Under the pieces are notes generated by a model. That model had not been told where the DNA came from, did not search any database, and was given only the letters and a program-made list of their open reading frames with translations. Shown here one piece after another: positions 1-64,000 of a stretch of DNA of 64,000 nt; positions within the stretch are counted from its first letter, which is position 1; each line of letters starts with the position of its first letter. This stretch comes from Xestospongia bergquistia. Lineage: Eukaryota > Porifera > Demospongiae > Haplosclerida > Petrosiidae. The position numbers and the translations under genes were made by a program. The stretch spans positions 9,140,101 to 9,204,100 of the forward strand of contig OZ014413.1 of NCBI GenBank assembly GCA_963965975.1, read 5' to 3'.

Positions 1-99
1 TTAACAAAAAGAGTGAAAATTTATCTATGCTGGTGTTTAATTCAAATGAGAAAATGGGAGTCAGTAAACTTTTATCTTCATTTACTAATATCACTATAG

Positions 100-1021
100 T
101 TTAAATCATCAGTTGATCAATTGACTATTTTTGTTCTTCAGTCTTTAAATCTCAAGACAAGCATTTCTCTATGCTTTTACAATGGGATGACAGAGTTATG
201 GAAAGTTGGCCTTAGTTTAATCTTTCCACTTTATCTTCTGACAATTGTAATTGTCCTCATCATGTTTTGTTGTTTTTCTCTAAGGTTTTCCAACTGAATA
301 ACTCACTCCTCAGTTCAAGTACTGGTTAATGTCATACCACTTTCTTATTTTAAAACCTACTTATTCAATTAATCAATGTTATGGCTTTTGCAATAATATT
401 TATCATGTTTAGTACTTTGATGGTACTATATAGAATATGGAAGACACTCCCATTGTATACTAATAATAGTAACTTTGTCTCCTGGTCTACTGTTACCATA
501 TGTACTCTTAATTCTTTTTGCTAAACCACTTAGACCACTGGCATGTACTAACAAGTACTTACAACCTTTTCTTGAAGCTATCCATGCTTCTTATAAGGAA
601 GGTAAACCATATTGGTTTTCATTGCGTCTTCTCTTACTAGGTGCTATGTATGGTATATGTGCCAAATATAGAGCTACCAATGTATATATAGTCTATATTA
701 CAATATAACAATCTAATCAATTGTTACTTCTTTTACAAACAAACCCACTGACAATGAAAAGTTTTAGTTTTAGTGGCATTAATAATTGTTAATTTAATAA
801 TTTAATAATTGTTATAACATATCATGTGCTCTGGGCTATGGGAAAAGTGTACAACATCAAACATTGGATTTAAAACAAATGGGAGAAAGTCTGTCATAAA
901 ACTTTTGTCTTTTTGTAGTTGTATAAGAATTCATAATCACTTCCCAATTACAGATATCAGTAGCTCATTTTATGGATCATGCTCAGAATTTAGAGAGCCT
1001 GTCTTAGATTACAATGACTGA
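100..1021 (+). pseudogene. Type I beta-helix/multi-TM receptor-like relic, C-terminal part, inverted orientation
   Basis: This plus-strand relic covers only the membrane half of a type I family member. Readable pieces include the segment around 160-290 (LCFYNGMTELWK, then FPLYLLTIVIVLIMF), 475-708 (LLLPYVLLILFAKPLRPLAC, then a conserved loop with LEAIHASYKEG) and 824-1021, which ends in the family tail FYGSCSEFREPVL. The pieces lie in different frames, and a stop codon follows the RFSN segment near 295, so no continuous product is possible. It is the only copy on the plus strand and lies tail to tail with the minus-strand pseudogene that ends at 1386. The first 100 bases show no clear homology. 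That this is a relic is seen directly. Its membership in the type I subfamily rests on the REPVL tail and the MYGICAKYRATN loop. Confidence 0.8.
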
Positions 1022-1385
1022 CAAAACAATTGTAGTGTCAAGTGTGCTTGTGTTAGAAAGGTACTTCATTGATTGAACATAGTCTTGATAGTTGTGCATA
1101 TTTTAATGGTGATGTGTGTATAGACAGGCATATTTATGTTTGGACAAACCCTCAGCATTGTGATTATTAAGCATATGTGTTTACATTGATATTTTAAGAA
1201 TGATGTCAGACTGGCATTACTAATGATATCCTTGATAGGCCATTAAGTTTCGTGATTGATCAATAACTGCAGCTTTGTAAATCAAATTTATTAAATGTCA
1301 TCATACAATCAAATTATATGCATAAAACATAGTGTGTATAGACAAATTATTAACTAAAGATATGCACTCAAAACTGTTTTTTTTG
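1022..1385. repeat. Duplicated 3' flank of type I loci
   Basis: There is no gene here. From about 1058 the sequence is a near copy of 5364-5711, the stretch just downstream of the 5712-9556 locus, so the 3' flank was duplicated together with the gene. On the minus strand an AATAAA-type polyadenylation signal (TTTATT on plus, 1287-1292) is conserved between the two copies. The boundary near 1058 is probably the breakpoint of the rearrangement that inverted the plus-strand relic. Confidence 0.7.
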
Positions 1386-3084
1386 TCAATCACTAGAGTG
1401 ACCTAGGACAGGCTCTCTAAACTCTGAGCATGAGCCATAAAATGAGCCACTGGCATCTGTAAATAGTGGTTGTCTGGTAGTTGTTTTATAAGTAAATGAT
1501 GATGATACTTTCATGTACCACAGCCAAAATTTCTCACATTTGTAATCAAACCGTCTTTTTACAATGTTCAATTTTCCTGTAACCCAGAGTACATGATAAG
1601 ATATGATAACAACTATTGTCATAAATGTCAGAAAAGAAGAGGTAAAGCAAATTATTTTCATCATTAATAGAGCCTTCTTGTGAATACCAAGAGAAGAGGT
1701 TAATAATTGTTAAGTTTATCACCAAACCACTATCAAGATAATTGACTAACTTATTTTTAAATGGTTTGATATATGTTTGAAAGACAAGGAATATTACCAA
1801 CATTAGACTTATTGCAACAAAAATAGCATAAATATCGGTAGCTCTATATTTGGCATAAATGCCATACATAGCTCATAGTAAGAGAAGACGCAAAGTAAAC
1901 CAGTATTGTTTACCTTATTTATAAGGAGCATGAATAGTTTCAAGGAGAGGTCGTAAGTACTTATTGGTACATGCTAATGGTCTAAGTGGTTTAGCAAATA
2001 TAAGTAGGAGTACATATGGTAGGAGTAGACCAATGACTACTATCAGAGTTACCATTATTAGTATACAATGGGAGTGTCTTCCATACTTGACATTACCATC
2101 AAAATACCAAACACGATGTGAACATTGGATGTGTAGATGTCAGAATATGCCATTGCATTGATCAATGGAAGGAGTAAACTTGACAAAGAGAGATGTACAA
2201 CAGTAACCAGTACTTGAACTGAGGAGTGAGCTATTATGTTGGAAAGCTTTAGAGAAAAATGGCAAAACATGATGAGGACAATAACTGTTGTCAGAAGATA
2301 AAGTGGAAAGACTAAACTAAGGCCATCTTTCCATAACTCTGTCATCCCATCGTAAAAACATAGAGAAATGCCTGTCTCGAGATTTAAAGATGGAAGAACA
2401 AAAATAGTCAACCCTGACAATCGATCAATTGAAGACTTAATGTAGTGATATCTTAACATGTCAACCAGACCACAGTTAGTACCCTGAGCATAGAATATAA
2501 TTCCATTGAGTGTACCAGTTGTTAATGTAAGTCTCAGAGCATATAGCAGGCAAATGAGGAGAGGACCAGCTACTAGATAAATACTTATTGATGCTACCCA
2601 AGCATTACTACAGTGATGACATTCTGTTGACCCAAATACCACACTTAATCCCTCACTACATCTACCGCATAATGTTCCTTCACATTGATATAAGCACAAT
2701 GGTGGATGATAGTCAGTGATACCATCTGACAGCTTAATATAAACAAGCTCCTGTACTTGCAACAAAATTTTCTTGAAACTTACATTCATTAAAACGAATA
2801 TCTAAATAAACAAATCCAGGATTAACAATACCAATATAGACAGCTCCATAGTCCAGACTGCTATTTAGCTACTGGGAAATACCTCGGTGTTTCAAAAATG
2901 ATGTGTTAAAAACATAAAGTGGTGCTAAGTGTTCTTGATTTGTAGATAAATGTAATGAATACCAATAAAACGAAATAGCTGCTCCATGACAATGTTCAAA
3001 GTTAATGTTATGATAGAATATTGTATTAGCAATTGTTGTGTTAGTGACAGCAAAGGTTTGATATTGCAAAACAAACATACCACC
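1386..3084 (-). pseudogene. Type I receptor-like pseudogene, 3' part of a recombinant locus
   Basis: Read on the minus strand from 3084, this block begins in the middle of the beta-helix (GGMFVLQYQTFAVTNTT), hits an in-frame stop after RGISQ, and near 2737 jumps from the beta-helix (KKILLQVQELVY, itself out of frame) straight into the Cys-rich juxtamembrane segment (KLSDGITDYHPP). Compared with 5712-8690, about 1.2 kb is deleted there. The transmembrane part follows in three shifted frames and ends with the tail FREPVLGHSSD and a TGA at 1386. Type I hallmarks are GTLCGRCSEG and FGSTECHHCSNAW. It is a clear pseudogene: several frameshifts, a stop and an internal deletion. Its closest relative in the window is the neighbouring 5712-9556 locus. 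Confidence 0.85.
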
Positions 3085-4747
3085 ATTTATCATGTCTCTC
3101 TGCTGCATTAGCATATATAGCTCCTCCAAATAAGTGAGCTGAATTATCAATGAACTTTGCTATAACACCTGACATAAAGTATAACTGACAGTTACCAACT
3201 AGTCTAATTGCTGGACCAGTCATAGCATGATTATTATCAAATGTTAAATTACCAGATAAATAGACATTTGAATCTTGAGAACTTATAACTGATCCATAAT
3301 TGTTACTGAAGGTGGATTTCCCAATAATGTCAACTCTGTTGATTCTGTGGAAATGAAAAATATTTGCTGAAGATACAAAGGGTTTTTTAGTATTTTGAGA
3401 GTTTTTCTCAGCAACAGTACTGTCCAATGTGATAGAGACATTCCCTAAAATATTGTCATATTGATAGACTGAGGCATATAAGCATGCTCCTGTATATGAT
3501 ACATAATTTTTATGAAATTTACAGCTTATAAAATCTATATGTATCTGAAGCATTACACGATTGACAATGCCAATGTAGACTGCTCCGTTGTCTTGTGTAC
3601 TGTACATGTGATCTGCTGACTGGATAAAGCCTTGATTATATATAAATGATGTGTTTGAAATATGAAGTGTTGATGAAGTTTTTTGAACTAAAGTTTTATA
3701 ATACAATGAAAACCAATAAAAGATAAGAGCAGCTCCATGACATTGATGAGTGTTGGAATTACCATAAAATACTGTATCAACAATTGATGTGTTAATATAG
3801 GCAAATGTATTGTACTGCAGAACAAGCATGCCACCAGCAAAACCACCAATATTTTCATGAAAATAAGATTTTGTGACATGAATTGTAACCTGATTTCTAT
3901 AATGAGTTTGTTGTGTGTAGAGTATTGTAAGTCCAGCTGCATTAACAATGGGATAATAATAATCAACGGATGATAAATATTTTTTATAGAAAACATCATT
4001 GATACAGGAATGAATATTGTAATCAATGTTATAAGAGAAGAAGGCATTTTTAATTTGTATGTCAAAGATATTATTTGTATTTGTGAAATGAAGAAGAAGG
4101 CCACATCCAAGACTATTTTTGAGATGTGAAAACAATTCAGCACTAAGTGATGAATTAGACATACTAACGTTATCAATAGTAGAGTTATATAGATTTACAC
4201 CAATCATAGCAAACCCATATGAGGAATAGATGTTAACTTGAGTTATATTGACCTGACAATGAACAAAGACTAAGACAGCAGAATGAGATGAAGTGTAATA
4301 CAGAGATGAACTATTGAGATAGTCAGTGATTGTAGCATTTTGTACTGTAGTAAGATATGTTCCACAGTTCTTGAAGACCAACCGTTCCAGCATCACTTTA
4401 GAAGTAAAGAAAAGGAAACCTCTTCTAGGTTTTGGAATAACCCCTACTTTATCATTATGAACACATGTTATTGTAACTGACTTTGTTGGAGAATCACTTT
4501 TTATTATGACTGTACTAATTTGGTGTCTGACTTGACAGAAGTTACCAGATGAAATGGTGAAGTTGATAGAACTGTTTAATAAGAGCACAAGATGTTGAGT
4601 GGACCATATTGTGTTACACAGGTACTGCTCTAAATCTGAAGAGGAGTTAACATGATATGTATTCTTACTGTCTCCACCATTACAATAACTACTAATGAGT
4701 AGGAGAGAGAGAAATGATTGCATTAATAAAGTCATCAGTGAAGCCAT
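3085..4747 (-). pseudogene. Receptor-like N-terminal half (signal peptide plus beta-helix), truncated by recombination
   Basis: The reading frame is open from an ATG at 4747 for more than 550 codons. It has a hydrophobic signal peptide (residues about 1-24), the family N-terminal motif YHVNSSSDLEQYLCNT, and a beta-helix with repeats such as GAALIFYWFSL, TGACLYASVYQ, FSNNYGSVISS and LFGGAIYANAAE. Many NxS/T sequons are visible. After HDK the sequence jumps at about 3085 back to an earlier beta-helix position (GGMFVL) of another copy, out of frame. The open frame then runs on only to a stop at 3041, with a short unrelated tail. It therefore lacks the linker, Cys-rich and transmembrane parts. 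It could in principle be translated as a secreted beta-helix fragment, but the simplest reading is the 5' half of a dead recombinant gene. Confidence 0.8.
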
Positions 4748-5711
4748 CAGTCTTTGTGTAATAGTTAGTAGGAGATGTCTTTTATGTTTTATTGGTATAT
4801 GTTGTTATCACTTATCTAGACTAAATTAACTATACTATCAAGTGATTATAATGATGTCTTAATTTGAAACAACATTGAAACCAAATTTCCATGCATACAG
4901 CAGAAGGTAGTGAGTGTGTTACACAGATTCACCAAAAGTTGGTGTTTATATTAGATGCATCTTTAAATTAACTAAGATAATCTTGAAAGTAGATACACTT
5001 CTACTATTTATGATTCTTACAAATTTCTTTTAAACTGTATACAGAGAGAGTGCCAGTTAAAACTATCAGCTAATGAAGCTGTTTGAAAAGTAAGCAATAA
5101 CAATAGCCAAAATAGTCTATAGTCACTCTAGGAGCTGGGATGTTATTGTATGTTTTTAATTTTTTTTGTGTATATGCTATGTCTTGTTTTGTTGCCAATA
5201 CATCTACTCTAGTGTACTTCTCCCTACTGCAACAAACTATACTATCTTCCTAAATGTAATGAAGCATTTAGTCTTGAGGCAAACCTCTCATATTAATATC
5301 ATTCTGGATTTATAGTGTCTTGCTCCTGAGTAGGAGGAATTAAAAGGTGAATTTTGCTCCAAGTTACTTCATTGATTGAATGTAGTTTTGATAGTTGTGC
5401 ATATTTTAATAGTGATGTGTATATTGCCTGGCATATTTATGTTTGGACAACCCCTCAGCAGTGTGATTATTAAGCATATATGCTTACATTGATAGTTGTG
5501 ATTATTTTAAGAGTAATGTCAGACTGGCATTACTAATGATATCCTTGATGGGCCATTAAGTTCTGTGATTGATCAATGATTGCATGCAGCTAAATGGCTT
5601 TGTAAATCAAATTTATTAAATGTCATCATACAATCAAATTATATGCATAAAACATAGTGTGTATAGACAAATTATTAACTAAAGACATGGACTCAAAACT
5701 GTTTTTTTTTG
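4748..5711. other. AT-rich intergenic spacer with 5' flank and 3' flank motifs
   Basis: No coding region was found. The right part (about 5364-5711) is the 3' flank of the 5712-9556 locus and repeats 1058-1385; it holds a minus-strand AATAAA signal at 5612-5617. The left part holds the degenerate family upstream element ACATTGAAA at 4872-4880, about 125 bp upstream of the ATG at 4747. The rest shows no recognisable structure. Confidence 0.55.
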
Positions 5712-8700
5712 TCAATCACTGGAGTGACCTAGGACAGGCTCTCTAAACTCTGAGCATGAGCCATAAAATGAGCCACTGGCATCTGTAAATAGTGGTTGTG
5801 TGGTAGTTGTTTTATAAGTAAATGATGATGACACTTTCATGTACCACAGCCAAAATTTCTCACATTTGTAATCAAACCATCTTTTTACAATGTTCAATTT
5901 TCCTGTAACCCAGAGTACATGATAAGATATGATAACTACTATTGTCATAAATGTCAGAAAAGAAGAGGTAAAGCAAATTATTTTCATCATTAATAGAGCC
6001 TTCTTGTGAATAAAATACCAAGACATGAGGTAAATAAATGTTAAGTTCATCACCAAACCACTATCAAGAAGATTGACTAACTTATTTTTAAATGGTTTGA
6101 TATATGTTTGAAAGACAAGGAATATTACCAACATTAGACTTATTGCAACAAAAATAGCATAAATATCGGTAGCTCTATATTTGGCATAAATGCCATACAT
6201 AGCACATAGTAAGAGAAGACGCAATGTAAACCAGTATTGTTTACCTTCCTTATAAGGAGCATTGATAGCTTCTAGAAGAGGTCGCAAGTACATGTTGGTG
6301 CATGCTAATGGTCTAAGTGGTTTAGCAAAGAGGAGTAGGAGTACATATGGTAGCAGTAGACCAGGAACTACTATCAAAGTCACTATCATTAGTGTTCGAT
6401 GGGAGTGTCCTCCATACTTGACATTACCATCTAAATACCAAACATGATGTACCTCATTGGATGTGTAGACGTCAGAATATGTCATTGCATTGATCAATCG
6501 AAGGAGTAAGCTTGAGAAAGAGAGATGTACAACAGTAACCAGTACTTGAACTGAGGAGTGAGCTATTCTGTTGGAAAGCTTTAGAGAAAAACGGCAAAAT
6601 ATGATGAGGACAATGACTGTTGTCAGAAGATAAAGTGGAAAGACTAAACTAAGGCCATCTTTCCATAACTCTGTCATCCCATCGTAAAAACATAAAGAAA
6701 TGCCTGTCTCGAGATTTAAAGACTGAAGAACAAAAATAGTCAACCCTGACAATCGATCAATTGAAGACTTAATGTAGTGATATCTTAGCATGTCAAGCAG
6801 ACCACAATTAGCTGCCTGAGCATAAAATATAATTCCATTGAGTGTACCAGTTGTTAATGTAAGTCTGAGAGCATATAACAGATAAATAATGAGGGGACCA
6901 GCAACTAGATAAATAGCCATAGATGCTATCCAAGCATTACTACAGTGATGACATTCTGTAGATCCAAATACCACACTTAATCCCTCACTACATCTACCAC
7001 ATAATGTTCCTTCACGTTGATATAAGCACAATGGTGGATGATAGTTAGTGATACCATCTGACAGTTTCAAGCTTTCATTAGATGATAAATCACCACTGTA
7101 GAAGTAAGGTAGTGTGTGATTGCTATCACAGTATCCAATTGGACAAGTTAAAGATACACCAAATTGTGTCTTTGTTTTGTTCTCATATTCTATTGTTCCG
7201 GCCCAAGAGAAAAATACGAAAAGTCTTGTTATTGTCTGATTAGTCAAGTTACCGATAATGGGGACTATAAAGTGGTTTTTTCTCAAGTTACCAAATGAAG
7301 ATGAAAGTTCACAGACTCCTGTTATCTTATTCAATTCAAATCCCAAAGGACATGGATGTATTTTGACACTTTTTGTTAGAATTTTTGGTTGATGGTATAG
7401 AGAGAATACAATCATTCCATCTATGATATTGAATTGATCATTTGTATGAACAGTCACACTAATGGTGGTACAATTTGTGCCTTCTTGAATCAGTTGTTCT
7501 TGGTCATCATAAGACAACCAGAGTTTAGTTGTTTTAGGAATATTAGGCTGAGAATAATTTCGAACAATATTAATTGCTATGGTAGAATAAACATTTCTAT
7601 CAAGAGCATCAAGAGCTGAAATACAGTAATAAATTTCCTGTCCTGGAAATATTTGACGAAGTGGTGTTCTAATATATTCTTTAAGACATTGTGGTATTGT
7701 TGAAAACGTAAACAAGGTAGTGTTAGAAATATTGTTTATGAAAGTGAAGTGTTGATTATAATATGCCATTGATTCATTAAGAGTTTCAACATATTTTGAG
7801 TTGTTAATATAACATGAGAATATTGGCTGAGCATATATTGAACTGCCAGCTCTTTTTGCTTCGTTATCTGAGAACACGATTTGATTAATATAAGCATCAA
7901 TTTGTATGACACATTTATCATGAATCTTGGCTCCTTCAGCATGTATAGCTCCTCCAACTATTTGAGCCCAATTATTAGTAAACCTTGCTATAATTTCACT
8001 CATAAAGTGTAGTTGACAGTTACCTAATAGATGAATTGCAGAACCACTCATAGCATGATTATTATCAAATGTTAAATCACCAGATAGATAGATATTTGAG
8101 TCTTTAGAGCTTATAACTGATCCATAATTGTTACTGAAGTTAGAATTGCCAGTAATGTCAACTTTATCAATTCTATGGAAATAAAAAATCCCAGCTGATG
8201 ATACAAATGGAATTCCAGTATATTGAGAATTCTTCGTTGCAATAGTGCTCTCCAATGTAATGGAGATGTTGTTTATGTTGTCAATATATTTATAGACTGA
8301 GGCATATAAACAAGCTCCTGTATTTGCAACAAAATTTTCTTGAAATTTACATTCATTAAAACGAATATCTAGATGAACAAATCCAGGAGTGACAATACCA
8401 ATATAGACAGCTCCATAGTCCAGAGTGCTTTCTGGCCACTGGGAAATCCCTTGATGTTTTATAAATGATGTGTTAAAAAAATAAAGAGGTGTAAAATTTT
8501 CTTGATTTTTAGGCAGATGTAATGAATACCAATAAAATACAATAGCTGCTCCATGACAAGGTTCAAAGTTAATGTTATGATAGAATACTGTATTAATAAT
8601 TGTTGTGTTAGTGACAGCAAAGGTTTGATATTGCAAAACAAACATACCACCTGCAAAACTACCAACAGTTTGAAAAAAAATTTGACTCATTTATATGAAC

Positions 8701-9556
8701 TGACACCTGACCACTACTTTGTTGTGTGTATAGTATTGTTAATCCAGCTGCATTGACAATAGGATTAGAACCATCAGAAGATGATGAATGTTTGTTATAG
8801 TAGGTATCAGTAATGCAAGAATTAGTGTTATAATCATAGTTATAAGTGAAAAATGCATCAATAATATGTATCTTCTCTTCTTGAAAAGTATTGCTAGCAT
8901 CCATATAATGAAGAAGAAGGTCACTTCCAAGACTGTTTTGATTTTTGAGATGTGAAACCACTTTGGCACTAAGTGATGAATAAGACATACTAACACTATC
9001 AATAGTAGAATTATATAAATTTTCACCAATCATAGCAAATCCATATGATTAGTAGATGTTAACTTGACAATGAACAAAGGCTAAGGCGCATGAGATGATC
9101 TGTAATACAGAGATGAACTATTGAGATATTCAGTGATTGTATCATCTTGGATAGTAGTAAGATATGTACCACAATCCTTAAATATCAAATGTTCTAGAGT
9201 CAATGAAGTGTTAAAGAAAGCCAGACCTCTTCTAGACTGTAAAAAAACCTCTGATGTGTCATTATAAACACATGTTATAGTTGGCCATTCTGTGGGAGAA
9301 TCACTACATATGTAGAGCTGTCTTACACAGACATTACTATCTACTGGAAGTATTTTTCCATGCCAAGCCAGCAGTGTATAGATAGATGACCAACGATAAA
9401 CCATTGTAACATGGTCTTTATGATTACTACATTTAAACTAACTACTATATGTATGTTAGAGATGAACTGACATGTTGAACTACATATATGCAGTGCATTT
9501 AATTTGATAGTACAATAACCACTGAAGAGTACTAATGACAGTATTAATATAGTCAT
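5712..9556 (-). pseudogene. Type I receptor-like gene with a broken 5' end; 992-codon intact 3' frame
   Basis: The frame 8690-5712 is open for 992 codons. It contains most of the beta-helix, the linker (YYCISALDALDRNVYSTIAI), the Cys-rich segment (REGTLCGRCSEG, FGSTECHHCSNAW), all transmembrane segments and the tail FREPVLGHSSD. The 5' part is broken. An A8 run at 8673-8680 carries one extra base compared with the intact gene at 10235-14077 and shifts the frame. A Tyr codon has become TAA at 9049-9051. Deletions near 9060-9100 and a diverged start region (to an ATG at 9556) follow. An internal Met at 8690 would give a product without a signal peptide. The break pattern says pseudogene. The clean 3' part says the loss is recent or that the A8 difference is a base-calling error, but the separate nonsense codon argues against a full rescue. 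Confidence 0.8.
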
Positions 9557-10234
9557 TTATAAAGCCATTACTGAATATTGTCTATTTTTGCTTCAGTAAT
9601 TATTATTACACATAGGAAAGGAATTAAGAGTCTGTTGATTTTTTTGCTATATACACCATTAGTCATGTTCTTGATAACTGTGTCATCCTTTGAAATAACA
9701 TTGAAAGTAATTCTTTAGTTGTATACAAACAATTTAGTGTTTCTTTTTCATCATTAGAGCACAATTCAAGAATATTTTAAATATATATATAATATATTAA
9801 ATATATTACTTGGTACACACAATAGCTGATTAATTATTACTTCATGCAAATATATAGTGAATGAAAAAGACATTACCTTATAAGTACAGTATATTGTTAG
9901 CTATATTGACAAGTAAGTAATCTACATTGGACCAACATTGAAAGCAATTGTTAGTTGTCTATATACAATATTGTATTTACTTATACCTTATTTGGACAAA
10001 AATCTGTATTTTGAGAAATGAAGTTATTTTATTATACACACTTTTTTAGTAGTAGACAAAAACCATATATATATATATATGTAATTACATTTTTACTAAA
10101 TAATTATGTTATAGCAAAAATTGATTTATTTAAAGCAAAGTGTTTTAAGGATACTATAACTAATAAATAAAGCTACCAGTGCAAATAGTTATCTATTTTA
10201 TTAAAGACACACAAACAATGCTATAATTGTTCAT
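9557..10234. other. AT-rich spacer with two upstream-element copies
   Basis: There is no gene. The family upstream element ACATTGAAAGT (plus-strand spelling) occurs at 9698-9708, about 142 bp upstream of the ATG at 9556, and again with one change at 9935-9945. This suggests a second, orphan 5' flank. An (AT)8 tract lies at 10065-10080. A minus-strand AATAAA signal for the next gene lies at 10197-10202. Confidence 0.55.
10197..10202 (-). promoter_or_regulatory. Candidate polyadenylation signal of the 10235-14077 gene
   Basis: TTTATT on plus reads AATAAA on minus, 33 bp past the TGA at 10235-10237. The distance is plausible for a short 3' UTR. In an AT-rich sequence the hexamer alone is weak evidence. 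Confidence 0.4.
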
Positions 10235-13200
10235 TCAATCACTGTGACCTAGGAGAGGCTCTCTAAATTCTGAGCATGAGCCATAATATGAAGCATCTGA
10301 AAGACGTAATTGTCGATTATAAATATGTGAAGACAACACTTTCATTCGCCAGCGATGAACTTTCTCATATTTGTTTTCAATCCATTCTTTGAGGATGCTC
10401 ACTTTTCCTGTAACCAAGACAACATGATATACTATGATAATAATAAATGTGATGAATGTCAAGAAAATAGAAAAGATGCAAAATTGTATTCCCATTCCTG
10501 ATGTTTCTTCAAGAACAAAATACCAAGTGGTTAGATAGAGGAATGTTAAGTTCATCATTAACCAACAATCAAGAATGTTGACTAATGTATTCTTAAATGG
10601 TTTGATATAAGCTTGAAGGACAAGAAATATCACCAGCATAGGACTTGTTGTAATATAGATTATATATACGTTGGTAGCTCTATATTTGGCATATATGGCA
10701 TACATAGCACATAGTAAGAGAAGACGTAATGTAAACCAATATTGTTTTCCTTCCTTATAAGGAGCATGGATAGCTTCTAGAAGAGGTCGTAAGTACTTAT
10801 TGGTACATACCAGTGGTCTAAGTGGTTTAGCAAATAGGAGTAGGAATAAATAAGGTAACAGTAGACCAGGGACTACTACCAGAGTCACTATCATTAGTAT
10901 ACGATGGGAGTGTCCTCCATACTTAACATTACCATCTAAATACCAAACACGATGTACATCATTGGATGTGTAGACCTCAGCATAAGTCATTACATTGATT
11001 AATTGAGTAAGTAAGCTTGAAAAAGAAAGGTGTACAACAGTAACAAGTACTTGAACTGAGGAGTGAGCTATTCTGTTGGAAAGCCTTGGTGAAAAATGAC
11101 AAAAGATAATGAGGACAACAACAATTGTCAGGTAGTATAGTGGCAAAGCAAAATTAAAACCAGTTTTCCATAACTCTGTCATCCCATTGTAAAAGCATAG
11201 AGGAATACCTGGCTCAAGATTAAAAATACTAATTATAAATATTGTCAACCCAGACAAACCTTTACTCAAAGAGTTATTGTTATAGTAATGAAGTCTTAGT
11301 CCATCAATCAGACCACAATTAGCAGCCTGAGCATAGAATATAATTCCATTGAGTGTACCAGTTGTTAATGTAAGTCTCAGAGCATACAACAGGTAAATTA
11401 GAAGTGGACCAGCAACTAGATAAATACTTACTGATGCTATCCAAGTATTACTACAGTGATGACATTCTGTAGATCCAAATACCACACTTAATCCCTCACT
11501 ACATCTACCACATAATGTTCCTTCACGTTGATATAAGCACAATGGTGGATGATAGTCAGTGATACCATCTGACAGCTTAAAGCTTTGATTAGATAATAAT
11601 TCACCACTGTAGAAGTAAGGTAGTTTGTGATTTCTGTCACAATATCCAATTGGACAACTTATAGAAACATCAAATTGTGTCTTTGTTTTGTTCCCACATT
11701 CAAATGTTCCTGCCCAAGAGTTTAATGTGAAAATTCTTGTTATTGTCTGACTACTCACATTACCAACAATAGAGACTGTAAGTGATTGATGTTTTCTCAA
11801 GTTATAGAATGAAGATGAAAGTTCACAGACTCCTGTTGTTTTATTCAATTCAAATCCCAGTGGACATGGATATATGTTGACAATTTTTTTTAGACTAGGT
11901 GATTGTGTGCTTAGAGAGAATACAATCATTCCATCTATAATATTGAATTGATCATTTGTATGAACAGTCACACTAATGGTGGTACAATTTTTGCTTTCTT
12001 GAATCAATTGTTCTAGATCATCAAAAGACAACCAGACTTTTGTTGTTTTAGGAATATTAGGTTGGGAATAATTTCGAACAACATCAATTGCAATGGTAGA
12101 AAAAACATTTCTGCTAAGAGCATCAATAGCTGAAATGCAGTAATACGTTGTCTGTCCTGGAAACATTTGATGAGGTACTGTTTTTATATTTTCTCTGATT
12201 TTAGCTGGTATGGTTGAAAAATTATGCAAGGTATTGTTTGAAATGTTATTTATAAAAGTGAAGTGTTGATTATAATATGCCATTGATTCATTAAGAGTTT
12301 TAACATATTTTGAGTTGTTAATATAACATGAGAATATTGGCTGAGCATATATTGAACTACCAGCTCTTCTTGCTTCATTGTTTGTGAACATAATTTGTTT
12401 AATATCAGCATCAACTTGTATGACACATTTATCATGAGTCTTGGCTCCTTCAGCATGTATAGCTCCTCCTACTAACTGAGCCCAATTATTAGTAAACTTT
12501 GCTATAATTTCACTCATAAAATGTAGTTGACAGTTACCTAATAGATGAATTGCAGAACCACTCATAGCATGATTATTATCAAATGTTAAATCACCAGATA
12601 GATAGATATTTGAGTCTTTAGAGCTTATAACTGATCCATAATTGTTACTGAAGTTAGAATTGCCAGTAATGTCAACTTTATCGATTCTGTGGAAATAAAA
12701 AATCCCAGCTGATGATACAAATGGAATTCCAGTATATTGAGAATTCTTTGTTGCAATAGTGCTCTCCAATGTAATGGAGATGTTGTTTGTGTTGTCACCA
12801 AATTGATAGACTGAGGCATATAAACAAGCTCCTGTATTTGTAACAAAATTTTCTTGAAATATACATTCATTAAAACGAATATCTAGATGAACAAATCCAG
12901 GAGTGACAATACCAATATAGACAGCTCCATAGTCCAGACTGCTCTTTAGCCACTGGGAAATACCTTGGTGTTTTATAAATAATGTGTTAAAAACATAAAG
13001 TGGTGCTAAGGTTTCTTTATTTGTAGGTACATGTAATGAAATCCAATAAAACGCAATCGCTGCTCCATGACAAGGTTCAAAGTTAATGTTATGATTGAAT
13101 ACTGTATTAATAATTGTTGTGTTAGTGACAGCAAAGGTTTGATATTGCAAAACAAACATACCACTTGCAAAACTACCACCGTTTTGAATAAAATTTGACT

Positions 13201-14077
13201 CATTTATATGAACTGACACCTGACCACTACTTTGTTGTGTATAGAGTATTGTTAGTCCAGCTGCATTAACAATAGGATTAGAGCCATTAGAAGATGATAA
13301 ATGTTTGTTATAGTAGGTATCAGCAATGCAAGAATTAGTGTTATAATCATTGTTATAAGAGAAAGAGGCATTATTTATATGCATGTACGAGACTTGAAAA
13401 ACACTCTTCTCTTCTTGAAAAGTATTGTTAGCATCCATGTAATGAAGAAGAAGGCCACTTCCAAAACTATGTTGATTTTTGAGATGTGAAACCACATTGG
13501 CACTAATTGATGAATTAGACATGCTAACACTATCAATAGTAGAGTTATATAAATTTACACCAATCATAGCAAACCCATATGAGTAGTAGATGTTAACTTG
13601 AGTTATATTGACCTGACAATGAACAAAGATTAAGGCAGCAGCATGTGATGAAGTGTAATGTAGAGATGAACTATTGAGGTAGTCAGTGATAGTATCATCT
13701 TGTATGGTAGTAAGATATGTACCACAATCCTTAAATATCAATCTTTCTAGAGTCACTGTAGTGTTAAAGAAAGCCAGACCTCTTCTAGACTGTGGAGGAA
13801 ACTCTGATGTGTCATTATAAACACATGTTATAGTAGCCCATTCTGTGGAAGAATTACTGCGTATGTCAATCTTATTAGTCTGGTTACTTATCACTTGACA
13901 GAAAATACCATGTGAGAGGGTAAAATTGACAGAGCTGTTCAATAATAATACAAAGTATTGAGAGGACCATGTTGTGTTACACAGGCACTTCTCTAAATCT
14001 GATGATGAGTTAACATGATATGCTTTATACCAATTAACTAGATATAAAAGTCCCAGGATAGTTAACAGTAAGGACAT
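10235..14077 (-). CDS. Type I beta-helix, multi-transmembrane receptor-like protein (1,280 aa)
   Basis: This is an uninterrupted frame and the only intact type I gene here. Residues 1-18 form a signal peptide (LLLTILGLLYLVNW). Residues about 20-600 form an N-glycosylated parallel beta-helix with repeat turns such as GAAIAFYW, TGACLYASVYQ, NNYGSVISS and GGAIHAEGAK (near 540). Residues about 640-720 are a beta-sandwich-like linker (PGQTTYYCISAIDALSRNVF). Residues about 735-870 are Cys-rich (CPLGFELNKTTGVC, CPIGYCDRN, REGTLCGRCSEG, FGSTECHHCSNTW). About nine hydrophobic segments follow from residue 876, with the invariant stretch RLTLTTGTLNGIIFYAQ. The tail is YYGSCSEFREPLLGHSD. The first Met directly precedes the signal peptide. 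The family and its ligand are not known to me. A surface sensing or recognition role is inferred from architecture only. Confidence 0.88.
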   Translation of the reverse strand: MSLLLTILGLLYLVNWYKAYHVNSSSDLEKCLCNTTWSSQYFVLLLNSSVNFTLSHGIFCQVISNQTNKIDIRSNSSTEWATITCVYNDTSEFPPQSRRGLAFFNTTVTLERLIFKDCGTYLTTIQDDTITDYLNSSSLHYTSSHAAALIFVHCQVNITQVNIYYSYGFAMIGVNLYNSTIDSVSMSNSSISANVVSHLKNQHSFGSGLLLHYMDANNTFQEEKSVFQVSYMHINNASFSYNNDYNTNSCIADTYYNKHLSSSNGSNPIVNAAGLTILYTQQSSGQVSVHINESNFIQNGGSFASGMFVLQYQTFAVTNTTIINTVFNHNINFEPCHGAAIAFYWISLHVPTNKETLAPLYVFNTLFIKHQGISQWLKSSLDYGAVYIGIVTPGFVHLDIRFNECIFQENFVTNTGACLYASVYQFGDNTNNISITLESTIATKNSQYTGIPFVSSAGIFYFHRIDKVDITGNSNFSNNYGSVISSKDSNIYLSGDLTFDNNHAMSGSAIHLLGNCQLHFMSEIIAKFTNNWAQLVGGAIHAEGAKTHDKCVIQVDADIKQIMFTNNEARRAGSSIYAQPIFSCYINNSKYVKTLNESMAYYNQHFTFINNISNNTLHNFSTIPAKIRENIKTVPHQMFPGQTTYYCISAIDALSRNVFSTIAIDVVRNYSQPNIPKTTKVWLSFDDLEQLIQESKNCTTISVTVHTNDQFNIIDGMIVFSLSTQSPSLKKIVNIYPCPLGFELNKTTGVCELSSSFYNLRKHQSLTVSIVGNVSSQTITRIFTLNSWAGTFECGNKTKTQFDVSISCPIGYCDRNHKLPYFYSGELLSNQSFKLSDGITDYHPPLCLYQREGTLCGRCSEGLSVVFGSTECHHCSNTWIASVSIYLVAGPLLIYLLYALRLTLTTGTLNGIIFYAQAANCGLIDGLRLHYYNNNSLSKGLSGLTIFIISIFNLEPGIPLCFYNGMTELWKTGFNFALPLYYLTIVVVLIIFCHFSPRLSNRIAHSSVQVLVTVVHLSFSSLLTQLINVMTYAEVYTSNDVHRVWYLDGNVKYGGHSHRILMIVTLVVVPGLLLPYLFLLLFAKPLRPLVCTNKYLRPLLEAIHAPYKEGKQYWFTLRLLLLCAMYAIYAKYRATNVYIIYITTSPMLVIFLVLQAYIKPFKNTLVNILDCWLMMNLTFLYLTTWYFVLEETSGMGIQFCIFSIFLTFITFIIIIVYHVVLVTGKVSILKEWIENKYEKVHRWRMKVLSSHIYNRQLRLSDASYYGSCSEFREPLLGHSD

Positions 14078-14182
14078 TTTAAAAAGAGTTTGACTGAACT
14101 AAACAACACAAAAATTAACTGCTTAAGTATTGATTGTAGTTGTTTTGTTATCCTTGTAATAACTGGTACTGCTATTACAATA

Positions 14183-14193
14183 ACATTGAAAGT
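14183..14193 (-). promoter_or_regulatory. Conserved upstream element ACTTTCAATGT
   Basis: This lies 106 bp upstream of the ATG of the intact type I gene. The same 11-mer occurs 100-104 bp upstream of every intact type II gene in the window. A TATA-like ATACTTAAG sits closer to the start but matches the TATA box of the other genes poorly. Confidence 0.55.
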
Positions 14194-14299
14194 AAAGGTA
14201 GATGTAATTTTACATAATTAAACAAATGCAAGGTGACCTTTCAGATTTTCCAAATTATTTATTGTTAGACTGTTGAGAATAACTTAAATGACATTTACC

Positions 14300-14930
14300 A
14301 ATGTGATGATCATTAGAATGAGATCTGATCCACCATCATATTCTATTGACCCAGCCCAACACTAAACGTTGGAGCTACTATCTGAATCATACCAGATTCT
14401 TGCTGAGGTGAACACATCAATAATTGCTAACAATAGTTTTTAGAATGAGAATTGTACAACAATAACCAGTACTTGAATTGAGGAATGAACTATTTAGTTA
14501 GAAAGCCTTAGAGGAAAATGACTGCAGATAATGAGGACAACAACTATTGTCAAGAGATAAAGTGGAAATACTAAACTGAGATTCAGATTCAATGTAGGCA
14601 TAAAAATAAACCAAAAGTTTGAGTACGGTTCTTGATAAAGCTTTAATGATAATAGTGATATCACAATCAATAGAATATAATCCCATTGAGTGTACAATGT
14701 GAGTCTGAAAGTATATAACAGATAAATGATGTGGGAGAGGAGACCAGCTACTGCATAAAGGTTAAGTGTCCACAACTACAAATTAGTACATTTTTCGTTC
14801 CATAGAACCAAATGTCATACTAAGTTTTGGCCTTCTTTAAGATTACTTAACCTACTACACAATGGGCTTACATGATGATGTAAATATAGTGATTCACAAG
14901 TTTCACAACACTGTAGAAACTATTCAGTTA
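14300..14930 (-). pseudogene. Type II receptor-like relic, transmembrane fragment
   Basis: This short minus-strand relic has pieces resembling type II genes: LWTLVLYA-like MWTLNLYAVAGLL, then YLLYTFRLTLYTQW, PTLNLNL and VFPLYLLTIVVVLIICSHF (14494-14775). Flanking scraps match the Cys-rich segment (14870-14925) and the loop before transmembrane segment 5 (about 14320-14400). Large internal deletions and stops make it non-functional. It is a type II relic stranded among type I copies, so the two subfamilies have been neighbours for a long time. No beta-helix sequence is present. Confidence 0.7.
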
Positions 14931-15683
14931 TTTTAAACACCCACTTTGTAGTATACACTAATGGATTACTATGGTATCTAAAATTTATGTGAATTACTCT
15001 CTATATAATTTAGTGGTATAGAATACTATTGTAAAGCAATAAATTATGGAGTGAGTCTTCCCATGACTTTTGGATTCCATACTAATCCAGCCATTTAAAC
15101 TACAAATTAGATGTCAAAATATTGTATTTTGACATTGAAGTTATATTATTATATATTGTATATATTATTAGTTGTAGAACTATAAAAGAAGTCTTACAAT
15201 AGCAAAGTGGATGTTAAATTGAGACACCAAATAGGAATTAGCATATAATGAAGGATAATAGAGTTTTGCTAATATAAAATTATGTTTTGTGACATGACAT
15301 TGTAAGGAGAGTAATCTTGTATAATTTTTACTCCAAAAAACTTAGTTGGAGTTTATTCATCTAATAGAACTGGAGTCCATATATTTTGATAGATAATTAT
15401 TGATTAGAAATACCTCTCAATAACTTTTAAACCACTTGTTTGTTGCACAGTCAATTCTAGAAAATTTTACTACTTAAGCCAGACTGTTTTATTTTTAAAG
15501 GGTAATTTCCTTTCCACATTTATACATACAACATGTATGGATGATTGTTATATATGATTATAAAGCATACAAACTAAACCATAAAAACATACATACACAA
15601 ATACTCATGCACATTGGTACACACATGCACACAAACACAAAGGCAACTTATCAACAATATATACATACTAAAAACTTGTTTAG
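14931..15683. other. AT-rich spacer, no recognisable gene
   Basis: No family homology, RNA gene or clear mobile element was seen. A CA-rich stretch lies around 15585-15640. The end of the region runs into the 3' flank of the next pseudogene. Confidence 0.5.
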
Positions 15684-17500
15684 TCAATCACTGCAGTGTC
15701 CTAGGACAGGTTCTCTAAACTCTGAACATGAGTCATAAAACGAGCCACTGGTATATGTAAGTAATGGTTGTCTGTCAGTTGTCCCATGAGTAAATGATAA
15801 TGACATGCACTTTTATGTACTACAGATGAAAATTCTCACATTTGTATTCAAACCATCTTATTACAATGTTAAACCTTCCACAAACCCAGAGTACATAATA
15901 TACAATGACCATCACAAAAGTCACAGTTGTCAGAAACAGGGAAGAAAAATAAATGATTTTCATCATTAATAAATTCCTCTTGTGATTAAAATACCAAGAC
16001 ATATCATGAATAATTGCTATGGTCATCATCAAACCACTATCAAGAATGTTGATTAATTTATTTTTAAATAGTTTGATATATGTTTGAATGACAAGGAAAA
16101 TTACAAACATTAGATTTGTTGTAATATAGATTATATATACATTGGTAGCTCTATATTTGGCATATATGGCATACATAGCACATAGTAAGAGAAGATGCAA
16201 TGTAAACCAGTATTGTTTACCTTCCTTATAAGAAGCATGAATAACTTCTAGGAGAGGTCGTAAGTATTTATTTGTACATGCTAATGGTCTAAGTGGTATA
16301 GTAAAGAGGAGTAGGAGTACATTTGGTAACAGTAGACCAACGACTACTATCAGAGTTACTATTATTAGTATACAATGGGAATATTCTCTACCCTGAGCAC
16401 AAAATATAATTCCATTGAGTGTACCAGTTGTTATTGTTAGTCTGAGAGCAAATAACAGGTAAATGAGGAGAGGACCAGCAACTAGATAAATACTTATTGA
16501 TGCTATCCATGTATTACTACAGTGTTGACATTCTGTAGACCCAAATACCACACTTAATCCCTCACTACATCTACCACATAATACTCCTTCATGTTGATAT
16601 AAACACAATGGTGGATGATAGTCAGTGATACCATCTGACAGTTTAAAGCTTTCATTAGATGATACGTCACCACTGTAGAAATAAATTAGTTTGGGATTGT
16701 TATTACAATATCTAATTGGACAATCTAAAGATACACCAAATTGTGTCTTTGTTTTGTTCTCATATTCTATTGTTCCTGCCCAAGCATTTGCTCAAAAAAG
16801 TCTTGTTATTGTCTGACTACTCAAATTACCAATACTAGGGAATGTAAGTGGTTGATGTTTTCTCAAGTTATCAAATGAAGATGAAAGTTCTCGGACTCCT
16901 ATTTTCTTATTCAAATCAAATCCCAGTGGACATTGATATATTTTGACATATATTTACACTAGGTGATTGTGTGTATTGAGAAAATACAATCATTGCATCT
17001 ATAATATTGAATTGATCATTTGTATGAACAGTCACACTAATGGTGGTACAGTTTGTGCGTTCTTGAATCAATTGTTCTAGATCATCAAAAGACAACCAGA
17101 CTTTTGTTGTTTTAGGAATATTAGGTTGGGAATAATTTCGAACAACATCAATTGCTATGGCAGAAAAAACATTTCTGCTAAGAGCATCAATAGCTGAAAT
17201 GCAGTAGGTACTGTTTTCAGATATTCTCTAATTCTAGTCTGTATGGTTGAAAACTGAATTAGGTATTGTTTGAAATGTAATTTATAAAAGTGAAGTGTTG
17301 ATTATAATATGCCATTGATTCATTAAGAGTTTTAACATATTTTGAGTTGTTAATATAACGTGAGAATATTGGCTGAGCATATATTGAACTACCAGCCCAA
17401 AAGTATAGCTCTAAATCTGTGGATGAGTTAACTTCATGTATTTTACAAATACAACAGACAACTTAAAGTGAAATACCAGGATAGCTGACAGCAAGACCAT
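15684..17500 (-). pseudogene. Type I receptor-like pseudogene with large internal deletions
   Basis: Minus-strand type I copy. From the 5' end: a start region at about 17500-17400 with remnants of the signal peptide and the SSVDELT motif; a jump over nearly the whole beta-helix to the segment that ends in SSIYAQ; then linker and Cys-rich sequence with several stops (17390-16620). An open stretch of 262 codons (16608-15820) starts at MCLYQHEGVLCGRCSEG, runs through transmembrane segment 1 and GTLNGIIFCAQ, and there deletes about 170 residues to continue at the SHCILIIVTLIVV segment. The tail, in another frame, still shows the REP-x-L region before the stop at 15684. It is dead as a full-length receptor. 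Its 5' flank is a copy of that of the intact 10235-14077 gene. Confidence 0.82.
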
Positions 17501-17750
17501 TTTTAAAAAGTGCTTGACTGAACTCTACAGAACAAGAATGTCTTAACTATCAATATTAAATAGTTGTTTTGATTATCCTTATAATAACTGGTATTGTTTC
17601 TTCAATTAAATTGAAAGTAAAAGTAGATATAATAGATATTCACATGAATGCATATTGATATTTCAGTTTTTCTCAAATAGTATATTGTTGGACTATTGAG
17701 TATAGCTTTGCTAATATTCAGAAAAATAAATCAGACAATTCTATTGAAAT
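17501..17750. repeat. Copy of the type I 5' flank
   Basis: The stretch upstream of 17500 matches 14078-14260, the 5' flank of the intact type I gene. It includes the AAAAAG-x-G(C/T)TTGACTGAAC leader, the ATAACTGGTA block and the upstream element as AAATTGAAAGT at 17608-17618. A second copy follows directly. Confidence 0.6.
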
Positions 17751-17754
17751 GTTA

Positions 17755-17990
17755 TATCAAACCAACACTAACTAGAGGTAGAGGTCCAGGATAGCTGAAA
17801 AAAATTGTTTTTTTAAATTGCTGAACTACACAGAACAAGAACTTAAATATTAATAATGCAGTTGTTTTAATTATTCTGTTTGAATAACTGGTATTATTTT
17901 TACAATAAAATTGAAAGTAAAGTAGATATATTTGGATAATTATTACACAATGCAAGTTGACCTTTTTGTTTTTCCCAAATCATTCATTGC
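17755..17990. repeat. Solo second copy of the type I 5' flank
   Basis: This repeats the block just to its left: CCAGGATAGCTGA, the leader, AACTGGTATT and the element AAATTGAAAGT at 17908-17918. No coding sequence is attached. It is an orphan promoter-like remnant made by local duplication or by deletion of a gene body. Confidence 0.6.
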
Positions 17991-18696
17991 TATACTGCTG
18001 CAAATACCTCATCAGTCAATTCATTACAATATGTCATGCCAACCCAAATCAGTACATGGATAAACAATCAGTAGTAGAACATTCCGACTCACAACTGATA
18101 TGAACTTCACATATAAATAAACCCAGTCATGTAGGTAGAAGGTCCTAATGTCTAGAAAGTGAAAAGCTGTATTATATACTACTACATTATTCTTAGTTAG
18201 AGTTACAGTGGTGCATATTGCAATATATTTAAAATATTACTTAACTTACCTATCTCTGTTAGTCAATTTTAGGGAAGCCAACCTGAAAGTTAGTCTTCTT
18301 TGTTGGAGTTTAAAAAATGAAATGTATGTTATATGACTCATTACAATGTATCCTTAATTGCTCATGTTATATTCTCAGTAAACAGATAAATGTTTTTGAA
18401 TAATATATGGTCATAACAACATCACATTATGATAGAGTTAATAATATAATGTGGTTATCACTGGATGAGTCCTTAGACATCACTATGCCATTAACAGAAA
18501 TGTTATGAAATTGACAATATAGACATTTAAAAATAAATTTTATTCAACAGAACCTGATGTCAATCAAATAAGTATTAAAATTAAACAAACTTCAATGTAT
18601 TTACAATACAACTTTAGTATATCAAATTGACTTTTCATAATGATATATATACACTGCTTAAAAACAAATAGTAAATAGTAAAATTGTTTGTTTCCA
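17991..18696. other. AT-rich spacer downstream of the 18697-22500 gene
   Basis: There is no gene. The only supported element is a candidate minus-strand polyadenylation signal at 18539-18544, listed separately. Confidence 0.5.
18539..18544 (-). promoter_or_regulatory. Candidate polyadenylation signal of the 18697-22500 gene
   Basis: TTTATT on plus reads AATAAA on minus, about 155 bp past the stop. The context TTGAATAAAATTT is typical, but the base composition makes chance hits common. Confidence 0.4.
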
Positions 18697-21600
18697 TTAG
18701 TTACTAGAACTTAATAAAGGTTCTCTGTATTCACATGAATTGTAAACTGAGTCATTAGTTGGCAGTAATGGTTTGTATGAAAGCATTTTCTGCTTATAAC
18801 TGTTCTGTATCAAATGAAACATTTTTGTTATTGAAGACGTCTTGCCAGTTACCAGTAGAATATGATACAACAATATTACCAAGAATGTAAGGAACACAAT
18901 AAAGACCATAACAGACAAAAACACTGCAATAGCTTGATATTTATATTCTATAACGAAAAACCAAGTTGTGGTGTATGTCAAAATAATGTTAAGTATAAGC
19001 CAACAGTCAAGGAAGTTGATAACTTTGTTCTTATATGGTTTGAAGTAAACATGTGAGAGAAGTAAAAGAACCAAAAAGGGAGTTGTTATAATATATATTT
19101 TAAGAATATTCCTTGCTCTTAGTGATGTATAGATGACACAATTTGCAATTAAGAAAACAAGTTGAGCTACAAACCAGAACTCCTTCCCTTCCTTATATGG
19201 ACCATGGATAGCTTCTAGTAGAGGTCGGACATATTTGTTCATCCTTGTGCGTCGTATTGATCTAGAAAAGATGAGAATAAGAACATAGGGTAGTAAGAGA
19301 GGGATAACAACTAGTAATGTGATGATCATTAAAATGAGATGTGATCCAACACCATATTCTACAGACCCGTCCCAATACCAAACATTGTAACTGGTATTTG
19401 AATTATAATAAATTCTTGCTGAGGTAAACACATCAATAATAGCCAAAAGAAGCTTAGAAAAGGAGAGGTGTACAACAGTAACTAGTACTTGAACTGATGA
19501 ATGAGCTATTTGGTTGGAAAGCCTCAGAGAAAAACGACTGAGAATAATAAGGACAACAACTATTGTCAGCAAATAAAGTGGAAATAGTAAACTGAGACAA
19601 GCTTTCCATAACTCTGTCATCCCATTATAAAAACATAGAGGAAATCCAAGATTCAGATTCAATGTAGACAAAAAAATAAGACAAAACTTTGAGTATGGGT
19701 CTTGATTAAATTTTAATGCTAATAGATCTATCATGCCACAATTAGCCATCTGGGCATAAAATATAATACCATTGAGTGTACCAGTCGTTAATGTAAGTCT
19801 AAGAGCATATAACAGGTAAATGAGTAGAGGACCAACTACTCCATAGAGAACTAATGTCCACAACCACCAATTACTACATTGTTTACATTCTGTAGAACCA
19901 AATACCACACTTAGTTTTTGGCCTTCTTTAAACCTACCACAACTACCACACAATGGACCTTCACGATGATGTAAACATAGTGATTGGAGAGTTTCTTTGT
20001 TACAAGTCTTGTTATTTGAAATGTTCACATCGCTAGTTGAAGAATTGCAAAAAAAGGACCCATTATAATTACAATAACCAAGTGGACATTGTAATGAGAC
20101 ACCAAAATGTCCAGATGTGTTTATATAACCAGCCCAGGAATTAGCAGATAAATGTGGTCTTACCATTGAAAGATAATTAATGTCACAATCAGCCTTATAA
20201 CCATAAACTGAATAAAAATCTTTGTTATAAAAAGTTGATGAGCACCCACATTGTTGTGTTTCATTTTGCCAAACGAAACCTAAAGGACAATGTTGTACTG
20301 TAACATTGGCAACTAGAGCAGCTGGGAAACTAGGTAGAGAAAATACTAGTGTTCCTTCAGTGGCATCAGAGCCTTTACTATATACTTTAAACTCAAATGA
20401 GGTACAATTATTACCTTCATTAATTATTTGTTCTTGGTTGCTACGTACACCTAGACTCTTGCTTTGTTTAGCAATGTTAATTGCAACAGTTGAGTAGACA
20501 TTTCTGTTTAAAGCATCAATAGATGCCATATAGATTTTGATCTTCTGACCTGAATAGATGTTAAATGATTTGTTAGAATTTCTGTGTGTACCATTGGGAT
20601 AACAAAAAGTTAATTTTGAAGCTGAAGTTGATATGTTGTGTACTTTATATACTTCCTTGTCTTCAATGAAATTAAAGTGGTTTCTGTAAAAATCTAACAA
20701 TGTTATATTATCAGAAGCTTTTGAATTGACTCGGCAAGAAAAGAGTGGATAAGCATATATTGAACTACCAGCACGGATAGCTGTGTTTCCTACAAATGAA
20801 ATACTCTTTTGTTTTGTAATATTAATTAATTGTATGATACATTGTTCTTTTAGTAATAAGCTATTTTCTATACCAGAACTTGCATATATTGCTCCACCAA
20901 ATTCCTGAGCTTGATTATTAGTAAAGTTAACTACAGCTTCTCCAATAAAATAAAGATATCCATTACCTAGTAATCTAATAGCAGCACCTCTGGATCCAAC
21001 ATTGTTGCTAAAAGTCACATTGGCATATTTAGCGAGATGAACATTGGAGTTGAGAGCATCAATCACAGATCCATAGTTATTAGTGAAGATTGACGTTCCA
21101 TTAATTATCACATTTGCTATGTTACTAAATGAGAAGATTCCTGCAGTTGAAACAAGTTGGTATGTTAATTTTTGAGCGTTATTCCTTGCATATATATCCT
21201 CAAGAACAATGAAGATATTTGCAAATTTCTTAGCATTATCATAAACTGACATGAAAAAACAAGCTCCAGTTTGTTGTACTAAGTTATTTTGAAAGCTACA
21301 GTTTTTAAAATGAATGTTTATATTAACAGTCTTGTCAAGCTCAGCTACACCAACATATATAACACCAGTAGGTGAACAATTACGACCATGACCTGTGTGA
21401 TTAGAAAACTTTGTATTTTGAATTGACAATACTTGAGGTTGACTCATGGATAAATTTGTTACTTTAATCCAATATAAAGCAAGACCTGCTCCATGTAAAA
21501 ATGAATTAGGACCATTAGCATTATCAGAAAACAGACAGTTATTAACAATTGTACTTGTATTAAGAGAATTCTTGTAATGAAGAACAAGCAGACCACCTGG

Positions 21601-22500
21601 AGAACTATAACTTCCCACATTAGATGTAAATTCTGTATTGTTAATAATAACACTGGCAAAATATGTTTTTTGTGTATAGAGTACAGTCAGACCAGCAGCA
21701 TTAACAATATTCAAGTATTTATTAGAGAACTCAGTGATATAGGAATATGCTTCGTGCAAATCAAAGTTATTTTTAAAATGTGCATAGTTGACAGTAACAT
21801 ATGTAGGATACTTCATTAGTTGATGATCAAAGAAATGTAGAAGAGCACCACAACCATTTGTCCTTCTTTTGTCTTTGGTATAATGATATAGGTCAGTACT
21901 AAGAGTTGAATTAGACATATTAACTTTACTGATACTAGAATTATATAAATTTATACCAATCATAGCAAACCCATGTGAGTAGTAGATGTTAACTTGACTC
22001 ATTTTGACTTGACAATGAACAAAGACTAAGGCAGCAGCATGAGATGAATTGTAATACAGAGATGAACTATTGAGGTACTCAGTGATAGTATCATTTTGAA
22101 TGGTAGTAAGATATGTACCACAATTCTTGAATACCAATTGTTGTAGAATCACTGTAGTGTTGAAGAAAACTAGACCTCTTGTAGGTTGTTGAATGGCATC
22201 CAGTTTATCATTATTATTACATCTTATAATAGCAGACTCTGTGGAAGAATTACTGCGTATTTCAATTCTACCAGTATCATAAGAAACTTGACAGAAGTTA
22301 CCAGATGGAACAGTGAAGATGACAGAACTGTTTAATAAAAACACAAGGTGTTGAGAGGACCATGTTGTGTTACAAAGGTATTGCTCCAAATCAAAGGATG
22401 AGTCAACATGATATATATTACTGCTGCCTCCTCTGCAATAACTACTGATGAGTAGTAAAGAAAGAAATGACTGCGTCAAAGTAGTGATCTGTAGAACCAT
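18697..22500 (-). CDS. Type II beta-helix, multi-transmembrane receptor-like protein (1,267 aa)
   Basis: Intact single-exon gene and the most diverged complete type II copy. Signal peptide at about 1-25 (TQSFLSLLLISSYCRGG). Beta-helix to about 600 with YLCNTTW, VFKNCGTYLTTI, GGLLVLHYKNS, CLFSDNANG, GSRGAAIRLLGNGYLYF and FGGAIYASSG (near 538). Linker at about 640-720 (SGQKIKIYMASIDALNRNVY). Cys-rich part at about 735-870: CPLGFVWQNETQQCGC, CPLGYCNYNG, HHREGPLCGSCGRFKEG, FGSTECKQCSNWW. Transmembrane region from about 875, with RLTLTTGTLNGIIFYAQ, LGFPLCFYNGMTELWKA, VWYWDGSVEYG and YFKPYKNKVINFLDCW. Tail VYNSCEYREPLLSSSN. More than a dozen NxS/T sequons imply a secreted, glycosylated ectodomain. 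The Met at 22500 directly precedes the signal peptide. The role as a surface sensor or recognition molecule is inferred. Confidence 0.9.
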   Translation of the reverse strand: MVLQITTLTQSFLSLLLISSYCRGGSSNIYHVDSSFDLEQYLCNTTWSSQHLVFLLNSSVIFTVPSGNFCQVSYDTGRIEIRSNSSTESAIIRCNNNDKLDAIQQPTRGLVFFNTTVILQQLVFKNCGTYLTTIQNDTITEYLNSSSLYYNSSHAAALVFVHCQVKMSQVNIYYSHGFAMIGINLYNSSISKVNMSNSTLSTDLYHYTKDKRRTNGCGALLHFFDHQLMKYPTYVTVNYAHFKNNFDLHEAYSYITEFSNKYLNIVNAAGLTVLYTQKTYFASVIINNTEFTSNVGSYSSPGGLLVLHYKNSLNTSTIVNNCLFSDNANGPNSFLHGAGLALYWIKVTNLSMSQPQVLSIQNTKFSNHTGHGRNCSPTGVIYVGVAELDKTVNINIHFKNCSFQNNLVQQTGACFFMSVYDNAKKFANIFIVLEDIYARNNAQKLTYQLVSTAGIFSFSNIANVIINGTSIFTNNYGSVIDALNSNVHLAKYANVTFSNNVGSRGAAIRLLGNGYLYFIGEAVVNFTNNQAQEFGGAIYASSGIENSLLLKEQCIIQLINITKQKSISFVGNTAIRAGSSIYAYPLFSCRVNSKASDNITLLDFYRNHFNFIEDKEVYKVHNISTSASKLTFCYPNGTHRNSNKSFNIYSGQKIKIYMASIDALNRNVYSTVAINIAKQSKSLGVRSNQEQIINEGNNCTSFEFKVYSKGSDATEGTLVFSLPSFPAALVANVTVQHCPLGFVWQNETQQCGCSSTFYNKDFYSVYGYKADCDINYLSMVRPHLSANSWAGYINTSGHFGVSLQCPLGYCNYNGSFFCNSSTSDVNISNNKTCNKETLQSLCLHHREGPLCGSCGRFKEGQKLSVVFGSTECKQCSNWWLWTLVLYGVVGPLLIYLLYALRLTLTTGTLNGIIFYAQMANCGMIDLLALKFNQDPYSKFCLIFLSTLNLNLGFPLCFYNGMTELWKACLSLLFPLYLLTIVVVLIILSRFSLRLSNQIAHSSVQVLVTVVHLSFSKLLLAIIDVFTSARIYYNSNTSYNVWYWDGSVEYGVGSHLILMIITLLVVIPLLLPYVLILIFSRSIRRTRMNKYVRPLLEAIHGPYKEGKEFWFVAQLVFLIANCVIYTSLRARNILKIYIITTPFLVLLLLSHVYFKPYKNKVINFLDCWLILNIILTYTTTWFFVIEYKYQAIAVFLSVMVFIVFLTFLVILLYHILLVTGKTSSITKMFHLIQNSYKQKMLSYKPLLPTNDSVYNSCEYREPLLSSSN

Positions 22501-22545
22501 TATTTCGGAATAGTGGCAGAATAACTATATTAACCAGATACTACT

Positions 22546-22610
22546 GCTGATATACCATCCAGTATCTATAGTAATAACAGCTGTTGCTTTGAATTAAAAA
22601 CATTGAAAGT
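22546..22610 (-). promoter_or_regulatory. Promoter module (upstream element plus weak TATA)
   Basis: ACTTTCAATGT lies at 22600-22610, 100 bp upstream of the ATG. A TATA-like GTATATCAGC lies at 22546-22555, about 46 bp upstream. The other type II genes have GTATATAAGC at the same place, so this copy has a one-base weaker TATA box. Confidence 0.55.
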
Positions 22611-23605
22611 AAAAATTAAGGAAGTTACTTTAAAACAAAGGAAACCTGAAAGTCAACAATAGTAAGAGATATCAATAGAAGTCATTAAATGTTTATGAAA
22701 ACTATACCTTTTAGGTATGGCATTATGGTAAACACTGTTGATTGAATAACTGTGTTATGTTACTGAGTTGAGAATGTAAATAAGTTTAATCATCTATCAT
22801 ATTAATATTCAAATTTATTTACTACTCAAAGCCTAAGTTAATTCATTGGTGTATAATAATTGTAATAGTTAAAAACAACCTAATCCATTGTTTTGTTGAT
22901 GAGGAACTAAGATGGTTGAATAAATCGACTTGAATTGCCTTGTTTTTCATAACTTAGGTTTACGTGAATTTTTATTTATAACTTTAATAAATTTAATTAC
23001 AGAAACTAAAACTAAATATGAATTAATAAGTTAGAAAATTTTAAGCACAATCAGAAATTATGTCCCAATTGAATTGTCCATTCTTTCCTTACTGATCCTC
23101 AATCAAAAATAAAATTTATGTCAATAATGGAAAATAATATCTATAATGATATCTATAATTGAATATGGTATAATGACCTACTAAACAATCATAATATTAT
23201 ATTAACAATTTGATGTTGTTATCAGTATTACTTGATGATGTTAATATAGGTATGTTATTACTAAACAACTTATCAAAGTGAAAGTAAGACATGTATAAGA
23301 AAACCAGCAAATTGGATTTTATTATCGAAGCTAGACTAATTGTTAGTATATGTCACTTGATGACATTAATATAAGTATACCAAATAACTTTAAAAAGTGA
23401 GAAGGTAAACTTTATTCATAACCAAAACAATTATCAGAATAAATTTAAAAATGTATAGCACACCATTGACAAATACAGTAAGTATTAAAAATTATTTTTT
23501 GAAATTTATATTAATTTATGCTAAACACCAAACTACATTTAATCTATACACCCTTTCTATAAATGATAAATTACATAAATATTAGTTTACATTAGTTACT
23601 AAGAC
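22573..23605. repeat. Spacer 'alpha', copy 1
   Basis: This AT-rich intergenic block recurs nearly unchanged at 33590-34615 and 56055-57081 and partly at about 49850-50476. In each place it lies just downstream of a type II gene. This copy is the only one whose promoter end is still attached to a gene, at 22500. No coding region is visible. It holds the polyadenylation signal of the next gene at 23411-23416. Confidence 0.75.
23411..23416 (-). promoter_or_regulatory. Candidate polyadenylation signal of the 23606-27385 gene
   Basis: This minus-strand AATAAA lies about 190 bp past the stop. It is conserved in the same context (GGTTATGAATAAAGTTTACC) downstream of the genes at 34616, 50477 and 57082, which makes it more credible than a lone hexamer. 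Confidence 0.5.
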
Positions 23606-26600
23606 TTAATAAAGGTTCCCTGTATCACACGAATCATAATGTGAACCACATGCTAACGGTAATGGTCTGTATGAAAATAGTTTCTGCTTATACTTGCGCT
23701 GAATCAAATGAAACATTGCTGTCATTGATGACATCTTGCCAGTTACCAGTAGAATATGATACAGCAATACTGCCAAGAATATCAAGAACACAAAGAGGAC
23801 TGTGATAGATACAAACATTGCAATAGTCTTATACTTGAATTCTATGAACAAGAACCAAGTTGTTGTATACAGAAAAATAAGGTTGAGTAATGGCCAACAG
23901 TCAAGGAAGTATATAACTTTGTTCTTAAATGGTTTGAAGTAAGTTTGTAAGAGCAATAGAAGAACCAAAAAGGGAGTTGTTGTAACATATATTTTAAGAG
24001 CATTCCTAGCTCTTAGTGATACATATATAATATACATTACCACCACAAAAAGAACTTGAGCTACAAACCAGAACTCCTTTCCTTCCCTATATGGAGCATG
24101 GATAGCTTCAAATAGAGGTCGGACATATTTGTTTACCCTTGTATGTCGTATTGGTCTAGCAAAGATGAGGAGAGGGACATAGGGTAGTAACAGAGGGATA
24201 ACAACTAGTAATGTAATGATCATTAAAATGAGATGTGATCCAACACCATATTCTACAGACCCATCCCAATACCAAACTTTGTAACTTGTATTTGAATCAT
24301 AATAAATTCTTGCTGAGGTAAACACATTAAAAATAGCCAACAGAAGCTTAGAAAAGGAGAGGTGTATAACAGTAACTAAAACTTGAACTGATGAATGAGC
24401 TATTCTGTTAGAAAGCCTCAGAGAATATTGACTGAGGATAATGAGGACAACAACTATTGTCAGTAAATAAAGTGGAAATAGTAAACTGAGACCAGCTTTC
24501 CATAACTCTGTCATTCCATTGTAAAAACAGAGAGGAAAACCAAGATTCAGATTCACCATTGAAATAAAAACAAGGCAAAACTTTGAGTATGGAACTTCAT
24601 GTACATGCAATGCTAATAGATCTGCAATACCACAATTAGCCATCTGAGCATAGAATATAATACCATTGAGTGTACCAGTTGTTAATGTAAGTCTAAGAGC
24701 ATATAACAGGTAAATGAGGAGAGGACCAGCTATTGCATAGAGGACTAATGTCCACAACCACCAATTACTACATTCTTTACATTCTGTAGAACCAAATACC
24801 ACACTTAGTTTTTGGCCTTCTTTAAGCATACCACAACTACCACACAATGGACCTTCACGATGATGTAAACATAGTGATTTGCAAGTTTTTGTGCCACAGG
24901 TCTTGCTATTTGAAATTTTTACATTGTTACTTGAAAAACTGCAAAAAAAGGACCCATTACCATTACAAAAGCCAAGTGGACATTGTATTGAGACGCCAAA
25001 ATGTGCGGACATATTCATATAACCAGCCCAGGAATTAGCAGATAAATGTGGTCTTACCATTGACAGATAATTAATGTCACATTCAGCTTTATAACCATAA
25101 ACTGAATAAAAATCTTTGTTATAAAAAGTTGATGAGCACCCACATTGTTGTGTTTCATTTTGCCAAGCAAACCCTAAAGGACAATGTTGTACTGTAACAT
25201 TGACAACTAGAGCAGCTGGAAAACTAGGTAGAGAAAATACAAATTTTTCCTCAGTTGTATTAGAGATTTTGTTATATATTATAATTGAAAATGGAGTGCA
25301 TTTATCACCTTCATATATTACTTGCTCTTTATTCTTATGATGTAGTATGTTTTTTGTAGCAATGTTAACTGTTATAGTTGAGTAGACCTTTCTGTTTACA
25401 GCATCAATAGATGCCATGAAAATGTTGATCGTCTGACCTGGATAAGCATTAAATTTGGTGGAATTTCTGAACATACTATTAGAATAACAAAAAGTTAAAT
25501 TTGAAGCTGAAGTTGATATATCATGTACTTTATATACTTCCTTGCTTTCAATGAAATTAAAGTGGTTTCTGTAAAAATCTAATAATGCTATATTATCAGA
25601 AACTTTTGGCTTGACTCGGCATGAAAAGAGTGGATAGGCATATATTGAACTACCAGCACGGATAGCTGTGTTTCCTACAAATGAAATACTCTTTTGTTTT
25701 GTAATATTTATTAATTGTATGATACATTGTTCTTTTAGTAATAAGCTATTTTTAATACCAGAACTTGCATATATTGCTCCACCAAATTCCTGAGCTTGAT
25801 TATTAGTAAAGTTAACTACAGCTTCTCCAATAAAATAAAGATATCCATTACCTAGTAATCTAATAGCAGCACCTCTGGATCCAACATTGTCGTTAAAAGT
25901 CACATTGGCATATTTAGCGAGATGAACATTGGAGTTGAGAGCATCAATCACAGATCCATAGTTATTAGTGAAGATTGACGTTCCAGTAATTATCACATTT
26001 GCTATGTTACTAAAAGAGAAGATTCCTGCAGTTGAAACTGGTTGGTATGTTAATTTTTGAGAGTTGTTTCTTGCATGTATGTCTTCAAGAACAATGACAA
26101 TGTTTGCAAACTTTTTAACATTATCATGGACAGAAACAAAAAGACAAGTTCCAGTCTTCTGAACTAAGTTATTTTGAAAGCTACAGTTTTTAAAATGAAT
26201 ATCTATATTAACAGTCTTGTCTACCTCAGCTACACCAACATATATAACACCAGTAGGTAAACAATTATGACCATGACCTGTATGATTAAAAAAGTTTGTA
26301 TTTTGAATTGACAATACTTGAGGTTGACTCATTGATAAATTTGTTACTTTAATCCAATATAAAGCAAGACCTGCTCCATGTAAAAATGAATTAGGACCAT
26401 TAGCATTATCAGAAAACAGACAATTATTAACAATTGTACTTGTATTAAGAGAATTCTTGTAATGAAGAACAAGCAGACCACCTGGAGAACTATAACTTCC
26501 CACATTAGATGTAAATTCTGTATTGTTAATAATAACACCGGCAAAATATGTTTTTTGAGTATAGAGTACAGTCAGACCAGCAGCATTAACAATATTCAAG

Positions 26601-27385
26601 TATTTATTAGAGAACTCAGTGATATAGGAATATGCTTTGTGCAAATCAATGTTATTTTTAAAATGTGCATTAGTGACAGTAACATATGTAGGATACATCA
26701 TTAGTTGATGATCAAAAAAATGTAGAAGAGCACCACAACCAATTGACCTCCTTGTGTGTTTGGTATAATGATATAGGTTAGTACTACAAGTTGAATTAGA
26801 CATATTAACTTTACTGATACTAGAGTTATATAAATTTACACCAATCATAGCAAACCCATATGAGTAGTAAATGTTAACTTGAGATATATTGATCTGACAA
26901 TGAACAAAGACTAAGGCAGCAGCATGAAATGAAGTATAATGCAGAGATGAACTGTTGAGGTAGTCCGTGATCACAGTATTTTGAATATTAATAAGATGAG
27001 TGCCACAATTCTTGAATACCAAGTGTTGTAAGATTACTGTAGTGTTGAAGAAAACTAGACCTCTTGTAGGTTGTTGAAAGGCATCCAGTTTATTATTATT
27101 ATTACATCTTATAATAGCAGACTTTGTATAAGAATCACTGCGTATTTCAATTCTACCAGTATCATAAGAAACTTGACAGAAGTTACCAGATGGAATGGTG
27201 AAGATGACAGAACTGTTTAATAAGAACACAAGGTATTGAGAGGACCATGTTGTATTACATAGGTACTGCTCTAAATCTGAAGATGAGTTAACATGATATG
27301 TATTATTACTGTCTCCACTGCAAAAGCAACTGAAGAGTAGTAGACAAAGAAATGACAACATCAAAGTAGTGGTCTGTAGAGTCAT
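23606..27385 (-). CDS. Type II beta-helix, multi-transmembrane receptor-like protein with frameshifted tail (1,259 aa)
   Basis: A full-length type II frame with signal peptide (LMLSFLCLLLFSCFCSGD), beta-helix (GGLLVLHYKNS, LLGNGYLYFIGEAV, FGGAIYASSG), linker (PGQTINIFMASIDAVNRKVY), Cys-rich segment (HHREGPLCGSCGMLKEG, FGSTECKECSNWW) and a complete transmembrane region ending in ILLVTGKMSS. Relative to its close paralogues it lacks one T near 23624, which replaces the final YREPLL motif by DTGNLY and a stop. The rest is intact, so the protein could be made and inserted but would lack the conserved C-terminal motif. It pairs with the 34616-38398 gene at an offset of about 11.01 kb. Function is unknown. 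The gene may be at an early stage of decay, or the missing base may be an error. Confidence 0.85.
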   Translation of the reverse strand: MTLQTTTLMLSFLCLLLFSCFCSGDSNNTYHVNSSSDLEQYLCNTTWSSQYLVFLLNSSVIFTIPSGNFCQVSYDTGRIEIRSDSYTKSAIIRCNNNNKLDAFQQPTRGLVFFNTTVILQHLVFKNCGTHLINIQNTVITDYLNSSSLHYTSFHAAALVFVHCQINISQVNIYYSYGFAMIGVNLYNSSISKVNMSNSTCSTNLYHYTKHTRRSIGCGALLHFFDHQLMMYPTYVTVTNAHFKNNIDLHKAYSYITEFSNKYLNIVNAAGLTVLYTQKTYFAGVIINNTEFTSNVGSYSSPGGLLVLHYKNSLNTSTIVNNCLFSDNANGPNSFLHGAGLALYWIKVTNLSMSQPQVLSIQNTNFFNHTGHGHNCLPTGVIYVGVAEVDKTVNIDIHFKNCSFQNNLVQKTGTCLFVSVHDNVKKFANIVIVLEDIHARNNSQKLTYQPVSTAGIFSFSNIANVIITGTSIFTNNYGSVIDALNSNVHLAKYANVTFNDNVGSRGAAIRLLGNGYLYFIGEAVVNFTNNQAQEFGGAIYASSGIKNSLLLKEQCIIQLINITKQKSISFVGNTAIRAGSSIYAYPLFSCRVKPKVSDNIALLDFYRNHFNFIESKEVYKVHDISTSASNLTFCYSNSMFRNSTKFNAYPGQTINIFMASIDAVNRKVYSTITVNIATKNILHHKNKEQVIYEGDKCTPFSIIIYNKISNTTEEKFVFSLPSFPAALVVNVTVQHCPLGFAWQNETQQCGCSSTFYNKDFYSVYGYKAECDINYLSMVRPHLSANSWAGYMNMSAHFGVSIQCPLGFCNGNGSFFCSFSSNNVKISNSKTCGTKTCKSLCLHHREGPLCGSCGMLKEGQKLSVVFGSTECKECSNWWLWTLVLYAIAGPLLIYLLYALRLTLTTGTLNGIIFYAQMANCGIADLLALHVHEVPYSKFCLVFISMVNLNLGFPLCFYNGMTELWKAGLSLLFPLYLLTIVVVLIILSQYSLRLSNRIAHSSVQVLVTVIHLSFSKLLLAIFNVFTSARIYYDSNTSYKVWYWDGSVEYGVGSHLILMIITLLVVIPLLLPYVPLLIFARPIRHTRVNKYVRPLFEAIHAPYREGKEFWFVAQVLFVVVMYIIYVSLRARNALKIYVTTTPFLVLLLLLQTYFKPFKNKVIYFLDCWPLLNLIFLYTTTWFLFIEFKYKTIAMFVSITVLFVFLIFLAVLLYHILLVTGKMSSMTAMFHLIQRKYKQKLFSYRPLPLACGSHYDSCDTGNLY

Positions 27386-27430
27386 TATTTCAGAAAGGTC
27401 ACAGGATAACTAGATTAACCAGATAATTTT

Positions 27431-27499
27431 GCTTATATACCATCCAGTATCTATATTGATAATAGTAGCTTGCCTTGTCTTAAAAACAACATTGAAAGT
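27431..27499 (-). promoter_or_regulatory. Promoter module: TATA box and upstream element
   Basis: GTATATAAGC at 27431-27440 is about 46-55 bp upstream of the ATG, and ACTTTCAATGT at 27489-27499 is 104 bp upstream. If the TATA box works, the 5' leader is only about 20 nt. The spacing is identical in the genes starting at 38398, 46055, 54262 and 60864. Confidence 0.65.
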
Positions 27500-28347
27500 A
27501 TATATAAATTATGTCAACTACTTAGGATAATCATACTTTTAATTTTATTGGATTTCACTTTTCAACAACAACACAGGTGTGTGGTAGCACATTTTTGAAG
27601 TGTCTTGACAACTGATTGTTTGGGCTTAAGATCTACACTCAAGTATGTCAGAGATGGTTATGTATTTATTCATTCCATCAATGAAAGTATACAACATTGC
27701 ATTTACTTTGTGAAAGAATGTCTAAGAAATGAGTGAATGAGTGTTATTCTATTAAAAAAATGCACTCATCATAAACAAATTGTGCTAAATGTATTGTATG
27801 GTATGTCATTGAAGATACACATACTTAAATCAGTGGCTTCTGACAACATTTAACTTTCATTAAGTTAATCTTAAATGGTATAAAGTAGGTTTGTAAAGTA
27901 AGAATGATATTATGAGTGATGTTGATAATGTTTATATCCTTTAAACTATTCTGTTATAAGTATAAATGATGTACATATTTATTAACAACAACAATGTCAC
28001 ATGACTGGCATACAATAATCACATGACTGCACTAAAACTTAATAAAGGTTATTTAACCAAGAAAATAAAGGTCAACAGAGATTAAAGATATGAAAATATA
28101 ATATTGTTACATGTATCATGATCTGTCATAGGTGAACATGTAAAATATCATTGAATAACTATAATATGGTTGGAAATGGAGAGATTTATCACTAGAATGT
28201 AGTCAACAAATTTAAACCATATTATTATATATACTCATACAACTTTATTTAGGTCGCCAACAAATGCTGTATAAGTAATTTCTTAATCTATGCATTACCT
28301 CTATTATGTAGCAAGTGAATAAAGATCTATTTATATCTTGCAGTGGT

Positions 28348-28755
28348 AGTCTGGCATTGTCACCCCTTTGCTTAGAGAGGAAGGGTGTGGGGTCAAGTGC
28401 CTATAGGACTCGTACAGCAGGAATGCAAATGTGGATAGAACAAACTTAGACCTGAGCACATGTTATGAGAATGCCAAATGCAAAATGGCTGTTGCAATTG
28501 TACTGGTTGTGGTGACAATCTTTTGAATAGAGCATAGACTATCTTTCAAATTCACTAACTAGCACTGCCTTGTGTCACATCTGCTTCAAGGTGTTGCTAG
28601 CCATCATCAAGAATTGAAATAAAAAGTGAAAAGGAGGAGCTTGAAGTGCACAAGGCATTTCTGTGGGCTGCAAGATTTTTGCTGGCTGTACAAGTCCTAT
28701 ATGCACATGTCTCCAGACCCTATCTCTCTTAATGAAGAGTCAGAAAAGCCAGACT
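28348..28755. mobile_element. MITE-like inverted-repeat element, copy 1
   Basis: The left arm starts AGTCTGGC at 28348 and runs to about 28421. The right arm (about 28682-28755) is its imperfect inverted complement and ends GCCAGACT. By eye about 53 of 74 positions agree without gaps, with best blocks AGTCTGGC, AGAGAG, AGGGT, TATAGGACT and GTACAGC. The interior is about 260 bp with no long frame. It is GC-richer than the surroundings. No target-site duplication is evident, so it is either old or not a transposon. It was copied with spacer beta, not inserted five times. Confidence 0.55.
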
Positions 28756-29105
28756 GTTATTGGTAAATTTGGGTAATATATTAAAATGTTTTGTCACATT
28801 AACAATGTGAGTTTTGAAAATCAAAAGATTTTTTGCTCGCCAATATGTAATTATTATGTTAAATGTCATTATGAAAATGAAACTTGTTACACTCAAAACA
28901 TATAATATTATCTAAAAAACAAGCAAAATATACTTTTAATGTAACTCTCTTGATATCAACAGAACTGTAAATAATGAAATAAATAGGTACATGATCTAAC
29001 AGCTAATAACAGAATTCTAACATTTGTGAAAATCAATGCTTTGCATCTTGTTGCCTTAAGAAAGCGAATTAAGTAATTTGACATGAACAATAGAAAGAAT
29101 CACTG

Positions 29106-30574
29106 ACATATCACAATAAAGCACAACTTTGAGAACATTGTTGCCCAACAACAACTGGCCTTTCCATTTTACAGTATATAGCATTGAAGAATGCTTGTAT
29201 TAAAAGAACTTCACCTTAAACCAAGAGAACGTAGTAGAAGAGAACCAACAAAAAAAACAAAAAGGTAATACTGATTAAGACAGTGGTTATTATTTCAACT
29301 GTTGCATCTTGACGAATTAATAAGAAAAAAACACTGCTACAGTTGAGAAGACATTTCTATTTACAGTACCAATAGATGTCATGTAGATCTTCTGACCTGA
29401 ATAGGTGTTAAATGAATTGATGGAATTTTTTGTGTGTACCAATAGGATAACAAAAAGTTAAATTTGAAAATGAAGCTGATAGAAATTTTGTGCAGTTTAT
29501 TCACTACTCTGTTTCCAATGAAATTAAAGTGATTACTGTAAAAATTAAGCAATGTTTTATTTATAGACTTGCTTGATCTGGCATAAAAAAGCAAATAACC
29601 CAAATATTGAATTACCAGCAGCTACCTGCAGCAAATAGCTACATTTTCTCTAAAAGATTATTCTTATGTTTTGTAATATTAATTAATTGTATGATACATT
29701 GTTCTTTTAGTAATAAGCTATTTTTAATACCAGAACTTGCATATATTGCTCCACCAAATTCCTGAGCTTGATTATTAGTAAAGTTAACTACAGCTTCTCC
29801 AATAAAATAAAGATATCCATTACCTAGTAGTCTAATAGCAGCACCTCTGGATCCAACATTGTCATTAAAAATCACATTGGCATATTTAGAGAAATGAACA
29901 TTAGAATTGAGAGCATCTATCACAGATCCATAGTTATTAGTGAAGATTGGTATTCCAGTTATAGACATGTTTAATACATTACTAAAACAGAAGATTCCTG
30001 CTGTTGAGTCCTGCTGGAATGTTAAATTTTGAGACCTGTATTTGTTCTTTGAGTATAAAGCACTGTCAATCAAGCAGTGTTGACAATAGCATTATAAGTA
30101 CTATATGATGAATTCTGTTGATGATAATACAGATCAATTATACAAGAATAACCAGTCCTAACGAAATCAATATTATACTTCAAACAAATCAAGAAAATGA
30201 ATGATGATTCCACTACCAATAATTTTGCTGATTTTTGAAAACACTTCATAGCCCAGGAAGGAATTAGATGCATTAACTCTGCTAATACTTGAGTCATATA
30301 GATTTATGCCAAGCACAGCAAACTCATATGAGTAGATGTTAACTTTCACTTATATTGACCTGACAATAAACAAAGACTAAGGCAGCAGAATGAGATGAAG
30401 TGTAATATAGAGATGACCTATTGAGGTAATCAGTGATTGTAGTATCTAGGATGGTAGTAAGAAGTGTTCCACAATTATAAAACACCAATAAATCAAGAGT
30501 TACTAAAGTGGTGAAGAAGACCAGACCTCTTCTTGGCTTTGGTGGAATCTCTGCTGTATCATTATTAGTACATA
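29106..30574 (-). pseudogene. Degenerate receptor relic: beta-helix fused to last TM segment, copy 1
   Basis: Read on minus from 30574, it is 5'-truncated (no signal peptide) and starts in the N-terminal beta-helix (LVFYNCGTLLTT). It is missing most of the middle, has shifts near 30350 and 30073, and keeps the segment with IFTNNYGSVIDALNSN and FGGAIYASSG (29639-30073). It then runs through the linker (NHFNFIGN) and near 29335 jumps to the last transmembrane segment (TTVLISITFLFFLLVLFYY). A TGA follows at 29106-29108. The same structure appears in three other copies, so the damage predates the duplications. It is non-coding as a receptor. Confidence 0.75.
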
Positions 30575-30886
30575 ATATATTATAGAATGTTTTGGTATAC
30601 TTATAGTATCATCAAGTGATAAAGAACATTGGATATGGTATAATGACCTACTAAACAATGATAATATTATATTAACAATTTGATGATGTTATCATAATGA
30701 CTTGATGATCTTAATATAAGTATGTTATTACCAAACAATTTATTAAAGTGAAGTTCAACAACAGTAAGATATGTATAAACAACCAAGATAATTAACACAC
30801 AACAATATTAATAATTACAATAACAACAAATACAATCAGAAGTACAAGGCACTGGTGATTGAATATTTAAAAACCTTTTTTGTGCT
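30575..30886. repeat. Spacer 'gamma', copy 1
   Basis: There is no gene. It matches 41947-42258 at an offset of 11,372 bp, and its middle resembles the 3' part of spacer alpha (the block with TATAATGACCTACTAAACAAT). It forms the 3' flank of the type III pseudogene that ends at 30887. Confidence 0.65.
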
Positions 30887-33125
30887 TTAATGTAAGCCCA
30901 ACATTGGTTCCCTGAAGTTATCGCATGAGTTATAGAAGGAATCATTAGCATCTTGTAATGGTAAACGATGAGATCTTTGGTTACCACGGTAGCGGTGTAT
31001 ATGATTACAATGTGACAAGTATTGATGAATTTTTGTACAAATGTCATTGACATTTCTTTCTATTTTCTTTAGTTGTCCTCTAATCAACAGCAAATGATAG
31101 ACCAGTACAACAAAAAATGTCATGAAGAACAAGAAGATAGCTAATATACTATAAATTGTTATTTCTAAATGCTGCATTGTAAAATATATGTAGGCAAGAT
31201 TGAAGAGAAGCCAACAGTCTAATAGGTTAATAAAGTTACTCTTGTAGGGTCTGAACATAGCCTGACCAAATATGAATAAGACTAATATTGAGGCAATGGC
31301 AATGTAAATGGTATGTTGATAAGGTTCAAAACTGTACAGTAAGTACATCATAATCAGAAGTAAGAGGCGAGCTACAAACCAGTATTCCTTATCATTCTTA
31401 TATGGAGCATGGATAGCTTCAAGTATTGGTCTTGTGTATTCATTGACACATGTCCAATGTCTGAGAGGTTTAGCAAAGAGAAGGAGGAGAACATATAGTA
31501 AAAGAAGAGGGAAGACAACCAATGATGTGATTATCATGAGAGCAATATGTCCTTTACTACCATATTCCACAGACCCATCCCAATACCATACATGATATAT
31601 CTGTTCTGAAGTAAAGACTTTAGCTGGTGTAAAGACATTAATAATTGAACCAAATAGTCTTCCAAAGGAGAGGTGTACAACAGTAACCAGTACTTGAACT
31701 GAAGAGTGGGCTATTCTGTTAGAAAGCCTTAAAGAATAACGACTGAGAATAATGAGGACAACAACTATTGCCAGTAAATAAAGTGGAAATAGTAAACTGA
31801 GACCAGCTTTCCATAACTCAGTCATACCATTGTAAAAACATAGAGGAAATCCAAGTCCAAGATTTAGAACTGAAAGAAAAACAATTGAGATATTTCTCAC
31901 GACTCCATTGTTCCCATTGTAAACACTTAACATATCTAGGATTCCCACATTAGCAGTCTGAGCATAAAATATAATTCCATTGAATGTACCAGTTGTTAAT
32001 GTAAGTCTGAAAGTGAATAGCAGGTAAATGAGGAGGGGACCAGCTACTCCATAGAGGACTAATGTCCACAACCACCAATTACTACATTGTTTACATTCTG
32101 TAGAACCAAATACAACACTTAGTTTTTGGCCTTCTTTAAGCCTACCACAACTACCACACAATGGACCTTCACGATGATGTAAACATAGTGATTCATTAGT
32201 TTTACAAGTCTTATACTTTGAAATATATATACTAGTTTGTTTACTGCAAAAAAAGGCTCCATTACCATTACAATAGCCAAGTGGACATTGAATTGAGACA
32301 CCAAATTGTGGGGACATTTTTATATAACCAGCCCAGGTATTGGCATACAAACTTGGTCTTACCATTGACAGATAATCAATGTAACAATCAGCTTTATAAC
32401 CATAAGCCAAATTAAAATCTTTGTTATTAAAAGCTGGTGAGCACCCACATTGATGTGTTTCATTTCGCCAAGTAAAACCTAAAGGACAAGGTTGCAATAT
32501 GACATTGACAACTAGAGCAGCTGGGAAACTAGGTAGAGAAAATATTAACTTTCCTTCAGTGGTATTACTTTCGTTGCTATTTATTACAAGTTCAATTGAG
32601 GTACAATTCATATCTTCATGTATTACTTGTTCTTCATTGAAACGATGGAGTACATTATTTTTAGCAAAGTTAACTGCAACAGTTGTGTAGACATTTCTGT
32701 TTACAGCATCAATAGATGTCATGTAGATTTGGATCTTCTGACCTGGATAGGTTTTAATTGATTTGATAGAATTTCTGTTTGTACCATTGGGATAACAAAA
32801 AGTTAATTTTGAAGCTGAAGTTGATATACTATGCAGTTTATATACTTCTTTCTTTCAATGAAATTAAAGTGGTTTCTGTAAAAATCTAACAATGCTTTAT
32901 TATTTGAAAGTTTTTGCCTGACCCGGCATGAAAAAAGTGGATAAGCATATATTGAACTACCAGAACGGATAGCTACATTTCCTGCAAATGAAATACTATT
33001 TTGTTTTGTAACATTTATTAATTGTATAATACATTGTTCTTTTAGTAATAAGCTATTTTTAATACCAGAACTTGCATATATTGCTCCACCAAATTCCTGA
33101 GCTTGATTATTAGTAAAGTTAACTA
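30887..33125 (-). pseudogene. Type III receptor-like pseudogene, 5'-truncated (C-terminal 611 codons intact)
   Basis: The 611-codon frame 32722-30887 holds the end of the linker (MTSIDAVNRNVY), the Cys-rich segment (CPLGFTWRNETHQCGC, CPLGYCNGNG, HHREGPLCGSCGRLKEG), the entire transmembrane region and the type III tail (DSFYNSCDNFREPMLGLH). Type III differs from type II through most transmembrane segments and has an Arg/His-rich cytoplasmic stretch before the tail. Upstream the homology continues to 33125, with one base missing from a T run near 32854 that shifts the frame. It then stops abruptly in the beta-helix (VNFTNNQAQEFGGAIYASSG) at the right arm of the inverted-repeat element. Without signal peptide and most of the beta-helix it is presumably dead. 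An internal start at 32722 would give a protein with most of the ectodomain missing. Confidence 0.82.
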
Positions 33126-33589
33126 CACATGTCTCCAGACCCTATCTCTCTTAATGAAGAGTCAGAAAAGCCAGACTATTATTGGTAAAATTGGGAAATA
33201 TATTAAAATGTTTTGTCACACTAACAATGTGAGTTTTGAAAATCAAAAGATTTTTTGCTCACCAATATGTAATTATGTCATTATGAAAACGAAACTTGTT
33301 ACACTCAAAATATATAATATTATCTAAAAAAACAAACAAAATATACTTTTAATGTAACTCTCTTGATATCAACAGAACTGTAAATAATGAAATAAATAGG
33401 TACATGATCTAACAGCTAATAACAGAATTCTAACATTTCTGAAAATCAATGCTTTGCATCTTGTTGCCTTAAGAAAGAGAATTAAGTAATTTGACATGAA
33501 CAATAGAAAGAATCACTGACATATCACAATAAAGCACAACTTTGAGAACATTGTTGCCCAACAACAACTGGTCTTTTCATTTTACAGAT
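33126..33589. repeat. Truncated spacer 'beta' with the right arm of the inverted repeat
   Basis: This begins inside the right arm of the MITE-like element (CATGTCTCCAGACCC; the arm ends at 33176) and continues as the right-hand part of spacer beta, then joins spacer alpha near 33589. The same beta-alpha junction occurs at about 56054. Confidence 0.65.
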
Positions 33590-34615
33590 ATTGATAACAG
33601 CTGTTGCTTTGAATTAAAAACATTGAAAGTAAAAAATTAAGGAAGTTACTTTAAAACAAAGGAAACCTGAAAGTCAACAATAGTAAGAGATATCAATAGA
33701 AGTCATTAAATGTTTATGAACACTATACCTTTTAGGTATGGCATTATGGTAAACACTGTTGATTGAATAACTGTGCTATGTTAATGAGTTGAGAATGTAA
33801 ATAAGTTTAATCATCTATCATATTAATATTCAAATTTATTTACTACTCAAAGCCTAAGTTAATTCATTGGTGTATAATAATTGTAATAGTTAAAAACAAC
33901 CTAATCCATTGTTTTGTCTCTAATTGGTGAGGAATTAAGATGGTTGAATAAATCAACTTGGATTGCATTGTTTTTCATAACTTAGGCTTATGTGAATTTT
34001 TATTTATAACTTTAATAAATTTAATTACAGAAACTAAAACTAAATATGAATTAATAAGTTAGAAAATTTTAAGCACAATCAGAAATTATGTCCCAATTGA
34101 ATTGTCTATTCTTTCCTTACTGATCCTCAATCAAAAATAAATGTTAATAAAAGGAAAATAATATCTATAACGATATCTATAATTGAATATGGTATAATGA
34201 CCTACTAAACAATGATAATATTATATTAACAATTTGATGTAGTTATCAGTATGACTTGATGATGTTAATATAGGTATGTTATTACTAAACAACTTATCAA
34301 AGTGAAAGTAAGACATGTATAAGAAAACCAGCAAATTGGATTTTATTATCGAAGCTAGACTAATTGTTAGTATATGTCACTTGATGACATTAATATAAGT
34401 ATATCAAATAACTTTAAAATGTGAGAAGGTAAACTTTATTCATAACCAAAAAAATTATCAGAATAAATTAAAACATGTATAGTACACCATTGACAAATAC
34501 AGTAAGTATTAAAAATTATTTTTTACAATTTATATTAATTTATGCTAAACACCAAACTACATTTAATCTACACGCCCTTTCTATAAATGATAAATTACAT
34601 AAATATTAGTTTCCA
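33590..34615. repeat. Spacer 'alpha', copy 2
   Basis: A near copy of 22573-23605 and of 56055-57081. It carries an orphan upstream element ACATTGAAAGT at 33620-33630 with no gene attached on its left. It also holds a conserved minus-strand AATAAA at 34435-34440 for the gene ending at 34616. No coding region. Confidence 0.7.
34435..34440 (-). promoter_or_regulatory. Candidate polyadenylation signal of the 34616-38398 gene
   Basis: Minus-strand AATAAA about 176 bp past the stop. Position and context are conserved with the paralogous genes at 23606, 50477 and 57082. Confidence 0.5.
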
Positions 34616-37600
34616 TTAGTTACTAAGACTTAATAAAGGTTCCCTGTATTCACACGAATCATAATGTGAACCACTTGCTAACGGTAATGGTCTGCGTGAA
34701 AATAGTTTCTGCTTATACTTGCGCTGAATCAAATGAAACATTGCTGTTATTGATGACATCTTGCCAGTTACCAATAGAATATGATACAGCAATACTGCCA
34801 AGAATATCAAGAACACAAAGAGGACTGTGATAGATACAAACATTGCAATAGTCTTATACTTGAATTCTATGAACAAGAACCAAGTTGTTGTATACAGAAA
34901 AATAAGGTTGAGTAATGGCCAACAGTCAAGGAAGTATATAACTTTGTTCTTAAATGGTTTGAAGTAAGTTTGTAAGAGCAATAGAAGAACCAAAAAGGGA
35001 GTTGTTGTAACATATATTTTAAGAGCATTCCTAGCTCTTAGTGATACATATATAATATACATTACCACCACAAAAAGAACTTGAGCTACAAACCAGAACT
35101 CCTTTCCTTCCTTATATGGAGCATGGATAGCTTCAAATAGAGGTCGGACATACTTGTTTACCCTTGTATGTCGTATTGGTCTAGCAAAGATGAGGAGAAG
35201 GACATAGGGTAATAACAGAGGGATAACAACTAGTAATGTAATGATCATTAAAATGAGATGTGATCCAACACCATATTCTACAGACCCATCCCAATACCAA
35301 ACTTTGTAACTTGTATTTGAATCATAATAAATTCTTGCTGAGGTAAACACATTAAAAATAGCCAACAGAAGCTTAGAAAAGGAGAGGTGTATAACAGTAA
35401 CTAAAACTTGAACTGATGAATGAGCTATTCTGTTAGAAAGCTTTAGAGAATATTGACTGAGGATAATGAGGACAACAACTATTGTCAGTAAATAAAGTGG
35501 AAATAGTAAACTGAGACCAGCTTTCCATAACTCTGTCATTCCATTGTAAAAACAGAGAGGAAAACCAAGATTCAGATTCACCATTGAAATAAAAACAAGG
35601 CAAAACTTTGAGTATGGAACTTCATGTACATCCAATGCTAATAGATCTGCAATACCACAATTAGCCATCTGAGCATAGAATATAATACCATTGAGTGTAC
35701 CAGTTGTTAATGTAAGTCTAAGAGCATATAACAGGTAAATGAGGAGAGGACCAGCTATTGCATAGAGGACTAATGTCCACAACCACCAATTACTACATTC
35801 TTTACATTCTGTAGAACCAAATACCACACTCAGTTTTTGGCCTTCTTTAAGCCTACCACAACTACCACACAATGGACCTTCACGATGATGTAAACATAGT
35901 GATTTGCAAGTTTTTGTGCCACAGGTTTTGCTATTTGAAATTTTTACATTGTTAGTTGAAGAACTGCAAAAAAAGGACCCATTACCATTACAAAAGCTAA
36001 GTGGACATTGTATTGAGACGCCAAAATGTGCGGACATATTCATATAACCAGCCCAGGAATTAGCAGATAAATGTGGTCTTACCATTGACAGATAATTAAT
36101 GTCACATTCAGCTTTATAACCATAAACTGAGTAAAAATCTTTGTTATAAAAAGTTGATGAGCACCCACATTGATGCGTTTCATTTTGCCAAACAAACCCT
36201 AAAGGACAATGTTGTACTGTAACATTGACAACTAGAGCAGCTGGAAAACTAGGTAGAGAAAATACAAATTTTTCCTCAGTTGTATTAGAGATTTTGTTAT
36301 ATATTATAAATGAAAATGGAGTGCATTTATCACCTTCATATATTACTTGATCTTTATTCTTATGATGTAGTATGTTTTTTGTAGCAAGGTTAATTGTTAT
36401 AGTTGAGTAGACCTTTCTGTTTACAGCATCAATAGATGCCATGAAAATGTTGATCGTCTGACCTGAATAAGCATTAAATTTGGTGGAATTTCTGAACATA
36501 CTATTAGGATAACAAAAAGTTAATTTTGAAGCTGAAGTTGATATATCATGTACTTTATATACTTCCTTGCTTTCAATGAAATTAAAGTGGTTTCTGTAAA
36601 AATCTAACAATGCTATATTATCAGAAACTTTTGGCTTGACTCGGCATGAAAAGAGTGGATAAGCATAGATTGAACTACCAGCACGGATAGCTGTGTTTCC
36701 TACAAATGAAATACTCTTTTGTTTTGTAATATTTATTAATTGTATGATACATTGTTCTTTTAGTAATAAGCTATTTTTAATACCAGAACTTGCATATATT
36801 GCTCCGCCAAATTCCTGAGCTTGATTATTAGTAAAGTTAACTACAGCTTCTCCAATAAAATAAAGATATCCATTACCTAGTAATCTAATAGCAGCACCTC
36901 TGGATCCAACATTGTTGCTAAAAGTCACATTGGCATATTTAGACAGATGAACATTGGAGTTGAGAGCATCAATCACAGATCCATAGTTATTAGTGAAGAT
37001 TGACATTCCACTAATAAACACATTTGCTATGTTACTAAAAGAGAAGATTCCTGCAGTTGAAACAGGTTGGAATGTTAATTTTTGAGAGTTGTTTCTTGCA
37101 TGTATGTCTTCAAGAACAATGACAATGTTTGCAAACTTTTTAACATTATCATGGACAGAAACAAAAAGACAAGTTCCAGTTTGTTGTACTAAGTTATTTT
37201 GAAATCTGCAGTTTTTAAAATGAATGTCTATATTAACAGTCTTGTCTACCTCAGCTACACCAACATATATAACACCAGTAGGTAAACAATTATGACCATG
37301 ACCTGTATGATTAAAAAAGTTTGTATTTTGAATTGACAATACTTGAGGTTGACTCATGGATAAATTTGTTACTTTAATCCAATATAAAGCAAGACCTGCT
37401 CCATGTAAAAATGAATTAGGACCATTAGCATTATCAGAATTATGTACAATTGTACTTGTATTAAGAGAATTCTTGTAATGAAGAACAAGCAGACCACCTG
37501 GCGAACTATAACTTCCCACATTAGATGTAAATTCTGTATTGTTAATAGCAACACTGGCAAAATATGTTTTTTGTGTATAGAGTACAGTCAGACCAGCAGC

Positions 37601-38398
37601 ATTAACAATATTCAAGTATTTATTAGAGAACTCAGTGATATATGAATATGCTTTGTGCAAATCAATGTTATTTTTAAAATGTGCATTAGTGACAGTAACA
37701 TATGTAGAATACATTAGTTGATGATCAAAAAAATGTAGAAGAGCACCACAACCAATTGACCTCCTTTTGTCTTTGGTATAATGATATAGGTCAGTACTAA
37801 GAGTTGAATTAGACATATTAACTTTACTGATACTAGAATCATGTACATTTATACCAATCATAGCAAACCCATATGAGTAGTAAATGTTAACTTGAGATAT
37901 ATTGATCTGACAATGAACAAAGACTAAGGCAGCAGCATGAGATGAAGTATAATGCAGAGATGAACTGTTGAGGTAGACGGTGATCACAGTATTTTGAATA
38001 TTAATAAGATGAGTCCCACAATTCTTGAATACCAAGTGTCGTAGGATTACTGTAGTGTTGAAGAAAACTAGACCTCTTGTAGGTTGTTGAAAGGCATCCA
38101 GTTTATCATTATTATTACATCTTATAATAGCAGACTCTGTATAAGAATCACTGCGTATTTCAATTCTACCAGTATCATAAGAAATTTGACAGAAGTTACC
38201 AGATGGAATGATGAAGATGACAGAACTGTTTAATAAGAACACAAGGTATTGAGAGGACCATGTTGTATTACATAGGTACTGCTCTAAATCTGAAGATGAG
38301 TTAACATGATATGTATTATTACTGTCTCTACTGCAAAAGCAACTGAAGAGTAGTAGACAAAGAAATGACAACATCAAAGTAGTGGTCTGTAGAGCCAT
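34616..38398 (-). CDS. Type II beta-helix, multi-transmembrane receptor-like protein (1,260 aa)
   Basis: Intact single-exon gene. Signal peptide at about 1-24 (LMLSFLCLLLFSCFCSRD). Beta-helix to about 600, with the family Cys-Asn turns and FGGAIYASSG. Linker with SGQTINIFMASIDAVNRKVY. Cys-rich part (CPLGFVWQNETHQCGC, HHREGPLCGSCGRLKEG, FGSTECKECSNWW). Transmembrane region with GTLNGIIFYAQMANCG, VWYWDGSVEYG and YFKPFKNKVIYFLDCW. Tail HYDSCEYREPLLSLSN. Compared with most paralogues a three-residue deletion in the beta-helix turns NNCLFSDNANG into HNSDNANG and removes a Cys. It is nearly identical (a handful of residue differences) to the gene at 57082-60864, which lies in a segmental duplication offset by exactly 22,466 bp. 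The start Met directly precedes the signal peptide, and a promoter module lies upstream. Confidence 0.9.
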   Translation of the reverse strand: MALQTTTLMLSFLCLLLFSCFCSRDSNNTYHVNSSSDLEQYLCNTTWSSQYLVFLLNSSVIFIIPSGNFCQISYDTGRIEIRSDSYTESAIIRCNNNDKLDAFQQPTRGLVFFNTTVILRHLVFKNCGTHLINIQNTVITVYLNSSSLHYTSSHAAALVFVHCQINISQVNIYYSYGFAMIGINVHDSSISKVNMSNSTLSTDLYHYTKDKRRSIGCGALLHFFDHQLMYSTYVTVTNAHFKNNIDLHKAYSYITEFSNKYLNIVNAAGLTVLYTQKTYFASVAINNTEFTSNVGSYSSPGGLLVLHYKNSLNTSTIVHNSDNANGPNSFLHGAGLALYWIKVTNLSMSQPQVLSIQNTNFFNHTGHGHNCLPTGVIYVGVAEVDKTVNIDIHFKNCRFQNNLVQQTGTCLFVSVHDNVKKFANIVIVLEDIHARNNSQKLTFQPVSTAGIFSFSNIANVFISGMSIFTNNYGSVIDALNSNVHLSKYANVTFSNNVGSRGAAIRLLGNGYLYFIGEAVVNFTNNQAQEFGGAIYASSGIKNSLLLKEQCIIQLINITKQKSISFVGNTAIRAGSSIYAYPLFSCRVKPKVSDNIALLDFYRNHFNFIESKEVYKVHDISTSASKLTFCYPNSMFRNSTKFNAYSGQTINIFMASIDAVNRKVYSTITINLATKNILHHKNKDQVIYEGDKCTPFSFIIYNKISNTTEEKFVFSLPSFPAALVVNVTVQHCPLGFVWQNETHQCGCSSTFYNKDFYSVYGYKAECDINYLSMVRPHLSANSWAGYMNMSAHFGVSIQCPLSFCNGNGSFFCSSSTNNVKISNSKTCGTKTCKSLCLHHREGPLCGSCGRLKEGQKLSVVFGSTECKECSNWWLWTLVLYAIAGPLLIYLLYALRLTLTTGTLNGIIFYAQMANCGIADLLALDVHEVPYSKFCLVFISMVNLNLGFPLCFYNGMTELWKAGLSLLFPLYLLTIVVVLIILSQYSLKLSNRIAHSSVQVLVTVIHLSFSKLLLAIFNVFTSARIYYDSNTSYKVWYWDGSVEYGVGSHLILMIITLLVVIPLLLPYVLLLIFARPIRHTRVNKYVRPLFEAIHAPYKEGKEFWFVAQVLFVVVMYIIYVSLRARNALKIYVTTTPFLVLLLLLQTYFKPFKNKVIYFLDCWPLLNLIFLYTTTWFLFIEFKYKTIAMFVSITVLFVFLIFLAVLLYHILLVTGKMSSITAMFHLIQRKYKQKLFSRRPLPLASGSHYDSCEYREPLLSLSN

Positions 38399-38443
38399 TA
38401 TTTCAGAAAGGTCACAGGATAACTAGATTAACCAGATAATTTT

Positions 38444-38512
38444 GCTTATATACCATCCAGTATCTATATTGATAATAGTAGGTTGCCTTGTCTTAAAAAC
38501 AACATTGAAAGT
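38444..38512 (-). promoter_or_regulatory. Promoter module: TATA box and upstream element
   Basis: GTATATAAGC at 38444-38453 and ACTTTCAATGT at 38502-38512 lie 46 and 104 bp upstream of the ATG at 38398. The spacing is the same as in the other type II genes. Confidence 0.65.
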
Positions 38513-39350
38513 ATATATAAATTATGTCAACTACTTAGGATAATCATACTTTTAATTTTATTGGATTTCACTTTTCAACAACAACACAGGTGTGTGGTAG
38601 CACATTTTTGAAGTGTCTTGACAACTGATTGTTTGGGCTTAAGATCTACGCTCAAGTATGTCAGAGATGGTTATGTATTTATTCATTCCATCAATGAAAG
38701 TATACAACATTGCATTTACTTTGTGAAAGAATGACTAATTTGAGTGTTGTTCTATTAAAAAAATGCACTCATCATAAACAAATTGTGCTACATGTATTGT
38801 ATGATATGCCATTGAAGATACACATACTTAAATCAGTGGCTTCTGACAACATTTAACTTTCATTAAGTTAATCTTAAATGGTATAAAGTAGGTTTGTAAA
38901 GTAAGAATGATATTATGAGTGATGTTGATAACGTGTATATTCTTTAAACTATTCTCTTATAAGTATAAATGATGTACATATTTATTAACAACAACAATGT
39001 CACATGACTGGCATACAATAATCACATGACTGCAATAAAAGTTAATAAAGGTTATTTAACCAAGAAAATAAAGGTCAACAGAAATTAAAGATATGAAAAT
39101 ATAATATTGTTACATTTATCATAATCTGTCATAGGTAAACATGTAAAATATCATTGAATAACTATAATATGGTTGGAAATGGAGAGATTTATCACTAGAA
39201 TGGAGTCAACAAATTTAAACCATATTATTATATATACTCATACAACTTTATTCAGGTCACCAACAAATGCTGTATAAGTAATTTCTTAATCTATGCATTA
39301 CCTCTATTATGTAGCAAGTGAATAAAGATCTATTTATATCTTGCAGTGGT

Positions 39351-39758
39351 AGTCTGGCATTGTCACCCCTTTGCTTAGAGAGGAAGGGTGTGGGGTCAAG
39401 TGCCTATAGGACTCGTACAGCAGGAATGCAAATGTGGATAGAACAAACTTAGACCTGAGCACATGTTATGAGAATGCCAAATGCAAAATGGCTGTTGCAA
39501 TTGCACTGGTTGTGGTGACAATCTTTTGAATAGAGCATAGACTATCTTTCAAATTCACTAACTAGCACTGCCTTGTGTCACATCTGCTTCAAGGTGTTGC
39601 TAGCCATCATCAAGAATTGAAATAAAAAGTGAAAAGGAGGAGCTTAAAGTGCACAAGGCGTTTCTGTGGGCTGCAAGATTTTTGCTGGCTGTACAAGTCC
39701 TATATGCACATGTCTCCAGACCCTATCTCTCTTAATGAAGAGTCAGAAAAGCCAGACT
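39351..39758. mobile_element. MITE-like inverted-repeat element, copy 2
   Basis: The arms begin AGTCTGGC at 39351 and end GCCAGACT at 39758. They are imperfect inverted complements over about 74 bp, as in copy 1. Short frames read through the element are not coding. Confidence 0.55.
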
Positions 39759-40114
39759 ATTATTGGTAAATTTGGGAAATATATTAAAATGTTTTGTCAC
39801 ACTAACAATGAGAGTTTTGAAAATCAAAAGATTTTTTGCTCACCAATATGTAATTAGTATGTTAAATGTCATTATGAAAACGAAACTTGTTACACTCAAA
39901 ATATATAATATTATCTAAAAAAACAAACAAAATATACTTTTAATGTAACTCCCTTGATATCAACAGAACTGTAAATAATGAAATAAATAGGTACATGATC
40001 TAACAGCTAATAACAGAATTCTAACATTTGTGAAAATCACTGCTTTGCATCTTGTTGCCTTAAGAAAGCGAATTAAGTAATTTGACATGAACAATAGAAA
40101 GAATCACTGACATA

Positions 40115-41855
40115 TCACAATAAAGCACAACTTTGAGAACATTGCTGCCCAACAACAACTGGCCTTTCCATTTTACAGTATATAGCATTGAAGAATGCTT
40201 GTATTAAAAGAACTTTACCTTTAACCAAGAGAACGTAGTAGAAGAGAACCAACAAAAAAAACAAAAAGGTAATACTGATTAAGACAGTGGTTATTATTTC
40301 AACTGTTGCATCTTGACGAATTAATAAGAAAAAAACACTGCTACAGTTGAGTAGACATTTCTATTTACAGAATCAACAGATGCCGTGTAGATCTTGATCT
40401 TCTGACCTGAATAGGTGTTAAATGAATTGATGGAATTTCTGTGTGTACCAATAGGATAACAAAAAGTTAAATTTGAAAATGAAGCTGATAGATATTTTGT
40501 GCAATTTATTCACTACTCTGTTTCCAATGAAATTAAAGTGATTATTGTAAAAATTAAGCAATGTTTTATTTATAGACTTGCTTGATCTGGTATAAAAAAG
40601 CAGATAAGCAAGATATTGAATTACCAGCAGCTACCTGCAGCAAATAGCTACATTTTCTCTAAAAGATTACTCTTTTGCTTTGTAATATTAATTAATTGTA
40701 TGATACATTGTTCTTTTAGTAATAAGCTATTTTTAAGATAAGAACTTGCATATATTGCTTGACCAAATTCCTGAGCTTGGTTATTAGTAAAGTTAACTAC
40801 AGCTTCTCCAATAAAATAAAGATATCCATTACCTAGTAGTCTAATAGCAGCACCTCTGGATCCAACATTGTTGTTAAAAGTCACATTGGCATATTTAGAG
40901 AAATGAACATTGGAGTTGAGAGCATCTATCACAGATACATAGTTATTAGTGAAGATTGACATTCCAGTAATAGACATGTTTAATACATTACTAAAATAGA
41001 AGATTCCTGCTGTTGAGTCCTGCTGGAATGTTAAATTTTGAGACCTGTATTTGTTCTTTGAGTATAAAGCACTGTCAATCAAGCAGTGTTGACAATAGCA
41101 TTATAAGTACTATATGATGAATTCTGTTGATGATAATACAGACCAATTATACAAGAATAACCAGTCCTAACAAAATCAATATTATACTTCAAACAAATCA
41201 AGAAAATGATTCCACTACCAATAATTTTGCTGATTTTTGAAAACACTTCATAGCCCAGGGAGGAATTAGATGCATTAGCTCTGCTAATACTTGAGTCATA
41301 TAGATTTATACCAATCACAGCAAACTCATATGAGTAGATGTTAACTTTCACCTATATTGACCTGACAATAAACAAAGACTAAGCAGCAGAATGAGATGAA
41401 GTGTAATATAGAGATGACCTATTGAGGTAATCAGTGATTGTAGTATCTAGGATGGTAGTAAAAAGTGTTCCACAATTATAAAATACCAATCAATCAAGAG
41501 TTACTGAAGTGTTGAAGAGGACCAGACCTCTTCTTGACTTTGGTAGAATCCCTGCTGTATCATTATTAGTACATAATTTAGTAGTTGACTCTGTGAGAGA
41601 ATCACTTTCTATTTTAATCTTACTGGTCTGGGGAGCCACTTGACAGAAGTCACCAGATGAAATAGTAAAATTGACAGAACTGTTTAACAAGAACACAAGA
41701 TATTGGGAGGACCATGTTGTGTTACATAGGTACTGTTCTAAATCAAAGGACGAGTTAACATGATTTGTGTTATTACTGTCTTCACTGCTATAACTACTGA
41801 AGAAAAGTGGTAAAGAAAGAAATGACAGCATCAAAATAGTCGTTTGTAGAGCCAT
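40115..41855 (-). pseudogene. Degenerate receptor relic: beta-helix fused to last TM segment, copy 2 (with start)
   Basis: This is the most complete left-hand copy of the relic. It starts at an ATG at 41855 with signal peptide (LMLSFLSLPLFFSSYSS) and the N-terminal beta-helix, then hits a TGA at 41490 (after FNTSVTLD). Frames then shift near 41355 and 41080. A long segment is missing from the middle of the beta-helix, and FTNNYVSVIDALNSN and IYASSYLKNS remain (40648-41082). A damaged linker follows, then near 40340 the last transmembrane segment and an open tail of about 37 codons to a TGA at 40115-40117. On minus, an AAG/GTAAAG splice-donor-like sequence lies just after the transmembrane segment. 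It is treated as a pseudogene; a spliced truncated product cannot be excluded. Confidence 0.75.
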
Positions 41856-42258
41856 TGTTTAAGAATAATGAGGTAAACCAGATACTTTTTAAGAAGACCT
41901 CTTCTTGGCTTTGGTGGAATCTCTGCTGTATCATTATTAGTACATAATATATTATAGAATGTTTTGGTATACTTATAGTATCATCAAGTGATAAAGAACA
42001 TTGGATATGGTATAATGACCTACTAAACAATGATAATATTATATTAACAATTTGATGATGTTATCATAATGACTTGATGATCTTAATATAAGTATGTTAT
42101 TACCAAACAATTTATTAAAGTGAAGTTCAACAACAGTAAGATATGTATAAACAACCAAGATAATTAACACACAACAATATTAATAATTACAATAACAACA
42201 AATACAATCAGAAGTACAAGGCACTGGTGATTGAATATTTAAAAACCTTTTTTGTGCT
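41856..42258. repeat. Spacer 'gamma', copy 2, with a duplicated 58-bp coding scrap
   Basis: From about 41886 to 41944 there is a stray scrap of beta-helix coding sequence (TCTTCTTGGCTTTGGTGG...). It repeats 41519-41575 of the adjacent relic. After it comes spacer gamma, matching 30575-30886. There is no gene. Confidence 0.6.
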
Positions 42259-45200
42259 TTAATGTAAGCCCAACATTGGTTCCCTGAAGTTATCGCATGA
42301 GTTATAGAAGGAATCATTAGCATCTTGTAATGGTAAACGATGAGATCTTTGGTTACCACGGTAGCGGTGTATATGATTACAATGTGACAAGTATTGATGA
42401 ATTTTTGTACAAATGTCATTGACATTTCTTTCTATTTTCTTTAGTTGTCCTCTAATCAACAGCAAATGATAGACCAGTACAACAAAAAATGTCATGAAGA
42501 ACAAGAAGATAGCTAATATACTATAAATTGTTATTTCTAAATGCTGCATTGTAAAATATATGTAGGCAAGATTGAAGAGAAGCCAACAGTCTAATAGGTT
42601 AATAAAGTTACTCTTGTAGGGTCTGAACATAGCCTGACCAAATATGAATAAGACTAATATTGAGGCAATGGCAATGTAAATGGTATGTTGATAAGGTTCA
42701 AAACTGTACAGTAAGTACATCATAATCAGAAGTAAGAGGCGAGCTACAAACCAGTATTCCTTATCATTCTTATATGGAGCATGGATAGCTTCAAGTATTG
42801 GTCTTGTGTATTCATTGACACATGTCCAATGTCTGAGAGGTTTAGCAAAGAGAAGGAGGAGAACATATGGTAAAAGAAGAGGGAAGACAACCAATGATGT
42901 GATTATCATGAGAGCAATATGTCCATTACTACCATATTCCACAGACCCATCCCAATACCATACATGATATATCTGTTCTGAGGTAAAGACTTTAGCTGGT
43001 GTAAAGACATTAATAATTGAACCCAATAGTCTTCCAAAGGAGAGGTGTACAACAGTAACCAGTACTTGAACTGAGGAGTGGGCTATTCTGTTAGAAAGCC
43101 TTAAAGAATAACGACTGAGAATAATGAGGGCAACAACTATTGCCAGTAAATAAAGTGGAAATAGTAAACTGAGACCAGCTTTCCATAACTCAGTCATACC
43201 ATTGTAAAAACATAGAGGAAATCCAAGTCCAAGATTTAGAACTGAAAGAAAAACAATTGAGATATTTCTCACGACTCCATTGTTCCCATTGTAAACACTT
43301 AACATATCTAGGATTCCCACATTAGCAGTCTGAGCATAAAATATAATTCCATTGAATGTACCAGTTGTTAATGTAAGTCTGAAAGTGAATAGCAGGTAAA
43401 TGAGGAGGGGACCAGCTACTGCATAGGGGACTAGTGTACACAACCACCAATTACTACATTGTTTACATTCTGTAGAACCAAATACAACACTTAGTTTTTG
43501 GCCTTCTTTAAGTCTACTACAACTACCACACAATGGACCTTCACGATGATGTAAACATAGTGATTCATTAGTTTTACAAGTCTTATACTTTGAAATATAT
43601 ATACTAGTTTGTTTACTGCAAAAAAAGGTTCCATTACCATTACAATAGCCAAGTGGACATTGAATTGAGACACCAAATTGTGGGGACATTTTTATATAAC
43701 CAGCCCAGGTATTGGCATACAAACTTGGTCTTACCATTGACAGATAATCAATATCACAATCAGTCTTACCATAAGCCAAATTAAAATCTTTGTTATTAAA
43801 AGCTGGTGAGCACCCACATTGATGTGTTTCATTTCGCCAAGTAAAACCTAAGGACAAGGTTGCAATATGACATTGACAACTAGAGCATCTGGGAAACTAG
43901 GTAGAGAAAATATTAACTTTCCTTCAGTGGTATTACTTTCATTGCTATTTATTACAAGTTCAATTGAGGTACAATTCATATCTTCATGAATTACTTGTTC
44001 TTCATTGAAATGATGGAGTACATTATTTTTAGCAAAGTTAACTGCAACAGTTGTGTAGACATTTCTGTTTACAGCATCAAGAGATGTCATGTAGATTTGG
44101 ATCTTCTGACCTGGATAGGTTTTAATTGATTTGATAGAATTTCTGTGTGTACCATTGGGATAACAAAAAGTTAATTTTGAAGCTGAAGTTGATATACTAT
44201 GCAGTTTATATACTTCTTTCTTTTCAATGAAATTAAAGTGGTTTCTGTAAAAATCTAACAATGCCTTATTATTTGAAAGTTTTTGCTTGACCCGGCATGA
44301 AAAAAGTGGATAAGCATATATTGAACTACCAGCACGGATAGCTACATTTCATGCAAATGAAATACTATTTTGTTTTGTAATATTTATTAATTGTATGATA
44401 CATTGTTCTTTTAGTAATAAGCTATTTTTAATACCAGAACTTGCATATATTGCTCCACCGAATTCCTGAGCTTGATTATTAGTAAAGTTAACTACAGCTC
44501 CTCCAATAAAATAAAGATATCCATTACCTAGTAATCTAATAGCAGCACCTCTGGATCCAACATTGTTGTTAAAAGTCACATTGGCATATTTAGACAGATA
44601 AACATTGGAGTTGAGAGCATCAATCACAGATCCATAGTTAGTAGTGAAGATTGACATTCCAGTAATAGACACATTTGCTACATTACTAAATGAGAAGATT
44701 CCTGTAGCTGAATCCTGTAGAAATGTTAGGTTTTGAGAGTTGTTTCTTGCATATATGTCTTCAAGAACAATAGACATGTTATCAAAATTCTTAGCATTAT
44801 CATGGACAGAAACAAAAAGACAAGCTCCAGTCTTCTGAACTAAGTTATTTTGAAAGCTACAGTTCTTAAAGTGAATTTTTATATTAACAGTCTCGTCCAG
44901 CTCTGCTACATCAACATATACAGCACCAGTAGGTGAACAATTATGACCATGACCTGTGTGATTATAAAACTTTGTATTTTGAATTAACAATAATTGAGAT
45001 TGACTCATTGATAAATCTGTTACTTTAATCCAATAGAAAGCAAGACCTGCTCCATGTAAAAATGAATTAGGACCATTAGCATTATTAGAAAACAGACAGT
45101 TATTAACAATTGTACTTGTATTAAGAGAACTGTTGTAATGAAGAACAAGCAGACCACCTGGAGAATTAGAACTTCCCACATTAGATGTAAATTCTGTATT

Positions 45201-46055
45201 GCTAATAATAACACTGGCAAAATATGTTTGTTGAGTATAAAGTACAGTCAGACCAGCAGCATTAACAATATTCAAGTATTTATTAGAGAACTCAGTGATA
45301 TATGAATATGCTTTGTGCAAATCAATGTTATTTTTAAAATGTGCATTAGTGACAGTAACATATGTAGGATACATTAGTTGATGATCAAGAAAATGTAGAA
45401 GAGCACCACAACCAATTGACCTCCTTTTGTCTTTGGTATAATGATATAGGTCAGTACTAAGAGTTGAATTAGACATATTAACTTTACTGATACTAGAATC
45501 ATGTACATTTATACCAATCATAGCAAACCCATATGAGTAGTAAATGTTAACTTGAGATATATTGATCTGACAATGAACAAAGACTAAGGTAGCAGCATGA
45601 GATGAAGTATAATGCAGAGATGAACTGTTGAGGTAGTCGGTGATCACAGTATTTTGAATATTAATAAGATGAGTCCCACAATTCTTGAATACCAACTGTT
45701 GTAGGATTATTGTAGTGTTGAAGAAAACTAGACCTCTTGTAGGTTGTTGAAAGGCATCCAGTTTATCATTATTACATCTTATAATAGCAGACTCTGTATA
45801 AGAATCACTGCGTATTTCAATTCTACCAGTATCATAAGAAATTTGACAGAAGTTACCAGATGGAATGATGAAGATGACAGAACTGTTTAATAAGAACACA
45901 AGGTATTGAGAGGACCATGTTGTATTACATAGGTACTGCTCTAAATCTGAAGATGAGTTAACATGATATGTATTATTACTGTCTCCAATACAAAAGCAAC
46001 TGAAGAGTAGTAGACAAAGAAATGACAACATCAAAATAGTGGTCTGTAGAGTCAT
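42259..46055 (-). pseudogene. Near-complete mosaic receptor gene (type II ectodomain, type III membrane part) with two lesions
   Basis: From the ATG at 46055 the frame is open for 568 codons: signal peptide and type II beta-helix, almost identical to the 34616-38398 gene. A Gly codon has become TGA at 44349-44351. The same frame then continues through the linker (YPGQKIQIYMTSLDAVNRNV) to about 43851, where one A is missing from CCTAAAGG. In the shifted frame it runs 532 codons through the Cys-rich segment (CSRLKEG, FGSTECKQCSNWW), the type III transmembrane region and the tail DSFYNSCDNFREPMLGLH. Without these two lesions it would be about 1,265 residues, the family length. The promoter module upstream (46101-46169) is intact. 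It is either a very young pseudogene or affected by sequence errors. Confidence 0.8.
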
Positions 46056-46100
46056 TATTTCAGAAAGGTCGCATGATAACTAGATTAACCAGATAATTTT

Positions 46101-46169
46101 GCTTATATACCATCCAGTATCTATATTGATAATAGTAGGTTGCCTTGTCTTAAAAACAACATTGAAAGT
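46101..46169 (-). promoter_or_regulatory. Promoter module: TATA box and upstream element
   Basis: GTATATAAGC at 46101-46110 and ACTTTCAATGT at 46159-46169 lie 46 and 104 bp upstream of the ATG at 46055. They are unchanged although the gene itself carries lesions. Confidence 0.6.
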
Positions 46170-47005
46170 ATATATAAATTATGTCAACTACTTAGGATAA
46201 TCATACTTTTAATTTTATTGGATTTCACTTTTCAACAACAACACAGGTGTGTGGTAGCACATTTTTGAAGTGTCTTGACAACTGATTGTTTGGGCTTAAG
46301 ACCTACGCTCAAGTATGTCAGAGATGGTTATGTATTTATTCATTCCATCAATGAAAGTATACAACATTGCATTTACTTTGTGAAAGAATGACTAATTTGA
46401 GTGTTGTTCTATTAAAAAAATGCACTCATCATAAACAAATTGTGCTACATGTATTGTATGGTATGTCATTGAAGATAAACATACTTAAATCAGTGGCTTC
46501 TGACAACATTTAACTTTCATTAAGTTAATCTTAAATGGTATAAAGTAGGTTTGTAAAGTAAGAATGATATTATGAGTGATGTTGATAACGTGTATATTCT
46601 TTAAACTATTCTGTTATGAGTATAAATGATGTACATATTTATTAACAACAACAATATCACATGACTGGCATACAATAATCACATGACTGCAATAAAAGTT
46701 AATAAAGGTTATTTAAAAGAAAATAAAGGTCAACAGAAATTAAAGACATGAAAACATAATATTGTTACATGTATCATGATTTGTCATAGGTAAACATGTA
46801 AAATATCATTGAATAACTATAATATGGTTGGAAATGGAGAAATTTATCACTAGAATGGAGTCAACAAATTTAAACCATATTATTAAATATACTCATACAA
46901 CTTTATTCAGGTCACCAACAAATGCTGTATAAGTAATTTCTTAATCTATGCATTACCTCTATTATGTAGCAAGTGAATAAAGATCTATTTATATCTTGCA
47001 GTGGT

Positions 47006-47408
47006 AGTCTGGCATTGTTACCCCTTTGCTTAGAGAGGAAGGGTGTGGGGTCAAGTGCCTATAAGACTCAGGAATGGAAATGTGGATAGAACAAACTTAG
47101 ACCTGAGCACATGTTATGAGAATGCCAAATGCAAAAGGGCTGTTGCGATTACACTGGTTGTGGTGACAATCTTTTGAATAGAAGCATAGACTGTCTTTCG
47201 AATTCACTAACTAGGCACTGCCTTTTGTCACATCTGATTCAAGGTGTTGCTAGCCATCATCAAGAATTGAAATAAAAAGTGAAAAGGAGGAGCTTGAAGT
47301 GCACAAGGTGTTTCTGTGGGTTGCAAGATTTTTGCTGGCTGTACAAGTCCTATATGCACATGTCTCCAGACCCTATCTCTCTTAATGAAGAGTCAGAAAA
47401 GCCAGACT
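47006..47408. mobile_element. MITE-like inverted-repeat element, copy 3
   Basis: Same arms as copy 1 (AGTCTGGC ... GCCAGACT). Compared with the others, a few bases are missing near the inner end of the left arm, where ACTCGTACAGCAGGAATG reads ACTCAGGAATG, so the arm pairing is weaker here. Confidence 0.5.
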
Positions 47409-47764
47409 ATTATTGGTAAATTTGGGTAATATATTATAATGTTTTGTCACATTAACAATGTGAGTTTTGAAAATCAAAAGATTTTTTGCTCACCAATATG
47501 TAATTATTATGTTAAATGTCATTATGAAAACGAAACTTGTTACACTCAAAATATATAATATTGTCTAAAAAAACAAACAAAATATACTTTTAATGTAACT
47601 CCCTTGATATCAACAGAACTGTAAATAATGAAATAAATAGGTACATGATCTAACAGCTAATAATAGAATTCTAACATTTGTTAAAATCACTGCTTTGCAT
47701 CTTGTTGCCTTAAGAAAGAGAATTAAGTAATTTGACATGAACAATAGAAAGAATCACTGACATA

Positions 47765-49776
47765 TCACAATAAAGCACAACTTTGAGAACATTGTTGCCC
47801 AACAACAACTGGCCTTTCCATTTTACAGTATATAGCATTAAAAATTGCTTGTATTAAAAGAACTTTACCTTTAACCAAGAGAACGTAGTAGAAGAGAACC
47901 AACAAAAAAACAAAAAGGTAATACTGATTAAGACAGTGGTTATTATTTCAACTGTTGCATCTTGACGATTAATAAGAAAAAAACACTGCTAAAGTTGAGT
48001 AGACATTTCTATTTACAGTACCAATAGATGTCATGTAGATCTTGATCATCTGACCTGAATAGATGTTAAATGAATTGATCGAATTTCTGTGTGTACCAAT
48101 AGGATAACAAAAAGTTAAATTTGAAAATGAAGCTGATAGATATTTTGTGCAATTTATTCACTTCTCTTTTTCCAATGAAATTAAAGTGATTATTGTAAAA
48201 ATTAAGCAATGTTTTATTTATAGACTTGCTTGATCTGGTATAAAAAAGCGGATAACCAAAATATTGAATTACCAGCAGCTACCTGCAGCAAATAGCTACA
48301 TTTTCTCTAAAAGATTATTCTTATGTTTTGTAATATTTATTAATTGTACGATACATTGTTCTTTTAGTAATAAGCTATTTTTAAGATCAGAACTTGCATA
48401 TATTGCTCCACCAAATTCCTGAGCTTGGTTATTAGTAAAGTTAACTACAGCTTCTCCAATAAAATAAAGATATCCATTACCTAGTAGTCTAATAGCAGCA
48501 CCTCTGGATCCAACATTGTTGTTAAAAGTCACATTGGCATATTTAGAGAAACGAACATTGGAGTTGAGAGCATCTATCACAGATACATAGTTATTAGTGA
48601 AGATTGATGTTCCAGTAATTATCACATTTGCTATGTTACTAAATGAAAAGATTCCAGCAGTTGAAACAGGTTGGAATGTTAATTTTTGAGAGTTGTTTCT
48701 TGCATGTATGTCTTCAAGAACAATGACAATGTTTGCAAACGTTTTAACATTATCATGGACAGAAACAAAAAGACAAGTTCCAGTTTGTTGTACTAAGTTA
48801 TTTTGAAAGCTGCAGTTTTTAAAATGAATATCTATCAACATATACAACACCAGTAGGTGAACAATTATGACCATGACCTGTATGATTAGAAAACTTTGTA
48901 TTTTGAATTAACAATACTTGAGGTTGAGTCAAATCTGTTACTTTAATCCAATATAAAGCAAGACCTGCTCCATGTAAAAATGAATTAATTAGGACCATTA
49001 GCATTATCAGAAAACAGACAGTTATTAACAATAGTATTAAGAGAATTCTTGTAATGAAGAACAAGCAGACCACCTGATGAATTATAACTTCCCACATTAG
49101 ATGTAAATTCTGTATTGTTAATAATAACACTGGCAAAATATGTTTTTTGAGTATAGAGTACAGTCAGACCAGCAGCATTAACAATATTCAAGTATTTATT
49201 AGAGAACTCAGTGATATATGAATATGCTTTGTGCAAATCAATGTTATTTTTAAAATGTGCATTATTGACAGTAACATATGTAGGATACATTAGTTGATGA
49301 TCAAAAAAATGTAGTAGAGCACCACAACCAATTGTCCTCCTTTTGTCTTTGGTATAATGATATAGGTCAGTGCTAAGAGTTGAATTAGACATATTAACTT
49401 TATTCATACTAGAATCATGTAGATTTATACCAATCATAGCAAACCCATATGAGTAGTAAATGTTAACTTGAGTTTAAGTGTAATATCAACTTGACAATGA
49501 ACAAAGACTAAGGCAGCAGCATGAGATGAAGTGTAATACAGAGATGAACTATTAAGGTACTCAGTGATTGTATCATCTTGGATATTAGTAAGATATGTAC
49601 CACAATCCTTAAATATCAACCGCTCAAGAGTTACTGAAGTGTTGAAAAAAACTAGACCTCTTCTGGGTAGCTCTTGGATGTCATCATGAAAGCAGGAAAT
49701 AATAACTGACTGTGTCAGAGAATCACTGCGTATTTCTACCCTAATAGCCTGGCTAGTCACTTGACAGAAGTTACCA
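47765..49776 (-). pseudogene. Degenerate receptor relic: beta-helix fused to last TM segment, copy 3
   Basis: 5'-truncated at about 49776, inside the first beta-helix turns (no signal peptide). Coding pieces are 49760-49434 (PRRGLVFFNTSVTLERLIFK); 49437-48985, a type II-like stretch with KDKRRTIGCGALLHFFDH; 48819-49136 after a short insertion near 48987; and 48874-48296 (FGGAIYASSDLKNS). A small deletion near 48836 and a disordered linker follow, then the last transmembrane segment near 47885-47960 and a TGA at 47765-47767. Its beta-helix is more complete and more type II-like than in copies 1, 2 and 4, which suggests sequence exchange with intact genes. It is not functional. Confidence 0.75.
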
Positions 49777-50476
49777 AGGATGGTTGGAAGGATGGTTTGA
49801 ACAGATTAACTCTGATTTTACATCACGTTTCACAAATTAGTTTTGTGGGAATTTTTATACAACATTTAGTATATAAAACTCTTTATTTACTTTAATTACT
49901 GAAACTAAAACTAAATTTGAATAAATAATTTAGAAAATTTCAAGCATAAGCAGAATTTATGTCCCAATCGAATTGTCCATGCTTCCTTACTGATCCTCAA
50001 TCAAAAATAAATGTTAATAAATTGCAAATGATATCTAGAATTGGATAATGTGTAATGACCTACTAAACAATGATAACATTATATTAACAATTTGATGTTG
50101 TTATCAGTATTACTTGATGATGTTAATATAAGTATGTTATTACTAAACAATTTATCAAAGTGAAAGTAAGACATGTATAAGAAAACCAGCAAATTGGATT
50201 TTATTATAAAAAGTAGACTAATTATTAGTATATGTCACTTGATGACATTAATATAAGTATATCAAATAACTTTAAAAAGTGAGAAGGTAAACTTTATTCA
50301 TAACCAAAAAAATATCAGAATAAATTTTAAAATGTATAGTACACCATTTACTAAGACAAGTAAGTATTAAGAATTACTTTTTTTTACAATATAATTAATT
50401 GATGCTTAACACCAAACTACATTTAATCTACACACCCTTTCTATAAATGATAAAATTACATAAATATTAATTTTCA
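49777..50476. repeat. Spacer 'alpha', truncated copy 3
   Basis: From about 49850 this matches the right-hand 600 bp of spacer alpha with moderate divergence. The left end is cut at the breakpoint that truncates the neighbouring relic. A conserved minus-strand AATAAA lies at 50293-50298. No coding region. Confidence 0.65.
50293..50298 (-). promoter_or_regulatory. Candidate polyadenylation signal of the 50477-54262 gene
   Basis: Minus-strand AATAAA about 180 bp past the stop, in the context shared by the paralogues. Confidence 0.5.
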
Positions 50477-53400
50477 TCAGTTACTAGGACTTAATAAAGG
50501 TTCCCTGTATTCACACGAATCATAATGTGAACCACTAGCTAACGGTAATGGTCTGCGTGAAAATAGTTTCTGCTTATACTTGCGCTGCATTAAATGAAAT
50601 ATTCCAGTAATTGAAGATATCTTGCCTGTTACTAGTAGAATATGATATACCAATACTGCCAAGAAGATCAAAAATACAAAGAGGACTGTGATCGATACAA
50701 ACATTATAGTAACCTTATACTTGAATTCTATGAACAAGAACCAAGTTGTTGTATACTGAAAAATAAGGTTGAGTAATGGCCAACAGTCAAGGAAGTATAT
50801 AACTTTGTTCTTAAATGGTTTAAAGTAAGTCTGTAAGAGCAATAGAAGAACCAAAATGGGAGTTGCTATAACATATATTTTAAGAACATTCCTAGCTCTT
50901 AGTGATACATATATAATATACATTACCACCACAAAAAGAAGTTGAGCTACAAACCAGTACTCCATTCCTTCCTTATATGGAGCATGGATAGCTTCAAGTA
51001 GAGGTCGAACATATTTGTTTACCCTTGTACGTCGTATTGGTCTAGCAAAGATGAGGAGAAGGACATAGGGTAATAAGAGAGGGATAACAACTAGTAATGT
51101 GATGATCATTAAAATGCGATGCGAACCAACACCATATTTTACAGACCCGTCCCAATACCAAACATTGTAACTGGTATTTAAATCATAATAAATTCTTGCT
51201 GAGGTAAACACATCAATAATAGCCAACAGAAGCTTAGAAAAGGAGAGGTGTATAACAGTAACTAAAACCTGAACTGATGAATGAGCTATTCTGTTAGAAA
51301 GCTTCAGAGAAAATTGACTGAGGATAATAAGGACAACAACTATTGTCAGTAAATAAAGTGGAAATAGTAAACAGAGACCAGATTTCCATAACTCTGTCAT
51401 TCCATTGTAAAAACAGAGAGGAAAGCCAAGATTCAGATTCACCATTGAAATAAAAACAAGGCAAAACATTGAATATGGAACTTCACTTACATTCAAAGCT
51501 AATAGATCTGTAATGCCACAATTAGCCATCTGAGCATAGAATATAATACCATTGAGTGTACCAGTTGTTAATGTAAGTCTAAGAGCATATAACAGGTAAA
51601 TGAGGAGGGGACCAGCTATTGCATAGAGGACTAATGTCCACAACCACCAATTATTACATTCTTTACATTCTGTAGAACCAAATACCACACTTAGTTTTTG
51701 GCCTTCTTTAAGCCTACTACAACTACCACACAATGGACCTTCACGATGATGTAAACACAGTGACTGGAGAGTTTCTTTGTTACAAGTCTTCTTTTTTGAA
51801 ATGTACATATTGCTAGTTGAAGAACTGCAAAAAAAGGACCCATCATAATTACAATAACCAAGTGGACATTGTAATGAGACACCAAAATGTGCAGATGTGT
51901 TTATATAACCAGCCCAGGAATTAGCAGATAAATGTGGTCTTACCATTGACAGATAATTAATGTCACAATCAGCCTTATAACCATAAACTGAGTAAAAATC
52001 TTTGTTATAAAAAGTTGATGAGCACCCACATTGTTGTGTTTCATTTTGCCAAACAAAACCTAAAGGACAATGTTGTACTGTAACATTGACAACTAGAGCA
52101 GCTGGAAAACTAGGTAGAGAAAATACAAATTTTCCCTCAGTTGTATTAGAGATTTCATTATATATTGTAAATGAAAATGGAGTGCATTTATCACCTTCAT
52201 ATGTTACTTGCTCTTTATAGTTATAATGTAGTATGTTTTTTGTAGCAATGTTAACTGCTATAGTTGAGTAGACCTTTCTGTTTACAGCATCAATAGATGC
52301 CATTACAATGTTGATCGTCTGACCTGGATAAGCGTTAAATTTGGTGGAATTTCTGAATACACTATTAGGATAACAAACAGTTAATTTTGAAGCTGAAGTT
52401 GATATATCATGTACTTTATATACTTCCTTGTTTTCAATGAAATTAAAGTGGTTTCTGTAAAAATCTAACAATGCCATATTATCAGAAACTTTTGAGTTGA
52501 CTCGACATGAAAAGAGTGGATAGGCATATATTGAACTACCAGCACGGATAGCTGTGTTTCCTACAAATGAAATACTCTTTTGTTTTGCAATATTTATTAA
52601 TTGTATGATACATTGTTCTTTTAGTAATAAGCTATTTTTAATACCAGAACTTGCATATATTGCTCCACCGAATTCCTGAGCTTGATTATTAGTAAAGTTA
52701 ACTACAGCTCCTCCAATAAAATAAAGATATCCATTACCTAGTAATCTAATAGCAGCACCTCTGGATCCAACATTGTTGTTAAAAGTCACATTGGCATATT
52801 TAGACAGATGAACATTGGAGTTGAGAGCATCAATCACAGATCCATAGTTATTAGTGAAGATTGACATTCCAGTAATAGACACATTTGCTATGTTACTAAA
52901 AGAGAAGATTCCTGCAGTTGAAACAGGTTGGAATGTTAATTTTTGAGAGTTGTTTCTTGCATGTATGTCTTCAAGAACAATGACAATGTTTGCAAACTTC
53001 TTAACATTATCATGGACAGAAACAAAAAGACAAGCTCCAGTCTTCTGAGCTAAGTTATTTTGAAAGCTACAGTTTTTAAAATGAATGTCTATATTAACAG
53101 TCTTGTCTACCTCAGCTACACCAACATATACAACACCAGTAGGTGAACAATTATGACCATGACCTGTGTGATTAAAAAACTTTGTATTTTGAATTAACAA
53201 TACTTGAGATTGAGTCATAGATACATCTGTTACTTTAATCCAATATAAAGCAAGACCTGCTCCATGTAAAAATGAATTAGGACCATTAGCATTATCAGAA
53301 AACAGACAGTTATTAACAATTGTGCTTGTATTAAGAGAATTCTTGTAATGAAGAACAAGCAGACCACCTGGTGAACTATAACTTCCCACGTTAGATGTAA

Positions 53401-54262
53401 TTTCTGTATTGTTAATAGTAACACTGGCAAAATATGCTTTTTGAGCATAAAGTACAGTCAGACCAGCAGCATTAACAATATTCAAGTATTTATTAGAGAA
53501 CTCAGTGATATATGAATATGCTTTGTGCAAATCAATGTTATTTTTAAAATGTGCATTAGTGACAGTAACATATGTAGGATACATTAGTTGATGATCAAAA
53601 AAATGTAGAAGAGCACCACAACCAATTGACCTCCTTTTGTCTTTGGTATAATGATATAGGTCAGTACTAAGAGTTGAATTAGACATATTAACTTTACTGA
53701 TACTAGAATCATGTAGATTTATACCAATCATAGCAAACCCATATGAGTAGTAAATGTTAACTTGAGTTATATTGACTTGACAATGAACAAAGACTAAGGC
53801 AGCAGCATGAGATGAAGTATAATGCAGAGATGAACTATTGAGGTACTCAGTGATTGTATCATTTTGAATAGTAGTAAGATATGTACCACAATTCTTGAAT
53901 ATCAATTGTTGTAGAATCACTGTAGTGTTGAAGAAAACTAGACCTCTTGTAGGTTGTTGAATGGCCTCTGGCAAATTATTACATCTTATAATAGCAGACT
54001 TTGTATAAGAATCACTGCATATTTCAATTCTACCAGTATCATAAGAAACTTGACAAAAGTTTCCAGATGAAATGGTGAAGATGACAGAACTGTTTAATAA
54101 GAACACAAGGTGTTGAGAGGACCATGTTGTATTACATAGGTACTGCTCTAAATCTGAAGATGAGTTAACATGATATGTATTATTACTGTCTCTACTGCAA
54201 AAGCAACTGAAGAGTAGTAGACAAAGAAATGACAACATCAAAGTAGTGGTCTGTAGAGTCAT
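50477..54262 (-). CDS. Type II beta-helix, multi-transmembrane receptor-like protein (1,261 aa)
   Basis: Intact gene with signal peptide (LMLSFLCLLLFSCFCSRD), complete beta-helix (CLFSDNANG retained, GAALVFVHC, LLGNGYLYFIGGAV, FGGAIYASSG), linker (PGQTINIVMASIDAVNRKVY), Cys-rich part (CPLGYCNYDG, NKETLQSLCLHHREGPLC, CSRLKEG, FGSTECKECNNWW), transmembrane region and tail HYDSCEYREPLLSPSN. Its Cys-rich stretch around CNYDGSFFCSSSTSN resembles the 18697 gene more than the 34616 gene, while its N-terminal and membrane parts resemble the 34616 group. This points to exchange between copies. The upstream promoter module is at the standard distance. Product function is unknown. It should sit at the cell surface with the beta-helix outside. 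Confidence 0.9.
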   Translation of the reverse strand: MTLQTTTLMLSFLCLLLFSCFCSRDSNNTYHVNSSSDLEQYLCNTTWSSQHLVFLLNSSVIFTISSGNFCQVSYDTGRIEICSDSYTKSAIIRCNNLPEAIQQPTRGLVFFNTTVILQQLIFKNCGTYLTTIQNDTITEYLNSSSLHYTSSHAAALVFVHCQVNITQVNIYYSYGFAMIGINLHDSSISKVNMSNSTLSTDLYHYTKDKRRSIGCGALLHFFDHQLMYPTYVTVTNAHFKNNIDLHKAYSYITEFSNKYLNIVNAAGLTVLYAQKAYFASVTINNTEITSNVGSYSSPGGLLVLHYKNSLNTSTIVNNCLFSDNANGPNSFLHGAGLALYWIKVTDVSMTQSQVLLIQNTKFFNHTGHGHNCSPTGVVYVGVAEVDKTVNIDIHFKNCSFQNNLAQKTGACLFVSVHDNVKKFANIVIVLEDIHARNNSQKLTFQPVSTAGIFSFSNIANVSITGMSIFTNNYGSVIDALNSNVHLSKYANVTFNNNVGSRGAAIRLLGNGYLYFIGGAVVNFTNNQAQEFGGAIYASSGIKNSLLLKEQCIIQLINIAKQKSISFVGNTAIRAGSSIYAYPLFSCRVNSKVSDNMALLDFYRNHFNFIENKEVYKVHDISTSASKLTVCYPNSVFRNSTKFNAYPGQTINIVMASIDAVNRKVYSTIAVNIATKNILHYNYKEQVTYEGDKCTPFSFTIYNEISNTTEGKFVFSLPSFPAALVVNVTVQHCPLGFVWQNETQQCGCSSTFYNKDFYSVYGYKADCDINYLSMVRPHLSANSWAGYINTSAHFGVSLQCPLGYCNYDGSFFCSSSTSNMYISKKKTCNKETLQSLCLHHREGPLCGSCSRLKEGQKLSVVFGSTECKECNNWWLWTLVLYAIAGPLLIYLLYALRLTLTTGTLNGIIFYAQMANCGITDLLALNVSEVPYSMFCLVFISMVNLNLGFPLCFYNGMTELWKSGLCLLFPLYLLTIVVVLIILSQFSLKLSNRIAHSSVQVLVTVIHLSFSKLLLAIIDVFTSARIYYDLNTSYNVWYWDGSVKYGVGSHRILMIITLLVVIPLLLPYVLLLIFARPIRRTRVNKYVRPLLEAIHAPYKEGMEYWFVAQLLFVVVMYIIYVSLRARNVLKIYVIATPILVLLLLLQTYFKPFKNKVIYFLDCWPLLNLIFQYTTTWFLFIEFKYKVTIMFVSITVLFVFLIFLAVLVYHILLVTGKISSITGIFHLMQRKYKQKLFSRRPLPLASGSHYDSCEYREPLLSPSN

Positions 54263-54307
54263 TATTTCAGAAAGGTCACAGGATAACTAGATTAACCAGA
54301 TAATTTT

Positions 54308-54376
54308 GCTTATATACCATCCAGTATCTATATTGATAATAGTAGGTTGCCTTGTCTTAAAAACAACATTGAAAGT
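54308..54376 (-). promoter_or_regulatory. Promoter module: TATA box and upstream element
   Basis: GTATATAAGC at 54308-54317 and ACTTTCAATGT at 54366-54376 lie 46 and 104 bp upstream of the ATG at 54262. Confidence 0.65.
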
Positions 54377-55214
54377 ATATATAAATTATGTCAACTACTT
54401 AGGATAATCATACTTTTAATTTTATTGGATTTCACTTTTCAACAACAACACAGGTGTGTGGTAGCACATTTTTGAAGTGTCTTGACAACTGATTGTTTGG
54501 GCTTAAGACCTACGCTCAAGTATGTCAGAGATGGTTATGTATTTATTCATTCCATCAATGAAAGTATACAACATTGCATTTACTTTGTGAAAGAATGTCT
54601 AATTTGAGTGTTATTCTATTAAAAAAATGCACTCATTATAAACAAATTGTGCTACATGTATTGTATGGTATGTCATTGAAGATACACATACTTAAATCAG
54701 TGGCTTCTGACAACATTTAACTTTCATTAAGTTAATCTTAAATGGTATAAAGTAGGTTTGTAAAGTAAGAATGATATTATGAGTGATGTTGATAACGTGT
54801 ATATCCTTTAAACTATTCTGTTATAAGTAAAAATGATGTACATATTTATTAACAACAACAATGTCACATGACTGGCATACAATAATCACATGACTGCAAT
54901 AAAAGTTAATAAAGGTTATTTAACCAAGAAAATAAAGGTCAACAGAAATTAAAGATATGAAAACATAATATTGTTACATGTATCATGATTTGTCATAGGT
55001 AAACATGTAAAATATCATTGAATAACTATAATATGGTTGGAAATGGAGAAATTTATCACTAGAATGGAGTCAACAAATTTAAACCATATTATTAAATATA
55101 CTCATACAACTTTATTCAGGTCACCAACAAATGCTGTATAAGTAATTTCTTAATCTATGCATTACCTCTATTATGTAGCAAGTGAATAAAGATCTATTTA
55201 TATCTTGCAGTGGT

Positions 55215-55625
55215 AGTCTGGCATTGTTACCCCTTTGCTTAGAGAGGAAGGGTGTGGGGTCAAGTGCCTATAGGACTCATACAGCAGGAATGTAAATGTG
55301 GATAGAACAAACTTAGACCTGAGCACATGTTATGAGAATGCCAAATGCAAAATGGCTGTTGCGATTGCACTGGTTGTGGTGACTATCTTTTGAATAGAAG
55401 CATAGACTGTCTTTCGAATTCACTAACTTAGGCACTGCCTTTTGTCACATCTGCTTCAAAGCGTTGCTAGCCATCATCAAGAATTGAAATAAAAAGTGAA
55501 AAGGAGGAGCTTGAAGTGCACAAGGCGTTTCTGTGGGCTGCAAGATTTTTGCTGGCTGTACAAGTCCTATATGCACATGTCTCCAGACCCTATCTCTCTT
55601 AATGAAGAGTCAGAAAAGCCAGACT
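55215..55625. mobile_element. MITE-like inverted-repeat element, copy 4
   Basis: Arms AGTCTGGC at 55215 and GCCAGACT ending at 55625, with the same interior as the other copies. Confidence 0.55.
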
Positions 55626-56054
55626 ATTATTGGTAAATTTGGGAAATATATTAAAATGTTTTGTCACATTAATAATTATTTCATGTGAGTTTTGAAAATC
55701 AAAAGATTTTTTGCTCACCAATATGTAATTATTATGTTAAATGTCATTATGAAAACGAAACTTGTTACACTCAAAATATATAATATTATCTAAAAAAACA
55801 AACAAAATATACTTTTAATGTAACTCCCTTGATATCAACAGAACTGTAAATAATGAAATAAATAGGTACATGATCTAACAGCTAATAACAGAATTCTAAC
55901 ATTTGTGAAAATCAATGCTTTGCATCTTGTTGCCTTAAGAAAGAGAATTAAGTAATTTGACATGAACAATAGAAAGAATCACTGACATATCACAATAAAG
56001 CACAACTTTGAGAACATTGTTGCCCAACAACAACTGGTCTTTTCATTTTACAGA

Positions 56055-57081
56055 TATTGATAACAGCTGTTGCTTTGAATTAAAAACATTGAAAGTAAAA
56101 AATTAAGGAAGTTACTTTAAAACAAAGGAAACCTGAAAGTCAACAATAGTAAGAGATATCAATAGAAGTCATCAAATGTTTATGAAAACTATACCTTTTA
56201 GGTATGGCATTATGGTAAACACTGTTGATTGAATAACTGTGTTATGTTACTGAGTTGAGAATGTAAATAAGTTTAATCATCTATCATATTAATATTCAAA
56301 TTTATTTACTACTCAAAGCCTAAGTTAATTCATTGGTGTATAATAATTGTAATAGTTAAAAACAACCTAATCCATTGTTTTGTCTCTAATTGGTGAGGAA
56401 TTAAGATGGTTGAATAAATCGACTTGGATTGCATTGTTTTTCATAACTTAGGCTTATGTGAATTTTTATTTATAACTTTAATAAATTTAATTACAGAAAC
56501 TAAAACTAAATATGAATTAATAAGTTAGAAAATTTTAAGCACAATCAGAAATTATGTCCCAATTGAATTGTCTATTCTTTCCTTACTGATCCTCAATCAA
56601 AAATAAATGTTAATAAAAGGAAAATAATATCTATAACGATATCTATAATTGAATATGGTATAATGACCTACTAAACAATGATAATATTATATTAACAATT
56701 TGATGTAGTTATCAGTATGACTTGATGATGTTAATATAGGTATGTTATTACTAAACAACTTATCAAAGTGAAAGTAAGACATGTATAAGAAAACCAGCAA
56801 ATTGGATTTTATTATCGAAGCTAGACTAATTGTTAGTATATGTCACTTGATGACATTAATATAAGTATATCAAATAACTTTAAAATGTGAGAAGGTAAAC
56901 TTTATTCATAACCAAAAAAATTATCAGAATAAATTAAAACATGTATAGTACACCATTGACAAATACAGTAAGTATTAAAAATTATTTTTTACAATTTATA
57001 TTAATTTATGCTAAACACCAAACTACATTTAATCTACACGCCCTTTCTATAAATGATAAATTACATAAATATTAGTTTCCA
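56055..57081. repeat. Spacer 'alpha', copy 4
   Basis: Nearly identical to 33590-34615. It has an orphan upstream element at 56086-56096 and a conserved minus-strand AATAAA at 56901-56906 that serves the 57082 gene. No coding region. Confidence 0.72.
56901..56906 (-). promoter_or_regulatory. Candidate polyadenylation signal of the 57082-60864 gene
   Basis: Minus-strand AATAAA 176 bp past the stop, the exact equivalent of 34435-34440. Confidence 0.5.
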
Positions 57082-60000
57082 TTAGTTACTAAGACTTAAT
57101 AAAGGTTCCCTGTATTCACACGAATCATAATGTGAACCACTTGCTAACGGTAATGGTCTGCGTGAAAATAGTTTCTGCTTATACTTGCGCTGAATCAAAT
57201 GAAACATTGCTGTTATTGATGACATCTTGCCAGTTACCAATAGAATATGATACAGCAATACTGCCAAGAATATCAAGAACACAAAGAGGACTGTGATAGA
57301 TACAAACATTGCAATAGTCTTATACTTGAATTCTATGAACAAGAACCAAGTTGTTGTATACAGAAAAATAAGGTTGAGTAATGGCCAACAGTCAAGGAAG
57401 TATATAACTTTGTTCTTAAATGGTTTGAAGTAAGTTTGTAAGAGCAATAGAAGAACCAAAAAGGGAGTTGTCATAACATATATTTTAAGAGCATTCCTAG
57501 CTCTTAGTGATACATATATAATATACATTACCACCACAAAAAGAACTTGAGCTACAAACCAGAACTCCTTTCCTTCCTTATATGGAGCATGGATAGCTTC
57601 AAATAGAGGTCGGACATACTTGTTTACCCTTGTATGTCGTATTGGTCTAGCAAAGATGAGGAGAAGGACATAGGGTAATAACAGAGGGATAACAACTAGT
57701 AATGTAATGATCATTAAAATGAGATGTGATCCAACACCATATTCTACAGACCCATCCCAATACCAAACTTTGTAACTTGTATTTGAATCATAATAAATTC
57801 TTGCTGAGGTAAACACATTAAAAATAGCCAACAGAAGCTTAGAAAAGGAGAGGTGTATAACAGTAACTAAAACTTGAACTGATGAATGAGCTATTCTGTT
57901 AGAAAGCTTTAGAGAATATTGACTGAGGATAATGAGGACAACAACTATTGTCAGTAAATAAAGTGGAAATAGTAAACTGAGACCAGCTTTCCATAACTCT
58001 GTCATTCCATTGTAAAAACAGAGAGGAAAACCAAGATTCAGATTCACCATTGAAATAAAAACAAGGCAAAACTTTGAGTATGGAACTTCATGTACATCCA
58101 ATGCTAATAGATCTGCAATACCACAATTAGCCATCTGAGCATAGAATATAATACCATTGAGTGTACCAGTTGTTAATGTAAGTCTAAGAGCATATAACAG
58201 GTAAATGAGGAGAGGACCAGCTATTGCATAGAGGACTAATGTCCACAACCACCAATTACTACATTCTTTACATTCTGTAGAACCAAATACCACACTCAGT
58301 TTTTGGCCTTCTTTAAGCATACCACAACTACCACACAATGGACCTTCACGATGATGTAAACATAGTGATTTGCAAGTTTTTGTGCCACAGGTTTTGCTAT
58401 TTGAAATTTTTACATTGTTAGTTGAAGAACTGCAAAAAAAGGACCCATTACCATTACAAAAGCTAAGTGGACATTGTATTGAGACGCCAAAATGTGCGGA
58501 CATATTCATATAACCAGCCCAGGAATTAGCAGATAAATGTGGTCTTACCATTGACAGATAATTAATGTCACATTCAGCTTTATAACCATAAACTGAGTAA
58601 AAATCTTTGTTATAAAAAGTTGATGAGCACCCACATTGATGCGTTTCATTTTGCCAAACAAACCCTAAAGGACAATGTTGTACTGTAACATTGACAACTA
58701 GAGCAGCTGGAAAACTAGGTAGAGAAAATACAAATTTTTCCTCAGTTGTATTAGAGATTTTGTTATATATTATAAATGAAAATGGAGTGCATTTATCACC
58801 TTCATATATTACTTGATCTTTATTCTTATGATGTAGTATGTTTTTTGTAGCAAGGCTAATTGTTATAGTTGAGTAGACCTTTCTGTTTACAGCATCAATA
58901 GATGCCATGAAAATGTTGATCGTCTGACCTGAATAAGCATTAAATTTGGTGGAATTTCTGAACATACTATTAGGATAACAAAAAGTTAATTTTGAAGCTG
59001 AAGTTGATATATCATGTACTTTATATACTTCCTTGCTTTCAATGAAATTAAAGTGGTTTCTGTAAAAATCTAACAATGCTATATTATCAGAAACTTTTGG
59101 CTTGACTCGGCATGAAAAGAGTGGATAAGCATAGATTGAACTACCAGCACGGATAGCTGTGTTTCCTACAAATGAAATACTCTTTTGTTTTGTAATATTT
59201 ATTAATTGTATGATACATTGTTCTTTTAGTAATAAGCTATTTTTAATACCAGAACTTGCATATATTGCTCCGCCAAATTCCTGAGCTTGATTATTAGTAA
59301 AGTTAACTACAGCTTCTCCAATAAAATAAAGATATCCATTACCTAGTAATCTAATAGCAGCACCTCTGGATCCAACATTGTTGCTAAAAGTCACATTGGC
59401 ATATTTAGACAGATGAACATTGGAGTTGAGAGCATCAATCACAGATCCATAGTTATTAGTGAAGATTGACATTCCACTAATAAACACATTTGCTATGTTA
59501 CTAAAAGAGAAGATTCCTGCAGTTGAAACAGGTTGGAATGTTAATTTTTGAGAGTTGTTTCTTGCATGTATGTCTTCAAGAACAATGACAATGTTTGCAA
59601 ACTTTTTAACATTATCATGGACAGAAACAAAAAGACAAGTTCCAGTTTGTTGTACTAAGTTATTTTGAAATCTGCAGTTTTTAAAATGAATGTCTATATT
59701 AACAGTCTTGTCTACCTCAGCTACACCAACATATATAACACCAGTAGGTAAACAATTATGACCATGACCTGTATGATTAAAAAAGTTTGTATTTTGAATT
59801 GACAATACTTGAGGTTGACTCATGGATAAATTTGTTACTTTAATCCAATATAAAGCAAGACCTGCTCCATGTAAAAATGAATTAGGACCATTAGCATTAT
59901 CAGAATTATGTACAATTGTACTTGTATTAAGAGAATTCTTGTAATGAAGAACAAGCAGACCACCTGGCGAACTATAACTTCCCACATTAGATGTAAATTC

Positions 60001-60864
60001 TGTATTGTTAATAGCAACACTGGCAAAATATGTTTTTTGTGTATAGAGTACAGTCAGACCAGCAGCATTAACAATATTCAAGTATTTATTAGAGAACTCA
60101 GTGATATATGAATATGCTTTGTGCAAATCAATGTTATTTTTAAAATGTGCATTAGTGACAGTAACATATGTAGAATACATTAGTTGATGATCAAAAAAAT
60201 GTAGAAGAGCACCACAACCAATTGACCTCCTTGAGTGTTTGGTATAATGATATAGGTCAGTACTAAGAGTTGAATTAGACATATTAACTTTACTGATACT
60301 AGAATCATGTACATTTATACCAATCATAGCAAACCCATATGAGTAGTAAATGTTAACTTGAGATATATTAATCTGACAATGAACAAAGACTAAGGCAGCA
60401 GCATGAGATGAAGTATAATGCAGAGATGAACTGTTGAGGTAGACGGTGATCACAGTATTTTGAATATTAATAAGATGAGTCCCACAATTCTTGAATACCA
60501 AGTGTCGTAGGATTACTGTAGTGTTGAAGAAAACTAGACCTCTTGTAGGTTGTTGAAAGGCATCCAGTTTATCATTATTATTACATCTTATAATAGCAGA
60601 CTCTGTATAAGAATCACTGCGTATTTCAATTCTACCAGTATCATAAGAAATTTGACAGAAGTTACCAGATGGAATGATGAAGATGACAGAACTGTTTAAT
60701 AAGAACACAAGGTATTGAGAGGACCATGTTGTATTACATAGGTACTGCTCTAAATCTGAAGATGAGTTAACATGATATGTATTATTACTGTCTCTACTGC
60801 AAAAGCAACTGAAGAGTAGTAGACAAAGAAATGACAACATCAAAGTAGTGGTCTGTAGAGCCAT
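57082..60864 (-). CDS. Type II beta-helix, multi-transmembrane receptor-like protein (1,260 aa), near-identical duplicate
   Basis: Intact gene with the architecture of the 34616-38398 copy: signal peptide, beta-helix, linker, Cys-rich segment, about nine transmembrane segments and tail HYDSCEYREPLLSLSN. By eye the two proteins differ at only about five residues: KHSRRS against KDKRRS, ITISLATK against ITINLATK, CGMLKEG against CGRLKEG, and IYVMTTP against IYVTTTP. The CGM variant matches the more distant 23606 gene, and KHSRRS resembles its KHTRRS. It shares the beta-helix deletion that gives STIVHNSDNANG. The surrounding DNA is duplicated with it out to the window edge. It is functional as far as sequence can show, and its redundancy suggests very recent duplication. 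Confidence 0.9.
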   Translation of the reverse strand: MALQTTTLMLSFLCLLLFSCFCSRDSNNTYHVNSSSDLEQYLCNTTWSSQYLVFLLNSSVIFIIPSGNFCQISYDTGRIEIRSDSYTESAIIRCNNNDKLDAFQQPTRGLVFFNTTVILRHLVFKNCGTHLINIQNTVITVYLNSSSLHYTSSHAAALVFVHCQINISQVNIYYSYGFAMIGINVHDSSISKVNMSNSTLSTDLYHYTKHSRRSIGCGALLHFFDHQLMYSTYVTVTNAHFKNNIDLHKAYSYITEFSNKYLNIVNAAGLTVLYTQKTYFASVAINNTEFTSNVGSYSSPGGLLVLHYKNSLNTSTIVHNSDNANGPNSFLHGAGLALYWIKVTNLSMSQPQVLSIQNTNFFNHTGHGHNCLPTGVIYVGVAEVDKTVNIDIHFKNCRFQNNLVQQTGTCLFVSVHDNVKKFANIVIVLEDIHARNNSQKLTFQPVSTAGIFSFSNIANVFISGMSIFTNNYGSVIDALNSNVHLSKYANVTFSNNVGSRGAAIRLLGNGYLYFIGEAVVNFTNNQAQEFGGAIYASSGIKNSLLLKEQCIIQLINITKQKSISFVGNTAIRAGSSIYAYPLFSCRVKPKVSDNIALLDFYRNHFNFIESKEVYKVHDISTSASKLTFCYPNSMFRNSTKFNAYSGQTINIFMASIDAVNRKVYSTITISLATKNILHHKNKDQVIYEGDKCTPFSFIIYNKISNTTEEKFVFSLPSFPAALVVNVTVQHCPLGFVWQNETHQCGCSSTFYNKDFYSVYGYKAECDINYLSMVRPHLSANSWAGYMNMSAHFGVSIQCPLSFCNGNGSFFCSSSTNNVKISNSKTCGTKTCKSLCLHHREGPLCGSCGMLKEGQKLSVVFGSTECKECSNWWLWTLVLYAIAGPLLIYLLYALRLTLTTGTLNGIIFYAQMANCGIADLLALDVHEVPYSKFCLVFISMVNLNLGFPLCFYNGMTELWKAGLSLLFPLYLLTIVVVLIILSQYSLKLSNRIAHSSVQVLVTVIHLSFSKLLLAIFNVFTSARIYYDSNTSYKVWYWDGSVEYGVGSHLILMIITLLVVIPLLLPYVLLLIFARPIRHTRVNKYVRPLFEAIHAPYKEGKEFWFVAQVLFVVVMYIIYVSLRARNALKIYVMTTPFLVLLLLLQTYFKPFKNKVIYFLDCWPLLNLIFLYTTTWFLFIEFKYKTIAMFVSITVLFVFLIFLAVLLYHILLVTGKMSSITAMFHLIQRKYKQKLFSRRPLPLASGSHYDSCEYREPLLSLSN

Positions 60865-60909
60865 TATTTCAGAAAGGTCACAGGATAACTAGATTAACCA
60901 GATAATTTT

Positions 60910-60978
60910 GCTTATATACCATCCAGTATCTATATTGATAATAGTAGGTTGCCTTGTCTTAAAAACAACATTGAAAGT
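60910..60978 (-). promoter_or_regulatory. Promoter module: TATA box and upstream element
   Basis: GTATATAAGC at 60910-60919 and ACTTTCAATGT at 60968-60978 lie 46 and 104 bp upstream of the ATG at 60864. Confidence 0.65.
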
Positions 60979-61816
60979 ATATATAAATTATGTCAACTAC
61001 TTAGGATAATCATACTTTTAATTTTATTGGATTTCACTTTTCAACAACAACACAGGTGTGTGGTAGCACATTTTTGAAGTGTCTTGACAACTGATTGTTT
61101 GGGCTTAAGATCTACGCTCAAGTATGTCAGAGATGGTTATGTATTTATTCATTCCATCAATGAAAGTATACAACATTGCATTTACTTTGTGAAAGAATGA
61201 CTAATTTGAGTGTTGTTCTATTAAAAAAATGCACTCATCATAAACAAATTGTGCTACATGTATTGTATGATATGCCATTGAAGATACACATACTTAAATC
61301 AGTGGCTTCTGACAACATTTAACTTTCATTAAGTTAATCTTAAATGGTATAAAGTAGGTTTGTAAAGTAAGAATGATATTATGAGTGATGTTGATAACGT
61401 GTATATTCTTTAAACTATTCTCTTATAAGTATAAATGATGTACATATTTATTAACAACAACAATGTCACATGACTGGCATACAATAATCACATGACTGCA
61501 ATAAAAGTTAATAAAGGTTATTTAACCAAGAAAATAAAGGTCAACAGAAATTAAAGATATGAAAATATAATATTGTTACATTTATCATAATCTGTCATAG
61601 GTAAACATGTAAAATATCATTGAATAACTATAATATGGTTGGAAATGGAGAGATTTATCACTAGAATGGAGTCAACAAATTTAAACCATATTATTATATA
61701 TACTCATACAACTTTATTCAGGTCACCAACAAATGCTGTATAAGTAATTTCTTAATCTATGCATTACCTCTATTATGTAGCAAGTGAATAAAGATCTATT
61801 TATATCTTGCAGTGGT

Positions 61817-62224
61817 AGTCTGGCATTGTCACCCCTTTGCTTAGAGAGGAAGGGTGTGGGGTCAAGTGCCTATAGGACTCGTACAGCAGGAATGCAAATG
61901 TGGATAGAACAAACTTAGACCTGAGCACATGTTATGAGAATGCCAAATGCAAAATGGCTGTTGCAATTGCACTGGTTGTGGTGACAATCTTTTGAATAGA
62001 GCATAGACTATCTTTCAAATTCACTAACTAGCACTGCCTTGTGTCACATCTGCTTCAAGGTGTTGCTAGCCATCATCAAGAATTGAAATAAAAAGTGAAA
62101 AGGAGGAGCTTAAAGTGCACAAGGCGTTTCTGTGGGCTGCAAGATTTTTGCTGGCTGTACAAGTCCTATATGCACATGTCTCCAGACCCTATCTCTCTTA
62201 ATGAAGAGTCAGAAAAGCCAGACT
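61817..62224. mobile_element. MITE-like inverted-repeat element, copy 5
   Basis: Equivalent of 39351-39758. Arms begin AGTCTGGC and end GCCAGACT. Confidence 0.55.
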
Positions 62225-62580
62225 ATTATTGGTAAATTTGGGAAATATATTAAAATGTTTTGTCACACTAACAATGAGAGTTTTGAAAATCAAAAGATTT
62301 TTTGCTCACCAATATGTAATTAGTATGTTAAATGTCATTATGAAAACGAAACTTGTTACACTCAAAATATATAATATTATCTAAAAAAACAAACAAAATA
62401 TACTTTTAATGTAACTCCCTTGATATCAACAGAACTGTAAATAATGAAATAAATAGGTACATGATCTAACAGCTAATAACAGAATTCTAACATTTGTGAA
62501 AATCACTGCTTTGCATCTTGTTGCCTTAAGAAAGCGAATTAAGTAATTTGACATGAACAATAGAAAGAATCACTGACATA

Positions 62581-64000
62581 TCACAATAAAGCACAACTTT
62601 GAGAACATTGCTGCCCAACAACAACTGGCCTTTCCATTTTACAGTATATAGCATTGAAGAATGCTTGTATTAAAAGAACTTTACCTTTAACCAAGAGAAC
62701 GTAGTAGAAGAGAACCAACAAAAAAAACAAAAAGGTAATACTGATTAAGACAGTGGTTATTATTTCAACTGTTGCATCTTGACGAATTAATAAGAAAAAA
62801 ACACTGCTACAGTTGAGTAGACATTTCTATTTACAAAATCAACAGATGCCGTGTAGATCTTGATCTTCTGACCTGAATAGGTGTTAAATGAATTGATGGA
62901 ATTTCTGTGTGTACCAATAGGATAACAAAAAGTTAAATTTGAAAATGAAGCTGATAGATATTTTGTGCAATTTATTCACTACTCTGTTTCCAATGAAATT
63001 AAAGTGATTATTGTAAAAATTAAGCAATGTTTTATTTATAGACTTGCTTGATCTGGTATAAAAAAGCAGATAAGCAAGATATTGAATTACCAGCAGCTAC
63101 CTGCAGCAAATAGCTACATTTTCTCTAAAAGATTACTCTTTTGCTTTGTAATATTAATTAATTGTATGATACATTGTTCTTTTAGTAATAAGCTATTTTT
63201 AAGATAAGAACTTGCATATATTGCTTGACCAAATTCCTGAGCTTGGTTATTAGTAAAGTTAACTACAGCTTCTCCAATAAAATAAAGATATCCATTACCT
63301 AGTAGTCTAATAGCAGCACCTCTGGATCCAACATTGTTGTTAAAAGTCACATTGGCATATTTAGAGAAATGAACATTGGAGTTGAGAGCATCTATCACAG
63401 ATACATAGCTATTAGTGAAGATTGACATTCCAGTAATAGACATGTTTAATACATTACTAAAATAGAAGATTCCTGCTGTTGAGTCCTGCTGGAATGTTAA
63501 ATTTTGAGACCTGTATTTGTTCTTTGAGTATAAAGCACTGTCAATCAAGCAGTGTTGACAATAGCATTATAAGTACTATATGATGAATTCTGTTGATGAT
63601 AATACAGACCAATTATACAAGAATAACCAGTCCTAACAAAATCAATATTATACTTCAAACAAATCAAGAAAATGATTCCACTACCAATAATTTTGCTGAT
63701 TTTTGAAAACACTTCATAGCCCAGGGAGGAATTAGATGCATTAGCTCTGCTAATACTTGAGTCATATAGATTTATACCAATCACAGCAAACTCATATGAG
63801 TAGATGTTAACTTTCACCTATATTGACCTGACAATAAACAAAGACTAAGCAGCAGAATGAGATGAAGTGTAATATAGAGATGACCTATTGAGGTAATCAG
63901 TGATTGTAGTATCTAGGATGGTAGTAAAAAGTGTTCCACAATTATAAAACACCAATCAATCAAGAGTTACTGAAGTGTTGAAGAGGACCAGACCTCTTCT
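62581..64000 (-). pseudogene. Degenerate receptor relic: beta-helix fused to last TM segment, copy 4 (cut by window edge)
   Basis: A near copy of 40115-41534, with the same deletions, frameshifts and last-transmembrane fusion and a TGA at 62581-62583. Coding scraps lie at 63114-63548 and 63545-63817. The 5' part lies beyond the window. Only scattered base differences separate it from copy 2 (for example FTNSYVS against FTNNYVS), so the duplication is recent. Confidence 0.75.

Follow-up and report, generated by a model that had tools for sequence, protein, structure and literature searches.

A tandem array from a superfamily of at least 456 beta-helix, receptor-like membrane protein loci in a sponge, reshaped by exchange between paralogs

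We report that a 64,000-nucleotide stretch of the genome of the sponge Xestospongia bergquistia (hereafter the window) forms one section of a tandem array whose genes belong to a larger superfamily, encoding a predicted beta-helix ectodomain on a multi-pass membrane domain. Many of these genes are mosaics formed by exchange between paralogs, in which promoter with leader, ectodomain and membrane domain differ in their histories. Our preferred reading, to which we give a probability of about 0.5, is that the products are lineage-expanded surface recognition or adhesion receptors, reshaped by gene conversion, that most likely bind microbial or other glycans and are perhaps endocytosed.

An earlier note on this DNA had taken the window to be built from one family of single-exon genes, and tblastn of the six full-length proteins against the window bears this out (Table 1). 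The list of open reading frames contains six full-length frames of 1259-1280 aa, the number that the note had counted, and all 11 frames of at least 300 aa in the window, these six included, lie on the minus strand. The damaged copies come to about 12 (11 on the minus strand, one on the plus strand) when tblastn stretches are grouped by eye, compared with about 11 in the note, whose wording 'nearly intact' fits P0004. Stop-free stretches of at least 100 codons cover 40,144 bases of the minus strand against 624 of the plus strand. Five base shuffles of the window gave at most 1,152 such bases and a longest stretch of 153 codons, so the open frames are not due to chance. P0002-P0006 are 48-100% identical to P0001. 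Birth and death of genes, also proposed in the note, is supported by fresh duplications that lie beside pseudogenes: 33126-41534 equals 55574-64000 at 99.5% identity, and DNA just outside the window is matched by 41535-48513 at 99.5% and by 48664-51627 at 98.0%. Neither tRNA genes nor Rfam families were found in the window.

Table 1. Gene copies and duplication unit in the window, and protein regions of P0005
Feature	Position	Strand	Basis or remark
P0001, full-length copy, 1260 aa	57082..60864	-	
P0002, full-length copy, 1261 aa	50477..54262	-	
P0003, full-length copy, 1260 aa	34616..38398	-	near-identical to P0001
P0004, full-length copy, 1259 aa	23606..27385	-	conserved tail end lost
P0005, full-length copy, 1267 aa	18697..22500	-	
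P0006, full-length copy, 1280 aa	10235..14077	-	second clade, ~46-48% identity to others
Damaged fragment, C-terminal part	121..1018	+	tblastn
Damaged copy, C-terminal part, frameshifts	1392..2735	-	tblastn; may join 2728..4747 copy
Damaged copy, N-terminal part, 568-aa frame (P0008)	2728..4747	-	
Damaged copy, 992-aa C-terminal frame (P0007) and shifted N-terminal pieces	5712..9392	-	
Damaged fragment, stalk/TM	14287..14904	-	tblastn
Damaged fragment, frameshifts	15696..17396	-	tblastn
Damaged fragment, ectodomain	29332..30578	-	tblastn
Damaged copy, C-terminal half	30887..33126	-	
Damaged fragment, ectodomain	40336..41855	-	tblastn
Damaged copy, full length covered in two frames	42259..46055	-	
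Damaged fragment, ectodomain, frameshifts	47984..49775	-	tblastn
Damaged fragment running off window end	62802..64000	-	tblastn
Tandem segmental duplication unit, ~22.5 kb	33126..55573		second copy from 55574, runs beyond window
Leader, signal-peptide-like, aa 1-24 of P0005	22429..22500	-	hydropathy, alignment
Beta-helix ectodomain, aa 25-600 of P0005	20701..22428	-	POMP repeat aa 522-542; boundaries approximate
Linker, aa 601-735 of P0005	20296..20700	-	alignment; boundaries approximate
Cys-rich stalk, aa 736-877 of P0005	19870..20295	-	homologous to DUF7630-like stalks elsewhere in genome
Multi-TM domain, aa 878-1222 of P0005	18835..19869	-	ten hydrophobic peaks
Tail, aa 1223-1267 of P0005	18700..18834	-	conserved YREPLL motif at end

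The family reaches far beyond the window, which supports the lineage expansion suggested in the note. Its close relatives occupy 153 loci, 144 of them on chromosome C3, and with distant relatives the superfamily comes to at least 456 loci on 15 of the 21 contigs, counting broken copies as well as intact ones. Open frames of at least 1150 aa are found at 296 of the 456. Common ancestry of the distant clades is supported by pairwise hhalign alignments (E of 6e-27, 6e-16 and 9e-59). We rejected contamination by bacterial DNA and a recent transfer of the gene as a whole, since the contig is an 11.5-Mb piece of an animal genome, one that contains three Wnt genes, and no relative was confirmed in a collection of genome contigs, a scan that was queried with membrane-domain peptides and thus bears on that domain and not on the origin of the beta-helix. 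Searches of one open-access library gave no earlier description, and to that extent the note's 'possibly undescribed' stands.

The order of parts given in the note (beta-helix, linker, Cys-rich stalk, multi-TM domain and short tail) was recovered and supports the anatomy of a surface receptor. By hydropathy, an N-terminal hydrophobic peak is present in two of the three proteins profiled (P0001 and P0005), the leader of P0006 falling below threshold. A Pmp-type repeat (TIGR01376) scored above the NCBIfam cut-off in three of four members scanned; PF02415 stayed below the Pfam cut-off in all seven window proteins scanned and was matched at E<=0.5 in 21 of 23 members, with scores not shown for all. 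The Cys stalk is conserved in alignments of the family. The membrane domain has ten hydrophobic peaks, which we reckon as about nine or ten TM helices, with a conserved basic loop and tail alongside them; among the large parts of the protein, its first helices are conserved best (73% mean pairwise identity). Sequons are concentrated in the ectodomain; of those beyond aa 860, a single one recurs often, in 10 of 23 members, and it lies in a loop predicted to face outward. The tail motif REP[LMVI][LIV] occurs in 29 of 31 tails, and its stretch has a pooled pN/pS of 0.35 against 0.90 in the remaining tail. The canonical endocytic pattern [DE]xxxL[LI] was found in one of 31 window-family tails, away from the conserved end, and can be read by eye in the tails of all three distant members; endocytosis is thus a guess.

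The nearest handle on the window family is Pfam DUF7630 (PF24633), a domain of only 45 stalk residues with no assigned function, for which we found no publications. Three loci of this genome, L053 and L054 among them, passed its cut-off in a six-frame search; scanned as proteins, L053, L054 and L055 scored 21.9, 24.6 and 14.4 bits against a cut-off of 27. The parts of L053 and L054 that were compared gave hhalign E of 6e-27 and 6e-16, respectively, against the window family and have stalk and membrane domain in common with it, L053 possessing in addition its beta-helix and an SFQEREPLI tail. The window family itself lies below the DUF7630 cut-off, with 11.3 against 27 bits in P0007, and the match lists of 23 members do not include the domain.

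The ectodomain model has a beta-rich core with blocks of up to pLDDT 90, and 205 of its 712 residues reached pLDDT >=70. Foldseek returned a best E of 2.8e-3 and none at E 0.001, with TM-scores of at most 0.33 among the 50 rows listed; these weak matches are largely what we take to be right-handed beta-helices, among them many phage tailspikes and glycan-active enzymes; a bacterial adhesin also appears. The model of the membrane domain failed (pLDDT 36), and in the proteins scanned this domain was not covered by any Pfam, NCBIfam or PDB match. A known housekeeping transporter, which the note had named as the contrary outcome, did not appear in the Pfam, NCBIfam or PDB-sequence searches. Pfam scans also gave no autotransporter beta-barrel family, and PADLOC returned nothing for three proteins. 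Weak Pfam matches such as KH_9, Ig_VWDE and OBP47 (E >=0.05, one to three members) were set aside as chance; FYVE-like PDB matches to the stalk (E 0.5-0.9), and one to Kv2.1 (E 0.8), were attributed to Cys pattern or chance. DUF7027 matched one of 23 members (E 0.0023).

Several known systems resemble the family in part. Chlamydial Pmp autotransporters (PF02415 / TIGR01376; PMC10715098, PMC11166332) have their counterpart in the Pmp-type repeat of the window family (FTNN..A...GGAI, above the NCBIfam cut-off in three of four members), set in a predicted beta-helix; the window family, in contrast, has one matched repeat stretch per protein rather than many, an alpha-helical multi-TM domain and tail in place of the beta-barrel, and is arrayed on animal chromosomes. 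The trichomonad Pmp surface proteins are Pmp-type membrane proteins too, eukaryotic and expanded: PMC6701047 reports at least two dozen genes, a TMD in roughly 90% of expressed Pmps, many tails with sorting motifs, and raised adhesion. The window family differs from these in its Cys stalk, its nine or ten helices (an approximate count) and its hundreds of loci. Among sponge immune genes, the NLR and SRCR repertoires (PMC12909245, PMC10855680) are likewise large, lineage-expanded recognition sets built from different domains; Dysidea avara is credited there with 126 bona fide NLRs (PMC12909245), compared with the at least 456 superfamily loci here, intact and broken. Sponge and choanoflagellate GPCRs are multi-pass receptors too, those of the sponge including groups of similar paralogs that lie side by side (PMC4302439, PMC12716839), and the word beta-helix is absent from the main text of both papers. 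The window family, however, gave no 7tm/GPCR match at E<=0.5 in 23 members and has more than seven hydrophobic peaks.

Purifying selection acts on the full-length copies that were compared, whole-gene dN/dS being 0.35-0.57 in all 93 pairs with dS of 0.02-0.45. The ectodomain exceeded the membrane domain in this ratio in 87 of the 93 pairs, and did not in the other six. With one exception, in the tail at 1.00, all 25-codon windows had an averaged pN/pS below 1; none was clearly above 1, and diversifying selection on a binding face is therefore not supported by averaged pN/pS. The mosaic character of the genes is evident from their trees, that of each gene region being rejected by the other two regions in both AU and KH tests. 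A maximum chi-square test gave p<0.01 in 102 of 284 pairs, with no single breakpoint at that level in the remaining 182. Promoter-leader cassettes are common to otherwise divergent gene bodies; unrelated upstream regions stand at the shuffled baseline of 46%. An upstream TATA box was discarded as a family feature, being present within -80 to -35 in 9 of 29 genes (shuffled 14%) and in some clades only.

Could the proteins instead be chemosensory or mechanosensory channels, with a TRP-like or Flc-like membrane domain gated via beta-helix and stalk? The nine or ten hydrophobic peaks with their basic, conserved loop and tail would suit such a function, as would the strong conservation of the first membrane helices, and the window proteins may resemble protist TRP-like proteins with a Cys-rich stalk. 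We nevertheless consider channels unlikely, because no Pfam channel family was matched at E<=0.5 in 23 members, no TRP family match arose in Pfam scans or PDB sequences, and profile searches gave no relative among PDB sequences.

A role in allorecognition, with individual-specific surface tags or receptors discriminating self from non-self in sponge tissue fusion, appears somewhat less probable still. Tandem birth and death with recent duplication, exchange between modules and a large, sequon-rich ectodomain would fit such a system. However, at least 456 loci on 15 contigs are unlike a single histocompatibility locus, linked and polymorphic, and averaged dN/dS is below 1. Furthermore, the terms beta-helix, 'membrane protein' and 'receptor' are absent from the main text of the A. 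queenslandica graft transcriptome paper (PMC5450542).

Neutral expansion, in tandem arrays, of proteins serving adhesion between cells, the matrix or housekeeping is, in our view, improbable. Damage to about 12 of 18 window copies and the spread of loci over many contigs fit neutral expansion, but the long frames kept at 296 of 456 loci, a dN/dS well below 1 and a tail motif kept in 29 of 31 argue against it. The sponge aggregation factor carries Calx-beta and Wreath domains; Pfam scans gave no Calx-beta match, and no known adhesion domain was found in the scans. A mobile element or viral gene, which high copy number and single open frames might recall, was ruled out as extremely improbable, since Pfam scans of the proteins gave no transposase, reverse transcriptase or viral family, no relative was confirmed in viral contigs or a phage collection (one 403-aa query), and the tandem layout with shared intergenic DNA fits segmental duplication.

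We therefore return to recognition or adhesion receptors at the plasma membrane. In such receptors, the glycosylated beta-helix would bind a surface, most likely glycans on the microbes or food particles that a filter feeder encounters. The membrane domain would transmit the binding event or pass ions, and the tail may recruit adaptors for sorting or signalling, possibly leading to endocytosis. The repertoire, and perhaps the patterns in which it is expressed, would be kept in flux by tandem duplication, by pseudogenisation and by the exchange of promoter-leader, ectodomain and membrane modules. More tentatively, this superfamily, undescribed and one of the largest of receptor-like kind in this early-branching animal, might be its main surface-recognition repertoire. 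Gene conversion would then reassort three modules (promoter plus leader, beta-helix ectodomain, and membrane domain with the tail) across hundreds of loci, shuffling both binding specificity and when or where a receptor is expressed.

It is an open question how sponges, which lack adaptive immunity and neurons, distinguish microbes, food and self from one another. With its at least 456 loci scarcely seen by Pfam, the superfamily would escape domain-based surveys of immune or sensory genes, and may yet rank among the largest surface repertoires of the animal. The exchange of promoter-leader cassettes yields a testable prediction about expression, and genes with a single open frame lend themselves readily to cloning and binding assays.

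The 11 open reading frames of at least 300 aa in the window are all minus-strand members of one family, six of them full-length copies of 1259-1280 aa, as the earlier note had read them. The roughly eleven damaged copies that it claimed were likewise borne out by about twelve further places (tblastn stretches grouped by eye, two neighbouring places possibly being a single copy). Stop-free stretches of at least 100 codons cover 40,144 bases of the minus strand versus 624 of the plus strand; five base shuffles gave no more than 1,152. The array is partly young: 33126-41534 matches 55574-64000 at 99.5% identity and the match continues beyond the window at 98.0-99.5%, the tandemly repeated unit being about 22.5 kb long. 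The damaged copy at 42259-46055 is matched outside the window by a twin whose internal stops are of the same kinds and number in the search table, so its damage is probably older than the tandem duplication. The genome searched (146 Mb in 21 contigs, the window being C3:9140101-9204100) contains nine Wnt matches at three places and is therefore that of an animal; three Wnt genes would fit a demosponge such as Amphimedon queenslandica. Its cox1 gene lies on an 18,997-base contig, where 447 matched codons are open if TGA is read as Trp; two broken copies of cox1 on nuclear contig C6 are most likely mitochondrial DNA inserted into the nucleus. Elsewhere, neighbouring protein-kinase-domain genes with open frames form runs (see the table).

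A full-length query found 37 matches in the genome and a 171-aa membrane piece at least 150, of which, among the matches listed, 141 lie on C3, 7 on C1 and one each on C2 and C4; at least 105 matches of this piece have frames of at least 1240 aa. Searching with a piece of a distant member gave, among the matches listed, nearly the same places and three new ones, compared by eye. Within the four largest C3 arrays, strand is uniform or switches once and median spacing is 5.9-6.6 kb. Array halves at 8.50-8.95, 9.07-9.27 and 9.53-9.71 Mb are oppositely oriented with one strand switch each, as if the arrays had grown outward from inversion points.

Genomic coordinates of receptor-gene arrays and of other features observed
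Contig	Position	Feature	Loci and strand
C3	8.50-8.71 Mb	array	30 loci, minus
C3	8.77-8.95 Mb	array	27 loci, plus
C3	9.07-9.27 Mb	array, contains window	11 plus then 22 minus
C3	9.53-9.71 Mb	array	10 minus, 11 plus
C3	9691072-9703561	superfamily loci, identical search scores	three, ~6-7 kb apart
C11	133976-153746	superfamily loci, identical search scores	four, ~6-7 kb apart
C6	3154917-3155898	broken cox1 copy	
C6	3199148-3200446	broken cox1 copy	
C5	1.16-1.48 Mb	protein-kinase-domain genes	
C14	0.20-0.29 Mb	protein-kinase-domain genes	
C6	1.62-1.70 Mb	protein-kinase-domain genes	

In an alignment of 23 members, the protein begins with a leader and an ectodomain rich in sequons, followed by a linker, a stalk whose cysteines are invariant, the membrane domain and finally the tail; three proteins counted over their whole length carry 24-34 sequons each. 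As to the proposed Pmp-like beta-helix, the NCBIfam polymorphic outer membrane repeat is above cut-off in three of the four members scanned, P0006 (10235..14077, minus strand) giving no match; Pfam Chlam_PMP, with a best E of 7e-4, matches 21 of the 23 members at E<=0.5 and is below the Pfam cut-off in all seven window proteins. The model of the ectodomain is confident in a beta-rich core, with 205 of 712 residues at pLDDT >=70. Foldseek against the PDB returned 197 matches, the best at E 2.8e-3 and none reaching E 0.001, with TM-scores of at most 0.33 in the best 50 of the 197; the matches, largely known right-handed beta-helix proteins, score weakly, so the model suggests this fold class but no closer identity. 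The membrane domain has ten hydrophobic peaks, and a sequon within it is common to 10/23 members; the charges and this sequon would fit an N-out/C-in domain of nine crossings if one weak peak is re-entrant. Structure prediction for this domain gave no usable model. The tail ends in REP[LMVI][LIV] in 29 of 31 members, the exceptions being L020 and P0004 (L013). P0004 has a different short tail at 23606-23650 without the conserved REPLL end, and the rest of its frame is open.

Whole-gene Nei-Gojobori dN/dS among 29 full-length members was 0.35-0.57 in all 93 pairs compared (dS 0.02-0.45), and in 87 of them the ectodomain value exceeded that of the membrane domain (0.64 versus 0.20 for L012-L015), exceptions including L020-L021 and L047-L048. 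Pooled over four close clades, pN/pS was 0.39 in the N-terminal cap, 0.55-0.57 in the ectodomain, 0.66 in the linker, 0.31 in TM1-3, 0.42 in later helices and 0.90 in the variable tail versus 0.35 in the tail motif. Windows of 25 codons in these clades reached a maximum of 1.00, in the tail, with no averaged positive selection. The full-length copies compared are therefore constrained proteins.

Divergence at fourfold sites shifts sharply along the gene within pairs (25 pairs shown). For L045-4600 and L034, 6% of fourfold sites differ over codons 1-100 and 25-75% past codon 200; for L030 and L031, about 10% differ towards either end and up to 62% in between. Maximum chi-square tests on 284 pairs reached p<0.01 in 102 and not in 182 (raw, per-pair values from pairs that share ancestry; 122 of 406 were excluded because they were too divergent or offered too few sites or differences). 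The breakpoints fall mostly in codons 100-299 and 800-1199, and codons 400-700 have none. For codons 25-160, 200-700 and 740-1222, each region rejects the trees of the other two (AU p<1e-4; KH p=0; SH p=0 except one of 0.042; 2,000 replicates, flagged as few by IQ-TREE). Most strikingly, the first 90 codons move together with the 300 bases before them; the ten pairs compared for this were picked after seeing the fourfold-site profiles and therefore illustrate, rather than count, promoter-leader exchange. P0006 and L016 share 81% upstream and 85% over the first 90 codons but only 57% over codons 200-700; P0006 and its body relative L045-4600 share 75-84% in the body and 46% upstream, against a shuffled baseline of 46.4% on average and 52.9% at most. 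Likewise, L045-4600 and L034 share 85% upstream, 91% over the first 90 codons and 56% in the body, and L033 and L035 share 92% over codons 200-700 and 46% upstream. The element TATATAAG lies about 50 bases before the ATG at window 54263-54322, upstream of P0002, is conserved likewise upstream of the genes at 23606, 34616 and 57082, and is missing in other clades; its position leaves little room for an upstream intron in these copies.

The stalk family DUF7630 (PF24633) is weak in one window copy and above its cut-off at three genome loci in a six-frame search. Two of these three loci were read in part: L053 combines a GGAV-bearing, beta-helix-like stretch with a linker containing PGQ, a Cys stalk, a membrane domain and a tail that includes SFQEREPLI, and the partial-length piece of L054 shows a QPLL segment besides the stalk and membrane domain. 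Their protein-level DUF7630 scores (21.9 and 24.6 bits) fall below the 27-bit cut-off; pairwise hhalign against the 23-member profile gave E 6e-27 and 6e-16. L055, marginal in one of the short-piece searches (E 5e-6, 24% identity), reached E 9e-59 against this profile and, judged by its sequence, is clearly a superfamily member. Pieces of L053, L054 and L055 found at least 148, 149 and 150 genome matches at E<=1e-3. Merged within 1 kb, all searches gave at least 456 loci, of which 153 belong to the window family and 303 do not, L053, L054 and L055 being those of the 303 read as sequence. The figure is a lower bound, as three of the five short-piece searches gave at least 150 matches and the other two drew on 150 scored candidates; it includes fragments, matches at E 1e-4 to 1e-3 taken by search score alone, and any gene counted twice because its pieces lie more than 1 kb apart. 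Frames of at least 1150 aa occur at 296/456 loci, 338/456 have another within 15 kb, and the superfamily spans 15 of 21 contigs. The two sets of loci with identical scores at ~6-7 kb spacing suggest very recent tandem amplification.

Among the matches listed from one open-access library, no paper dealt with this family and none mentioned DUF7630; "beta-helix" was not found in the main text of three papers on A. queenslandica, concerning its GPCRs (PMC4302439), its prokaryote-derived genes (PMC4784904) and grafting (PMC5450542). Lineage-expanded surface repertoires that gene conversion has shaped are already known as a kind of system; what appears to be new is the protein family, with its size and module exchange. 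The best functional parallel is the trichomonad Pmp family: trichomonad Pmp and BspA proteins are reported to carry C-terminal endocytic motifs and to raise adhesion (PMC6701047). In the window family the conserved tail end lacks the canonical dileucine pattern, which matches anywhere in 1 of 31 tails, and endocytosis is thus only a possibility.

To conclude, the superfamily is a very large set of constrained, recombining, receptor-like multi-pass membrane proteins, for which we infer a role in surface recognition or adhesion. We favour microbial or food-borne glycans as the probable ligands, because beta-helices of this type often bind polymers, as in phage tailspikes, adhesins and polysaccharide lyases, because a filter feeder meets many polymers, and because repertoires of comparable size and turnover serve recognition elsewhere.
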